The translations under genes and the position numbers were made by a program. This document shows, piece by piece, positions 1-47,472 of a stretch of 47,472 bases of DNA. Location of the stretch: assembly GCA_017445905.1 (NCBI GenBank), contig JAFSRX010000043.1:1-47472 (forward strand), given 5' to 3'. The DNA comes from Eubacterium sp. GTDB taxonomy: Bacteria > Bacillota > Clostridia > Oscillospirales > Acutalibacteraceae. The notes beneath the pieces were generated by a model. That model was not told where the DNA came from, made no database searches, and was given only the letters and a program-made list of their open reading frames with translations. The stretch's first letter is position 1, and each line of letters opens with the position of its first letter.

Positions 1-134
1 ATGTCAGCGCTCGCGCTGACAGAGGGGAGCGTCTGCGCTAGCAAAAGAGTTATTCCCTTGATAAGGGAAATGTCGAGCTTGCGAGACAAAAGGATGACGC
101 TTGCGGTGGATGAGGTGTTTTCCCTCTTTACATC
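1..134. repeat. Palindromic element family B (copy 1, partial at window edge)
   Basis: This gene-free stretch is a chain of small GC-rich hairpins. TGTCAGCG-CTCG-CGCTGACA lies at 2-21, TTCCCTT-GAT-AAGGGAA at about 53-69, and an imperfect TGTCGAGC/GAGACA hairpin follows. It ends with CTTGCGGTGGATGAGGTG. The same modules recur at 2721-2867 and 13714-13847, so this is a dispersed repeat family; the left end is probably cut off by the window. No reading frame is supported here. Confidence 0.6.
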
Positions 135-175
135 AGTTAAGAATTAAGAATTCATAATTCTATTTTTCATCGAAA
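135..175. repeat. Heptad-arm element family A, remnant (A0)
   Basis: The stretch GTTAAGAATTAAGAATTC followed by ATAATTCT is a collapsed version of the AT-rich 7-base-repeat arms seen elsewhere in the window: two TTAAGAA units facing a short complementary arm. It lies directly downstream of the family B element and just upstream of the greA promoter. Confidence 0.45.
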
Positions 176-193
176 CTGCAAAAAAAATTTTGA

Positions 194-222
194 TTGACTT
201 TAAATAATATATAATATATAAT
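194..222 (+). promoter_or_regulatory. greA promoter (sigma-A type)
   Basis: TTGACT at 194-199 and TATAAT at 217-222 are separated by exactly 17 bases. The start of transcription is expected near 229, about 30 bases before the greA start codon. Confidence 0.65.
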
Positions 223-259
223 TAAGGGGTTAAAAAAGAATTTTAAGGAGTTTTTAAAT

Positions 260-739
260 ATGGCAGCTAAAGTATTTAAAATGACAACCCAGGGCAGAGA
301 AGAGCTTCTTGCCGAACTTGAAAGACTTGAAACAGTAGGCAGAAACGATATCGCCGAAAAACTCAAGGTTGCTCGTTCATACGGTGACCTTTCTGAAAAC
401 AGCGAATATGATGAAGCTAAATCAGAGCAGGCTAAGATTGAGGCTCGTATTAACGAGCTTAAATATCAGCTCGACCACGCTGTTATCATTGATGCAGCTG
501 AAAGCGGCGGAAAGAAAAACGTTGTTTCAATGGGCTCAAAGGTAACCGTTGTCAGAAAAATTGATAAAAAAGAACTCACATATGAAATAACCGGCTTCTC
601 ACAGAGTGACCCCGCAAACGGAAAAATATCTGATGAAAGCCCCGTCGGATCTGCTCTTATGGGAGCAAAGAAGGGCGACACAGTTGTTGTTGAAGCACCT
701 ATGGGAAATCTTGAGTTTAAGATTAAAGACGTTAAATAA
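260..739 (+). CDS. greA: Transcription elongation factor GreA
   Basis: GreA rescues backtracked RNA polymerase by stimulating cleavage of the transcript 3' end; it acts through the secondary channel. The 159-residue length is normal for the family. Residues 1-75 form the N-terminal coiled-coil hairpin, with the family signature and its acidic tip residues at 40-54 (RSYGDLSENSEYDEAK). Residues 80-159 form the FKBP-like C-terminal domain. The start is supported by AAGGAG at 245-250, ten bases before ATG. It precedes lysS, an order common in Firmicutes, but is separated from it by a 117-base family A repeat. The dedicated promoter at 194-222 suggests constitutive expression. Confidence 0.96.
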   Translation: MAAKVFKMTTQGREELLAELERLETVGRNDIAEKLKVARSYGDLSENSEYDEAKSEQAKIEARINELKYQLDHAVIIDAAESGGKKNVVSMGSKVTVVRKIDKKELTYEITGFSQSDPANGKISDESPVGSALMGAKKGDTVVVEAPMGNLEFKIKDVK

Positions 740-856
740 TTAGGAATTAGGAATGAGGAGTGAGGAGTTCAGGTTACTCGCTTTGCTCAAACAATTATAA
801 TTGCTGTGCGCAGCACCCGAAATTCCTAACTTCTAACTTCTAACTCCTAATTTTAT
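740..856. repeat. Heptad-arm intergenic element family A (A1)
   Basis: The left arm is four 7-base units (TTAGGAA, TTAGGAA, TGAGGAG, TGAGGAG). The right arm is four partly complementary units (TTCCTAA, CTTCTAA, CTTCTAA, CTCCTAA). Between them lie ACTCGCTTTGCTC, the AT palindrome CAATTATAATTG, and the hairpin GCTG-TGCG-CAGC followed by ACCCGAAA. The element fills the greA-lysS gap and stops just before the lysS ribosome binding site. Confidence 0.75.
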
Positions 857-871
857 TAGAAAGGCAAAACT

Positions 872-2704
872 ATGGCAGGAAAGTTTGAAATAACAAAGCA
901 CAGTGACAGCGAGTTTTCATTTGAATTCATTGTTGATGAAAAGGTTCTCGGAAAGTCACCTGTTTTTGATAAGGAAGATGCTTGCAAGAGAGGCGTTAAG
1001 GCTGTTAAGAAAAACAGCAGAATGAAGGTTCAGAACGCCATTGCAGGTGATGAAGAAAAAACAAACCCTAAGTTCCTTGTTGAAAATTGCGGCGATAAGG
1101 TAAAATATACTCTCTTCCTTCAGACGGGCGCAGTCGCTCTTGAAGGCGAGGCAAACAGCGAGCAGGAGGCTCTCGAAGCTATTGAAGCAATCGGGAATAA
1201 CGCCGCTGCTGCTCAGATGGCTATGGCTGAGGTTGTTCTCTCAGAAAACGAGCAGAAGCAAATCAGAATTGATAAGCTCAAGGCTATGCAGGAGGAGGGC
1301 AAGGATCCCTTTGTTATAACTCTTGCCGAGCAGACCCATCACAGCGATGAAATCAAAGCTAAATTTGATGAGCTTGAAGAAAAGGATGTTGTTATCGCAG
1401 GAAGAATTATGACCTGGCGAGATATGGGCAAGGCAAACTTCATCGATATTCAGGATAGAAACGGAAGAATTCAGGCATATGTTCGTATGAATGATGTTGG
1501 CGAAGAGGTCTTCAAGGCATTCAAAACCTGGGATATTGGCGATATAGTTGAAATAAAGGGCTTTGTTTTCAAAACAAGAACGGGTGAGATTTCCGTTCAT
1601 GCAAAGGAAATAAGACTTATTTCAAAGTCACTTCTTCCTCTTCCCGAAAAATTCCACGGTTTAACAGATACCGACACGAGATACAGAAAACGCTATCTTG
1701 ATATGATAATGAATCCGAATGTTAAGGAAACCTTTATCAAGCGTTCTAAGATAATAACTTCAATAAGAAACTATCTTGATAATCTCGGCTTTATCGAGGT
1801 TGAAACTCCTATTCTTAATCTCATCCCCGGCGGTGCTGCTGCAAGACCGTTTATAACCCACCATAACACTCTTGATATGGATATGTATCTTCGTATCGCA
1901 ACTGAGCTTTATCTTAAAAGGCTTATTGTCGGCGGTATGGAGAGAGTTTATGAAATTGGACGTAACTTCAGAAATGAGGGAATGGATGTTCGCCATAATC
2001 CCGAATTCACCTGCATTGAGCTTTATCAGGCATTTACAGATTACCACGGAATGATGGATATTGCAGAGAATATTATCAGAAATGCAGCAAATGAAGTTTG
2101 CGATAATCTCCACATAACCTTCAACGGAACCGAGATTGACCTCGAAAGTCCGTTTAAGAGATTAACTATGATAGACGCTGTCAAGGAATTCAGCGGAGTT
2201 GATTTTGCTTCCTTTATGAGTGACAACGAAAAGGCTGTTGAAATAGCTAAGGAAAAGGGAATCGAAATTGAGCCAGGCAAAGCAACCTGGGGCGATGTTC
2301 TCAACTCCTTTTTTGAAGAATTTGTTGAAGAAAACCTTATTCAGCCGACATTCATTATTGATTATCCTGTTGAAATCAGTCCGTTAACAAAGAAAAAGCC
2401 CGACTGTCCTGCGCTGACAGAACGTTTTGAGCTCTTCATTCTCGGAGGAGAATACGGAAATGCTTATTCCGAGCTCAACGATCCGATTGACCAGATGGAA
2501 CGCTTTGAAGCTCAGATGAAGTTAAGAGAAGCAGGCGACGATGAGGCTAATATGATTGATAACGATTTCGTAACTGCACTTGAATACGGAATGCCTCCGA
2601 CTGGCGGACTCGGAATCGGAATAGACAGACTGGTTATGCTTTTAACAGACAGCTATTCAATCAGGGACGTTTTACTCTTCCCGACAATAAAACCTATAGA
2701 ATAG
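872..2704 (+). CDS. lysS: Lysyl-tRNA synthetase (class II) with an N-terminal tandem YegP-like extension
   Basis: The enzyme charges tRNA-Lys with lysine. From about residue 120 the protein is a normal bacterial LysRS: an OB-fold anticodon-binding domain (about 155-250) and a class II catalytic core. Motif 2 is visible as ERVYEIGRNFRNEGMD and motif 3 as GGLGIGIDRLVML near the C-terminus. The first ~110 residues are extra. Residues 3-48 (GKFEITKH...ACKRGVKAVKKN) resemble one YegP/DUF1508 repeat, and 66-109 look like a degenerate second one. At 610 residues the protein is about 110 longer than the usual ~490-510. ATG 872 follows GAAAGG. The extension is in frame with no stop or frameshift, so it appears genuine. 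Confidence 0.93.
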   Translation: MAGKFEITKHSDSEFSFEFIVDEKVLGKSPVFDKEDACKRGVKAVKKNSRMKVQNAIAGDEEKTNPKFLVENCGDKVKYTLFLQTGAVALEGEANSEQEALEAIEAIGNNAAAAQMAMAEVVLSENEQKQIRIDKLKAMQEEGKDPFVITLAEQTHHSDEIKAKFDELEEKDVVIAGRIMTWRDMGKANFIDIQDRNGRIQAYVRMNDVGEEVFKAFKTWDIGDIVEIKGFVFKTRTGEISVHAKEIRLISKSLLPLPEKFHGLTDTDTRYRKRYLDMIMNPNVKETFIKRSKIITSIRNYLDNLGFIEVETPILNLIPGGAAARPFITHHNTLDMDMYLRIATELYLKRLIVGGMERVYEIGRNFRNEGMDVRHNPEFTCIELYQAFTDYHGMMDIAENIIRNAANEVCDNLHITFNGTEIDLESPFKRLTMIDAVKEFSGVDFASFMSDNEKAVEIAKEKGIEIEPGKATWGDVLNSFFEEFVEENLIQPTFIIDYPVEISPLTKKKPDCPALTERFELFILGGEYGNAYSELNDPIDQMERFEAQMKLREAGDDEANMIDNDFVTALEYGMPPTGGLGIGIDRLVMLLTDSYSIRDVLLFPTIKPIE

Positions 2705-2720
2705 TTGCGAGTCTTCACAC

Positions 2721-2867
2721 CTTCCCCTTGAGGGGAAGGGGGACCGCTTGCGGTGGATGAGGTGTGTTGCCTTTTGGAGCGTGGTTCATTAATTATTCGC
2801 CGAAAGCATTCAAAACATCAAGCCACCTCATCAGTCACTTCGTGACAGCTTCCCCTCAAGGGGAAGC
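2721..2867. repeat. Palindromic element family B (copy 2, MITE-like)
   Basis: The left end is CTTCCCCTTGAGGGGAAG followed by GGACCGCTTGCGGTGG and ATGAGGTG. The right end is the inverted counterpart: CACCTCAT, then GTCACTTCGTGAC, then CTTCCCCTCAAGGGGAAG. About 58 bases of unrelated sequence lie between. Each end is itself two nested hairpins, so the whole element could fold as a cruciform. It fills the lysS-ilvD gap. No leucine/isoleucine T-box was recognised ahead of ilvD. Confidence 0.7.
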
Positions 2868-2892
2868 TAAATAAGATTAGGAGATTTATATT

Positions 2893-4557
2893 ATGAGATC
2901 AGATTTAATTAAAGAAGGTCCTTCCAGAGCTCCTCACCGTTCACTTCTCAGAGCTCTTGGAATTGATGAACTTGAAATGAAAAGACCATTTGTAGCCGTT
3001 GTTAACTCAAAGAGCGACTACATTCCGGGTCATATGCATCTTGATAAAATTGCCGAGCAAGTTAAAGCCGGAATAAGAAATGCAGGTGGTGTTCCGTTTG
3101 AATTCAACACAATCGGCGTTTGCGACGGAATTGCAATGAACCACAGGGGTATGAAATATTCTCTCTGTTCAAGAGAGCTTATTGCAGATAGTATTGAAGT
3201 TATGCTTACTGCTCATCCGCTTGATGCAATAGTATTTATTCCGAACTGCGATAAAATCGTTCCCGGAATGCTTCTTGCAGCGTGCAGACTTAATCTTCCC
3301 TGTATCTTCATCAGCGGAGGCCCGATGCTTCCCGGAAAAAGCACCGAAACCAAAAATTCAATCGGTCTTTCAGAGCAGTTTGAATATGTCGGCTCAAACG
3401 CAGTTGGCAAAATGAGCGTTGAAAATCTTGAGGCAACCGCATTCACAGCTTGCCCGACCTGCGGATCATGCTCAGGTATGTACACTGCTAACTCAATGAA
3501 CTGCTTAACCGAGTCAATCGGTATGTCGCTTCCGGGATCGGGAACTGTTCCTGCAGTTTATTCAGCTCGTCTTCGTCTTGCTAAGATGGCTGGTGAAAGA
3601 GTTATGGATCTTCTCAAAGAAGATATCAAGCCTTCAGATATTATCACCGAAAAGGCTATTGAAAACGCAATGAGATGTGATATGGCTATTGGTTGTTCAA
3701 CAAATACCATTCTTCACCTCACAGCAATAGCTCATGCAGCAGGTCATGATATAGACCTCAATGACCTCAACGAAATGGGCAACACAACTCCTCAGATTTG
3801 TAAGCTCAATCCTGCATCTTCGGTATTCATCACCGATCTTAACGATGTTGGCGGAATGCAGTCAGTTATTAAGGAGCTTGCAAACGGCGGACTTATTCAT
3901 ACAGATTGCTTAACAGTTAACGGAACTGTTAAAGAGAGAATAACTGCAGCGCGCGAGGCTGACGGCGAAGTTATCAGAAAACTTGATAATCCGTTTTCAA
4001 AGGATGGCGGTATCGCAGTTCTTAAAGGCAATTTAGCCGAAGAAGGAGCTGTTGTTAAGAAGGGCGCAGTTGCTCCCGAAATGATGCAGCACAAGGGTCC
4101 TGCAAAGTGTTATGATTCCGAAGAGGAAGCTATTGCAGCAATAACCTCCGGAAAGATTGTCGAGGGTGACGTTGTTGTTATCCGCTATGAAGGACCTAAG
4201 GGCGGTCCCGGAATGAGAGAAATGCTTTCTCCAACCTCTGCTATTATCGGAATGGGTCTTGGCTCTTCTGTTGCTCTTTTAACAGACGGAAGATTCTCAG
4301 GCGCAACAAGGGGCGCTTCAATCGGCCATGTAAGCCCGGAGGCAGTAGTCGGCGGAACAATCGCTCTTGTTGAAGATGGCGATGAAATTGAAATTGATAT
4401 TCCTGCAAGAGTTCTCAGAGTTAATGTTTCTGATGAAGTTCTTGAGCAGAGGAGAGCTAAGTGGCAGCCAAAACCGCTTGAGCTTACAGGTTATCTTAAG
4501 AGATATGCGCAGCATGTTACATCAGGTTCAAGAGGCGCAGTATTTGAGGATGATTAA
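2893..4557 (+). CDS. ilvD: Dihydroxy-acid dehydratase
   Basis: This iron-sulfur enzyme makes 2-keto acids from 2,3-dihydroxy acids, the third step of valine and isoleucine synthesis. The 554-residue length is typical. Conserved cysteine segments are visible at NCDKIVPGM (C119) and [16 protein letters not shown] (C187, C190, C193). [17 protein letters not shown] near residue 470 is the C-terminal family signature. ATG 2893 follows AGGAG. No other ilv gene is adjacent; the next gene begins three bases after the stop, so it may be co-transcribed with the unrelated envelope genes downstream. Confidence 0.95.
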
Positions 4558-4560
4558 TTA

Positions 4561-5253
4561 ATGAACAGCAAAACCGAAAAAAGTAAAACAGCTCCCGAAA
4601 GCGGCAAGAAGCATAGCAAGAAATCGAAGAAGAAAAAAGACAGGGGAATTATTCCCTATATAACAACTCCTTTGATTTTTTGTCTGATATCGCTTGTTGT
4701 TGTTTTACCGATGCTTATATCATTTACTAATATCGCGGTGAAATCAGTTCACAACGTTCAGGAAAAGATTCCCTATGGCATTAATGATGCAGTTGTTCAT
4801 AGCGAAAGATTTGATAATAAAACTCTGGAATACGATGTTGAGAAAATTGGATTATGCGAAAAAGTCGGCGTTCTCAGATGCGAGAGAGTTGGTATAGATA
4901 CAGAGGTTTTCTTCGGAGTTAACAGAGTATCATTAAGAAACGGAGTCGGTCTTTCGGCTAAAAGCAAGCTCAACAATAACAATAGCAAACTTGATATTGC
5001 CGGCTATTCAAGCGCTTATTTCAAAGGCTTGAATAATGTTAAGAAAGGCGATGTTATTGTTTTTGAAACAACCGATAAGATTTATGAATATGAGGTTGTC
5101 AGCAACAGAGTTGAGCTTTCTCCCGAGGCAAAGTATTCAACGGGAATGATTCTCAGCTGCGATAAAGAGTCAAAGGCGTTTTCGGCATATAACGAGAAAA
5201 AGAGATATGTTGTTGCCGAAATTATGTCGATGAAAGATAAGAAAGGGGAGTAG
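4561..5253 (+). CDS. Membrane-anchored sortase-fold protein lacking the catalytic histidine
   Basis: The 230-residue protein has a lysine-rich cytoplasmic tail (1-29), one membrane segment (about 31-59) and an external domain. The external part aligns by eye with class C/D sortases: VGVLRCERVGIDTEVFFGV, then DIAGYSSAYFKGLNNVKKGD, then a beta strand pattern KIYEYEVVS, then ILSCD and KKRYVVAE. Cys200 and Arg215 sit where the sortase Cys and Arg belong. The position of the catalytic His (normally AGH) is Tyr149. Sortases join surface proteins to the wall or build pili; without His this one may be inactive or use another mechanism. It is followed two bases later by the next gene, so the two are probably translated together. 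Confidence 0.7.
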   Translation: MNSKTEKSKTAPESGKKHSKKSKKKKDRGIIPYITTPLIFCLISLVVVLPMLISFTNIAVKSVHNVQEKIPYGINDAVVHSERFDNKTLEYDVEKIGLCEKVGVLRCERVGIDTEVFFGVNRVSLRNGVGLSAKSKLNNNNSKLDIAGYSSAYFKGLNNVKKGDVIVFETTDKIYEYEVVSNRVELSPEAKYSTGMILSCDKESKAFSAYNEKKRYVVAEIMSMKDKKGE

Positions 5254-5255
5254 GC

Positions 5256-6332
5256 ATGAAAGAAAAAAACAACTCTGCTGCAGTTGGGCAGAAAGATGAT
5301 GCAAAAACCCCTTCCAAGAAGTCTCACAGCAGTTCTTCTCATCATCATCATTCATCAACTTCATCATCGCATCATCATCATTCATCAACTTCATCATCGC
5401 ATCATCACCATCATTCTTCAACTTCATCATCGCATCATCACCATCATTCTTCTTCAAGCAAGTCATCAAAAAAGAAGACTGAGTCAAACAGTGATCACAG
5501 CGGTTTAAAAATGTTTTTCTCGTTTTTGTTATTCCTCTCAATCGCTGCAACAGCGGTTTTTGCAGGACTTAAAATAACAGTTGTAAACGAAAATCGGGTT
5601 GCTGAGATTTTTACTAACAGTGAATATGTTAACGCGCTTTATAACGATGTTCTTGATTATTCAAAGGATATGTGTTTAAAATGCTCAATCCCTCAGGACA
5701 GCATTAATGATGTTATAACATATAAAGCTGTCAGCGATATTGAGTCGGCATATATTAACGGGGTTTTCAACAAGGATGAAAAATATTCCGAAACAACGTA
5801 TTCGGATATGATAAACGAACTGAAAACAGAGCTTGAAACTTCAACAAAGAATATGATAAGCGCAAATGGTCTTGAAATATCCGAAAAACAGACCGATACA
5901 GGAGTTCAGACTTTCTCTCAGGAGATTGCGTCATATATTAAAGAAAGAGTTGAGTTTGAATTTGCATCGAATATTCAGAGTGTACTCAATGTAAGTTCAC
6001 CTGTAACTAATATCGGAATTATATTATTTGCAGTTTTTTCACTGGCGTTTTTCCTTCTTGCAATTTCTATTGAAGGAAAGAATTACAGATCATTGAGACC
6101 CGTTGCGTTCAGCTTTCTCGGTGCGGCTTTACTTAATTTGCTTTTGGTTGCATTCGTCGGTATAGTTGCAATATTTAAAGATCTTGTTATTTATCCGAGT
6201 TATTTATGCAACTCAGTGATGCAGTATATATATTCATGTGTTTTAACTTTCCTGTTTATAGCATTTCTGCTGTTTGTTGTTGGAATTGTTATTTGCACAC
6301 TGGTATGGAAGCTAAAGCGAAATAATGAATAA
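5256..6332 (+). CDS. Four-pass membrane protein with a poly-His/Ser repeat tail, unknown function
   Basis: I do not recognise a family. Residues 24-66 carry four His runs (HHHH, HHHH, HHHHH, HHHHH) separated by SSTSS spacers, followed by a Lys/Ser-rich stretch. A membrane segment follows at 85-108, then a ~140-residue domain (about 110-250), and three more segments at 252-272, 283-306 and 324-350. The positive-inside rule puts the His-rich tail and C-terminus in the cytoplasm and the 110-250 domain outside. The His repeats could bind metal ions, but nothing in the sequence proves it. The gene lies between the sortase-like gene (2-base gap) and an ABC ATPase, in one apparent operon. Confidence 0.75.
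   Translation: MKEKNNSAAVGQKDDAKTPSKKSHSSSSHHHHSSTSSSHHHHSSTSSSHHHHHSSTSSSHHHHHSSSSKSSKKKTESNSDHSGLKMFFSFLLFLSIAATAVFAGLKITVVNENRVAEIFTNSEYVNALYNDVLDYSKDMCLKCSIPQDSINDVITYKAVSDIESAYINGVFNKDEKYSETTYSDMINELKTELETSTKNMISANGLEISEKQTDTGVQTFSQEIASYIKERVEFEFASNIQSVLNVSSPVTNIGIILFAVFSLAFFLLAISIEGKNYRSLRPVAFSFLGAALLNLLLVAFVGIVAIFKDLVIYPSYLCNSVMQYIYSCVLTFLFIAFLLFVVGIVICTLVWKLKRNNE
5337..5455 (+). repeat. In-frame tandem repeat encoding His runs
   Basis: About four units of 30 to 33 bases (CATCATCATCATTCATCAAC + TTCATCATCG type) encode SSHHHHSSTS. Later units carry one extra His codon, and CAC replaces some CAT codons. The unit is a multiple of three, so copy-number changes keep the frame. Confidence 0.85.
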
Positions 6333-6356
6333 TATCTTATGAAAAGGAACAGTACT

Positions 6357-7136
6357 ATGGAAGATATTAAGCAAGAAATTATCGATGACGAAGAAAGAGA
6401 AACCGTTATCAAGGTTGACCACCTTTCGATGAAGTTCAACCTGAATAAAGAAAAGGTTGATAATCTTAAGGAATATATGATAAGGCTTGTTAAGGGCAAG
6501 ATTGAATATCAGAAATTCGTTGCGCTTGATGATATTAATTTTGAAATCAAAAGAGGCGACAGGCTTGCTATTCTCGGCTTTAACGGAGCGGGAAAAAGTA
6601 CTCTTTTAAAGGCAATAGTCGGAGTTTATAAACCAACAGAGGGAACTATTTATAAAACCGGCGTTATCGCGCCCTTGCTTGAGCTCGGAGCAGGCTTTGA
6701 CCCGAACTATACGGGAAGAGAAAACATTTATCTCTACGGAGCAATTCTTGGCTATTCCCACGAATATATCGAGGAGAGAATAGAGGATATTATTGCTTTT
6801 TCTGAGCTTGGACATTTTATAGAGGTTCCTGTTAAGAATTATTCTTCGGGTATGAGAGCAAGACTCGGATTTTCAATCGCAACTGCAGTTGACCCGGATG
6901 TTCTGATACTTGATGAGGTTCTTTCAGTAGGTGACGCAAAATTCAGAAAAAAGAGCCTTGCAAAAGTTCAGTCAATGTTTGATAACGGCGTAACAGTTCT
7001 TTTCGTTTCGCATAATATTGAACAGGTTAAGGCAATCTGCAATAAAGCAATTCTTCTTGAAAAAGGAAAAATCATCGCTCAGGGAGATGTTAACGACGTT
7101 GCAGAGATATACGAAGAAAAAGTTAAGAAGAAATAA
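6357..7136 (+). CDS. ABC transporter ATPase of the polysaccharide/teichoic-acid export type (TagH/Wzt-like)
   Basis: The ATPase would power export of a lipid-linked polymer across the membrane. Walker A is GFNGAGKS at residues 74-81. The signature is the family-specific YSSGMRARLGFS instead of LSGGQ, and Walker B is VLILDEVLSVGD. The 259-residue form lacks the C-terminal carbohydrate-binding domain of Wzt proteins. I chose ATG 6357 because AAAAGGA at 6342-6347 is well spaced for it; an in-frame ATG at 6339 has no clear binding site. The usual TagG-type permease gene is absent; the upstream four-pass protein does not look like one. Transcription probably ends at the hairpin at 7218-7252. Confidence 0.88.
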   Translation: MEDIKQEIIDDEERETVIKVDHLSMKFNLNKEKVDNLKEYMIRLVKGKIEYQKFVALDDINFEIKRGDRLAILGFNGAGKSTLLKAIVGVYKPTEGTIYKTGVIAPLLELGAGFDPNYTGRENIYLYGAILGYSHEYIEERIEDIIAFSELGHFIEVPVKNYSSGMRARLGFSIATAVDPDVLILDEVLSVGDAKFRKKSLAKVQSMFDNGVTVLFVSHNIEQVKAICNKAILLEKGKIIAQGDVNDVAEIYEEKVKKK

Positions 7137-7217
7137 AGGCTTCTGAAAAGTGCATAATCACGCCATATTATATATTTATTGTAATATTCGTTTTATTTAT
7201 AATATTTCTAGATTAAT

Positions 7218-7252
7218 AAAACCGCCGAGGGCATCGAACCCTCGGCGGTTTT
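7218..7252. terminator. Bidirectional intrinsic terminator
   Basis: AAAACCGCCGAGGG (7218-7231) and CCCTCGGCGGTTTT (7239-7252) form a perfect 14-base stem with a 7-base loop. A-runs and T-runs at either end let it serve both the plus-strand ABC gene and the minus-strand sialidase gene. Confidence 0.9.
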
Positions 7253-7300
7253 GGCGTTTTCAATTTTTTCAGTACGCCTTAATATTTATTCAGTTAGCTT

Positions 7301-8581
7301 TTATTTGATTTTTACTGTTTCAAAAACAATGTGTGCGCTCGGTTCGTCTTCATAGAGAATGCCGAGTGTTTCATCATTAATTTTTGCAAGGCAGGAATAA
7401 GCGAAGAAGCCTTCATTAATTATAATATCTTCTTTTGCTTTGTTCCATTTAATGCCCTTGAATTTACCCTTTTTATTGAATTCAAATTCACCCTTTGAAA
7501 TAACGCCGTTTTCTCTCTTCTTACCGGAGGGGTGGGATACGAAAATATTATTGTTTATTGCAATAGCGCTCTTCTGACATTTGGGTGCTTTAAATGCAGC
7601 TTTTTTTGATTTCATCCAGGTGATTGCGTTGTCAGCGGAAACCGAAACAGGAGTTTTTGAAAGCTTTTTAGCTCTTCCGAAAGCATAAATGCTATTGTTA
7701 GGTGCTTCAACAGCACACCATTCATCTTTATTTTCTGAATACGGGAATCTCTTGTTTCTTTTAAATGTTTCGCCGTTATCGTCTGAATAAATGCTGAGTG
7801 TATTTTTAAGAGTATAAAGCGGGAATATAAGTCTTCCGCTCTCAGTTTTTAATGCTGAGCCGGGTGCAATACCAAGAAAAACGCCGTCTGTTTCAGCGTA
7901 TATATCGCGGGTAATATCCTTGCCCTCGCTCCAGGTTTTGCCTTCATCAGAGGATCTGAACATATATATGTAGCTTCTTTTTGGAGCTTTGAGTGGAGCA
8001 CCAAAGGTTGTTGAAGTGTTTTCGCTGTCGGTTTTTCCTTTTGCACCGTTGAGATAAATATTGCCTAAATATTCATCCTCCTTATAAAGCTCACCGATTC
8101 CTTCAACACGGTACGGAGTTTTTGCCTTTTTTGAATCTAAAACCTTTCCGTCATCAAGAACGATATAATACTTGCCGTCGCGGTCATAAATTACGGGATA
8201 GGTTTTTGAATCAAAGCCTGTAAAAGCAGCTTTCTTTTCAAGATATTTTTTATCCATTATTCCCTTTGATTCGGGGAAGAAGGTTGCAAGAAGAATTATA
8301 TCGCCGTTATCTGCAACGGTCATACTGGGATCGATGAAAAACGCCGATTTACAGCTTTCTTCATCGCTGCTGATTTCCCTTGCGGGAGGCGCTGCGATGA
8401 GCTGAATATCGCCCCAGGTTTTACCACCGTCTGAACTTGTTTTGCAAACAAGCTCCATATATCCGTAATCCTTATCATTTGTTTCCCTGTTACATACAGC
8501 AATAAGCGTTTTGCCTGTATTAACAAGGCTGGGTATTCTATATACCGCTTCTTTTCCGAAAAGACACTGTTTTTCAGCCAT
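7301..8581 (-). CDS. Sialidase (GH33, BNR/Asp-box repeat), cytosolic
   Basis: Sialidases release terminal sialic acid from glycans. In the 426-residue form the arginine-triad motif YRIP is at residues 14-17. Asp-boxes are SSDGGKTW (49-56), SSDEGKTW, SDDNGETF and a degenerate SADNAITW. The C-terminal YSCL (Tyr395) and LYE (Glu411) match the catalytic Tyr/Glu region. No signal peptide or anchor is present, so it probably acts inside the cell. ATG 8581 is preferred because AGGAG lies eight bases upstream; a GTG at 8590 would sit on that binding site. The sequence is lysine-rich. Other sialidase-fold activities cannot be excluded from sequence alone. Confidence 0.85.
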   Translation of the reverse strand: MAEKQCLFGKEAVYRIPSLVNTGKTLIAVCNRETNDKDYGYMELVCKTSSDGGKTWGDIQLIAAPPAREISSDEESCKSAFFIDPSMTVADNGDIILLATFFPESKGIMDKKYLEKKAAFTGFDSKTYPVIYDRDGKYYIVLDDGKVLDSKKAKTPYRVEGIGELYKEDEYLGNIYLNGAKGKTDSENTSTTFGAPLKAPKRSYIYMFRSSDEGKTWSEGKDITRDIYAETDGVFLGIAPGSALKTESGRLIFPLYTLKNTLSIYSDDNGETFKRNKRFPYSENKDEWCAVEAPNNSIYAFGRAKKLSKTPVSVSADNAITWMKSKKAAFKAPKCQKSAIAINNNIFVSHPSGKKRENGVISKGEFEFNKKGKFKGIKWNKAKEDIIINEGFFAYSCLAKINDETLGILYEDEPSAHIVFETVKIK

Positions 8582-8621
8582 AATTTTCACTCCTGTTTTA
8601 ATATTTTATCACATTAATATA

Positions 8622-8650
8622 ATTATAACAAATAACTATTGAAAAGTGAA
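8622..8650 (-). promoter_or_regulatory. Probable sialidase promoter (minus strand)
   Basis: Read on the minus strand, TTCACT (8650-8645) and TATAAT (8627-8622) are 17 bases apart, upstream of the sialidase start. The -35 overlaps the plus-strand promoter of the dehydrogenase gene. Confidence 0.4.
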
Positions 8651-8667
8651 GATATTTTTAGTAAAAT
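8639..8667 (+). promoter_or_regulatory. Probable promoter of the alcohol dehydrogenase gene
   Basis: TTGAAA (8639-8644) and TAAAAT (8662-8667) have a 17-base spacer. The strong AGGAGG ribosome binding site and ATG 8701 lie downstream. Confidence 0.5.
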
Positions 8668-8700
8668 ATAACTGATAATTATAGAAAAGGAGGATAAGCG

Positions 8701-9912
8701 ATGCTCTGGACTTTAAAAAAAGTTTGGTACAGAATTTATCAAAAAGTTTTTAAGGTTGCTATGTGCTTGATGGACTGGTCCGAGCCCGAGCTTCTTGAGG
8801 GAGCAGACAGCGTTCTTAAACTTCCCGAGTTTATTAAAAACAAGGGAATTAATAAAGTTCTTGTTGTTTCCGATAAAGGACTTATGGGCTTACATCTTCT
8901 TGACCCGCTTTTTTTGAAGCTCGAAGAAGTTGGAATTGAATACGTTGTTTATGACGGCGTTCAGCCAAACCCGACTATTCCGAACATCGAAGAGTGCAAG
9001 GATATGTACACCCAAAACGGATGCCAGGGAATTATTGCATTCGGCGGCGGCTCTCCGATGGATTGCGCTAAGGCTGCGGGTGCAAGAGTTGTTAAACCTA
9101 ATCAGTCTGTTCGTGATATGCGTGGCTACCTTAAAGTTCTCAAAAAGCTTCCGCCTTTCTTTGCAGTTCCGACTACTGCAGGAACAGGCTCGGAAACAAC
9201 TGTTGCTGCTGTTGTAACCGACCCCGAAACTCATGAGAAAAATGCAATCAACGATATCTCACTTCGTCCGAAATACGCGGTGCTTGACCCGGCTTTAACC
9301 GTAGGTTTGCCGCCGCACATAACATCGACGACAGGTATGGATGCATTAACTCACGCGGTTGAGGCTTATATCGGAAAGAGCAACACAAAATCTACTATAC
9401 GTTATGCAGAGGAGGCAACCAAATTAATCCACGAGAATTTGGAGAAGGCTTATGCTGACGGAAAGGATCTTGAAGCAAGGGGCAATATGCTCAAGGGCTC
9501 ATACCTTGCAGGATGTGCGTTTACCCGAGCATTCGTAGGCTATGTTCACGCTATTGCTCATAATCTCGGCGGGCTCTATGGAACTCCTCACGGTCTTGCT
9601 AACGCAGTTATTCTTCCCTATGTTCTCGACTGGTACGGCGAGGCTGCATATCCTCAGCTTGCAAAGCTCGCAGATATCATCGGAATAACAAACGGTGAGA
9701 TGTCTGTTGAAGAAAAGGGCAAGGCATTTATAGCAGAGGTAAGGAGAATGAACAGGGAAATGAATATCCCCGAAAAATTTGATTTCATCAAAGAAGAGGA
9801 TATGCAAACCCTTGTATCCCGTGCACTTAAAGAGGGCAACCCGGGATATCCTGTTCCGAAGATTATGGATGCAGCTGAGTGCGAGAAGGTTATTCGCTCA
9901 TTTATGATATAA
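8701..9912 (+). CDS. Iron-containing alcohol dehydrogenase
   Basis: This NAD(P)-dependent dehydrogenase interconverts an alcohol and an aldehyde or ketone. GGGSPMD at residues 115-121 is the nucleotide-binding motif. The metal ligands are predicted as Asp214, His218, His283 and His297; their spacing fits the FucO/AdhB family, with the TGMDALTHAVEAY and GTPHGLANA signatures. The length of 403 is typical, with a short basic N-terminal addition of about 20 residues. ATG 8701 follows AAAGGAGG. The substrate cannot be told; a butanol-dehydrogenase or lactaldehyde-reductase role is possible. The gene stands alone between a divergent sialidase and a convergent symporter. Confidence 0.92.
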   Translation: MLWTLKKVWYRIYQKVFKVAMCLMDWSEPELLEGADSVLKLPEFIKNKGINKVLVVSDKGLMGLHLLDPLFLKLEEVGIEYVVYDGVQPNPTIPNIEECKDMYTQNGCQGIIAFGGGSPMDCAKAAGARVVKPNQSVRDMRGYLKVLKKLPPFFAVPTTAGTGSETTVAAVVTDPETHEKNAINDISLRPKYAVLDPALTVGLPPHITSTTGMDALTHAVEAYIGKSNTKSTIRYAEEATKLIHENLEKAYADGKDLEARGNMLKGSYLAGCAFTRAFVGYVHAIAHNLGGLYGTPHGLANAVILPYVLDWYGEAAYPQLAKLADIIGITNGEMSVEEKGKAFIAEVRRMNREMNIPEKFDFIKEEDMQTLVSRALKEGNPGYPVPKIMDAAECEKVIRSFMI

Positions 9913-9915
9913 AAC

Positions 9916-9947
9916 AAAAGGTTTCGGAGAAATCCGAAACCTTTTTT
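9916..9947. terminator. Bidirectional intrinsic terminator
   Basis: AAAAGGTTTCGGA (9916-9928), GAAA loop, TCCGAAACCTTTT (9933-9945) and extra T residues. It separates the convergent dehydrogenase and symporter genes. Confidence 0.9.
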
Positions 9948-9959
9948 ATATATTCATTC

Positions 9960-11339
9960 TTAATTATTTTTATTAACAATAAATTCGTGGACTTCATCGG
10001 CGAGCTTGCCGTGAAGTTTAAATTTAGTTGAAAAAACAATTAGTGAAATTGCAATAAGAATTGCGGGGGCGCCGAAAGCTATGAAGCCGATGGCGCTTTT
10101 TGTTGTTTCATTTATCTGTTTAGTTGTGCTCGTTATCTGCTCATTATAGTGAACAAGACCGAGTCCACCGAAAAGGATAATCGTTTGAATGGTGTATGCC
10201 ATCTTCTGTAGAAAACCTTTCATTGAGAAGGTTATGCTTTCGTTTCTTTCACCGTTTTTATATTCTCCGTAGTCAACAATATCGGCAAGAAAAACGGTCT
10301 GGGAAACAAACATTGAAGCAATACCGGTTGAAGATACTATGTATGCAATATCAAGCGCAATAGTTATCTTTAAAACAGGACCGAAGATGAACATTAAAAT
10401 ATATCCAAGAATAGTTGCAGAAAGTGAAATCTGATAAATCCGTTTTTTATCGAGCCATTTTGAAAGAATCGGAATAACAAGGAGACCTAAAACTGAGCCT
10501 ACTGCACCGATGGTCTGGAAAAGTGACTGGTCTTTCGGTTTGCCGAGAACATCAGAGAAATAGTAAACAGCTGTTCCCGAGGTTAAATACCAGCCTGCAT
10601 TTGAGAGCATTGCAAATATCATAAAAACAATAAGCTGGTCGTTGCTTTTAATAACCTTGAAAATTTTAGTAAATGAAAACTTTGATTTGTTATCGGGAAC
10701 TTTTTTCTCTTTTGTTGATAAAACGCAGATTGTTGAAAAGAGAACAAGCGCAACTGCGCATATTCCTGCCCAGCGCGAAAATCCGCTTGCGCTGTAGCCC
10801 TTATCGGTTGTCATTCCAGTTGAAAGCATCGGAAGAATAATCGGAGTTAAAACGGTTATAATTCCCTGACCAAGACCGGAAAATGTTCTTGCAACGGTTG
10901 AAACCATATTTCTGTCGTCGGGGTCGGAGGTGAAGGAGGGAATCATACTCCAGTAGGGGATATCAGCCATTGTGTTGGTCATTCCCCAGAGAATGTACAT
11001 AACGCCGATATAGATATAGAGCTTTGTTCCGCTCATTCCGAAAGAGGTGAAGAGCAAGAATAAAACTGCGGCGTTGCAGATTGCACCGATAACAATCCAG
11101 GGACGATATCTTCCGTGCTTAGTATTAGTGTTATCAACGATTGTTCCCATCATAGGGTCATTGATTCCGTCCCATATTCTTGCAATGGGCGTCAGCAAAA
11201 GAAGAAATGCTTCTTTCAGTCCGAGAACACTTGAAAGATAGTAGCTCAGAAATGAGTAAAACATTCCGTAGCTTAAGTCAAGTCCGACTGCGCCGATACC
11301 GTATCCTATTTTTTCTCTCCAGCTTGTTTTCTGTTCCAT
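9960..11339 (-). CDS. GPH-family sugar:cation symporter (MFS)
   Basis: The protein imports a glycoside or oligosaccharide together with Na+ or H+. It has 459 residues and about 12 hydrophobic segments. The GPH signatures are KIGYGIGAVGLDLSYGMFYS at the N-terminus and the loop RIWDGINDPMMGTIVDNT with KHGRYRPWI. The C-terminal tail is charged and cytoplasmic. AAAGGA precedes ATG 11339 on the minus strand. It could feed substrate to the cytosolic glycosidases of this region, but the sugar cannot be inferred. Confidence 0.88.
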   Translation of the reverse strand: MEQKTSWREKIGYGIGAVGLDLSYGMFYSFLSYYLSSVLGLKEAFLLLLTPIARIWDGINDPMMGTIVDNTNTKHGRYRPWIVIGAICNAAVLFLLFTSFGMSGTKLYIYIGVMYILWGMTNTMADIPYWSMIPSFTSDPDDRNMVSTVARTFSGLGQGIITVLTPIILPMLSTGMTTDKGYSASGFSRWAGICAVALVLFSTICVLSTKEKKVPDNKSKFSFTKIFKVIKSNDQLIVFMIFAMLSNAGWYLTSGTAVYYFSDVLGKPKDQSLFQTIGAVGSVLGLLVIPILSKWLDKKRIYQISLSATILGYILMFIFGPVLKITIALDIAYIVSSTGIASMFVSQTVFLADIVDYGEYKNGERNESITFSMKGFLQKMAYTIQTIILFGGLGLVHYNEQITSTTKQINETTKSAIGFIAFGAPAILIAISLIVFSTKFKLHGKLADEVHEFIVNKNN

Positions 11340-11464
11340 AGTCTTGTTCCTTTTATTATATTAATAACATTATAATAGCACATTGCGCCTGATTATACAA
11401 TAAAACCAAACAAAATTGAATTAATTACAAATTTATTACAATTATTTTTGCGCTGATAAAACTC

Positions 11465-11493
11465 TTGACAATGGCATAAACGCCCTATATAAT
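11465..11493 (+). promoter_or_regulatory. Consensus promoter of the mraZ/dcw operon
   Basis: TTGACA (11465-11470), a 17-base spacer and TATAAT (11488-11493) match the sigma-A consensus perfectly. Transcription should start near 11500, about 100 bases before mraZ. Confidence 0.85.
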
Positions 11494-11509
11494 AAAGACA
11501 AGTGGTGAG

Positions 11510-11557
11510 AAATCCCATAAAAAACAACCAAAATCCCATAAAAGTGGTATGGGATTT
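11510..11557. promoter_or_regulatory. Repeated AAATCCCATA boxes in the mraZ leader (possible MraZ operator or leader hairpin)
   Basis: AAATCCCATA occurs at 11510-11519 and 11531-11540, and inverted (TATGGGATTT) at 11548-11557. The TCCCA cores of the first two are 20 bases apart, two helical turns. The second and third form a 10-base stem with a 7-base loop just ahead of the mraZ ribosome binding site. MraZ in other bacteria binds repeated TGGG-type boxes ahead of its own gene, so autoregulation is plausible. Confidence 0.5.
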
Positions 11558-11602
11558 GGGTCATATTCTGTTTTATACCATTTTTCAGAAAGGAGTGAGA
11601 GC

Positions 11603-12040
11603 ATGGAAGATTATTTTGTTGGTCATAAGATTCATAAGATAGACAACAAGGGAAGAATTTCAATCCCCGCCAATATGCGTGCAGGTTTGGGACAGGAATT
11701 TATCGCTTCCCGCGGTTTCGGAAAATGTATTGCTCTCTTTCCCCTTGAAGAATGGAACGCGTTTTTAAAGAGAATTCACGATGATGTCAGCCAGAGCGAC
11801 AGAAAACAGCTTGAATTCTTCTTCCTGGCAAATGCGGAGAAGCTCTCCCTTGACGGACAGGGAAGACTTCTTCTCAACGAAAACCTGAGAAAACAGGCGA
11901 GCCTTCTTGATGAAGACAAAGCCGAGGTTTTCGGAAATAACAGAAGGATTGAAATCTGGAACAGCTCTCTTTTTGCTCAGCAGCTTAACTCTATCAATGA
12001 GGCTGATGTTGAGAGCATACTCGATAAATACGGTATTTAA
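11603..12040 (+). CDS. mraZ: Transcriptional regulator MraZ
   Basis: MraZ is a DNA-binding regulator that heads the dcw cluster and usually represses it. The 145-residue protein has two SpoVT/AbrB-like swapped-hairpin halves; [13 protein letters not shown] and [13 protein letters not shown] are the paired signatures. I chose ATG 11603 because AGGAGTG lies ten bases upstream and the protein then begins [14 protein letters not shown], as in homologues. An upstream in-frame ATG at 11549 falls within the leader palindrome and adds 18 non-homologous residues. The rsmH start follows two bases after the stop. Confidence 0.95.
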
Positions 12041-12042
12041 TT

Positions 12043-12957
12043 ATGGAGTTTGTTCATAAGAGTGTTCTGTTTGATGAAGCAATAGATTCACTTAATATAG
12101 ATAAAAATAAAATAATTCTCGACGGAACAGCGGGAGGCGGAGGTCATTCAAAGGAAATCTCAAAAAGAGCAAAGCTTCTTATCGCTGTTGACCAGGACCC
12201 CGACGCTATCGAAGTTTTAAATGAAAGACTCGGAAATCTTAACAATGTCAGAATCGTTCAGAACAACTTTGAAAACATAAAAGATATTCTCAGCGAACTC
12301 GGTATTGAAAAAATCGACGGTGTTCTTCTCGACCTCGGAGTAAGCTCGTTTCAGCTTGATACTGCTGAGAGAGGTTTTTCGTATCACTCAGACGCCCCGC
12401 TCGATATGAGAATGAGCAAAAGCGGACTGAGCGCAAAAGACGTTGTTAACACCTATAGCAAAGAGGAACTCATTGATATTCTCTATAAATACGGTGAAGA
12501 AAAGTTTGCGCCGAGAATAGCTCAGCATATTGTTGAAGAAAGAAAAATAAATCCGATTGAAACAACAGCTCAACTTGTTGAGATAATTAAAAAATCATAT
12601 CCGAAAAAGGCGATGAGAGATTCTCATCCTGCAAGAAAAACCTTTCAGGCAATCAGAATAGAGGTCAATGCTGAACTGGACAGGCTTTCAAAAACGCTCG
12701 ATGACGCGCTTGAATGTTTGAATAGCGGCGGAAGGATTTCGGTTATAACCTTCCATTCACTTGAGGATAGAATTGTTAAAGATCGATTTGCAAAATGGGA
12801 AAACCCCTGCACCTGTCCGAAAGAATTTCCTGTATGTGTATGCGGGAAAAAGCCACTCGGAAAAAGGCCGTTTAAATCAAAGGCACCGAGCGAAGCGGAG
12901 CTTAAAGAAAATCCAAGAGCAAGAAGCTCAAGGCTAAGATGCTTTGAAAAAATTTAG
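12043..12957 (+). CDS. rsmH: 16S rRNA m4C1402 methyltransferase RsmH (MraW)
   Basis: RsmH methylates N4 of C1402 in the ribosomal P site using S-adenosylmethionine. The SAM-binding loop [11 protein letters not shown] is at residues 26-36. [17 protein letters not shown] and the cysteine-rich [15 protein letters not shown] are family signatures. The 304-residue length is normal. It starts two bases after mraZ, so translation is probably coupled. Its stop codon TAG lies within the first heptad of the repeat arm that fills the gap to ftsL. Confidence 0.95.
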
Positions 12958-13078
12958 AATTAAGAATTTAGAATGAAGAATTGTGGTTACTCGCTTACGC
13001 TCAAACAATTAATCATAATCGGGTGCGGGTGACCCGCCCAAAATTCTTAATTATTAATTCTTAACTATTAATTCTATA
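12952..13078. repeat. Heptad-arm intergenic element family A (A2)
   Basis: Left arm units: TTTAGAA, TTAAGAA, TTTAGAA, TGAAGAA. Right arm units: AATTCTT, AATTATT, AATTCTT, AACTATT. The core has ACTCGCTTACGCTC, an AT-rich centre and the hairpin GCGGGT-GA-CCCGC. The rsmH stop codon is inside the left arm, and the right arm ends at the ftsL ribosome binding site. Confidence 0.75.
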
Positions 13079-13093
13079 AGAGGAGGTGATACG

Positions 13094-13624
13094 GTGACAA
13101 ATACAAATGATTTCAGACAGTATTCTTACAGCAGTGATACGTCGTACTTAATTGAATCGTTTAGCTATAACAGAGGCTCCCATGCTCCAAAGCTCAGACC
13201 TGAGGAAGACCCAAAGTTAAAGCTGCGCGAAGGAAAGTCAAAGCTTAAAAGCAAAACACAGCTCAGAAAAGAACAGAAGCTCAGCTTCAGAAAAGCTGCT
13301 GCTGTTGTTTCGGTTGCCGTTATCTGCCTGCTTTTAATCGCATTTGCGCTTCATTCGTTCGCACTGAAAAATGAGCTTACTCGCGACATACAGAAAACTC
13401 AGACAAGCATTGCAAATGCAAACAGTGAGCATATCAGTCTTGAAAGTCAGCTTGACGCACTTGTTTCAATAAGCACGATTGATAAATACGCTGTTGAAAA
13501 GCTTCATATGAGCAAGGTTAAATCCAATCAGATTAAATACATCAGCGTTGATGAGTTTAAAACAGAAAGAGAAAATGTTCTCACAGATAAGAACAAAGAA
13601 ATAAGTAATAAAAACGATAATTAA
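13094..13624 (+). CDS. ftsL: FtsL-like septum protein
   Basis: FtsL is a bitopic divisome protein that bridges FtsQ/DivIB and the septal synthase. The 176-residue protein has an extended basic cytoplasmic tail (1-66), one membrane segment (about 68-90) and an external coiled coil (about 93-125). Sequence is poorly conserved in this family, so the call rests on topology and on position between rsmH and the class B PBP. The start is GTG at 13094, fixed by a full-length AGGAGGTGAT binding site at 13081-13090. The tail is longer than in most FtsL proteins. Confidence 0.82.
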   Translation: MTNTNDFRQYSYSSDTSYLIESFSYNRGSHAPKLRPEEDPKLKLREGKSKLKSKTQLRKEQKLSFRKAAAVVSVAVICLLLIAFALHSFALKNELTRDIQKTQTSIANANSEHISLESQLDALVSISTIDKYAVEKLHMSKVKSNQIKYISVDEFKTERENVLTDKNKEISNKNDN

Positions 13625-13669
13625 ACAGTATTATTAAAGAGAGTTCAAATGAACTCTCTAAAACTGTTT
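13623..13669 (+). other. Intra-operon stem-loop after ftsL
   Basis: AGAGAGTTCA-AA-TGAACTCTCT (13638-13659) is enclosed by AAACAGT/ACTGTTT. No strong T-tract follows, so it may be a weak terminator or an mRNA-stabilising or processing hairpin. Confidence 0.5.
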
Positions 13670-13713
13670 ATATATGGGTTGTTCGAGCAAAACGAGTGAC
13701 TGGTTTGCTCCAC

Positions 13714-13847
13714 TTGCTAAAAGGGAGATGTCACGAAGTGACAGAGGGGATGGTCGGTTCCTTTAGAATATCTTGCAGATAGGTGCTCTTAAACTTAAGT
13801 GACCATCCCTCCACCGCAAGCGGTCCTCCTCCCTTTGATAAGGGAGG
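13714..13847. repeat. Palindromic element family B (copy 3, MITE-like) inside the dcw cluster
   Basis: The left half contains AAAGGGAG, the hairpin TGTCACGAAGTGACA and GAGGGGATGGTC. The right half is its inverted counterpart: GACCATCCCTCC, CACCGCAAGCGGTCC, then CTCCCTTTGATAAGGGAG. About 45 bases lie between. It occupies most of the gap between ftsL and the PBP gene. Confidence 0.7.
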
Positions 13848-13883
13848 CAAATAGGTTTGATTAATTGAAAAAGGGGTGATAAC

Positions 13884-16103
13884 ATGGCAAATGAATTCAA
13901 AAAGGGTATGCTCAAAAGAATACTCATTTTAGCTATGGTTATCGTCTTTTTATTTTGTGCTGACGGAGTAAGAGTTTTCTATCTTCAAACAGTTCGCTCA
14001 AACGAACTTGCAAGCAAGGCTCAGTCCCAACAGCTTTCAGATACCGAGGTTTCGGCAATGCGCGGAACTATCTATGACAGCGAGGGAAATGTTCTCGCTC
14101 AGTCGGCAACGGTATGGAATGTTTTTGTTGACCCAGGCAATATCAACGATGAAAAAGAGCGCTCTCTTGTTGTTGACGCTCTTTCTGAAAAGCTGAAATT
14201 CGATGATGAGCAAAAAGAAGAGCTTATCGAAAAAACTAAAAAGAAAACAAGATATGCCGTTGTTGCAAAGAAAATCGAAAACGATATTAAAGAAGATATC
14301 GCCGCATTTTCCGCTGAAAACAAGCTCGGCGATGTTATCGGATTTGAACAGACAACAAGGCGTTATTATCCCCATAATTCTCTTGCCTCATCGGTTATTG
14401 GCTTTACAGGAAATGATAACCAGGGCTTAACGGGAATTGAAAGCTATTATGAAAAGGATTTAAGAGGAACAAACGGAAGAATTGTAACCGTTAAGGATGC
14501 AAACGCAAATAAACTTCCGACTGACTATGAAACTTCAATCGATGCCGTTGACGGAAATTCTCTCGTTTTAACAATTAATCAGACAATTCAGTACTACCTT
14601 GAAAAAGGTTTGAGAACAACAATGGAGGAATATAAGGCAAAGGGCGCATACGGAGTTGTTATGGACTGTAATACAGGCGCAGTTCTCGCAATGAGCTCAA
14701 TGCCCGATTTCGACTGCAACGACCCATACAAAATAACATACTCAAAGACTAAAAAAGAGTTAAAGAAAATAAAAAAGAAAAAGGAAAAAAGCGAGGCGCA
14801 GAGTGCAGCGATTCAGAATCAGTGGAGAAACTTTACTGTATCCGATACATATGTTCCGGGTTCTGTATTCAAAACCTTCATGGCAAGCGCAGCGCTAGAA
14901 GAAAACGTTGTAAATCTTGACACAACATATACCTGCACAGGCGCAATTCAGGTTCAGGATTACAGAATGAAGTGCCACTATCATCCCGGTCACGGAACTC
15001 AGACACTTACTCAGGGCCTTGAAAATTCCTGTAACCCGTTTTTCATAACAATAGGACAGAAGCTTGGCGTTCATAACTATTTTAAGTATTTCGATGCTTT
15101 CGGCTTCACTCAGAAAACGGGAATTGATATCCCCGGTGAAGCAATTTCGCAATACTATAAAGAGAACCAATACGGAATTGTTGAGCTTTCCTCAGCTTCC
15201 TTCGGACAGACGAACTCTTTAACTCCCATACAGGTTGCCTGCGGAATCAGCGCAATAGCAAACGGCGGAACACTTCTTAAACCTTATATCGTTTCTGAAA
15301 TCAAGGATGCAAACGGAAATACCGTTAAGAAAACTCAGAAAAAAGAAGTAAGAAGAGTTATCAGCGAGGAAACCGCTCAGAAGGTCAGAACAATGATGAA
15401 AGCCGTTGTTGATGAAGGAACGGGTAAAAACGGTTATGTTGCAGGCTACAGAGTCGGCGGAAAAACCGGAACTTCAACAAAACTCGGCGAATCAAAAGAG
15501 GGCGAGAGAACAAAGTATATTGTATCCTTTGCCGCAATAGCTCCCGTTGATGAACCGAGAATAGCAATGGTTATACTTATGGATGAGCCAAATGAAGACC
15601 TCGGAGGCGGCGCGCTTTGCGCTCCGATAGCAGCTCAGGTTATTGAGCAGGCAATGCCTGTTTTAAATGTTGAGCCGAAATACGATGAAGATGAAACTAA
15701 AAATCTTTCAATCCAGACCCCGAATGTTATTGGCTTAAGCGTTTCTAATGCTCAGAGCACTATCGAGTCAAAGGGACTCAGATGTAAAATAGTCGGCGAG
15801 GGCAAAAAGGTATTAAGTCAGTCACCCGGTTCCGGTAACAGCATTCCTTCAAAGGGCGTTGTTGTTATCTATACCGAAAACGGCAAAAAAGAAAAGGTTA
15901 AGGTACCCGATTTTACAGGGCTTACTGTCAGCGAGGCTAATTCAGCCGCAGCAGATGCAAACCTTAATATTGAAATCAGCGGAAATAACCTCTCTTCATC
16001 AACTGTTGTTGCCTACAGGCAGTCAACGGATAAGGGAACAAAGGTCGATATCGGCTCGGTTATAACCGTTTCGTTTAAAAATACAAACTCAGTGTTGGAT
16101 TAA
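13884..16103 (+). CDS. spoVD: Class B penicillin-binding protein with two PASTA domains (FtsI/SpoVD type)
   Basis: This transpeptidase cross-links septal peptidoglycan (division FtsI/PBP2B role, or spore cortex SpoVD role). A membrane anchor is at 10-35, followed by a dimerisation domain and the transpeptidase domain. The active-site motifs are SVFK (327-330, nucleophile Ser327), SCN (382-384) and KTGT (527-530). Two PASTA domains end the protein (about 609-667 and 672-733). A Lys/Glu-rich insertion at about 286-305 precedes the active site. ATG 13884 follows GGGGTGAT. The cluster has only this class B PBP gene, so it may carry the division function; the PASTA tail resembles SpoVD and PBP2X. 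Confidence 0.93.
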   Translation: MANEFKKGMLKRILILAMVIVFLFCADGVRVFYLQTVRSNELASKAQSQQLSDTEVSAMRGTIYDSEGNVLAQSATVWNVFVDPGNINDEKERSLVVDALSEKLKFDDEQKEELIEKTKKKTRYAVVAKKIENDIKEDIAAFSAENKLGDVIGFEQTTRRYYPHNSLASSVIGFTGNDNQGLTGIESYYEKDLRGTNGRIVTVKDANANKLPTDYETSIDAVDGNSLVLTINQTIQYYLEKGLRTTMEEYKAKGAYGVVMDCNTGAVLAMSSMPDFDCNDPYKITYSKTKKELKKIKKKKEKSEAQSAAIQNQWRNFTVSDTYVPGSVFKTFMASAALEENVVNLDTTYTCTGAIQVQDYRMKCHYHPGHGTQTLTQGLENSCNPFFITIGQKLGVHNYFKYFDAFGFTQKTGIDIPGEAISQYYKENQYGIVELSSASFGQTNSLTPIQVACGISAIANGGTLLKPYIVSEIKDANGNTVKKTQKKEVRRVISEETAQKVRTMMKAVVDEGTGKNGYVAGYRVGGKTGTSTKLGESKEGERTKYIVSFAAIAPVDEPRIAMVILMDEPNEDLGGGALCAPIAAQVIEQAMPVLNVEPKYDEDETKNLSIQTPNVIGLSVSNAQSTIESKGLRCKIVGEGKKVLSQSPGSGNSIPSKGVVVIYTENGKKEKVKVPDFTGLTVSEANSAAADANLNIEISGNNLSSSTVVAYRQSTDKGTKVDIGSVITVSFKNTNSVLD

Positions 16104-16132
16104 TTAATCCGCATTTATGGAGGCAAACAAAA

Positions 16133-17560
16133 ATGAAGCTTAAAGAAATACTCAAGGGTATTGACGTTAGAAATGAATATGCTGATAAAGAGGTGATTAA
16201 TGTTACCTCGGATTCACGCCTTGTTAAAGAGGGCTTCCTTTTTGTGTGTATCAAGGGCGCGTCGTTTGACGGGCATAATGTTGCCGAAGAAATGCTGAAC
16301 AAAGGCGCAGTTGCAGTTGTCTGTGAAAGAGATTTAGGACTTAAAAATCAAATACTTGTTGAAAATTCAAGAGAGGTTTATTCTCCGATTTGCGCCAACT
16401 TCTTCAACAATCCCGCTAATTCCCTTAAACTAATCGGACTGACGGGAACTAACGGAAAAACAACAACCACCTTTATTATCAAACAGATTCTTGAAAATCT
16501 CGGAAAAAAGGTTGGACTAATTGGAACTGTTCAGAATATGGTGGGGGAGGAAATATATCCAGCCCACTATACAACTCCCGACCCCTATGAGCTTCAGTCA
16601 CTGTTCGGAAAAATGGTTGACGCAGGTTGCGAATACTGCGTTATGGAGGTTTCTTCACAGGCGCTAGCACAGGGAAGGGTTGCAGGAATAAGATTTACCC
16701 TTGCAGCATTTACAAATCTTACTCAGGATCATCTTGACTATCATAAAACCTGGGAAAACTATTTCTTATCAAAAAGAATGCTTTTTGAAAACTGCGACAT
16801 AGCACTGACAAATTTAGACGATAAAAACGGTCTCAAAATTGTTGAGGGGCTTGATTGCAAGGTTAAAACATATTCTGTTGATAACGTAAACTCTGACTAT
16901 ACAGCGAAAAATGTTTGCTTCTCCTCTGATGGAGTTAAATATGAGCTTGTTACCGATAGAATAGGAAGAGTTCAGTGCCATATCCCCGGACGTTTCAGTG
17001 TATATAATTCGCTCTGCGCCGTATCTGTTGCAATAACTCTCGGCTTTGATTTTGAGGAGACCTTATTAGCAATAGCAAAGTGCAGCGGAGTTAAGGGAAG
17101 AATTGAAGTTGTTCCTACTGATACAAATTACACAGTAATTATCGACTATGCTCATTCCCCCGACGGACTTGAAAATATCATAACCTCTCTCAGAGAGATA
17201 TCAAAGGGAAGAGTTGTAACTCTTTTCGGATGCGGAGGCGACAGAGATAAAACTAAACGTCCTTTAATGGGCGAAATAGCATCAAGGCTCTCAGACTTCT
17301 GTATTGTTACCTCGGATAATCCGAGAAGTGAAAATCCGAGCAAAATAATTAATGATATTCTCGAGGGAATGAATAATTCAAAAACGCCCATCAAGGTTAT
17401 TGAAAACAGAAAAGAGGCAATTAACTGGGCGCTTGATAACGCAAAAGAAAATGATATCATTCTTCTTGCAGGAAAAGGCCACGAAACCTATCAGATATTA
17501 AATGAAGGAACAATTCATTTTGATGAAAGGGAAGTTGTTGCGGAACACTTTGAGAATTAA
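16133..17560 (+). CDS. murE: UDP-MurNAc-tripeptide synthetase (meso-DAP-adding)
   Basis: MurE adds the third amino acid to UDP-MurNAc-L-Ala-D-Glu in the cytoplasm, using ATP. The P-loop is TGTNGKTT at about 104-111. DNPR at 395-398 is the motif associated with meso-diaminopimelate specificity, so the wall is predicted to contain DAP. The 475-residue length is normal. GGAGG lies before ATG 16133. The usual next gene, murF, is absent; a family A element and mraY follow. The stop codon overlaps the left repeat arm. Confidence 0.95.
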   Translation: MKLKEILKGIDVRNEYADKEVINVTSDSRLVKEGFLFVCIKGASFDGHNVAEEMLNKGAVAVVCERDLGLKNQILVENSREVYSPICANFFNNPANSLKLIGLTGTNGKTTTTFIIKQILENLGKKVGLIGTVQNMVGEEIYPAHYTTPDPYELQSLFGKMVDAGCEYCVMEVSSQALAQGRVAGIRFTLAAFTNLTQDHLDYHKTWENYFLSKRMLFENCDIALTNLDDKNGLKIVEGLDCKVKTYSVDNVNSDYTAKNVCFSSDGVKYELVTDRIGRVQCHIPGRFSVYNSLCAVSVAITLGFDFEETLLAIAKCSGVKGRIEVVPTDTNYTVIIDYAHSPDGLENIITSLREISKGRVVTLFGCGGDRDKTKRPLMGEIASRLSDFCIVTSDNPRSENPSKIINDILEGMNNSKTPIKVIENRKEAINWALDNAKENDIILLAGKGHETYQILNEGTIHFDEREVVAEHFEN

Positions 17561-17663
17561 TTACGAGTTACGAATTACGAATTTCGGGTGCTGCGCACGG
17601 CTATTATATAATTGTCGCTTGCGACCCTAAACTCCTCATTCCTCACTCCTAACTCCTAACTAA
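17556..17663. repeat. Heptad-arm intergenic element family A (A3)
   Basis: Left arm units: TTACGAG, TTACGAA, TTACGAA. Right arm units: CTCCTCA, TTCCTCA, CTCCTAA, CTCCTAA. The core order is reversed relative to A1: CGGGTGCTGCGCAC first, then TATTATATAATTG, then the hairpin GTCGC-TT-GCGAC. The two arms pair poorly here; the right arm resembles the A1 heptads, so the copy may be a mosaic. Confidence 0.7.
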
Positions 17664-17688
17664 TAATAAAATAAAGGCAGGATAAATT

Positions 17689-18738
17689 ATGGAAAGCATT
17701 ATGGTTATAATAAGCATAGTAATCTCATTTGGAATAACAGCAGCTCTCGGCTTTGTTATTATTCCATATCTGAGAAAACTCAAATTCGGTCAGACTATTC
17801 TTGAAATCGGACCGTCTTGGCATAAGTCAAAACAGGGAACTCCAAACATGGGCGGAATTATGTTTATTATCGGAATAACAGTTTCGTTTATAGCAACAGC
17901 GCTTATATTCCATTTCAGCGGCGGAAATCTCTATTCAGGATATATGAACGACCTTCAGAAAGATGCAAAAAGCGATTTAGTTCTCCTTGTTGCAGGACTT
18001 CTCCTTGCTCTTGGCTGCGGAATTGTTGGTTTTCTTGATGACTTTATCAAAATTAAGAAAAAGCAAAATGAAGGACTTTCTGCAAAACAGAAAACATTAG
18101 GTCAGCTTCTTGTTACCTTCGGTTTTATCCTGACGCTTTGGCTTTCTCATAATACAACCTGGTATCTTCCTTTTATTGGAACAGTAAACTTTGAAAAAAA
18201 TGTTGTAACAGGCGTTGTTTTCTGGCTTGTTTCACTCTTTATAATCTACGGTACAGTTAATTCAGTTAATCTTACAGACGGAATTGACGGACTTTGTTCA
18301 AGCGTTACCGTAACAGTTGCTATTGCATTCATTATTTGCGGATCTCTTTTAAAATTCGCAGGACTTGAAATTCTTGCAGGAGCTCTTCTCGGTGGCGTTT
18401 TAGGCTTCCTCTGCTGGAACTGGAACCCTGCTAAAACCTTTATGGGAGATACGGGCTCGCTCTTCCTGGGCGGACTTGTTGCAGCTCTGGGCTATGCAAT
18501 TAAATGCCCGATACTTCTTCTTCCCATCGGAATAGTTTATGTTTGCGAAACAATGAGCGATGTTATTCAGATAGGATATTTCAAAATTACCCACGGTAAG
18601 AGAGTTTTCAAAATGGCTCCCATTCATCATCATTTTGAGATGTGTGGATGGAAGGAAAAGAAAATCTGCGTAGTTTTCTCACTTGTTAATGCAATAGGCT
18701 GCGCAGTAGGAGTTCTTTTATTAGCCTTCGGATACTAA
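17689..18738 (+). CDS. mraY: Phospho-MurNAc-pentapeptide transferase MraY
   Basis: MraY transfers phospho-MurNAc-pentapeptide to undecaprenyl phosphate, making lipid I at the inner face of the membrane. About ten membrane segments are present in 349 residues. The catalytic and family motifs are visible: LDDFIKIKKKQNEGLSAKQK, NLTDGIDGL, FMGDTGSLFLGG and PIHHHFEMCGWKE. AAAGGCAGG precedes ATG 17689. It sits between murE and ftsW, without murF or murD beside it. Confidence 0.96.
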   Translation: MESIMVIISIVISFGITAALGFVIIPYLRKLKFGQTILEIGPSWHKSKQGTPNMGGIMFIIGITVSFIATALIFHFSGGNLYSGYMNDLQKDAKSDLVLLVAGLLLALGCGIVGFLDDFIKIKKKQNEGLSAKQKTLGQLLVTFGFILTLWLSHNTTWYLPFIGTVNFEKNVVTGVVFWLVSLFIIYGTVNSVNLTDGIDGLCSSVTVTVAIAFIICGSLLKFAGLEILAGALLGGVLGFLCWNWNPAKTFMGDTGSLFLGGLVAALGYAIKCPILLLPIGIVYVCETMSDVIQIGYFKITHGKRVFKMAPIHHHFEMCGWKEKKICVVFSLVNAIGCAVGVLLLAFGY

Positions 18739-18739
18739 G

Positions 18740-18856
18740 TAATTGAAAATTGAAAATTGAGAATTGAAAAGTTTGGTTTCTCGCTTCGCTCGGTCAATTA
18801 TATAATTGCCGTCTGCAAGACCCTAAATTTTCCATTTTCCATTATCCATTATTTAA
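18740..18856. repeat. Heptad-arm intergenic element family A (A4)
   Basis: Left arm units: TTGAAAA, TTGAAAA, TTGAGAA, TTGAAAA. Right arm units: TTTTCCA, TTTTCCA, TTATCCA. The core has TCTCGCTTCGCTCGG, the palindrome CAATTATATAATTG and a short hairpin GTCTGCAAGAC. Every right-arm unit differs from the complement of the left arm at the same position, as if each arm had been homogenised on its own. Confidence 0.75.
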
Positions 18857-18875
18857 TAGAAAGAGAGGTGAAAAT

Positions 18876-20117
18876 ATGTCAGACAGACTTGAACCGCCAA
18901 AAAGATATAAACAGCCAAGTTCAACTTCCCAAAGAAGAGATCCTTCAGGGGAGGATAATACAATAATAAAAAAGAATAAACCGCTATCATTTCTGAAATC
19001 TGATATATTCACTCTCGGCGGAATTGATATTCCGTTTTTCGCGCTGACCATGGCGCTTTTGACAATTGGACTTGTGATGCTCTTTTCATCATCTTATCCA
19101 TATGCACTTCAGCACAGGGGCGATTCATATTATTTCTTCAAACGCCAGCTTCTTTTTGCTTTAGTTGGTGTTGTTGCAATGCTTCTCGCCTCAAAGCTCA
19201 ACTATAAGCTGTTGAAGATTGCAGTTAAACCGCTTTTTGCAGTTACTGTAATTTTGTTAGTGGTTGTTTTGTTCTATCATACAAATCAGGGTGATTTCAA
19301 ACGATGGATTCCGATATCAGGCTTTACTCTGCAGCCCTCTGATATAGCAAAATTTACCGTTATACTTACTTTAGCGGCATACTGTTCGAAATACTATGAT
19401 AAGATGAAACGACCGATTCACGGTATAGTCATTCCGCTCTCAATAATCGCTTTATTCTGCGGTCTGATTTTTATGGAACACCATCTTTCCTGCACAATTC
19501 TTGTTTTTTGTATCGGCGCATCAATTATGTTTTGTTCCGGAACAAATGAAAAGCTCTTTTTTGTAGGTGTCGGCGTTATTGTTGCGGTTATTGCCCTCGT
19601 TATTCTCAAACCCGATGTTTTAATGCACTATGCGGGCGAAAGAGTTGAAGCATGGCTTGATAAGGATTTCGACCCAACGGGCGCAAGATGGCAGACTAAT
19701 AATTCACTGTATGCAATCGGCTCGGGCGGTCTTTTCGGAGTAGGACTCGGTAATTCAAAACAAAAATTCCTCTACGTTTCAGAGCCTCAGAATGACTTCA
19801 TTTTCTCAATAGTTTGTGAGGAACTCGGATTCTTCGGAGCGGCGCTCATTCTTTTGCTCTTTGCTCTTTTGTTCATAAGAGGAATACAGATAGCGATTAA
19901 ATGCAAGGATAAATTTGCCTCACTTATAGTTATAGGAATTGTTGCCCAGGTGGCAGTTCAAACAATTCTCAATATTATGGTTGTAACAGATACAATACCC
20001 AACACAGGAATAGCGCTTCCGTTTTTCTCATACGGAGGAACGGCAATAATGATGTTGCTCTTTGAAATGGGCGTTGTTTTATCGATATCAAGGAAGTCTA
20101 ATCAGAAGAAAGTATAG
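18876..20117 (+). CDS. ftsW: Septal peptidoglycan glycosyltransferase FtsW (SEDS family)
   Basis: FtsW polymerises lipid II during septation together with its class B PBP partner. A ~45-residue hydrophilic cytoplasmic tail precedes about ten membrane segments in 413 residues. SEDS signatures include the large external loop with RWQTNNSLYAIGSGGLFGVG, then PQNDFIFSIVCEELGF and the C-terminal PFFSYGGTAIMMLL. AGAGAGGTG precedes ATG 18876. The partner PBP gene is at 13884. murD, which normally precedes ftsW, is absent. Confidence 0.95.
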   Translation: MSDRLEPPKRYKQPSSTSQRRDPSGEDNTIIKKNKPLSFLKSDIFTLGGIDIPFFALTMALLTIGLVMLFSSSYPYALQHRGDSYYFFKRQLLFALVGVVAMLLASKLNYKLLKIAVKPLFAVTVILLVVVLFYHTNQGDFKRWIPISGFTLQPSDIAKFTVILTLAAYCSKYYDKMKRPIHGIVIPLSIIALFCGLIFMEHHLSCTILVFCIGASIMFCSGTNEKLFFVGVGVIVAVIALVILKPDVLMHYAGERVEAWLDKDFDPTGARWQTNNSLYAIGSGGLFGVGLGNSKQKFLYVSEPQNDFIFSIVCEELGFFGAALILLLFALLFIRGIQIAIKCKDKFASLIVIGIVAQVAVQTILNIMVVTDTIPNTGIALPFFSYGGTAIMMLLFEMGVVLSISRKSNQKKV

Positions 20118-20200
20118 TTAGGGCATAGTGCATAGTTGCGCGCTTCACGTTACGCGTTGCGCGTTCTCGGGTGGACGCTGTCCACACCTGATAATATAAT
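20118..20200. repeat. Intergenic element related to family A (A5)
   Basis: A short arm contains GCATAGT repeats (GGCATAGTGCATAGTT). It is followed by GC-rich GCGCGCTTCACG/ACGCGTTGCGCG, the hairpin GGTGGAC-GCT-GTCCACACC, and TGATAATATAATT before the murG ribosome binding site. The same GCATAGT heptads occur at 40889-40922. Confidence 0.55.
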
Positions 20201-20214
20201 TAAAGGAAAATATT

Positions 20215-21348
20215 ATGAAATTTTTGTTTGCAACAGGCGGAACAGCAGGACATATTAATCCTGCTCTCGCATCAGCGCAGTACATAAGGGAAAATAATCC
20301 CGATTCAGAGATTATGTTCATCGGAACAGCTGACCATATGGAAGCAAGACTTGTTCCTGCGGCAGGCTTTGAATTTAAAACGATTGAAATAAACGGTTTC
20401 AGACGTTCGCTTTCCCCAAGTGCAATTATCTATAATGTTAAAACTGTTATAAAGCTTCTCAAATCCGAAAAAGAGAGCAAAAGAATTATTAAAGAATTTA
20501 GTCCCGACGTTGTTATCGGTTTCGGCGGATATGTTTCGGGGCCCGTTCTTGATGAAGCGGTTAAGCTCGGCATTCCGAGTTGCATCCACGAACAAAACGC
20601 ATATCCCGGAATAACCAATAAACAGCTTGCTAAAAAAGTTGATAGAGTTATGCTTACTGTTGAGGATGCAAAAAAGCATCTTGAATATAAAAACGAGCCT
20701 GTTTTAACAGGTCTTCCCGTTAGGGGAGAAATCCTCAGGAAAGACAGGGCAGAGGCAAGAAAGGAACTCGGCATTCCCGAGGATGCAATGCTTGTTTTAT
20801 CCTTTGGCGGATCGCTTGGAGCAGCTCCTCTCAATGAGGCGATGTTTGATATAATTCTTTCCCACAGCGAGCAAAACGCAGTTTATCATATCCACTCCGT
20901 TGGAACAAACGGAAAAGATTATCTTGACAAATTTGAGGAAAAGGGTTTTGAAAAAGTAGGCGAAAATGTTTTAAGAAAAGGCTGCTGTGAAGTAAGACTT
21001 TATATTGATAATATGGATAGCTGTATGGCTGCGGCAGACCTCGTTGTCGGAAGAGCGGGAGCCTCCTCACTTTCAGAAATCGAGGCAATGGGCAAAGCCT
21101 CCATTCTTATTCCATCGCCATATGTTGCAGAAAATCATCAGTTCCATAATGCAATGGCACTTGTTAACAGAAACGCTGCAAGAATAATTGAAGAAAAAGA
21201 TTTATCCTCAGAGAGCCTCGGCAAAATGATGGATGAACTCCTTTCAGATAAAGAAACTCTTTTTGAAATTCAGAAAAACGCAAAGGATATGGCAATCCTA
21301 GATTCAAGAGAAAAAATTGCAGAAATCATCCTATCGTTAGTTAGCTGA
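20215..21348 (+). CDS. murG: UDP-GlcNAc:lipid I N-acetylglucosaminyltransferase MurG
   Basis: MurG turns lipid I into lipid II at the cytoplasmic membrane face. The GT-B glycosyltransferase has 377 residues. The acceptor-side glycine loop GGTAGHINP is at 8-16, and LSFGGSLGAAPLN and VGRAGASSLSEI mark the UDP-GlcNAc-binding half. AAAGGA precedes ATG 20215. The usual murC is not adjacent; murA follows after a short repeat. Confidence 0.96.
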   Translation: MKFLFATGGTAGHINPALASAQYIRENNPDSEIMFIGTADHMEARLVPAAGFEFKTIEINGFRRSLSPSAIIYNVKTVIKLLKSEKESKRIIKEFSPDVVIGFGGYVSGPVLDEAVKLGIPSCIHEQNAYPGITNKQLAKKVDRVMLTVEDAKKHLEYKNEPVLTGLPVRGEILRKDRAEARKELGIPEDAMLVLSFGGSLGAAPLNEAMFDIILSHSEQNAVYHIHSVGTNGKDYLDKFEEKGFEKVGENVLRKGCCEVRLYIDNMDSCMAAADLVVGRAGASSLSEIEAMGKASILIPSPYVAENHQFHNAMALVNRNAARIIEEKDLSSESLGKMMDELLSDKETLFEIQKNAKDMAILDSREKIAEIILSLVS

Positions 21349-21412
21349 TAATATAATCGGAGCAAAGCGACCCGAAATTTTGCACTTTGCATTTTGCATT
21401 TTGCACTAAAAA
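21346..21412. repeat. Family A element with one heptad arm (A6)
   Basis: GATAATATAATCGG and GCAAAGCGACCCGAAA are followed by four heptads (TTTTGCA, CTTTGCA, TTTTGCA, TTTTGCA). The left arm is missing or has been lost. It fills the murG-murA gap. Confidence 0.65.
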
Positions 21413-21445
21413 TCATCTTCTTCATATGATGAAGTGGGTGATTTA

Positions 21446-22714
21446 ATGGAATACTTAGAGATAAACGGCAAAGCAAAGCTCGGCGGAGAGATTGAAGTTC
21501 ATGGAGCAAAAAACAGCGTTCTTCCTATTCTGGCAGGCGCTGTTTTAATAAGAGGAACAAGCGTAATACATAACTGTCCGGATTTATCCGATGTAAGAGT
21601 AACTTTGGAGATTCTAAAACACCTCGGTGCAAAGGTTGAAAAAGAGAGAAGAACTCTTATTGTTGATGCTTCGAATATAACTGAAAACAGCATTCCAGAA
21701 GTAATGATGAAGGAAATGAGAAGCTCAATAATCTTTCTCGGAGCTCTCGTTTCAAGAACAGGTAAGGCGTGTTTATTCCTTCCGGGAGGCTGCGATATCG
21801 GACTTCGTCCTATCGACCTTCACCTTAAAGCACTTGAACGGCTTGGCTATAAGCTGAGCTTCGACGGAAGAAATATCTGCTGTGAAAAGGGAAAGGTAAA
21901 GGGCAGCAGAATAGTTTTGCCTTTTGAAAGTGTTGGCGCAACCGAAAACGCAATTCTCTCATCAGTTTTTCTTGATGGAACAACAACGATTATTAATGCT
22001 GCGCGCGAGCCTGAAATAGAGGATCTTGCAAACTTTTTGAACAGCGCTGGCGCAGATATCAAAGGCGCTTCAACATCGGTTATTGTTATTAATGGAACAA
22101 ACTCACTGAGCAGTACTGAGCATACTGTTATTCCCGACAGGATTGAAGCCTCAACATATATGAGCCTGGCAGCGATAACGAAAAGCGAGCTCTATATAAA
22201 AAATGTTAATCATATTCATTTAGCTCCCGTTGTTCCTCCGTTTTATGAAATGGGCTGCGCTCTTTTCGCTTATGAAAACGCGCTAAAAATTAAAGCACCG
22301 AAAAAGCTCAGAAGAGTTAAACTTATTCAGACAAGAGCATATCCCGGATTTCCGACAGACTCTCAGGCAATGCTGATGGCAGCGCTTACTGTTGCAAACG
22401 GAAGCTCACTTATTGAAGAAAACATTTTTGAAAACAGATTCAGACATGCAAGCGAACTTATGAAATTCGGCGCAGATATAAGTGTTCAGTCAAAAATTGC
22501 AGTTGTTCACGGAGTTAACTCTCTCCATTCAACAAAGGCTGAATGCACTGACCTCAGAGGCGGAGCGGCTGTTGTTATTGAGGCGCTTGCGGCTGAGGGT
22601 AAATCACATATAACTAATATTCATCATATCGATAGGGGATATGAGAAAATTGAAAAAAGTCTCAGTTCCATAGGGGCTGAGATAAAGAGGATTAAAAATG
22701 AAGAAGAATGCTAA
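21446..22714 (+). CDS. murA: UDP-GlcNAc 1-carboxyvinyltransferase MurA
   Basis: MurA catalyses the first committed step of peptidoglycan synthesis, adding enolpyruvate from PEP to UDP-GlcNAc. The 422-residue form has the EPSP-synthase fold. Lys22-Asn23 (GAKN) and the catalytic Cys116 in GGCDIGLRPIDLHL are intact, so the fosfomycin-sensitive type is expected. I chose ATG 21446, preceded by GGGTGAT, over GTG 21434, which adds four residues and overlaps that binding site. The gene end overlaps the ftsQ start by 17 bases. Confidence 0.95.
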   Translation: MEYLEINGKAKLGGEIEVHGAKNSVLPILAGAVLIRGTSVIHNCPDLSDVRVTLEILKHLGAKVEKERRTLIVDASNITENSIPEVMMKEMRSSIIFLGALVSRTGKACLFLPGGCDIGLRPIDLHLKALERLGYKLSFDGRNICCEKGKVKGSRIVLPFESVGATENAILSSVFLDGTTTIINAAREPEIEDLANFLNSAGADIKGASTSVIVINGTNSLSSTEHTVIPDRIEASTYMSLAAITKSELYIKNVNHIHLAPVVPPFYEMGCALFAYENALKIKAPKKLRRVKLIQTRAYPGFPTDSQAMLMAALTVANGSSLIEENIFENRFRHASELMKFGADISVQSKIAVVHGVNSLHSTKAECTDLRGGAAVVIEALAAEGKSHITNIHHIDRGYEKIEKSLSSIGAEIKRIKNEEEC

Positions 22715-23663
22715 AAGCAAGAACTCAAAACAAGTTAATAATCCCGAAAGAAGAGATTCAAGACCTGCCGGAAGTGAGCTTGGAGCATACGGACTTGAGC
22801 CTCCGAAAATTTATAAGAAAAATCAGAAATTAGCTGAAGAAAAGGCAACCGCTTCAAAGAAACAGCCAAAGAAAAAAGAGCCTAAAACAATTCAGCAGCA
22901 AAGAGCCCAGCAGAATAAAAAACGCAAACAAAAGATGATTATAAGAAAAGCGATTCTTCTTTTAACTCTTGTTGTTGGTATTGCGGCAGTAATAATTGTT
23001 TTAAGTCTTACAGTATTATTTAAAACTCAAACAATAACAATTAAGGGGAACGAAATATATTCTGCAAATGAAATAAACGCAGTTCTGCCTGTTCAGAAAG
23101 ATAAGAGTATGTTTCTTGCAGACCTTTCGGGTGCAGAAGAAAAGCTCGAAGAAAGCCTTCCCTATATATATGATGCTAATATAAAGAGAAAACTGCCATC
23201 AACAATAGTTGTTAATATAACCGAAACGCCTCAGATTTATGCAATAAAGAATAAGGATAAAACCTATACAATGGTTGATGATAACTTCAAGGTTGTTGAG
23301 GCAAACTCGGCTAAGAGACCGAATAAATCAATTCTGATTAAAAAAGCCGCACTTTTATCGGCAATACCGGGAAAAACTGCTCAGTTTTCGGATAAAAAGG
23401 TTAAAGAGAATTTGACCCAGCTTATTAAAGCGGTTAAAAAGGTTAAATTTGAAAAAATAACCCAGCTTTATTCTGTTGATATAAATAATAACTATCTTGT
23501 TTATAATTCAAGAATAAAAATAAAGCTCGGTTCAACTGATAATCTTGATGAAAAATTATATTCCGCTCTGGCAGCGATAAACAAACTTGATGAACAAAAT
23601 CCTCAGGCAAGGGGAGAATTGACTGTCGGAACAGGAAAGCAAATTTACTTTACAGAGAAATAG
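22698..23663 (+). CDS. ftsQ: Cell-division protein FtsQ/DivIB
   Basis: FtsQ/DivIB links cytoplasmic and external divisome parts together with FtsL. The 321-residue protein has an ~80-residue Lys/Gln-rich cytoplasmic tail, a membrane segment at about 84-108, and a POTRA domain at about 110-180 (TQTITIKGNEIYSANEINAV). The beta region of the FtsQ family follows. Its ATG lies inside the end of murA in another frame, so translation is probably coupled. Confidence 0.9.
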   Translation: MKKNAKSKNSKQVNNPERRDSRPAGSELGAYGLEPPKIYKKNQKLAEEKATASKKQPKKKEPKTIQQQRAQQNKKRKQKMIIRKAILLLTLVVGIAAVIIVLSLTVLFKTQTITIKGNEIYSANEINAVLPVQKDKSMFLADLSGAEEKLEESLPYIYDANIKRKLPSTIVVNITETPQIYAIKNKDKTYTMVDDNFKVVEANSAKRPNKSILIKKAALLSAIPGKTAQFSDKKVKENLTQLIKAVKKVKFEKITQLYSVDINNNYLVYNSRIKIKLGSTDNLDEKLYSALAAINKLDEQNPQARGELTVGTGKQIYFTEK

Positions 23664-23773
23664 TTGAGAAAGAAAATAATCGAAAAAAAACGAATTTAGC
23701 ATAAATCAACAAAGAACTTCGAAAAGAAAATTAAAAAATTGTAAAAAATAAGAGGAATATTTTTTAAAAAGTA

Positions 23774-23802
23774 TTGCAAATTGGTTACAGAAGTGTTACA
23801 AT
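23774..23802 (+). promoter_or_regulatory. ftsZ promoter
   Basis: TTGCAA (23774-23779) and TACAAT (23797-23802) have a 17-base spacer, giving a predicted start near 23809. This would let ftsZ be expressed independently of the upstream dcw genes. Confidence 0.65.
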
Positions 23803-23814
23803 GCATTTTGTAAC
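23795..23814. promoter_or_regulatory. Palindrome over the ftsZ -10 region (possible operator)
   Basis: GTTACAA (23795-23801), a 6-base centre TGCATT and TTGTAAC (23808-23814) form a 7-base inverted repeat covering the -10 box and start site. A further GTTACA half-site lies at 23784-23789. The spacing suits a dimeric repressor; the protein is unknown. Confidence 0.5.
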
Positions 23815-23853
23815 GGTCAGAGAACCGAAAACTAAAGTATAAGGAGAATTAAA

Positions 23854-24951
23854 ATGGGAAGATACGAAATCGATACCGATGACAACAAGGTTGTTCAGAT
23901 TAAAGTAGTAGGTGTAGGTGGCGGCGGAGGAAATGCCGTTAACCGCATGGTTAAATGTAATATAAAGGATGTTGAATTTGTTGCAATCAACTCTGATAAG
24001 CCGGCTCTCAGCAAATCAGCTGCAACTCAGAAGATTCTTATCGGCGAAAAAGCAACAAAGGGCAGAGGCGCAGGCGCAAGACCTGAGGTTGGACTCAAGG
24101 CTGCTGAAGAATCAAGAGAAGCTATTACCGATGTTCTTCAGGGAACAGAAATGGTATTTATTACCGCAGGTATGGGCGGCGGAACCGGAACAGGCGCTGC
24201 TCCTGTTGTTGCTAAGATTGCAAGAGATTTAGGAATCCTTACTGTCGGCGTTGTAACAACTCCTTTCGCATTTGAAGGAAAGCGCCGTATGGACCAGGCT
24301 CAGGAGGGTATCAAAGAACTCGCTGAGTATGTTGATTCAATTATGGTTATTCCTAACGAGAACCTTAAACTCGTTTCAAAAGAAAAAATTACTCTTCTCA
24401 ATGCATTCGAAATCGCTAATGATGTTCTTCGTCAGGGCGTTCAGTCAATTTCTGACCTCGTTAATGCAACAGGTCTTGTTAACTCAGACTTTGCAGACGT
24501 AACAGAAATTATGAAGGATGCAGGCTATGCTCATATGGGCGTTGGCAGAGCACAGGGTAAGGATAAGGCAGAAATTGCTGCTCAGCAGGCTATTTCTTCA
24601 CCTCTTCTTCAAACATCTATCGACGGTGCTCGCGGTGTTCTTCTTAATATCACTGCTTCAACCGATATCGGACTTGAAGAAATTGATGCTGCATCAAGTG
24701 TTGTTATGAACGCTGTTCATCCTGATTGTGAAATCATCTGGGGTGCAAACTTCGATGAAAACCTTGAAGATGAAATGATTATAACTGTTATCGCAACCCG
24801 TTTCGGTGAAGACGGACCCGGTAAAGAAATCAAATCTGTAACAGCAACAAAGGAAGTTGCTCCTCCATCAGAGGTTGCAGCAGCTGCAACAAATTTCTCA
24901 GCAAACGATGACGACGCTTTCAGCGATATCGTTAGCTTCTTTAAGAAATAA
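23854..24951 (+). CDS. ftsZ: Cell-division GTPase FtsZ
   Basis: FtsZ polymerises into the Z ring that guides septation. The 365-residue protein has the GTP-binding domain with [14 protein letters not shown] near residue 20 and the tubulin signature [12 protein letters not shown] at about 107-118. The T7 synergy region and C-terminal domain follow. The linker is short, about 25 residues, and ends in [14 protein letters not shown], which differs from the usual IPxFL-type tail. AAGGAG precedes ATG 23854. No ftsA lies next to it, so another tether such as SepF is presumably used. Confidence 0.97.
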
Positions 24952-24956
24952 TTACA

Positions 24957-25022
24957 TAAAATAGTTTGCAAGCTCCGAGACCCGAGTTTCGTGATTTCGG
25001 GTGCTACATACAGTAATTTATA
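24957..25022. repeat. Degenerate family A element (A7)
   Basis: ACCCGAG...TTCGGGTGC forms a short hairpin using the ACCCGA/TCGGGT motif shared with A1 and A6. Heptad arms are not recognisable. It lies between the ftsZ stop and its terminator. Confidence 0.4.
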
Positions 25023-25024
25023 AC

Positions 25025-25056
25025 AAAATCCTATGCATTTTATTGCATAGGATTTT
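25025..25056 (+). terminator. ftsZ/dcw intrinsic terminator
   Basis: AAAATCCTATGCA (25025-25037), loop TTTTAT, TGCATAGGATTTT (25044-25056) and further T residues form a 13-base stem. Confidence 0.88.
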
Positions 25057-25107
25057 TTGTTTTATGTAAAGGATATCTGCTTTACATAAAGTCTTTTGTT
25101 AAAAAGC

Positions 25108-25219
25108 TGTTGAAAACTATGTTGAAAAAGTTAAAAATTGAGGCTATTTCTGTTTAAAACTATGTTGAAAAAGTTGAAAATGTAAAGCAACTAACTTGCA
25201 ATTAACAATTTTTTCCACA
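25108..25219. other. Cluster of DnaA-box-like sites
   Basis: TGTTGAAAA (reverse of TTTTCAACA) occurs at 25108-25116, 25120-25128 and 25163-25171, with AGTTGAAAA at 25172-25180. TTTTCCACA lies on the plus strand at 25211-25219. The 20-base sequence AAAACTATGTTGAAAAAGTT is exactly repeated at 25113-25132 and 25156-25175. The region holds no gene. It could bind DnaA, but no dnaA or dnaN is nearby. Confidence 0.4.
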
Positions 25220-25246
25220 TCGGTGTAAAGTGAATAACTTCTCCCC

Positions 25247-25293
25247 ATAATTTTGACTAAAAAGGGGTCTGACCCCTTTTTAGTCAAAATTAT
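25247..25293. repeat. Perfect 23-base inverted repeat with GGGGTC/GACCCC core
   Basis: The two arms (25247-25269 and 25271-25293) are fully complementary around T25270, with the core AAAAAGGGGTC-T-GACCCCTTTTT. No T-tract follows, so it does not look like a simple terminator. A related hairpin lies at the other end of the transporter gene (26751-26791). Confidence 0.75.
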
Positions 25294-25325
25294 TATCAAT
25301 TATTATTTATATTTGAAGAAAAATC

Positions 25326-25353
25326 TTGCATATTTTTCAAAATGTAATATAAT
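25326..25353 (+). promoter_or_regulatory. Probable promoter of the NSS transporter gene
   Basis: TTGCAT (25326-25331) and TATAAT (25348-25353) have a 16-base spacer; ATG is at 25381 with GAGGTG ahead of it. Confidence 0.55.
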
Positions 25354-25380
25354 TAGTATTATTTATTTTGAGGTGTTTAT

Positions 25381-26733
25381 ATGGAAAACAGAAGTACTTT
25401 CAGCGGAAAGCTCGGATTTATTCTTGCTGCTGCAGGCTCTGCAGTTGGACTCGGAAACCTCTGGCGCTTTCCATATCTTGCTGCTAAATATGGCGGCGGA
25501 GCATTCTTGCTCGTTTACATCGTTCTTGCAATAACCTTCGGTTTTGTTTTAATGGTAACCGAAATTGCAATCGGAAGAAAAACTCAGCTCTCTCCTTTAA
25601 CTGCTTTCTCAAAACTCAATAAAAAGTGGGGATGGCTCGGAAAACTTGCAACAATAGTTCCTGTTTTAATTTTCCCGTATTACTGCTTAATCGGCGGTTG
25701 GGTAACAAAGTATGCAGGAGTAATGATTACCGGCAAGGTAGCCGAAGCGGCTAACGATTCCTTCTTCGGTAATTATATTTCAGCAACAGCCGACCCGTTA
25801 GTATGGTTTTTAATATTCATTGTTGCAACAACTCTTGTTATTGTTTCAGGAGTTAACAAAGGTATTGAAAAGCTCAGCAAGATATTAATGCCCGCTCTCC
25901 TTGTTTTAACTGTTGGTCTTTCCATCTATGTTATAACAAGACCCGGCGCATCGGGAGGACTTAAATATTATCTTCTTCCCAACCTTAAAGACCTGAGCGG
26001 AAAAACCTTCCTTGCTGCTCTTGGACAGCTCTTCTATTCAATGTCACTCGCAATGGGTATTATGATAACCTACGGTTCATATTTCTCTAAGGAAGAGCAT
26101 ATTGAAACAGCAACAAGACATATCGAGATTTTTGATACATTAATTGCATTTCTTGCAGGACTTATGATTGTTCCCGCTGTATTCGTTTTCTCAGGCGGCG
26201 ATAAAGAAGCGCTTTCAACTGGTCCTTCATTAATGTTTGTAACGCTTCCCAAGGTATTTAACTCAATGCCCGGCGGAACAATTATCGGCTCACTCTTCTT
26301 CATTCTTGTTTTCTTTGCCGCAATAACAAGCTCTATTTCAATTATGGAAGCCATTGTTGCAGGAATGATGGATGAGTTTAAAATGAAGAGGGGAGTTGCA
26401 ACAGCTCTTGTTGCAGTTTATGGAATAGTTGTTGGAATTGCTTGTTCATTCGGCTTTGGAATCTGGAGCAATGTTAAGATTATCGGATTTGATATTCTTG
26501 ATTTCCTTGATTTCGTTTCAAACAGCATTCTTCTTCCTCTTGTTGGTATGCTTACCTGCATCTTTGTAGGCTTCGTTATTAAGCCTGATGCAATTATTAG
26601 CGAGGTTGAACTCAACGGCGAATTTAAGATGAAGCATTTCTATATTGCAATGGTCAAATGGATTGCGCCGATATTCATTTTTGCAATTCTTGTTTCAAGC
26701 ATTCTTCAGGGCTTCGGAATACTCAGTATCTAA
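25381..26733 (+). CDS. Sodium-dependent transporter, NSS/SNF family
   Basis: Members of this family import amino acids or related amines using the Na+ gradient. The N-terminal signature FILAAAGSAVGLGNLWRFPY, containing the Na+/substrate-binding part of TM1, is intact. The 450-residue protein has about 11-12 membrane segments (LeuT fold). TM6 and the following loops are recognisable at FYSMSLAMGIMITYGSYF. The gene is a single-gene unit bounded by two related GGGGT/ACCCC hairpins. The substrate (tryptophan, tyrosine, leucine or other) cannot be told from sequence alone. Confidence 0.93.
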   Translation: MENRSTFSGKLGFILAAAGSAVGLGNLWRFPYLAAKYGGGAFLLVYIVLAITFGFVLMVTEIAIGRKTQLSPLTAFSKLNKKWGWLGKLATIVPVLIFPYYCLIGGWVTKYAGVMITGKVAEAANDSFFGNYISATADPLVWFLIFIVATTLVIVSGVNKGIEKLSKILMPALLVLTVGLSIYVITRPGASGGLKYYLLPNLKDLSGKTFLAALGQLFYSMSLAMGIMITYGSYFSKEEHIETATRHIEIFDTLIAFLAGLMIVPAVFVFSGGDKEALSTGPSLMFVTLPKVFNSMPGGTIIGSLFFILVFFAAITSSISIMEAIVAGMMDEFKMKRGVATALVAVYGIVVGIACSFGFGIWSNVKIIGFDILDFLDFVSNSILLPLVGMLTCIFVGFVIKPDAIISEVELNGEFKMKHFYIAMVKWIAPIFIFAILVSSILQGFGILSI

Positions 26734-26750
26734 GTTGCGCTAGTTGTTAT

Positions 26751-26791
26751 AAAAATGACGTAACGGGGTTGGACCCCATTACGTCATTTTT
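26751..26791. terminator. Bidirectional terminator hairpin with GGGGT/ACCCC core
   Basis: AAAAATGACGTAA (26751-26763) pairs with TTACGTCATTTTT (26779-26791). One C/A mismatch and then GGGGT-TGG-ACCCC follow inside. T- and A-runs on both sides fit termination of the converging transporter and mannosidase genes. Confidence 0.8.
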
Positions 26792-26794
26792 CTT

Positions 26795-29700
26795 TTACCA
26801 TTCAGACTTTGTATATGACCTGATAATATTTGTTATAATATTATCTCTTTTAAAGCCCTGACCCTTTCCGCCTTTAATCTGATCCTGGATTTTGCCGGCT
26901 CTGATTGTTATAAAGTCGGCTTTATCAATAATCTTATCAATGGGAGGAATGCTGCCAAATTCATATTCGCCCTCAACCTTATCAAAAAGATTGGTAGCAA
27001 GATATGTGTTTGAAAATCTTTTAACCGCTGTCATAGCGAGAATAACAACCTTGTTTTCCTCGGGAAGAATGAGTTTCTTGCAGTTTCTTACATCAATTTC
27101 ATAAATAAAGAAATATGCCTTTTCGTTTGCAAGATTTCCTTCGGGGTGATGGGTGTGGGAGAGAATTAATCCGATTTTTGCGTCTTTAATCTTTGCGCTC
27201 TGGCTGAGACCCGCCATATCCCACTGAAAAACATTCTCCCTCATTGAGTGGATTGTTAAATGCTTTTCCTTGTTATCGGTATAAATGGTTATATCCTTGT
27301 CGCCGATAGTGCTTGCGGCGAGCATATAGAGCTTGGTTGTTCCTTTCGGAATATCAATTTCCTGTTCTCGAGCAATCAAAACGTTTTTAAGAGTTTCGCT
27401 GCTCGGCATTCTGAAGGTTATTCCCTGAACAGTTCTGCTCTTTTTAAGAAGCTCATCGGGGAGTGAACATCCGCTGCCCTGAAGAATAACATTGACTTTA
27501 TTTGAGTCGCTTGTTATTCCCTGAGCATTGAAGTCGAGTTCAAGTTTTCTGAAATTCTCCTTTGCGGTGTTCTTCTCACAGTTCAGTTTCAGCTTGAAGG
27601 TTTTTATTTCATATGGTTTAAGTGAGAAAATAAGGCTGTTTTTATCTGTTTTAGCCTTTTTGATAACCTCTTCGCTGCCATAGGTTTCATTAGCTTCAAG
27701 AATATCGGCAAAGAAGCTTATTTTTGCATCTTTGATTTCCTTAACCGATGAGGAATTAACTCTTATAACAATATCATCGTCTCTTTCAGCCTTCTTGATA
27801 GCTCGTATAATAACATTATTCGAGCTTGATTTAAGAAGTGAAAAGTCTGAATCGAGATTTCCTTTTCTTCTCGAGCTTGTCTGAAATGCAACAAGGGGAA
27901 AGCTAAAAAACTGACTTTGCTGTGAGGTTTTTGAGGATATATCACCCTTGTGGGAGAATACTCCGAAGGAAAAAATATTTCTTCCGATATCCTGTAAATC
28001 CTGCCTTGCATCCTTTGTGAATGCGCCCGCAGGGGTATGAATACAAGTTAGCCTCAATGTGTTATTACTCGGCTTATCCCAGCCGTATTTACAGTCTGAG
28101 AAAATAGAAACGCCGTATTCATCACCACTGATATCAGCCCATTTCTGAGCGGGAACCTCATAGAGATTATCCTGATTATTTCCTCGCTTGATACAGCCGA
28201 GACCGAGGTCATAGCTTGCCTCTTCATTTTCACAGGCAAAGGGGAACTGCGCCTTGAGAAGCGTTCTTCTCTCCTGCCAGTCGATGAAGTTATCAACCTT
28301 AATGAACTGTGCGCCCGCTTCAAGTGAAATAACCTGCTCGATTTTTGAACTCTGAGCGTGACGGCTTACCTTTAGAGCAATTCTTGCAGGTCCGTTTTCG
28401 AGAATTTTAAATTTGGGCGTGTTAGCAAAAAGATATGGCTCGGATTCAATATCCTCTTTTCTGATTTCCCAGCTCGGATAGTTGAGCTCGCCGAGGTTAT
28501 TGTGAAGCGCAAGCTTTATCGGCTTATCAAGTATCTGTTTGCTAAGCTCTTTATCAATTATTGAAGCAATATCGCCATTTTTGTTGAGAATAAGACGGTA
28601 TTTGCTGTTTTCAAGAGTGTGTTCAGTTATCTGCAAATCAGATTTAAGGGGACATTTCTTGTCGCTCGCCCTGACGTCGTAAACCTTAAAAGCGGTGCTA
28701 TCAATATCGGCAAGAAAAACAATGTCAAATTCTTTTCCCTGTTTTCTAATAACTTGGGAGGGAACTTCTTTTCCTTTTGAGTCGAAAACGGCAACGCTCT
28801 TTGAATTATGCTTTAACTTAATATGAGCCTCAACGCCTGATTTTCTCTTTATTGCAACGGGATTGTGAACTATAACAGCGCATTCCTCACACCAGGAGGT
28901 ATCAAGCTCATTTGCTATTGCGCCGACAGCGCCCTCATATTCATTCTTAAACTGAAGAAGCGAGAGATAATAGTCGTTGTAGCTGTCGTTATACTGCTTC
29001 ATCGTTGAAGTTCCCGTTATATCATCGTGGAACTGATGGGCAATAACTCTCTTCCATGCCTCGTCAAGATTATCCGAAGGGTATTTATATGAGGTTAAAA
29101 GGCTTGCTGCAACGCATGCCCGTTCGGTTTGGTCTGCAAGAATTTCATTCTTTGAATTGAGTCTCTTGCTCATTGTCCTTGAAGTGTATGAGCCGACACC
29201 GTGGGAGCGCATAACAAGCTCGTTATTCCATATCGGAAGAGATGCTTTTTCACTTTTTGGGAGTTTTTCAAGCTCTTTGAACATCTCGTCGCTTGCAGCA
29301 GAAATAACTTTGGTGTTGTTATCCTTCTTATTCTTTCTAACACTGTAGGCAACTGATTTAGCACTTAAATCATCTGGAGCGCCACCCCAGTCACCGGTAC
29401 CGTAGAAAACCTCTGTCCATGGAAGGGAACCGTTAATACCCGCATCGGCAAGCTTTGATATAACGTTAACGTTTGCGCGAACATCGCCGTTGATTTTATT
29501 TCTGTATGAAAGCGGGTTTAAAACAGCGTAAATTTCCGATGAATCAACGCCTCTCCAGATACCGAGGTCAAAAGGTCTTTCGTATGCACCGCCCCAGCCA
29601 AGCTTCTGAGTTGCAAAGCCAAGAAGATTGCAGTGCTTTGCAATCGACGGAAGCGCCCAACCGAAGCCAAAACCGTCGGGCAGGAATATATCCTTACAGT

Positions 29701-30052
29701 TTTTGCCGAACTTATCCTCAAAACACTTGTTTCCGTAATTGATATTTCTTATTATTGCCTCGGGAGAGGGAATATTGACATCACCGTTTTCATACTGTGA
29801 GCCGGAAGGGATCCATTTTCCGTTTTTGATATGCTCTTTAAGCTCTTCAAACGCATCAGGATAGTATTCTTCAATAAGCTCATAACGATATGCGCCCTCG
29901 AAATTGATTTTGTATTCCGGATAACGCTCAATTAAGTTGAAGTTCTTCTCAAGCGTGTCTGGAAGAAATTCGTTAATTGTTTTAGGAAGCTCCCATCTCC
30001 ATACAGTATCAAGATGGGAGGTTGCAACAGTAAATATCTTATTTTCAGACAT
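26795..30052 (-). CDS. Alpha-mannosidase, GH38 (first of two)
   Basis: This retaining zinc glycosidase removes alpha-linked mannose. The 1085-residue protein has the N-terminal GH38 catalytic domain, a helical middle domain and a C-terminal beta-sandwich region. Predicted zinc ligands are His13 and Asp15 in SHLDTVW, the nucleophile Asp126 in IFLPDGFGFGWALP, and the His of AHQFHDDITGTS. No signal peptide is seen, so it is cytosolic. It lies 17 bases after a small gene on the minus strand, and AGGAA precedes ATG 30052. A paralogue at 37680 shares the same motif positions. Both could act on host N-glycan or yeast-mannan oligosaccharides after import. Confidence 0.93.
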   Translation of the reverse strand: MSENKIFTVATSHLDTVWRWELPKTINEFLPDTLEKNFNLIERYPEYKINFEGAYRYELIEEYYPDAFEELKEHIKNGKWIPSGSQYENGDVNIPSPEAIIRNINYGNKCFEDKFGKNCKDIFLPDGFGFGWALPSIAKHCNLLGFATQKLGWGGAYERPFDLGIWRGVDSSEIYAVLNPLSYRNKINGDVRANVNVISKLADAGINGSLPWTEVFYGTGDWGGAPDDLSAKSVAYSVRKNKKDNNTKVISAASDEMFKELEKLPKSEKASLPIWNNELVMRSHGVGSYTSRTMSKRLNSKNEILADQTERACVAASLLTSYKYPSDNLDEAWKRVIAHQFHDDITGTSTMKQYNDSYNDYYLSLLQFKNEYEGAVGAIANELDTSWCEECAVIVHNPVAIKRKSGVEAHIKLKHNSKSVAVFDSKGKEVPSQVIRKQGKEFDIVFLADIDSTAFKVYDVRASDKKCPLKSDLQITEHTLENSKYRLILNKNGDIASIIDKELSKQILDKPIKLALHNNLGELNYPSWEIRKEDIESEPYLFANTPKFKILENGPARIALKVSRHAQSSKIEQVISLEAGAQFIKVDNFIDWQERRTLLKAQFPFACENEEASYDLGLGCIKRGNNQDNLYEVPAQKWADISGDEYGVSIFSDCKYGWDKPSNNTLRLTCIHTPAGAFTKDARQDLQDIGRNIFSFGVFSHKGDISSKTSQQSQFFSFPLVAFQTSSRRKGNLDSDFSLLKSSSNNVIIRAIKKAERDDDIVIRVNSSSVKEIKDAKISFFADILEANETYGSEEVIKKAKTDKNSLIFSLKPYEIKTFKLKLNCEKNTAKENFRKLELDFNAQGITSDSNKVNVILQGSGCSLPDELLKKSRTVQGITFRMPSSETLKNVLIAREQEIDIPKGTTKLYMLAASTIGDKDITIYTDNKEKHLTIHSMRENVFQWDMAGLSQSAKIKDAKIGLILSHTHHPEGNLANEKAYFFIYEIDVRNCKKLILPEENKVVILAMTAVKRFSNTYLATNLFDKVEGEYEFGSIPPIDKIIDKADFITIRAGKIQDQIKGGKGQGFKRDNIITNIIRSYTKSEW

Positions 30053-30069
30053 AGTTTAATTCCTGTTAG

Positions 30070-30288
30070 TTATTTTTCAATAATTTCATATGTAAATTCG
30101 TATTTTTCCTGAAGAGCCTTAACCTTATTCTCGTTATCTTCAATAAAGCTCTCGGAATAAACGCTCTTTCCGTCAACGGAATAATCCTTAACGATTTTAT
30201 TTAGCTCTTCCCATGCCTCGGCTTCCTTATCGTAGCCCTGTTCAAATTTGATTAAAAACTCTCTGTGTTTCGGAATTCTTACTTTCAT
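30070..30288 (-). CDS. Small protein of unknown function upstream of the mannosidase
   Basis: A 72-residue, charged, mostly helical protein (MKVRIPKHREFLIKFEQGYD...). No family recognised; no cysteines, signal peptide or membrane segment. ATG 30288 is chosen because AAAGGA is well placed upstream; an in-frame ATG at 30306 overlaps that site. The gene follows a good minus-strand promoter and precedes the mannosidase gene by 17 bases, so they form one transcript. The clear binding site and promoter make it likely to be real. Confidence 0.7.
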   Translation of the reverse strand: MKVRIPKHREFLIKFEQGYDKEAEAWEELNKIVKDYSVDGKSVYSESFIEDNENKVKALQEKYEFTYEIIEK

Positions 30289-30317
30289 AATAATATGTCC
30301 TTTCAATTAATAAAGTT

Positions 30318-30346
30318 ATTATATAATTATATAAGCATTAATTCAA
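30318..30346 (-). promoter_or_regulatory. Promoter of the small-gene/mannosidase operon (minus strand)
   Basis: On the minus strand TTGAAT (30346-30341) and TATAAT (30323-30318) are 17 bases apart. The predicted start is near 30311, just upstream of the small gene's ribosome binding site. Confidence 0.6.
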
Positions 30347-30393
30347 GGTTATTTTTTCTTTTGTAATAAACCGATTATTTTTAATATAAATGC

Positions 30394-30422
30394 TTGACAA
30401 ACTCAAATAATTAGTGTAATAT
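30394..30422 (+). promoter_or_regulatory. Promoter of the candidate small RNA
   Basis: TTGACA (30394-30399), 17-base spacer, TAATAT (30417-30422). No reading frame follows; a structured region and a terminator do. Confidence 0.65.
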
Positions 30423-30428
30423 GAACTT

Positions 30429-30556
30429 GTTATTAAATGTCTTCATTCGTTTAATAACCAAAGGGTTGACAGTTTAGGGGTAAGACTGTCAAGGAAATAA
30501 TTTTTATAGGGTAGGGCAGTATTTGCAAATTTGCAATGCTGCTCTTTCCCTTTTTT
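30429..30556 (+). ncRNA. Candidate small RNA of about 130 bases
   Basis: The predicted transcript starts at a hairpin GTTATTAAA/TTTAATAAC (30429-30437 with 30450-30458). A second hairpin TTGACAGT/ACTGTCAA follows (30466-30473 with 30485-30492; loop TTAGGGGTAAG). It ends with a long imperfect stem (GGGTAGGGCAG... with ...CTGCTCTTTCCC) and six T residues at 30551-30556. A near-consensus promoter sits immediately upstream. I do not recognise an RNA family. Alternatively it is an orphan leader or attenuator, but the next gene is a tRNA with its own promoter. Confidence 0.55.
30509..30556 (+). terminator. Intrinsic terminator of the candidate small RNA
   Basis: GGG-TAG-GGCAG...TTTGCAAA pairs with TTTGCAA...CTGCTC-TTT-CCC, with small bulges and a TTTTTT tail. 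Confidence 0.7.
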
Positions 30557-30587
30557 ATAAGCAGATATAATATATATAAAAAACTGC

Positions 30588-30615
30588 TTGACAAATAAAT
30601 ATTATCTGCTATAAT
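30588..30615 (+). promoter_or_regulatory. tRNA-fMet promoter
   Basis: TTGACA (30588-30593), 16-base spacer, TATAAT (30610-30615); the mature tRNA begins about 26 bases beyond the expected start site. Confidence 0.75.
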
Positions 30616-30647
30616 TATATAGCACTTAAAAAACGCATATATTATAT

Positions 30648-30723
<76 letters not shown>

Positions 30724-30726
30724 CAG

Positions 30727-30755
30727 AAAAAGCACTTCGTTCGAAGTGCTTTTTT
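30727..30755 (+). terminator. tRNA-fMet terminator
   Basis: AAAAAGCACTTC-GTTC-GAAGTGCTTTTTT forms a strong hairpin with a T-tract directly after the tRNA. Confidence 0.85.
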
Positions 30756-30820
30756 CAATTTTATCTTTTATTAAATCAAGAAGCGCCCGTCATTTTGTAA
30801 ATTTATTTATTTTTTGTTTA

Positions 30821-30849
30821 TTGAATACTCATTTTCAAAGGAGTATAAT
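30821..30849 (+). promoter_or_regulatory. Promoter of the second GPH symporter gene
   Basis: TTGAAT (30821-30826), 17-base spacer, TATAAT (30844-30849). The start site near 30856 lies downstream of GTG 30854, which argues for the later start codon. Confidence 0.6.
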
Positions 30850-30880
30850 ATAGGTGAATAAATTAAAGGAGGAAAATGTT

Positions 30881-32347
30881 ATGAATCAGGCACTGACAAA
30901 GAAGAAAAAGCTCGGCTATGCTTTCGGAATTTTTACTGAGTCGCTTGTTTATAATATGTTTTATACATATTATTTAACCTTTCTCAATGAAATTGTTGGA
31001 ATACAGCCAAAATTCAGCGCAATAATCATTTTTATTTCGATTGCTTGGGACGCTGTAACAGACCCTCTTATAGGCAACTATACCGACAGACCCGGTGTTG
31101 ATAAACGAAAGGTTATGAAGGTTTCAATTCTGCCCCTTGCGATAACCTCAGTTGTTGCGTGGACAAGCTTCGGAGCAGGGCTTTCTTCTCAGGCACTAAA
31201 AATAGTTCTTTACACCTTTGTTTCAATGCTTATCTGGATTTTCTATACCCTTTATTCAATTCCTTATTATGCCATTGTTGCAGAGCTTACGGAGGACTAC
31301 GACGAAAGAACTCAGATTCGTTCGATTTCCTCCCTTCTCAATGCGTTTGCAGTCGGACTCGGAAATATTCTTCCTGCGCTCGTTCCAACAGTTGCAGTTT
31401 TGCTCGGCAAGAAATATGAGAGCAATTCATATGCCGTTATAGCAGCAATTATAGCTATTATTTCAATGACACTCGGTTATATCTGCTGTGCTTCGCTTAA
31501 AGGCGTATATGAACCGAAAAAAGCTCTTCCCGGTGTTAAATACGAAAAGATTACTGTTGTTACAACAATAAGAAATTTCTCGGATATATTCAAAATGAAG
31601 CCAACAAAATGGTTTTTGATATTCGTATTCTTCTATCTCGTTTTCTCTTCAATGATTCAGTCTAATTTAACTTATATGGTTATCGATTGCATTGGTATGG
31701 ACTACGATACGGGAATTGCGATAGTTATTATTACCCTCGTTATATCAATGGCAATTTCTGTTCCGATAGTTGAAAAGGTTGCCGAGAAAAAAGACAGAAG
31801 ATATGCTTCAATTCTCTTTCTGAGCATTGTGCTTGTCGGTGAAATTCTGATAAAGATTTTAGGACTCGATTTCACAGTTGGCTCATTTAAAATTATGGCT
31901 GTTTTAAGCCCTGCATGTCTCGGTCTTGCAGCGGGAACCTTCTGGACTCTTTTCTATTCAATGGGTTATGACCTTGTTGAACTTAACGAGTTTAAAACGG
32001 GTGAGAGAAGGGAGTCGATAATAACCGCTCTTCCTCAGCTTATTCAAAAATTCGGCTCAGCCTTCGGAATACTTATGGCGGGTATGTTTCTTTCGGCATA
32101 CGGCTATGATTCATCAAAGGATATTGCAGGAAAAGAATCGCTCTTTACTAAGGTTACAGACGTTAAAATAATCAATGGAATGGAAAATATTTCAACCATT
32201 ATTCCTGCAGTCTTCCTCTTGATTTCAATTATCGGAGTTGTTATTTATCCGATGACAAGAAGCCGTTTCAACGCTCTTATGCTCCAGCTTGAAAAGAAGA
32301 GAAAGGGCGAGGAATATTCAACTGAAGGACTTGAAAAGCTGTTATAG
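30881..32347 (+). CDS. GPH-family sugar:cation symporter (MFS), second copy
   Basis: The 488-residue protein has about 12 membrane segments. GPH signatures are KLGYAFGIFTESLVYNMFYT and SIAWDAVTDPLIGNYTDRP. It would bring in a glycoside or short oligosaccharide with a cation. ATG 30881 is chosen because AGGAGG (30867-30872) is eight bases upstream; the in-frame GTG at 30854 lies at or before the predicted transcription start. It precedes the GH3 gene but is separated from it by a terminator and a separate promoter, so co-function is likely but co-transcription is not certain. It is clearly divergent from the 9960-11339 symporter. Confidence 0.88.
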   Translation: MNQALTKKKKLGYAFGIFTESLVYNMFYTYYLTFLNEIVGIQPKFSAIIIFISIAWDAVTDPLIGNYTDRPGVDKRKVMKVSILPLAITSVVAWTSFGAGLSSQALKIVLYTFVSMLIWIFYTLYSIPYYAIVAELTEDYDERTQIRSISSLLNAFAVGLGNILPALVPTVAVLLGKKYESNSYAVIAAIIAIISMTLGYICCASLKGVYEPKKALPGVKYEKITVVTTIRNFSDIFKMKPTKWFLIFVFFYLVFSSMIQSNLTYMVIDCIGMDYDTGIAIVIITLVISMAISVPIVEKVAEKKDRRYASILFLSIVLVGEILIKILGLDFTVGSFKIMAVLSPACLGLAAGTFWTLFYSMGYDLVELNEFKTGERRESIITALPQLIQKFGSAFGILMAGMFLSAYGYDSSKDIAGKESLFTKVTDVKIINGMENISTIIPAVFLLISIIGVVIYPMTRSRFNALMLQLEKKRKGEEYSTEGLEKLL

Positions 32348-32386
32348 TTTTTCTGAGCTGTATCAGTTAACATAGAATATAAAAAT

Positions 32387-32416
32387 GCGTCAAAGATTAT
32401 ATCTTTGGCGCTTTTT
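32387..32416 (+). terminator. Terminator after the GPH symporter gene
   Basis: GCGTCAAAGAT-TAT-ATCTTTGGCGC and TTTTT form a stem with one T-G pair and a T-tract. Confidence 0.8.
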
Positions 32417-32417
32417 G

Positions 32418-32445
32418 TTGCATTTTTTCACCAATAATGTATTAT
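32418..32445 (+). promoter_or_regulatory. Possible GH3 gene promoter
   Basis: TTGCAT (32418-32423), 16-base spacer, TATTAT (32440-32445), placed directly after the terminator hairpin. Confidence 0.4.
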
Positions 32446-32476
32446 TAAAATATAAAGATAAAAAGTTGGTGTTTTT

Positions 32477-34573
32477 ATGGATTATAAGAGAGCAAGAGAA
32501 AAGGCAGAGAAGCTTGTTTCAAAAATGACTGCCGAGGAAAAAATGAGTCAGCTTTTATATGACTCTCCAGCCATTGAAAGACTGGGTATAAGCGAGTATA
32601 ACTGGTGGAACGAGGCATGCCACGGAGTAGCGAGAGCGGGAATTGCAACCGTTTTTCCTCAGAGCATTGCACTTGCTGCGAGCTTTAATCCTGAGCTTGT
32701 CAGAGCTGTCGGAGATGCGGTTTCAACCGAGGGCAGGGCAAAGTATAATTCAAATATAGCCTTCGGCGACAGAGGAATTTATAAAGGACTTACATATTGG
32801 TCGCCTAACATTAATATTTTCAGAGATCCAAGATGGGGCAGGGGTCAGGAAACCTATGGCGAGGACCCGTTTTTGAGCGCTGCTTTGGGATGTGAATATA
32901 TAAAAGGCTTACAGGGTGAGGGCGAATTCCTTAAAAGCGCTGCATGTGCCAAGCATTTTGCTGTTCATTCAGGGCCCGAAAGTCTGCGCCATTCATTTAA
33001 TGCACAGGCAAGCGAAAAGGATATTAATGAAACATATCTTCCTGCTTTTGAATATGCAGTTAAATCGGGTGTTGCAGGGGTTATGGGCGCATATAACAGA
33101 ACAAACGGATATCCCTGCTGCGCTCATAAAGTATTTCTTGATATTCTAAGAAATAAATGGAATTTCAAGGGGTATTTTGTATCAGACTGCGGAGCAATTA
33201 AGGATATATCGGAAAATCATCACTATACCGAAACTCAGAGCGAAGCTGCAGCGCTTGCGCTTAAAGCAGGCTGTAATCTCAACTGTGGAGAGGCTTATAA
33301 ATACCTTGTTGATGCATACGAAGAAGATCTTATTGATGAAAACGATATAACTGAGGCGGCTGTTCAGCTTTATACAATAAGAGCGCTTCTCGGTGAATTT
33401 GAAAGCGAAAGACCCTACAGCGATATTCCCTATAGTAAGCTCAGCTGTAAGGAGCATAAGACACTGAATCTTCAAGCGGCAAGCGAGAGCATAGTTCTTC
33501 TTAAAAACGAAAACAGTTTTCTTCCAATTGATAAAAAAACACATAAAAAAATTGCCGTTATCGGTCCAAATGCCTTATCGCAAATTGCGCTTGAGGGTAA
33601 TTATAACGGTCATTCCGATGAATATGTAACTGTTGCCGACGGAATACGCAAAGTCTTTAAAAACGCTGATATAACCGTTGCAGACGGATGTCAGCTTTTC
33701 TTTGATGAAACAAAGTATTTTGATGGCTTTAACGACCTTGAAAGTGAGGCGGCGGCAGTTGCGAAAAATTCGGATATAACTGTTTTATGCCTTGGTCTTG
33801 ACAGGGGTATTGAGGGCGAGGATACCGGCTGTGAAACCGAATATACCGACAGAGGCGACAAGAAAACCTTGTGTCTTCCGAAAACCCAGGTCAAGCTCTG
33901 TGAAAAAATCTGTGAAGCGGCTGAAAATATAATTGCTATAACAATGTGCGGAAGCTGTGTTGACCTCGGAGAGAAGCTCAGGAATAAGGCAAAAGCGATT
34001 ATCCACGCCTGGTATCCGGGGGCGCTTGGCGGTCTTGCGATATCCCAATTTCTTTCGGGGGATTATTCACCGAGCGGAAAACTTCCGATAACCTTTTACA
34101 GCGAGAAAAACAGCCTTCCAGACATAAAGAATTATGATATGAAGGGAAGAACATACAGATTTATTGATGAAAAGCCTCTTTATCCCTTTGGCTTCGGACT
34201 CGGATTTTCCGAGAGCGAATACAGTGATTTAACGGTTAAAGAAATAAACGAAAAAGAGATAAAGCTCAGCGTTACTCTGACAAACAGGGGAAGGATGAAA
34301 GTAAAAGAAAAAATTCAGGTTTACTCGAAATTTTCTGATAGCAGAACTTCAACACCGAATTTTCAGCTTTGTGCTGTTGCCACTGCTGAGCTTGAAGAAA
34401 ACGAAACAAAAACTGTTGATATAACAGTTGATTGCTACTGGATTAAAGCCGTTCTTGATAATGGAGAAAGAGTTAAGCCAAACGGAAAAATAACTCTTTT
34501 TGTCGGCTCGCATCAGCCTGATGAAAGAAGCGAGGAGCTTTGCAGATATCCCTGTTTAAGCATAGAAATCTGA
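32477..34573 (+). CDS. GH3 glycosidase, probably beta-xylosidase
   Basis: This retaining beta-glycosidase cleaves terminal sugars from short oligosaccharides. In 698 residues the order is an N-terminal TIM barrel, a (alpha/beta)6 domain and a C-terminal FnIII-like domain (about 580-690). The YNWWNEACHGVAR motif (41-53) is typical of the beta-xylosidase/arabinofuranosidase branch. RDPRWGRGQETYGEDP is at 116-131, KHF at 159-161, and the nucleophile Asp237 lies in VSDCGA. No signal peptide is seen. The xylulokinase gene follows with its own promoter, which supports xyloside use; beta-glucosidase activity remains possible. Confidence 0.9.
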   Translation: MDYKRAREKAEKLVSKMTAEEKMSQLLYDSPAIERLGISEYNWWNEACHGVARAGIATVFPQSIALAASFNPELVRAVGDAVSTEGRAKYNSNIAFGDRGIYKGLTYWSPNINIFRDPRWGRGQETYGEDPFLSAALGCEYIKGLQGEGEFLKSAACAKHFAVHSGPESLRHSFNAQASEKDINETYLPAFEYAVKSGVAGVMGAYNRTNGYPCCAHKVFLDILRNKWNFKGYFVSDCGAIKDISENHHYTETQSEAAALALKAGCNLNCGEAYKYLVDAYEEDLIDENDITEAAVQLYTIRALLGEFESERPYSDIPYSKLSCKEHKTLNLQAASESIVLLKNENSFLPIDKKTHKKIAVIGPNALSQIALEGNYNGHSDEYVTVADGIRKVFKNADITVADGCQLFFDETKYFDGFNDLESEAAAVAKNSDITVLCLGLDRGIEGEDTGCETEYTDRGDKKTLCLPKTQVKLCEKICEAAENIIAITMCGSCVDLGEKLRNKAKAIIHAWYPGALGGLAISQFLSGDYSPSGKLPITFYSEKNSLPDIKNYDMKGRTYRFIDEKPLYPFGFGLGFSESEYSDLTVKEINEKEIKLSVTLTNRGRMKVKEKIQVYSKFSDSRTSTPNFQLCAVATAELEENETKTVDITVDCYWIKAVLDNGERVKPNGKITLFVGSHQPDERSEELCRYPCLSIEI

Positions 34574-34607
34574 TTTAAATATTTATACATACTTATAATT
34601 TACTATA

Positions 34608-34636
34608 TTGACATTTTTCTATGTTTTATTTATGAT
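34608..34636 (+). promoter_or_regulatory. Promoter of the xylulokinase/isomerase operon
   Basis: TTGACA (34608-34613), 17-base spacer, TATGAT (34631-34636), about 33 bases before the predicted RNA start to ATG region of the kinase gene. Confidence 0.65.
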
Positions 34637-34675
34637 TGATTTTGAGAGAATGTTATCAAAAAGCGAAGTGAAAAG

Positions 34676-36058
34676 ATGAATTATTATATTGGAATTGATC
34701 TCGGAACATCAGCTGTTAAGCTGATACTGGTTGATGAAAATTCCGCAATTATCAAAACTGTATCAAAAGAATACCCGCTGAGCTTTCCAAAACCGAACTA
34801 TAGCGAACAAAATCCGCTTGATTGGTGGAAAGCTGTTCGCAACGGAATTGAAGAAATAACGCTTGAAATTGATAAAAAGAGCGTTAAGGGTATCGGCGTC
34901 GGCGGTCAGATGCATGGGCTTGTTATGCTTGATGAAAACAACAGTGTTTTGCGTCCTTCAATTCTCTGGAGTGATACAAGAACGGGCAAAGAAACCGATT
35001 ATCTTAATAAAGCTATCGGCAAAGATAAATTGCAGAAATTAACGGGGAATATCGCATTCGCAGGCTTTACCGTTCCGAAAATTCTCTGGGTTAAGGAGAA
35101 CGAGCCTGAAATTTTTGAAAAATGCAAAAAAATCTGTTTGCCAAAGGATTATATTAATCTTATGCTGACGGGGAATTTTGCAACGGATGTAAGCGACGCT
35201 TCGGGTACACTTTATTTTGATGTGGAAAACCGAGAATGGTCAAAAGAAATGCTCGATATTCTCGGCATTGACGAAAGTTATCTGCCCGAAGTTTATGAAA
35301 GTTATGATATAATCGGCAAAACAAAGTTGTTTGGTCTTAACTGTAAGGTGGTTGCAGGCGCAGGCGATAACGCCGCAGCCGCAATCGGAACAAATACGGT
35401 AAACGAAGGGCAATGTAATATCTCTCTCGGAACAAGCGGAACGGTTTTTATTCCGACTGATAAGTATGTGAAAACCGAAAATCCTGCTCTTCATTCCTTC
35501 TGTCACGCAAACGGAAAATATCATCTTATGGGATGTATTCTCTCGGCTGCAAGCTGCAACAAATGGCTTAATGAAACCGTTTTTGAAAGTGATTATAATG
35601 TAGGGGTCGGCGACGAAAACAATCTGTTTTTCCTGCCCTATTTGTCGGGAGAAAGATGTCCGCATAACGACGACGATGCTAAGGGCGCTTTTATTGGCAT
35701 AACTCACTCAACAACAAGACAAGATATGCAAAGAGCCGTTTTTGAAGGCGTTTCATTTGCTATCAAAGACTGCATAGCTCTTTGTCCGAATGAGATAAAA
35801 AAGGCGACTGTGTGCGGAGGCGGAACAAAGAGCAGAGAATGGATGCAGATTTTAGCTGATGTTCTTCAGATTGAGCTTGATATTATTGAAAATGAAGGAC
35901 CTGCCCTTGGTGGAGCGCTTCTTGCTTTTGGCAAAACTATCAGTCCGATTATAAAATATACAGTTAAACCCAATAAGGATTTTGCCGATATATATGATAA
36001 AAAATATAAAAAGTATAAGAAATTATATCCTGCATTAAAGGACTTATTTAAGGAGTAA
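34676..36058 (+). CDS. xylB: Xylulokinase (FGGY family)
   Basis: The enzyme phosphorylates D-xylulose to xylulose 5-phosphate for the pentose phosphate pathway. At 460 residues it is slightly short for XylB. The N-terminal ATPase motif IGIDLGTSAVK contains Asp8. GQMHG (77-81) and LWSDTR are characteristic of xylulokinases, and the catalytic base is predicted as Asp231 in GAGDNAAAA. The binding site ahead of ATG 34676 is weak. The isomerase gene starts four bases after the stop, within one operon. Other FGGY substrates are less likely because of GQMHG. Confidence 0.88.
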   Translation: MNYYIGIDLGTSAVKLILVDENSAIIKTVSKEYPLSFPKPNYSEQNPLDWWKAVRNGIEEITLEIDKKSVKGIGVGGQMHGLVMLDENNSVLRPSILWSDTRTGKETDYLNKAIGKDKLQKLTGNIAFAGFTVPKILWVKENEPEIFEKCKKICLPKDYINLMLTGNFATDVSDASGTLYFDVENREWSKEMLDILGIDESYLPEVYESYDIIGKTKLFGLNCKVVAGAGDNAAAAIGTNTVNEGQCNISLGTSGTVFIPTDKYVKTENPALHSFCHANGKYHLMGCILSAASCNKWLNETVFESDYNVGVGDENNLFFLPYLSGERCPHNDDDAKGAFIGITHSTTRQDMQRAVFEGVSFAIKDCIALCPNEIKKATVCGGGTKSREWMQILADVLQIELDIIENEGPALGGALLAFGKTISPIIKYTVKPNKDFADIYDKKYKKYKKLYPALKDLFKE

Positions 36059-36062
36059 AATT

Positions 36063-37541
36063 ATGAAGAACATACCTGAAGTAAAGCTTGGAATTATTGC
36101 AGTTTCGCGCGACTGCTTTCCGATTGAGCTTTCAAAGAAAAGACGCGAAGCGATTGTCGGCGCATATAATGGCGAAATCTATGAATGTCCGATAACGGTT
36201 GAAAACGAGCTTGATATGCTTGATGCAGTAACTGATGTAACACTTGAAGAATGCAATGCGCTTGTTGTTTTCCTCGGCAATTTCGGTCCTGAAACGCCTG
36301 AAACTCTTATTGCAGAGAAGTTCGACGGACCCGTTATGTTTGTTGCTGCAGCAGAGGGCGACGGCGATTTGATTAACGGAAGGGGCGATGCGTACTGCGG
36401 AATGCTCAACTGCTCATATAATCTTGCTATGCGTCATCTTAAATGCTATATTCCGTCATATCCTGTTGGAACTGCTGATGATATAGCAAAAATGATTGAA
36501 GAATTTATTCCGATTGCAAGAGCAATTATCGGAGTTAAAAACCTTAAAATAATAACCTTCGGACCGCGTCCCCAGGATTTCTTTGCCTGCAACGCTCCGA
36601 TTAAAGGTCTTTATGAAATAGGAGTTGAGATTGAAGAAAACAGCGAGCTTGATTTGCTTTTTTCTTATAAGGCTCACGAAAACGACGAGAGAATTCCTGC
36701 TGTTTGTGAGGATATGGCGAACGAGCTTGGCGTTAAGGGAAATAATTATCCCGATATACTTCCGAGAATGGCTCAGTTTGAACTTACACTTCTCGACTGG
36801 GCAGAGGAGCATAAGGGCGCAAGAGAATATGTTGTTTTTGCGGATAAATGCTGGCCCGCATTTCCCGAGCAGTTCGGGTTTGAGCCCTGCTACGTTAACT
36901 CACGTCTTGCTTCAAGAGGTATTCCCGTTGCCTGCGAGGTTGATATTTACGGCGCTCTTTCAGAGTATATCGGCGCTTGTATATCAGGCGATGCTGTAAC
37001 ACTTCTCGATATTAATAACTCAGTTCCTGCCTCCCTTTATGAAAAGGAAATCAAGGGCAAGACGGATTATAAACTAACTGATACATTTATGGCGTTCCAC
37101 TGCGGTAACACTCCTTCCTGTAAGATGTGCGCTGACAGAGCTGTTAAATATCAGCTCATTCAGCACAGACTTCTTGAGCCGGAAGGATCTGACCCCGATT
37201 TTACAAGAGGAACTCTTGAGGGCGATATTGCAGCGGGCGAGATTACTTTCTACCGTCTGCAGTGCGACAGCGAAGGTGTTTTGAGAAGCTATATTGCTGA
37301 GGGTGAGATTCTTGATGTTCCAACAGGGTCATTCGGAGGTATAGGTATTTTTGCAATTCCTGAAATGGGAAGATTTTATCGCCATGTTCTTATTGAAAAG
37401 CACTATCCTCACCACGGTGCAGTTGCTTTCGGTCACTACGGAAAAGCACTTTTTGAGGTTTTCAGATATCTCTGTGTTGATGATATTGCGTATAATCAGC
37501 CCAGGGAGCTTCCTTATAAAACTGAGAACCCGTTTGATTAA
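36063..37541 (+). CDS. L-fucose/L-arabinose isomerase family protein
   Basis: Family members interconvert aldoses and ketoses with a divalent metal. The 492-residue sequence is recognisably of the FucI/AraA fold. It has PCYVNSRLASRGIPVACEVDIYGALS (about 275-300; Glu in ACEVD is a predicted metal ligand), FHCGNTPSC (His346) and a C-terminal HHGAVAFGH. It is too divergent to assign as FucI or AraA. AAGGAG lies inside the end of xylB and the gap is four bases, so the two are co-translated. Its position suggests it supplies D-xylulose to the kinase, possibly from xylose; a xylA gene is not in the window. Confidence 0.82.
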   Translation: MKNIPEVKLGIIAVSRDCFPIELSKKRREAIVGAYNGEIYECPITVENELDMLDAVTDVTLEECNALVVFLGNFGPETPETLIAEKFDGPVMFVAAAEGDGDLINGRGDAYCGMLNCSYNLAMRHLKCYIPSYPVGTADDIAKMIEEFIPIARAIIGVKNLKIITFGPRPQDFFACNAPIKGLYEIGVEIEENSELDLLFSYKAHENDERIPAVCEDMANELGVKGNNYPDILPRMAQFELTLLDWAEEHKGAREYVVFADKCWPAFPEQFGFEPCYVNSRLASRGIPVACEVDIYGALSEYIGACISGDAVTLLDINNSVPASLYEKEIKGKTDYKLTDTFMAFHCGNTPSCKMCADRAVKYQLIQHRLLEPEGSDPDFTRGTLEGDIAAGEITFYRLQCDSEGVLRSYIAEGEILDVPTGSFGGIGIFAIPEMGRFYRHVLIEKHYPHHGAVAFGHYGKALFEVFRYLCVDDIAYNQPRELPYKTENPFD

Positions 37542-37585
37542 TTATTAATTATGAATTGAGGGTTGCTGCGCTCCGATTATAGTGA
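37542..37585. repeat. Family A remnant (A8)
   Basis: TTATTAATTATGAATTGAGGG with TGCTGCGCTCCGATTATA is a left arm and a partial core of family A. The remaining gap up to the mannosidase gene is AT-rich; TTGAAA at 37603-37608 has no convincing -10 partner. Confidence 0.4.
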
Positions 37586-37679
37586 TTATTCTAAAAAACA
37601 TATTGAAATATAGTATTTTAATATTTATTTAACTATGATATTTTATATAAAACAATAAAAAATAAGGCAGGTAAATGCT

Positions 37680-40600
37680 ATGGGAAAGAAAAAGGTTTAT
37701 ACCGTTGCAACTTCACATCTTGATACTATATGGTCATGGGATTTTGAAACAACAGTCAGCACGTATATCTATAAAACACTTGTTGATAATTTTGCGCTGT
37801 TTAAAAAATATCCGACCTATACTTTTTCCTTTGAAGGCTCATACCGTTATGAGCTTATGCAGGAATACTATCCTGAGCTTTTTGAGGAGCTTAAAAAGTA
37901 TGTTGAAGAGGGAAGATGGAATGTAACGGGCTCTGCTTTTGAAAACGGCGATGTTAACTGCCCTTCACCTGAAGCACTTTTCAGAAATATTTTAATCGGT
38001 AATACTTATTTTTATGAAACCTTCGGCAAGCGCTCCTGCGATATTTTCCTTCCCGACTGTTTCGGCTTTGGATGGGCGCTTCCTGCTATTGCTCATCACG
38101 CTCACCTTATGGGCTTTACTACTCAAAAGCTCGGATGGGGCGGAGCATATGGCGTTCCGTTTGATATTGGTAAGTGGTATGGCGTTGACGGCAATTTCAT
38201 TTATGCCTCAACTAATCCCCACGATTATTATTTCACCTTAACAAAGCTTCGTGACTGGGATTTTGTTACCGATAAACTGAAGAAGAATGAGGAATATTCT
38301 TTTGACTGGACCTATCTTTTCCACGGTATCGGCGACAGGGGCGGATCTCCTGAAGAGGCGAGCGTTAAGTTTGTTGAAGAAGAGATTAAAAAGAATGACT
38401 CCTCCGATATTGAGGTTGTTGCTGCCAAAGCAGACCAGATATTCAGAGATATTGAAAACGAGCTTCCCGATGAGGTTAAGGATAAGCTGCCAACATGGAA
38501 CACTGAGCTTGTTATGAGAAATCACGGCGTCGGAGGTTATACCTCAAGAGCTATCGGAAAGCGCTGGAATGCAAGAGCTCAGGAGCTTGCCGATATTGCC
38601 GAGAGAACTTCTCTTGAGGCTGAGTATTTTTCGGCTTCAACATATAATGAAAGTGTTCTTGAAAAGAGCTGGAAGAGAATTATTGCTCATCAGTTCCATG
38701 ATGATACTCCCGGTACTTCTGTTCAGAGAGCATACAGACGTTCTTGGAACGACTACGCAATGAGCATGAATCAGTTCTCGGGTGAAATTGAAGCATCTCT
38801 TGCCGGAATGAGTAAACTAATGAAAAGTGATTTCTGCATCGGAACTCCGATTCTTGTTTCAAATTCTGTTGAAGCTAAGAGAAAGGGCGCAGTTATAATA
38901 AAGCTCAGAGGAATTGAAACTCCCCACGTTCGCGTTTTCAACGATAAGGGTAGGGAGGTTAAATCCCAGGTTATTTCTGATATTGACGGCGTTAAAGAAA
39001 TTCTCTTTATTGCCGAGGTTGATTCTCTGGGACTTCGTGTTTTCGATGTTCGCCCATCGGATAAGCCCTGTGCACTCCCAAGTGCATTAACCGTAACCGA
39101 GAGAGGCATGGAAAACCAGAAATACATTGTTTCTCTCAATGCAAGGGGAAATATAACCTCAATTATTGATAAAGAGGATGACGAAAGAGAGCTTCTTGAA
39201 GCTCCGATTGTTCTCGGTTTGTTTAACTATACAGGCTCAAAGGACTGGCCCGCATGGGAAATGAACTATGACGAGGCGAACAAAGAGCCCGACAGAATTC
39301 CCGAAATCGTATCCGTTAAGGTTGCTGAAACAGGACCTGCAAGAGTTGCTATCGAGGTTAAGCAAAAGGATAAAAAGAGCGAGTTTACAACCTATATTTC
39401 ACTCACCGACTCAGGAAAAACAGTTGATGTTTTCAACGAAATTGAATGGCAGTCGATGAGAACGCTTTGTAAAAACCGTTTTGCTTTATCTGCTTCAAAC
39501 GATAAGGCAACCTTCGACCTCGGACTCGGCGCAATTCAGAGAGAGAATATGAATGAAACTCTCTTTGAAGTTCCTGCTCAGAAGTGGGCTGATATAACCG
39601 ACAAGAGCGGTGAATTCGGAATTTCAATTTTCTCTGATTGCAAATACGGTTGGGATAAATATAACGATAATACCCTTCGTTTAACTGCAATACATACTCC
39701 GAAAAAGAACTATCGAATTGACTCAATGCAGTCAATGATGGATTTGGGACTCAACAGATATTCCTATGCAATTTTCTCGCATAAGGGTAATGTTGGAGAA
39801 GAAACTCAGCTTGAAGCTCGTTTGTTTACCTCTCCGATGACTGCTGTTGCTTTTGATAAGCACCAGGGTGCGCTTAAATCGAATTATTCCTTTGGTAATG
39901 TAAGCACAAATGATGTTATTATAAGAGCATTGAAGAAGGCACACCATAAGGATAACGGTGAATATATTGTTCGTTTCAATGAGGGAAGCAATAAAAAAGT
40001 AAAGGGTTTCACCTTTACACTCGGCGAAGGAATTGAGAGTGCGAGAGAGATTTGGGCAAGCGAAGAAGATAGAGGCGAAGCCAAAGTTGAAAATGGAAAA
40101 CTCATTTGCGATTTCCAACCTTATGAAGTAAAGTCATTTGCCTTTACACTTAAAGTGCCAAATGTCAAGGCTAAGCCAAATGAATCAAGTCCCGTTGAAC
40201 TTGAATATAACGATGAAAACAAAGCTCTTCCTAAAGAGCTTGTTCCCGAAAAAATAAATGTTTTCTCTGCTGAGTTTAAACTGGGCGGAAAAGCATTCAT
40301 CGGTGACGGTAATAAATCAGTTAAGATTAAAAAAGATGCCAACAAGCTGATGCTTCTCTGTGCTGCAAGTGAGGACGGAAAAATTGAATTTGCCGTTGAC
40401 GGCGAGAAGGTTATAAAAGAAGTAAATGCCGTTGATAAGCCTTTTGCAGGCTGGGATTTATATGATTTTAAAGAAACCGCTTTTATTAAAAACGGTCATC
40501 TCGGCTTTGAGGCAACGCACTCGCTTGATGAAAACGGCAAGGTTGCTTTTGCAAAGGGTCTTTATTACTGGGTTGTTTCCCTCGATGTTAAAAAGGGCAG

Positions 40601-40886
40601 CGAGGTTGTTATCCCTGAGGGACTTATTGTTATTGCAGCAAGCGAGGTTAAAAATAGCGGCGCTTCTCTTGTTTCACCGCTTTATGATGAAGTTGAAAAC
40701 AACAGACCCTGCACCTTTAAGAAGAATTTGAAAGAGCAGTGGTGGTATCTTACTTCAAAGCTACGCCACAATATCAATGATAAAGACGATTATTTCCGCC
40801 ATAATAATAACGGAAAGAACGGAAAGAGAATTGAGCAGTCGGGCAAGAGAGCTGTTACAAGGACGATTGAAACAGTAGGACATTAA
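37680..40886 (+). CDS. Alpha-mannosidase, GH38 (second of two)
   Basis: The 1068-residue paralogue of the enzyme at 26795 keeps the same layout: His13 and Asp15 in SHLDTIW, nucleophile Asp126 in IFLPDCFGFGWALP, and AHQFHDDTPGTS. A C-terminal beta-rich region follows. No signal peptide is seen. GGCAGG precedes ATG 37680. The two proteins are clearly homologous end to end but differ throughout, so duplication is old or they were acquired separately. The C-terminal ~45 residues are basic and rich in Asn/Lys/Arg. The fucosidase gene follows after a 50-base gap with a repeat remnant, probably in the same transcript. Confidence 0.92.
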   Translation: MGKKKVYTVATSHLDTIWSWDFETTVSTYIYKTLVDNFALFKKYPTYTFSFEGSYRYELMQEYYPELFEELKKYVEEGRWNVTGSAFENGDVNCPSPEALFRNILIGNTYFYETFGKRSCDIFLPDCFGFGWALPAIAHHAHLMGFTTQKLGWGGAYGVPFDIGKWYGVDGNFIYASTNPHDYYFTLTKLRDWDFVTDKLKKNEEYSFDWTYLFHGIGDRGGSPEEASVKFVEEEIKKNDSSDIEVVAAKADQIFRDIENELPDEVKDKLPTWNTELVMRNHGVGGYTSRAIGKRWNARAQELADIAERTSLEAEYFSASTYNESVLEKSWKRIIAHQFHDDTPGTSVQRAYRRSWNDYAMSMNQFSGEIEASLAGMSKLMKSDFCIGTPILVSNSVEAKRKGAVIIKLRGIETPHVRVFNDKGREVKSQVISDIDGVKEILFIAEVDSLGLRVFDVRPSDKPCALPSALTVTERGMENQKYIVSLNARGNITSIIDKEDDERELLEAPIVLGLFNYTGSKDWPAWEMNYDEANKEPDRIPEIVSVKVAETGPARVAIEVKQKDKKSEFTTYISLTDSGKTVDVFNEIEWQSMRTLCKNRFALSASNDKATFDLGLGAIQRENMNETLFEVPAQKWADITDKSGEFGISIFSDCKYGWDKYNDNTLRLTAIHTPKKNYRIDSMQSMMDLGLNRYSYAIFSHKGNVGEETQLEARLFTSPMTAVAFDKHQGALKSNYSFGNVSTNDVIIRALKKAHHKDNGEYIVRFNEGSNKKVKGFTFTLGEGIESAREIWASEEDRGEAKVENGKLICDFQPYEVKSFAFTLKVPNVKAKPNESSPVELEYNDENKALPKELVPEKINVFSAEFKLGGKAFIGDGNKSVKIKKDANKLMLLCAASEDGKIEFAVDGEKVIKEVNAVDKPFAGWDLYDFKETAFIKNGHLGFEATHSLDENGKVAFAKGLYYWVVSLDVKKGSEVVIPEGLIVIAASEVKNSGASLVSPLYDEVENNRPCTFKKNLKEQWWYLTSKLRHNINDKDDYFRHNNNGKNGKRIEQSGKRAVTRTIETVGH

Positions 40887-40888
40887 TT

Positions 40889-40922
40889 ATGTGCTTAGTG
40901 AATAAGGCATAGTGCATAGTTA
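40889..40922. repeat. Family A remnant with GCATAGT heptads (A9)
   Basis: TTAGTGAATAAGGCATAGTG followed by CATAGTT repeats the heptads of the element at 20118-20200. Only one arm is present. Confidence 0.45.
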
Positions 40923-40936
40923 TTTGGTGGAAAGAA

Positions 40937-42316
40937 ATGAAGATTAAACTTGATGAAAACTGGACAACTAAAAATAACGGATATGCGCTGAATGACAGCG
41001 AGGTTGAGCGCTATATCTCTGTTCTTCCATCTCCTGCTCAATTTGAGCATGCAAAAAAGCCTTTTTACTGTTTTTTGCATTTCGGAATGAATACCTCAAC
41101 AGGAAGGGAATGGGGAAACGGAACTGAAACAGTTGATGATTTCAAGATTGTAAGAATCGACGCTGCTCAGTGGATAAAAACGGTGAAAGCCTCCGGAGCA
41201 ACCGGGGTTATTCTAACCTGTAAACACCACGATGGCTTCTGCCTTTGGAACACCGGAACAACTGATTTTAATGTTATGAAAAGCGCATATGCCGAGGATG
41301 TTGTTAAAAAAGTATCTGAGGAATGCAAAAAACAGGGGATTGATTTCGGAGTTTATCTCTCCCCCTGGGATATGCACGAAAAAACCTACGCAACGCCTTT
41401 ATATAACGACTTTTTCTGCCGTCAGCTGACTGAACTGCTGACAAATTACGGTGATATTTTTGAGGTTTGGTTCGACGGTGCAAAGGGCGCCGAGGCTAAG
41501 GAATTTGACTATGACTGGGAGAGGTATTATAAGATAGTCAGAACGCTTCAGCCAAACGCAAATATTGCAATCTGCGGTCCGGATATCCGTTGGGTCGGCA
41601 ATGAGGCGGGTCAGGCAAGAGAAAATGAATACTGCGTTGTTCCTGAGTTTTTAACAAGGGCTGAAATAGTTTCTAAAAGCTCTCAGCATAGTGAGCAGGA
41701 TGCAAAAAGCCTGCAGAAAATAACCTCAAAGGATGAGGACTTAGGCTCGAGAAAAGTTCTTAAAAAGAATGCATATCTTACCTGGTATCCTGCCGAGGTT
41801 GATGTTTCAATAAGAAACGGATGGTTTGCCTCGGATGAAACAGCTAAGAAAATAAAGAGCGCAAAGAAGCTTTTTGATATCTATCTGAATTCAGTCGGCA
41901 ACAACAGTTTTCTTCTTTTAAATGTTCCGCCGACGGACAGGGGAGTTATCTCGAAAAAAGAAACAAAGATTTTAAAATCCCTCGGCAATATGATAAAAGA
42001 AATAACCGAAAAGCCTGTTTATGAAAAGGATTTCGGCGAATTTAAGGAAACAGATGGATATATTGAATTTCGCTTTGATTCTCCGAAAAAGCTAAAATAC
42101 TGCGTTTTAAAAGAGAATATCAAAAAAGGACAGCGAGTTGAAAAATTTGATTTATTCCTTCTCAAAGAAAACGGAAAATATAAGAAGGCTTATAAAGGAA
42201 GCGTTATCGGAATGAGAAAGATAATCAGATTAAAGGGAAAAGCATCAGGAGCTTTATTAGTTATTCGCCAATCAAGAGGAACTCCTAATCTTTCTCATAT
42301 AGGATTCTATGAATAA
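40937..42316 (+). CDS. Alpha-L-fucosidase, GH29
   Basis: This retaining enzyme removes alpha-linked L-fucose. The 459-residue protein has a TIM barrel with KPFYCFLHFGMNT, the HHDGFCLW motif at 97-104 and the nucleophile Asp180 in EVWFDGAKG. A C-terminal beta-sandwich follows. No signal peptide is seen. GGAAAG precedes ATG 40937. The C-terminal LEAD is normal; the acid/base residue varies in GH29 and was not assigned. It sits directly after the second mannosidase gene, and its stop codon lies at the edge of the terminator. Confidence 0.9.
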   Translation: MKIKLDENWTTKNNGYALNDSEVERYISVLPSPAQFEHAKKPFYCFLHFGMNTSTGREWGNGTETVDDFKIVRIDAAQWIKTVKASGATGVILTCKHHDGFCLWNTGTTDFNVMKSAYAEDVVKKVSEECKKQGIDFGVYLSPWDMHEKTYATPLYNDFFCRQLTELLTNYGDIFEVWFDGAKGAEAKEFDYDWERYYKIVRTLQPNANIAICGPDIRWVGNEAGQARENEYCVVPEFLTRAEIVSKSSQHSEQDAKSLQKITSKDEDLGSRKVLKKNAYLTWYPAEVDVSIRNGWFASDETAKKIKSAKKLFDIYLNSVGNNSFLLLNVPPTDRGVISKKETKILKSLGNMIKEITEKPVYEKDFGEFKETDGYIEFRFDSPKKLKYCVLKENIKKGQRVEKFDLFLLKENGKYKKAYKGSVIGMRKIIRLKGKASGALLVIRQSRGTPNLSHIGFYE

Positions 42317-42338
42317 AAGCAGGCGCAAGCCTGCTTTT
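42315..42338 (+). terminator. Terminator after the fucosidase gene
   Basis: AAAAGCAGGC-GCAA-GCCTGCTTTT is a 10-base stem with a GNRA tetraloop; its first bases overlap the fucosidase stop codon. Confidence 0.88.
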
Positions 42339-42395
42339 AATAATTATGAATGATGAATTATGAATTTTGGGTCGCAAGCGACGATTAAATGATTA
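42338..42395. repeat. Family A element, partial (A10)
   Basis: Heptads TTATGAA, TGATGAA, TTATGAA are followed by TTTTGGGTCGCAAGCGACGATTAAAT, which holds the hairpin GTCGC-AA-GCGAC seen in A3. No right arm is present. The remaining gap to the sigma gene contains TTGACA at 42418-42423 without a good -10. Confidence 0.6.
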
Positions 42396-42467
42396 TGTAT
42401 ATTCTGTTATTATTATTTTGACATATTTCATATTTTCTGTGACTACTTAATGAGGGAGGTGGATGCT

Positions 42468-43016
42468 TTGGCTCGCAATAAGGAAGAAGTTGATAAATTG
42501 CTTCATAGCGCTTATGAGGCTTACTATGAATCTTCATATTACTATTGTATTGCAAGAACAAAATATGCAAAAGGCAGCGAAGAGGATTCGGTTCAAAATG
42601 CTTTTTTAATCTATTATAAAAAGTTGCTTGCAGGTGAGAGTTTTAAAAATATTAAAGCGTTTTTATACCGCACCTGTGAAAATATGTGCCGCCAGGCAGA
42701 CACCAAATTTTTGAGGGACTCTAAACGAAGTGTTGATTTTGAGGATATGACAGATCTTCCCGCAAAAGAAACGGACCTTCTTGCTTCAGAACTTGATTAC
42801 GACAAAATTAAGGAAGAGCTGCTTTTGTTGCTTAGCGCTGAGGAACAGGAGCTTTTCTCCTTAAAGTATGAGCAAGGAAAGTCGCTAACAGAAATCGGAG
42901 ATATACTCGGCATATCGCCAAATGCTGCTTCACTGCGTTTTGTACGTCTCAGAAAGAAGATAAAAACTCTTGTGACAATAACTATTGATAAATACAGGGA
43001 GGGAGGAATACTATGA
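42468..43016 (+). CDS. ECF-type RNA polymerase sigma factor
   Basis: The 182-residue protein has the two-domain layout of ECF sigma factors. Region 2 is about 25-85 (EDSVQNAFLIYYKKLLAGES) and region 4 is about 125-175, a helix-turn-helix with SLTEIGDILGISPNAASLRFVRLRKKIK. I chose TTG 42468 because GGAGGTG at 42455-42461 is well spaced for it. An in-frame ATG at 42450 would put that binding site inside the gene. The stop overlaps the next start by 4 bases (ATGA), so it is coupled to its probable anti-sigma factor. Confidence 0.88.
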   Translation: MARNKEEVDKLLHSAYEAYYESSYYYCIARTKYAKGSEEDSVQNAFLIYYKKLLAGESFKNIKAFLYRTCENMCRQADTKFLRDSKRSVDFEDMTDLPAKETDLLASELDYDKIKEELLLLLSAEEQELFSLKYEQGKSLTEIGDILGISPNAASLRFVRLRKKIKTLVTITIDKYREGGIL

Positions 43017-43663
43017 GCATTTTAGTTAACGAAAAAACGCTTTCTGAAGTTATGACAGAAAAACAGTGCAAAAGCGAATTGATAACACTGCTTAATGAAA
43101 TCATTGATGAGGAGCTCACTAAAAATGAAATGAATACAGAAATTGTTGATGAATGTGTTCAGGCAATTCTGGATTTAGAAAGCGGTGAAACAGTTCATTT
43201 CTCCAAATCGTTTCAGGCATTAGTGCGTTATTGCCATTCCAATGCTTTTTCAAAACGAATTCTATTAAAACGCGCTGCGCTTATTGCAGCTGTTTTAACA
43301 ATTATTGTAAGCGGTGCATTTTCTGTATCACCGGCTTTGGCAGAGCAGGCAAAGAATGCGTTTTATTCTATTATTGAGCACCTCGGTATTGCAGCCGAAA
43401 GTACAGACAACGGAAAAAGTGAGATTGTATCCATTTATATAAAACCGGATGAAAAAACGGATTTTACCGTGAAAAGTGAGGATGAAATTAATCCTGAGAA
43501 CGTTAAAATCATTGCAGTGGATAAATATGATTTTGAAAAAGAAATTCCATTGTCGGAATGTAGAATAACCAGGGAGCATACCGACGGCAATCATATAATG
43601 ATAATCTATTCTTATGAAGGCTGCGCCTGCTCCGTAATTTATACTCTGGAGGAAACACTATGA
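43013..43663 (+). CDS. Single-pass membrane protein, probable anti-sigma factor
   Basis: The 216-residue protein has a helical cytoplasmic part (1-80) that could hold the sigma factor. One membrane segment lies at about 87-107, and a ~110-residue external domain follows. No zinc-binding HxxxCxxC anti-sigma motif is visible, so the anti-sigma role rests on topology and on the 4-base overlap with the ECF gene. The end overlaps the LRR gene by 4 bases. The external domain may sense the envelope or touch the LRR protein. Confidence 0.7.
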   Translation: MSILVNEKTLSEVMTEKQCKSELITLLNEIIDEELTKNEMNTEIVDECVQAILDLESGETVHFSKSFQALVRYCHSNAFSKRILLKRAALIAAVLTIIVSGAFSVSPALAEQAKNAFYSIIEHLGIAAESTDNGKSEIVSIYIKPDEKTDFTVKSEDEINPENVKIIAVDKYDFEKEIPLSECRITREHTDGNHIMIIYSYEGCACSVIYTLEETL

Positions 43664-46600
43664 AAGCATTAAATAAAGCTATATGCGTTTTTCTTGCGCT
43701 TGTTATTGCAGTGGCGCAGGTTCAAATTATATCATTTGCCAAAAACGATAATGTTCCCTCATATCAGACAACGCAAACCGATGTCATTTCACAGGACGGT
43801 AATTGGAAATATGATATAGCATTAGATAAAAATGATGAGAAACGCGTATGGATAACCGATTATTTCGGAACAGAAAAAACAGAGTTTACCGTTCCATCAA
43901 TGATAGATGGAATGCTCGTTCAGAGCGTTGAAATGTCTTTAACAGCAAATGTAGTTAATTATGCAAGAAAGTGCTCAAAAATAGTTTTTGAAGAGAATAT
44001 TGAAAGAATCGCAGGCAATTTTGTTTTTGGACTGAAAAATGCTCAGATTGTTCTTCCGTCTTCTCTTCTGATGATTGATTCCGATACTTTTTATTCATCA
44101 AAAAATTTAACTATCAATTTTCCTGAGGGGCTATGCAGTATAGGTGATAACGCCTTTAAGGGTTGTACCTTCAGCAATACTGATATTGTTTTCCCTGAAA
44201 GTATGAAATATATCGGTAATGCCGCATTTGAAAACACCAACATAGAATCTGTTAAAATCGGCTCAAAGGCAAATTTCAGCCCTTCGAATTTTTCACAGAC
44301 AGCGGGTGTTTATTATGAGAGTCTTCCAACATATCCCTGCACTCCGTTTTCAAATTGCAGCAGTTTAACGTCGGTTAAAATTGATGAAAACAACCCATAT
44401 TTTAAAACAGAAGACGGAGTTATATATACTGCTGATGAAAAAGAACTTGTATTCATCAACAGCCATGCGCGAAACTTTGTTATACCCAAAGGAGTTGAAT
44501 ATATCTGTTCTGGAGCGCTTAATAACAAAACCTTTGAAAGCCTTTTCCTTCCTTCAACAATTCAGAACTTTGCAGGAGTTACCTTCAACGGAACAAAAAT
44601 AGGTAAATTGAGCTTTGAAGAGGATTGGACCTATGATCGCATAGGAACTAATAATTTTAAAAACTCCAAAATTGACGAAATTAAAATTCCGAAAAGTGTT
44701 AAAGTTATTGAGTACGATGCTTTTTATAAATGCTCAATAAAGAAGCTTGAATTTGAAGAGGACTCAGAGCTGAGAGAAATCGGTGCGCGTGCGTTTAAAA
44801 GCAACGACTTCGAAACGCTTGATTTAACAAATTGCAAACTGCTTATGGAGGCACAAGAGGAAGCGTTTTGCGGTAATAAGCAAATGACCTCGGTTGATAT
44901 GACCGATGTTCCTCTTGAGGCGCTTGCAACAATGATGTTTTGCCATTGTTATGAACTCAGAGAATTTAAAATTTCAAAATATACAAAAATTATTGGCACC
45001 GAAGCATTTGAATACGACAGTAAACTTGAAAAAATTGATTTAAGCAATATAGCCCAGTGTTATACGATGGCATTCAGAAATTGCGACAAAATCAACATTG
45101 ATGATTATATCCTCTCAAGCTCAATAACTGAGGATGGATATGAATATAACGAATTTGAAAATCATATTTCCTTAGTCGGATATACAGGAGAGTCAAATGA
45201 ATTGATTATGCCAGATACAATTAATTCAAAGCCTGTAACCGATATTGTCTGGTCAGCCAATATGGTTTTCAGAAACAGAAAGCTGAAAAGCATAAAGCTT
45301 CCTTCTGAGATTGCTTTCATATCATCAAGAGCCTTTCAATATACATCAGTCAGCGAGATAAGTGAATTCCCGAAAACACTTTGTTTTATAGGCGAATACG
45401 CTTTTTCGGGTTGTAATTTCAAAAATGTTAAGCTCAACGAAGGCTTGGAATATGTTTTATCCTGTGCATTTCAGTGGTGTCCGCTTGAAAAAATGGTTGT
45501 TCCCGATTCCGTTATATATTATTGTGCAGGTATGTATGAAACTGAGAGTAGTATAACATTTGGAAAAAATGTAAGAAATATAAAAGAAACGCTTGATATA
45601 ACAAACGCCGAGTACAGGGCAAGAAATGTTTATATCAGCGAGGAAAATCCATATTACTGCTTTGAAAACGGAGTTCTTTATAACAGGAATAAAACCCGAA
45701 TTTATAAGTATTATCCTTTTTACAATATTTTTGAGATAAAGTATAATTACCAGATACCCGAAGATGTTAAAATAATAGACGATTTAGCATTTAACGAATG
45801 TAAAATTCTGAGAGATTTGAATGTTCCTGCAGGTGTTGAATATATAGGTGAAAAAGCCTTTTGCCGTTCAAGTGTAAAAAGTGTTAAATTTGCCGACGAT
45901 TTTAAAACGGAAACTCTTAACAGAACATTTTTATATTGCGATAACCTGAAAACCGTAAACTTCGGAAAAGCAAAAGTTAAAAATCTTATCTATACTTTTG
46001 CTGACAGCGGGCTCAGCAATCTTGATATCCCCGATAGTGTTGAAAATATTACGGGCGCATATGAAATGACAAATTTAGCCTCTGTAACAGAACTGAAACT
46101 TCCCGAAAATTTAAAGGTTTTGGGGAATTGGTCATTTGGAGAAAGTCACCTCGGAATAAAAGAACTCAGCATTCCAAAGGGAGTAACATCGCTTGGATAT
46201 TCAGCATTTTCAAGATGCCCGTTGCTTAAAACAATAGATTTTGGTAATGTTAAATTCTTATCAAGGCTGACTTTTGAAAACTGCGTTTCGCTTGAAAGCG
46301 TTGATTTAACAGGTATAAAATACATTGCGGAAAACCACTGGAGCGGAACTTTCAGCAAATGCTATAATCTTAAAAAGATTACCTTTAACAGAACGGACGG
46401 CATTTATAATATTGAAGATGGCGCAAACAAAAATAACGATATAATTGAAACCGTTGTTATCGGAAACGGAATAAGTAATGTAAACAGCAAGGCATTTGCA
46501 GACTGCAAAAACCTTGAAACTGCGGTTATTTCCGATTTCGTTGAGAACATAGCAGATGACGCTTTTGAAAATTGCGACAAGATGACAATTATTTGCACCA

Positions 46601-47265
46601 ATCATTCAAATGCCATGCTATATGCTCAGCGCAACAATATTAAATACAAAGCGTTTAAAATTCTTCCTATACCTGATCAGTCATATACAGGAAAAGAAGT
46701 AAAACCGCAGTTGCATATAACAGTGGGAGAAAGCGAGCTTAAGCTAGGTAAAGACTATAGTGTTTCCTATAGCAATAACATCAAACCCGGAACAGCAAGA
46801 GCAACCGCAGTCGGGCTTGGTGACTACAGTATATATGCCTCTACAGTGAAATTCAATATTGTAAAACATCAGCATCAGTTTACGAAAAAAACAGTGAAGC
46901 CGACCTATGAGGCAAAGGGTTATACTCTTTATATCTGCACTTGCGGTTACAGTTATAAAAGCGATATTAAATCAAAGCTGACTGTTCCTTCAACAAGCGT
47001 TAAAAAACTGACTAAGGGTAAGAAGGAAATAAGAGTTACCTTTAAGAAAGTCAAGAATATCAGCGGGTATCAGATTCAGTATAGTCAATATAAGAATTTC
47101 AAAAAGAGCAAGACTGTTAAGCGCAGCGCTGATAAGTCATCGGCAAAGCTCAAAAATCTGAAATCAAAAAAACGCTATTATGTTCGTATCCGCACATATA
47201 AAAAGGTTGGAAAGAAAACATATTATTCCTCGTGGAGCGCAGCTAAGAGCATTAAGACAAAATAA
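43660..47265 (+). CDS. Secreted BspA-like leucine-rich-repeat protein with C-terminal FnIII domain
   Basis: The 1201-residue protein starts with a signal peptide (about 1-28). It then carries about 25 irregular LRR_5 (BspA/Treponema pallidum type) repeats with the pattern IxxxAFxxCxxLxxIxLPxxV, for example SIGDNAFKGCTF and YIGEKAFCRSSV. Near 1010-1070 there is a Big/cadherin-like segment, then a CTCGYSYKS region. The last ~95 residues form an FnIII-like domain (KEIRVTFKKV...YYVRIRTYKK). No sortase motif or anchor is seen, so it may attach through its basic C-terminus. The ECF/anti-sigma pair in the same operon suggests regulated, adhesion-type surface display. Confidence 0.85.
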   Translation: MKALNKAICVFLALVIAVAQVQIISFAKNDNVPSYQTTQTDVISQDGNWKYDIALDKNDEKRVWITDYFGTEKTEFTVPSMIDGMLVQSVEMSLTANVVNYARKCSKIVFEENIERIAGNFVFGLKNAQIVLPSSLLMIDSDTFYSSKNLTINFPEGLCSIGDNAFKGCTFSNTDIVFPESMKYIGNAAFENTNIESVKIGSKANFSPSNFSQTAGVYYESLPTYPCTPFSNCSSLTSVKIDENNPYFKTEDGVIYTADEKELVFINSHARNFVIPKGVEYICSGALNNKTFESLFLPSTIQNFAGVTFNGTKIGKLSFEEDWTYDRIGTNNFKNSKIDEIKIPKSVKVIEYDAFYKCSIKKLEFEEDSELREIGARAFKSNDFETLDLTNCKLLMEAQEEAFCGNKQMTSVDMTDVPLEALATMMFCHCYELREFKISKYTKIIGTEAFEYDSKLEKIDLSNIAQCYTMAFRNCDKINIDDYILSSSITEDGYEYNEFENHISLVGYTGESNELIMPDTINSKPVTDIVWSANMVFRNRKLKSIKLPSEIAFISSRAFQYTSVSEISEFPKTLCFIGEYAFSGCNFKNVKLNEGLEYVLSCAFQWCPLEKMVVPDSVIYYCAGMYETESSITFGKNVRNIKETLDITNAEYRARNVYISEENPYYCFENGVLYNRNKTRIYKYYPFYNIFEIKYNYQIPEDVKIIDDLAFNECKILRDLNVPAGVEYIGEKAFCRSSVKSVKFADDFKTETLNRTFLYCDNLKTVNFGKAKVKNLIYTFADSGLSNLDIPDSVENITGAYEMTNLASVTELKLPENLKVLGNWSFGESHLGIKELSIPKGVTSLGYSAFSRCPLLKTIDFGNVKFLSRLTFENCVSLESVDLTGIKYIAENHWSGTFSKCYNLKKITFNRTDGIYNIEDGANKNNDIIETVVIGNGISNVNSKAFADCKNLETAVISDFVENIADDAFENCDKMTIICTNHSNAMLYAQRNNIKYKAFKILPIPDQSYTGKEVKPQLHITVGESELKLGKDYSVSYSNNIKPGTARATAVGLGDYSIYASTVKFNIVKHQHQFTKKTVKPTYEAKGYTLYICTCGYSYKSDIKSKLTVPSTSVKKLTKGKKEIRVTFKKVKNISGYQIQYSQYKNFKKSKTVKRSADKSSAKLKNLKSKKRYYVRIRTYKKVGKKTYYSSWSAAKSIKTK

Positions 47266-47359
47266 ATCATAAAAAATGAGGGCGATTCTCCAATCACTCT
47301 CATTCCTTCATTGTATTAAAAAAACTCGGCGAAGGGGCACCCTAAATAAATATGGTGTG

Positions 47360-47469
47360 CTCTAAAATCGACTCTTTTTCTCTATAACGTCATTAAAAAT
47401 CACCGTCAGGCGTCAGCCTTACGGTGATTTTGTGCTTTGTTCTAACAAAAAATAGTCCGATTTTAGAGT
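47360..47469. repeat. Inverted-repeat-bounded segment at the window end
   Basis: CTCTAAAATCGACT (47360-47373) is repeated inverted as AGTCCGATTTTAGAG (47454-47468), with one base inserted. Between them is a hairpin terminator. It may be a small transposon-derived element or the end of one extending past the window. No transposase is visible. Confidence 0.4.
47396..47431 (+). terminator. Hairpin terminator after the LRR gene
   Basis: AAAATCACCGT (47396-47406) with AGGC-GTCA-GCCT inside, and ACGGTGATTTT (47421-47431), form a long stem with one mismatch. It lies 130 bases after the LRR stop; the 47266-47395 gap otherwise shows only a weak imperfect hairpin near 47277-47310. Confidence 0.65.
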
Positions 47470-47472
47470 GCG

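Follow-up and report, generated by a model that had tools for sequence, protein, structure and literature searches.

The window studied here, a 47,472-nt stretch of DNA from a Eubacterium sp., raises the question of what the short elements are that lie in its intergenic gaps and carry arms of tandem 7-base repeats (heptads). A sequence-only reading had treated them as a repeat family of their own. They appear instead to be the ends of a mobile element, and because an identifiable gene-bearing form of it (S23/IVP) exists, we describe them as MITE-like and not as free-standing repeats. The best explanation overall, and in our judgement a likely one, is that the window elements are internally deleted derivatives of S23 elements, some of them being single or recombined halves.

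Tandem heptads were detected by TRF at all ten positions that had been named, and 11 lag-7 runs were counted across the 25 gaps of the window (4,044 nt), whereas 200 dinucleotide shuffles gave 0.1 on average and 2 at most. Both the presence of the repeats and their excess over shuffled intergenic sequence were thus confirmed. Among periods 4-15 besides 7, 14 alone was enriched in these gaps (5 runs), the remaining periods giving 0 or 1 runs, and one lag-7 run was found within the window genes. The heptads at 20118 and 40889 were poor by TRF (70 and 69 % matches, respectively), and three gaps (20118, 37542, 40887) did not pass the strict lag test; the array at 37535 passes it once the end of the flanking gene is counted in. 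Heptads also occur elsewhere in the genome: 262,274 unmasked bases held 31 period-7 clusters compared to 1 for period 8. Of 20 own-genome stretches taken for reading, 3 were dropped as fully masked. Scaled to the whole genome, the 31 clusters correspond to about 269, and at least one of the 31 is intragenic (14766-14791).

The elements are supported as one non-coding family, lying mostly between co-directional genes, and heptads are uniform inside an arm and differ from element to element, as described earlier. The only Rfam match in the window at gathering score was tRNA, the heptad elements being unmatched, which agrees with the view that they belong to no named family. None of them contains an S23 ORF. 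The proposed arrangement with two arms holds for four elements (738-853, 12951-13075, 17559-17663 and 18740-18853), the others being halves or remnants.

The element of the greA-lysS gap (738..853) has left heptads at 738-768 and right heptads at about 820-852, and its half cores GGTTACTCGCTTTGCTC and GCTGTGCGCAGCACCC flank AATTATAATT. It matches the right end of the S23 element L128 (90 % over 61 nt) and that of L123 from its own genome (78 % over 68 nt). In the rsmH-ftsL gap (12951..13075; left arm 12951-12982, right arm 13042-13075) both ends of L123 are matched on the minus strand, the right end by 12951-13012 (87 %, 62 nt) and the left end by 13011-13073 (87 %, 63 nt), and therefore 12951-13073 corresponds to L123 lacking the gene alone. 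This stretch is short and ORF-less and shares its inverted ends with L123, as expected of a MITE; the other elements resemble MITEs by their ends only. The murE-mraY element (17559..17663) is chimeric and sets AATTACG on the left against CTCCTAA/CTCCTCA on the right, so that facing arms are not always complementary as had been proposed; its ortholog in the congener G007 has kept the left arm type and has a different right arm. The mraY-ftsW element (18740..18853), with AATTGAA arms and the centre CAATTATATAATTG, matches the right end of the S23 element L129 (87 % over 60 nt), and its G007 ortholog has the same heptad type with a longer left arm. The suggestion of concerted evolution was borne out in that arms are homogenised; orthologous gaps show in addition that whole arms have been replaced and half elements exchanged. 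Folded as RNA, the four complete elements were more stable than shuffles (z of -4.57, -3.12, -2.24 and -2.25, the first being 738..853; 0, 0, 4 and 7 of 200 shuffles, respectively, folded equally well), and three half elements folded no better than shuffles.

Four single halves lie on the plus strand. The left half at 20118..20200 has GTTGCGC-type heptads, the hairpin GGGTGGACGCTGTCCACACC and TGATAATATAATT, and matches the left end of the S23 element L095 (78 % over 79 nt), while the right half at 21346..21408 consists of TGATAATATAATCGGAGCAAAGCGACCC followed by TTTTGCA heptads and matches L130 (91 % over 34 nt). Two further left halves resemble L106: that at 37537..37579, with TTAATTA/TTATGAA heptads and GAGGGTTGCTGCGCTCCGATTATA, its left end (80 % over 45 nt), and that at 42342..42383, with AATTATG heptads and the TTTTGGGTCGCAAGCGACG hairpin, over 31 nt (94 %). 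The remnant at 136..163 has two to three TTAAGAA heptads (TRF 100 % match, period 7) and did not match S23 element ends at E<=1e-5. That at 40889..40920 has GCATAGT heptads, is weak by TRF as given above, and had its best S23-end match at E 0.004, with none at 1e-5.

The relatives that share these arms and hairpins enclose a single gene, which encodes an S23/IVP four-helix-bundle protein (PF05635/TIGR02436), a family met chiefly in intervening sequences of 23S rRNA and having the solved structures 2gsc and 2rld. To our knowledge no catalytic activity has been described for S23. There are five PF05635 genes in the own genome, of which two (L104 and L123) lie within heptad elements. Eight of the ten window elements matched S23 element ends at E<=1e-5, compared to one of 12 control gaps, and that gap is orthologous to the site of the L093 insertion. 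In the genus the heptad pattern was found in 16 of 60 genomes and S23 in 32 of 60, including all 16 with heptads (Fisher 4e-6, uncorrected for kinship). In one genome, G055, a core site was present and an S23 match absent. The genus set comprised 77 PF05635 rows, which gave 70 places after five were left out and two pairs merged. Strict arms on both sides were found at 23 of 67 loci, three places with less than 100 nt on a side having been dropped, and with 69 of the 70 places the two arms matched (>=14/18) in 36 of 69 own pairs compared to 27 of 207 crossed pairs. One S23 clade had no heptad arms in 26 of 28 rows; six of the 70 were left out of the protein tree for length or internal stops. 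One S23 protein compared with 50,697 phage records in view of a phage origin gave no match at E<=1e-8.

The association extends over many phyla. The cross-phylum set consists of the best 80 of at least 587 confirmed S23 relatives, and it is biased towards heptad-type S23 because the query alignment was made of nine proteins of the genus from heptad-type loci (eight by strict arrays, L099 by eye). Among these best 80 of at least 587 loci, strict lag-7 arrays were found upstream in 34, downstream in 31 and on both sides in 21, with 0-2 per side for periods 4-6 and 9-13; 43 of the 80 had a lag-7 array within 130 nt of the gene on one side or both, and no arms were seen by the tests used in 19. 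Autocorrelation peaked at 7, 14 and 21. Own arm pairs matched (>=14/18) in 60 of the best 80 of at least 587, compared to 22 of 240 crossed pairs, 6 of 151 with far DNA of the same locus and 2 of 80 shuffled. The gene-bearing elements measured in this best 80 of at least 587 (n = 43) had a median length of 494 nt (420-606). No rRNA match occurred at any of the best 80 of at least 587 loci, and Rfam found there one tRNA and one FMN riboswitch only, both about 1 kb off the gene. Such arms also accompany S23 genes carried by plasmids of Nostoc and Calothrix, which supports the earlier suggestion that the window elements are akin in kind to the heptanucleotide repeats of cyanobacteria.

Several observations indicate that the elements have moved. 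Two sites on one contig of the congener G066 (L138 and L139) are 94 % identical over 524 nt and have unrelated flanks, and the shared block starts at the first heptad and stops no more than about 10 nt from the last; the mobile unit thus runs from the first heptad to about the last. Elements in two gaps of G002 are 94 % identical over 95 nt. Because the same arms recur at these different gaps and at the unrelated L138 and L139 sites, acquisition of the arms from the target at each insertion is disfavoured. In the greA-lysS gap G007 and G002 hold an element with other arms and 17 other readable congeners hold none (one of 30 greA loci, L043, was unreadable); congeners without arms were likewise found at hisB-hisA. 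Nostoc plasmids of one strain gave a clean pair of empty and occupied sites (10 of 29 plasmid records were examined). In the clean pair the insertion is apparently within a stop codon, with TA perhaps repeated; the other pairs were not clean. Nested insertions were also found.

The gene-less elements are probably mobilised in trans. A mechanism for this can be outlined tentatively, and as a unit comprising end holding, host copying and arm upkeep we consider it plausible at rather less than even probability. The S23 protein would recognise the ends, each an arm with its hairpin, in the form of single-stranded nucleic acid and hold or anneal both of them, copying would be left to host replication and repair enzymes, and gene-less derivatives would be served by the same protein. 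Within an arm the heptads would be kept alike by slippage, and the two facing arms of an active element by fold-back copying from one to the other, as their match suggests. Loss of the gene would leave the arms to drift, or to recombine with other half elements, and they would no longer match. Transcripts would form a long stem that by analogy with rRNA intervening sequences is probably cut by RNase III.

An alternative is an RNA route, in which the element leaves or enters transcripts and is copied back by a reverse transcriptase, S23 acting like its relative Avd. In the best 80 of at least 587 S23 loci the gene is sense to both neighbours in 52 and antisense to both in 1, and half of the tested strict left arms start near the upstream stop codon, a raw share without control. 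In addition, an Avd profile matched S23 at E 2.5e-11, below the model cut-off, and two weak S23 matches adjoin reverse transcriptases (G042 and G068). However, PF00078 reverse transcriptases were found in 4 of the 16 heptad-positive genomes and were unmatched in 12, among them the element-rich G000 (the own genome), G002, G007 and G064, although drafts may miss genes. Reverse transcriptase was thus rejected as the partner and we consider the RNA route unlikely; as the cause of the sense bias we favour selection, both for expression of S23 by read-through and against polar effects.

Slightly less probable still is that the elements are REPIN-like and moved by a RAYT (Y1/HUH) transposase, the inverted half-core hairpins, with their GGGT-like base, being paired REPs and the heptads passengers. 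The half cores are indeed small inverted hairpins, 25 of the 60 genus genomes have RAYT-like genes (labelled REP_Tyr_transpos by NCBIfam, below its cut-off), and RAYT was favoured early as a general mobiliser owing to L063, a RAYT gene of G007 flanked by inverted heptads (one side strict, a short right arm by eye). A second RAYT-like ORF of G007 runs directly into a right half, in the gap orthologous to 37537..37579, and the arms are therefore able to bound other cargo. However, at 30 RAYT-like loci of 67 rows a strict array was found on one side in two and on both sides in none, and RAYT was rejected as the general explanation because the other 29 loci have no strict two-sided arms. RAYT was present in 10 of the 16 heptad-positive genomes (Fisher 0.075), neither Y1 search matched in G049, G051, G059 and G063 (drafts may miss genes), and none of the ten window elements matched the flanks of the 30 RAYT loci at E<=1e-5. 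In the own genome this RAYT was unmatched at E<=0.001, and of its two other Y1 genes (about 250 aa) one, L002, lacks heptads and the other, L001, has only a short array lying some 340 nt upstream of it. Neither RAYT nor reverse transcriptase accompanies the elements consistently. That the elements are old functional stem-loops for processing or stability of operon mRNA, without active mobility and with heptads changing by slippage alone, is very improbable: the presence of elements at one and the same gap of G000, G007 and G002, the longer mraY-ftsW array of G007 and the stable folds of the complete elements are in favour, whereas the copies at L138/L139 and in G002, the clean empty sites (greA-lysS, hisB-hisA, Nostoc) and the nested insertions argue against it.

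The preferred reading, S23 elements and their derivatives, can be extended to a wider class, with a chance that we place close to, and somewhat under, even. Such a class of mobile elements would carry S23/IVP alone and no classical recombinase, occur in many phyla and on plasmids, conserve period 7 and self-complementarity instead of sequence in its heptad and mini-hairpin ends, and insert into operons at stop codons or close to them; rRNA intervening sequences would be members that landed in rRNA. The heptad elements offer a handle on how S23 insertions in rRNA move. If they are of the same kind, the mechanism can be tested on a large number of recent copies, on empty sites and on derivatives without the gene, and some of the heptanucleotide repeats seen in cyanobacteria and in other phyla could be accounted for. 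End recognition would take an unusual form where period and mutual complementarity are retained and the sequence varies between elements, and in the own genome elements inside the cell-division operon may create mRNA processing sites.

REPINs of RAYT systems are short, non-autonomous inverted hairpin pairs in intergenic gaps, as are the window elements; here, however, the partner is S23, and long heptad arms that vary between elements lie outside the hairpins. Avd of diversity-generating retroelements is a four-helix-bundle protein related to S23, but most heptad-positive genomes here gave no reverse transcriptase match. Heterocystous cyanobacteria have heptanucleotide STRRs, and the window elements are likewise tandem heptanucleotides in intergenic DNA. 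Excerpts of PMC4692102 mention Calothrix heptanucleotides and report 186 and 183 sets of GGGAATC repeats in Xanthomonas, with 70 and 75 convergent pairs. These repeats too are tandem heptads and often face each other, the STRR likeness being one in kind; their authors treat them as simple repeats or as quadruplex motifs and in general draw no link to mobile elements, and PMC4692102 has no mention of S23 or four helix. The TAACTGA repeats of Beggiatoaceae, intergenic tandem heptamers found also in cyanobacteria and Bacteroidetes, have one heptad sequence and, as far as the excerpts of PMC4679880 go, are nearly always direct and not facing as here.

In the open journal literature without preprints, heptad arms and S23 genes were found joined only in the Coxiella paper PMC4990558, which is weak evidence of absence elsewhere. 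According to parts of that paper, the function and origin of the S23p intervening sequences had not been clarified in the more than 25 years since they were discovered, mobility being no more than a hypothesis, and the Coxiella rRNA insertion has an S23p that is in decay and probably not produced. Those sequences lie inside 23S rRNA, whereas the window elements lie between protein genes, and the three tandem GACAGAT heptamers of Coxiella, variable in copy number between strains, are described upstream of the ORF, whereas arms are found on either side here (PMC4990558, in part). The intervening sequences of Coxiella and Leptospira, as described in the same parts, nevertheless have in common with the gene-bearing relatives the S23 four-helix-bundle ORF, with these and the four complete window elements stem-forming terminal inverted repeats, and, at 428-444 nt, a length comparable to the 494 nt median (420-606) of the 43 elements measured here.

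The genome carrying the window (G000, in which the window is contig C21) is a 2.27 Mb draft in 75 contigs. The tandem heptads named in intergenic gaps by the sequence-only reading were recovered by TRF and a lag test. The 25 window gaps (4,044 nt) contained 11 lag-7 runs compared to a mean of 0.1 in dinucleotide shuffles (max. 2, n = 200). Period 14 gave five runs in these gaps, all other periods from 4 to 15 gave none or one, and the window genes held a single lag-7 run. Heptads also occur elsewhere in the genome: because 31 period-7 clusters and only one period-8 cluster were found in 262,274 unmasked bases, the pattern is genome-wide, with ~269 period-7 clusters when extrapolated from this 12 % of the genome. 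Periods 6 and 9, which are expected in coding DNA, gave 13 clusters each.

A complete element consists of 3-5 left heptads, a small GGGT- or GGTT-based hairpin, an AT centre (e.g. AATTATATAATT), a second small hairpin with ACCC at its end, and heptads on the right. Facing arms had been described for at least seven gaps, remnants included; this holds for four complete window elements, while four others are single halves (one arm with half of the core) and two are remnants. Heptads are nearly identical within an arm and differ from element to element, as had been claimed. The proposed partial complementarity of facing arms was less general, since in the gene-less window elements the two arms often match each other poorly. 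Other palindromic repeat families lie at 2705-2892 and 13625-13883 (CCTTCCCCTTGAGGGG... and ...GATGTCACGAAGTGACA...CCTCCCTTTGATAAGGGAGG), and similar sequence is nested in heptad elements at L005:4250 and in the lysS-ilvD gap of the congener G007.

Orthologous gaps differ in occupancy. GreA was searched in 40 relatives, of which 36 matched. An element sits at the same place of the greA-lysS gap in G000 and in the two congeners closest to it, G007 and G002, with different arms and hairpins in each; of 19 congeners in which the gap was readable, 17 are without arms there. Where G007 and G002 are syntenic with the window, the murE-mraY gap has kept the left heptad type and replaced the right arm; the mraY-ftsW gap has kept its heptad type, and the left array is longer in G007. 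The elements in two gaps of G002 share 94 % identity over 95 nt. Together, these differences and the G002 pair indicate that arms undergo expansion and exchange, and that they are copied as a unit with the core.

In the G002 orthologue of the gap at window 8591-8700, heptads surround an S23/IVP gene (PF05635), encoding the four-helix-bundle protein known from 23S rRNA intervening sequences (IVS). Searching 60 genus genomes for PF05635 gave 77 rows in 32 of them, with five in G000. Seventy places were read, and among the 67 on which array counts rest, strict arrays (runs passing the lag-7 test) lay within 250 nt of the gene on both sides at 23 and on at least one side at 38. The plan of these loci is that of the window elements, except that a gene occupies the middle, as in L096 (heptads, GGTTACTCGCTTTGCTCGGACAATTATAA, S23 gene, GGGTGTGGGCGTAGCCCACCC, heptads). 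Right or left halves occur as tandem copies next to S23 elements or within a gap (L095, L096, L104, L136; ftsL-pbp gap of G007).

Window 12951-13012 matches the right end of the G000 S23 element L123 (87 % over 62 nt, reverse) and 13011-13073 its left end (87 % over 63 nt, reverse); by alignment, 12951-13073 represents the two ends of an L123-type element joined, with the gene gone. Ends of S23 elements were matched at E ≤ 1e-5 by 8 of 10 window elements and 1 of 12 control gaps, the scores being partly due to heptads alone, with matches reaching into the hairpins for the elements at 12951 and 738. The single matching control gap is orthologous to the insertion at L093. We consider it probable that the elements of the window derive from S23 elements as MITE-like forms.

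On the S23 tree of the genus the heptad label requires 8 changes, compared to 21.7 in shuffles (0/500 with so few). A clade of 28 has almost no arms. Many genes of this clade (among L107-L162) have ATTTCAY or ACTTCAC units upstream, with small hairpins between units; these may represent another kind of end within this element class.

The association extends beyond the genus. Genome contigs were scanned by protein alignment with nine S23 proteins, all from heptad-type loci, ignoring heptads, and 80 loci of at least 587 relatives were kept. They came from Clostridia, Selenomonadales, Treponema, Bacteroidetes, Proteobacteria, candidate phyla, Acidobacteria, Omnitrophota, Planctomycetes and one archaeal bin; none showed an rRNA match. 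Strict lag-7 arrays lay upstream of the gene at 34 loci and downstream at 31, with 21 loci having both, compared to 15/160 in far 700-nt windows of the same loci; for other periods the counts per side were 0-2, apart from period 8 (7 and 6) and period 14 (37 and 27). The two arms of a locus paired over at least 14 of the best 18 nt in 60/80 cases, compared to 22/240 crossed pairs, 6/151 against far DNA of the same locus and 2/80 shuffled (within the genus, 36/69 own and 27/207 crossed pairs). A strict array within 130 nt or pairing of at least 15/18 was present at 61 of the 80 loci, and 19 were without arms by these tests. At 52 loci the S23 gene ran in the direction of both neighbours and at one it opposed both, the remaining 27 having mixed orientation or no near neighbour.

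One S23 protein gave no match at E ≤ 1e-8 in a phage collection, and matched 29 records among 72,556 from plasmids, with Nostoc (9), Calothrix (4) and Riemerella (4) best represented. The best 10 of the 29 were all cyanobacterial, 8 with a strict array on each side of the gene. L273 and L280 are almost duplicates of each other, as are L277 and L278; L275 lacks arm pairing, and L276 combines a period of 8 on one side with pairing of 16/18. The S23 gene lies between cas6 and cas4 on an Anabaena sp. 90 plasmid (L271) and between cas10 and a cmr3-family gene on the Picosynechococcus plasmid (L276).

Two loci of one genome, L138 and L139 (G066), are 94 % identical over 524 nt, from the first heptad to within ~10 nt of the last, and have unrelated flanks (hisB-hisA and rseP-ispG, named from translations). 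Their hairpins differ with the stem kept (GGGCGGGACACCCGCACCC and GGGTGGGCTCTGCCCACACCC). Of 14 genomes readable at hisB-hisA, 11 have no element there, and in nine of the 11 the stop and start codons overlap; arms are present in G066 and G064, and a half element in G007. Two plasmids of Nostoc sp. ATCC 53789 share an operon in which S23 occupies different gaps; the empty site reads GGTTCTAGGTTATG and the occupied site GGTTCTA-insert-TAGTTATG. Comparison of the two suggests insertion inside a stop codon, possibly with duplication of TA. Among the 80 scanned loci, an uncontrolled count gave 16 of 32 strict left arms starting -12 to +15 nt from a sense ORF end.

The AATTNNG heptad pattern occurred in 16 of the 60 genus genomes, G000 included, and S23 in all 16 (Fisher 4e-6, kinship ignored). 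The reversed pattern matched nine of the same genomes and G010, also S23-positive; since other heptads fit this control, the count marks heptad arrays, not one motif. A core motif was found in 14 of the 60, 13 with S23, with no control hits. S23 is the sole gene in the unit and tracks the arms, which neither of the two enzymes tested does. For this reason our best mechanism, though a tentative one, is that S23 protein would act in trans on gene-less elements and host enzymes would carry out the strand work. The matching arms of gene-bearing elements, against the poor match in gene-less ones, would fit a copying step acting on whole active elements.

A candidate mobiliser, the REP-associated Y1 transposase (RAYT), was present in 10 of the 16 heptad-positive genomes (p 0.075). 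In G007 a RAYT-like Y1 gene (L063, contig C21) lies between inverted heptads and a second adjoins a right half element. From 67 RAYT rows 30 loci were read; 2 of these had a strict array on one side of the gene, none had one on each side, and a general partnership with heptads was rejected; RAYT flanks were matched at E ≤ 1e-5 by none of the 10 window elements, and G000 gave no match to the heptad-flanked type of G007. The L063 reading frame itself contains a GTAGGGAGCGGCGACCCCGACGCTCC hairpin. A 252-aa Y1 transposase of G000 (L001) is flanked by TAGGTACAGGGGACGGTTCTC repeats of a different REP-like family, with a short heptad array ~340 nt upstream. Reverse transcriptases occurred in 16/60 genus genomes, only 4 of them heptad-positive. 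Weak S23 matches adjoin reverse transcriptases at G042:C41 and G068:C115, and these are likely Avd of diversity-generating retroelements.

The proposed link between heptad elements and rRNA intervening sequences is based on the protein, size and stem that the two share, and on the tandem heptamers published for the Coxiella IVS (PMC4990558).
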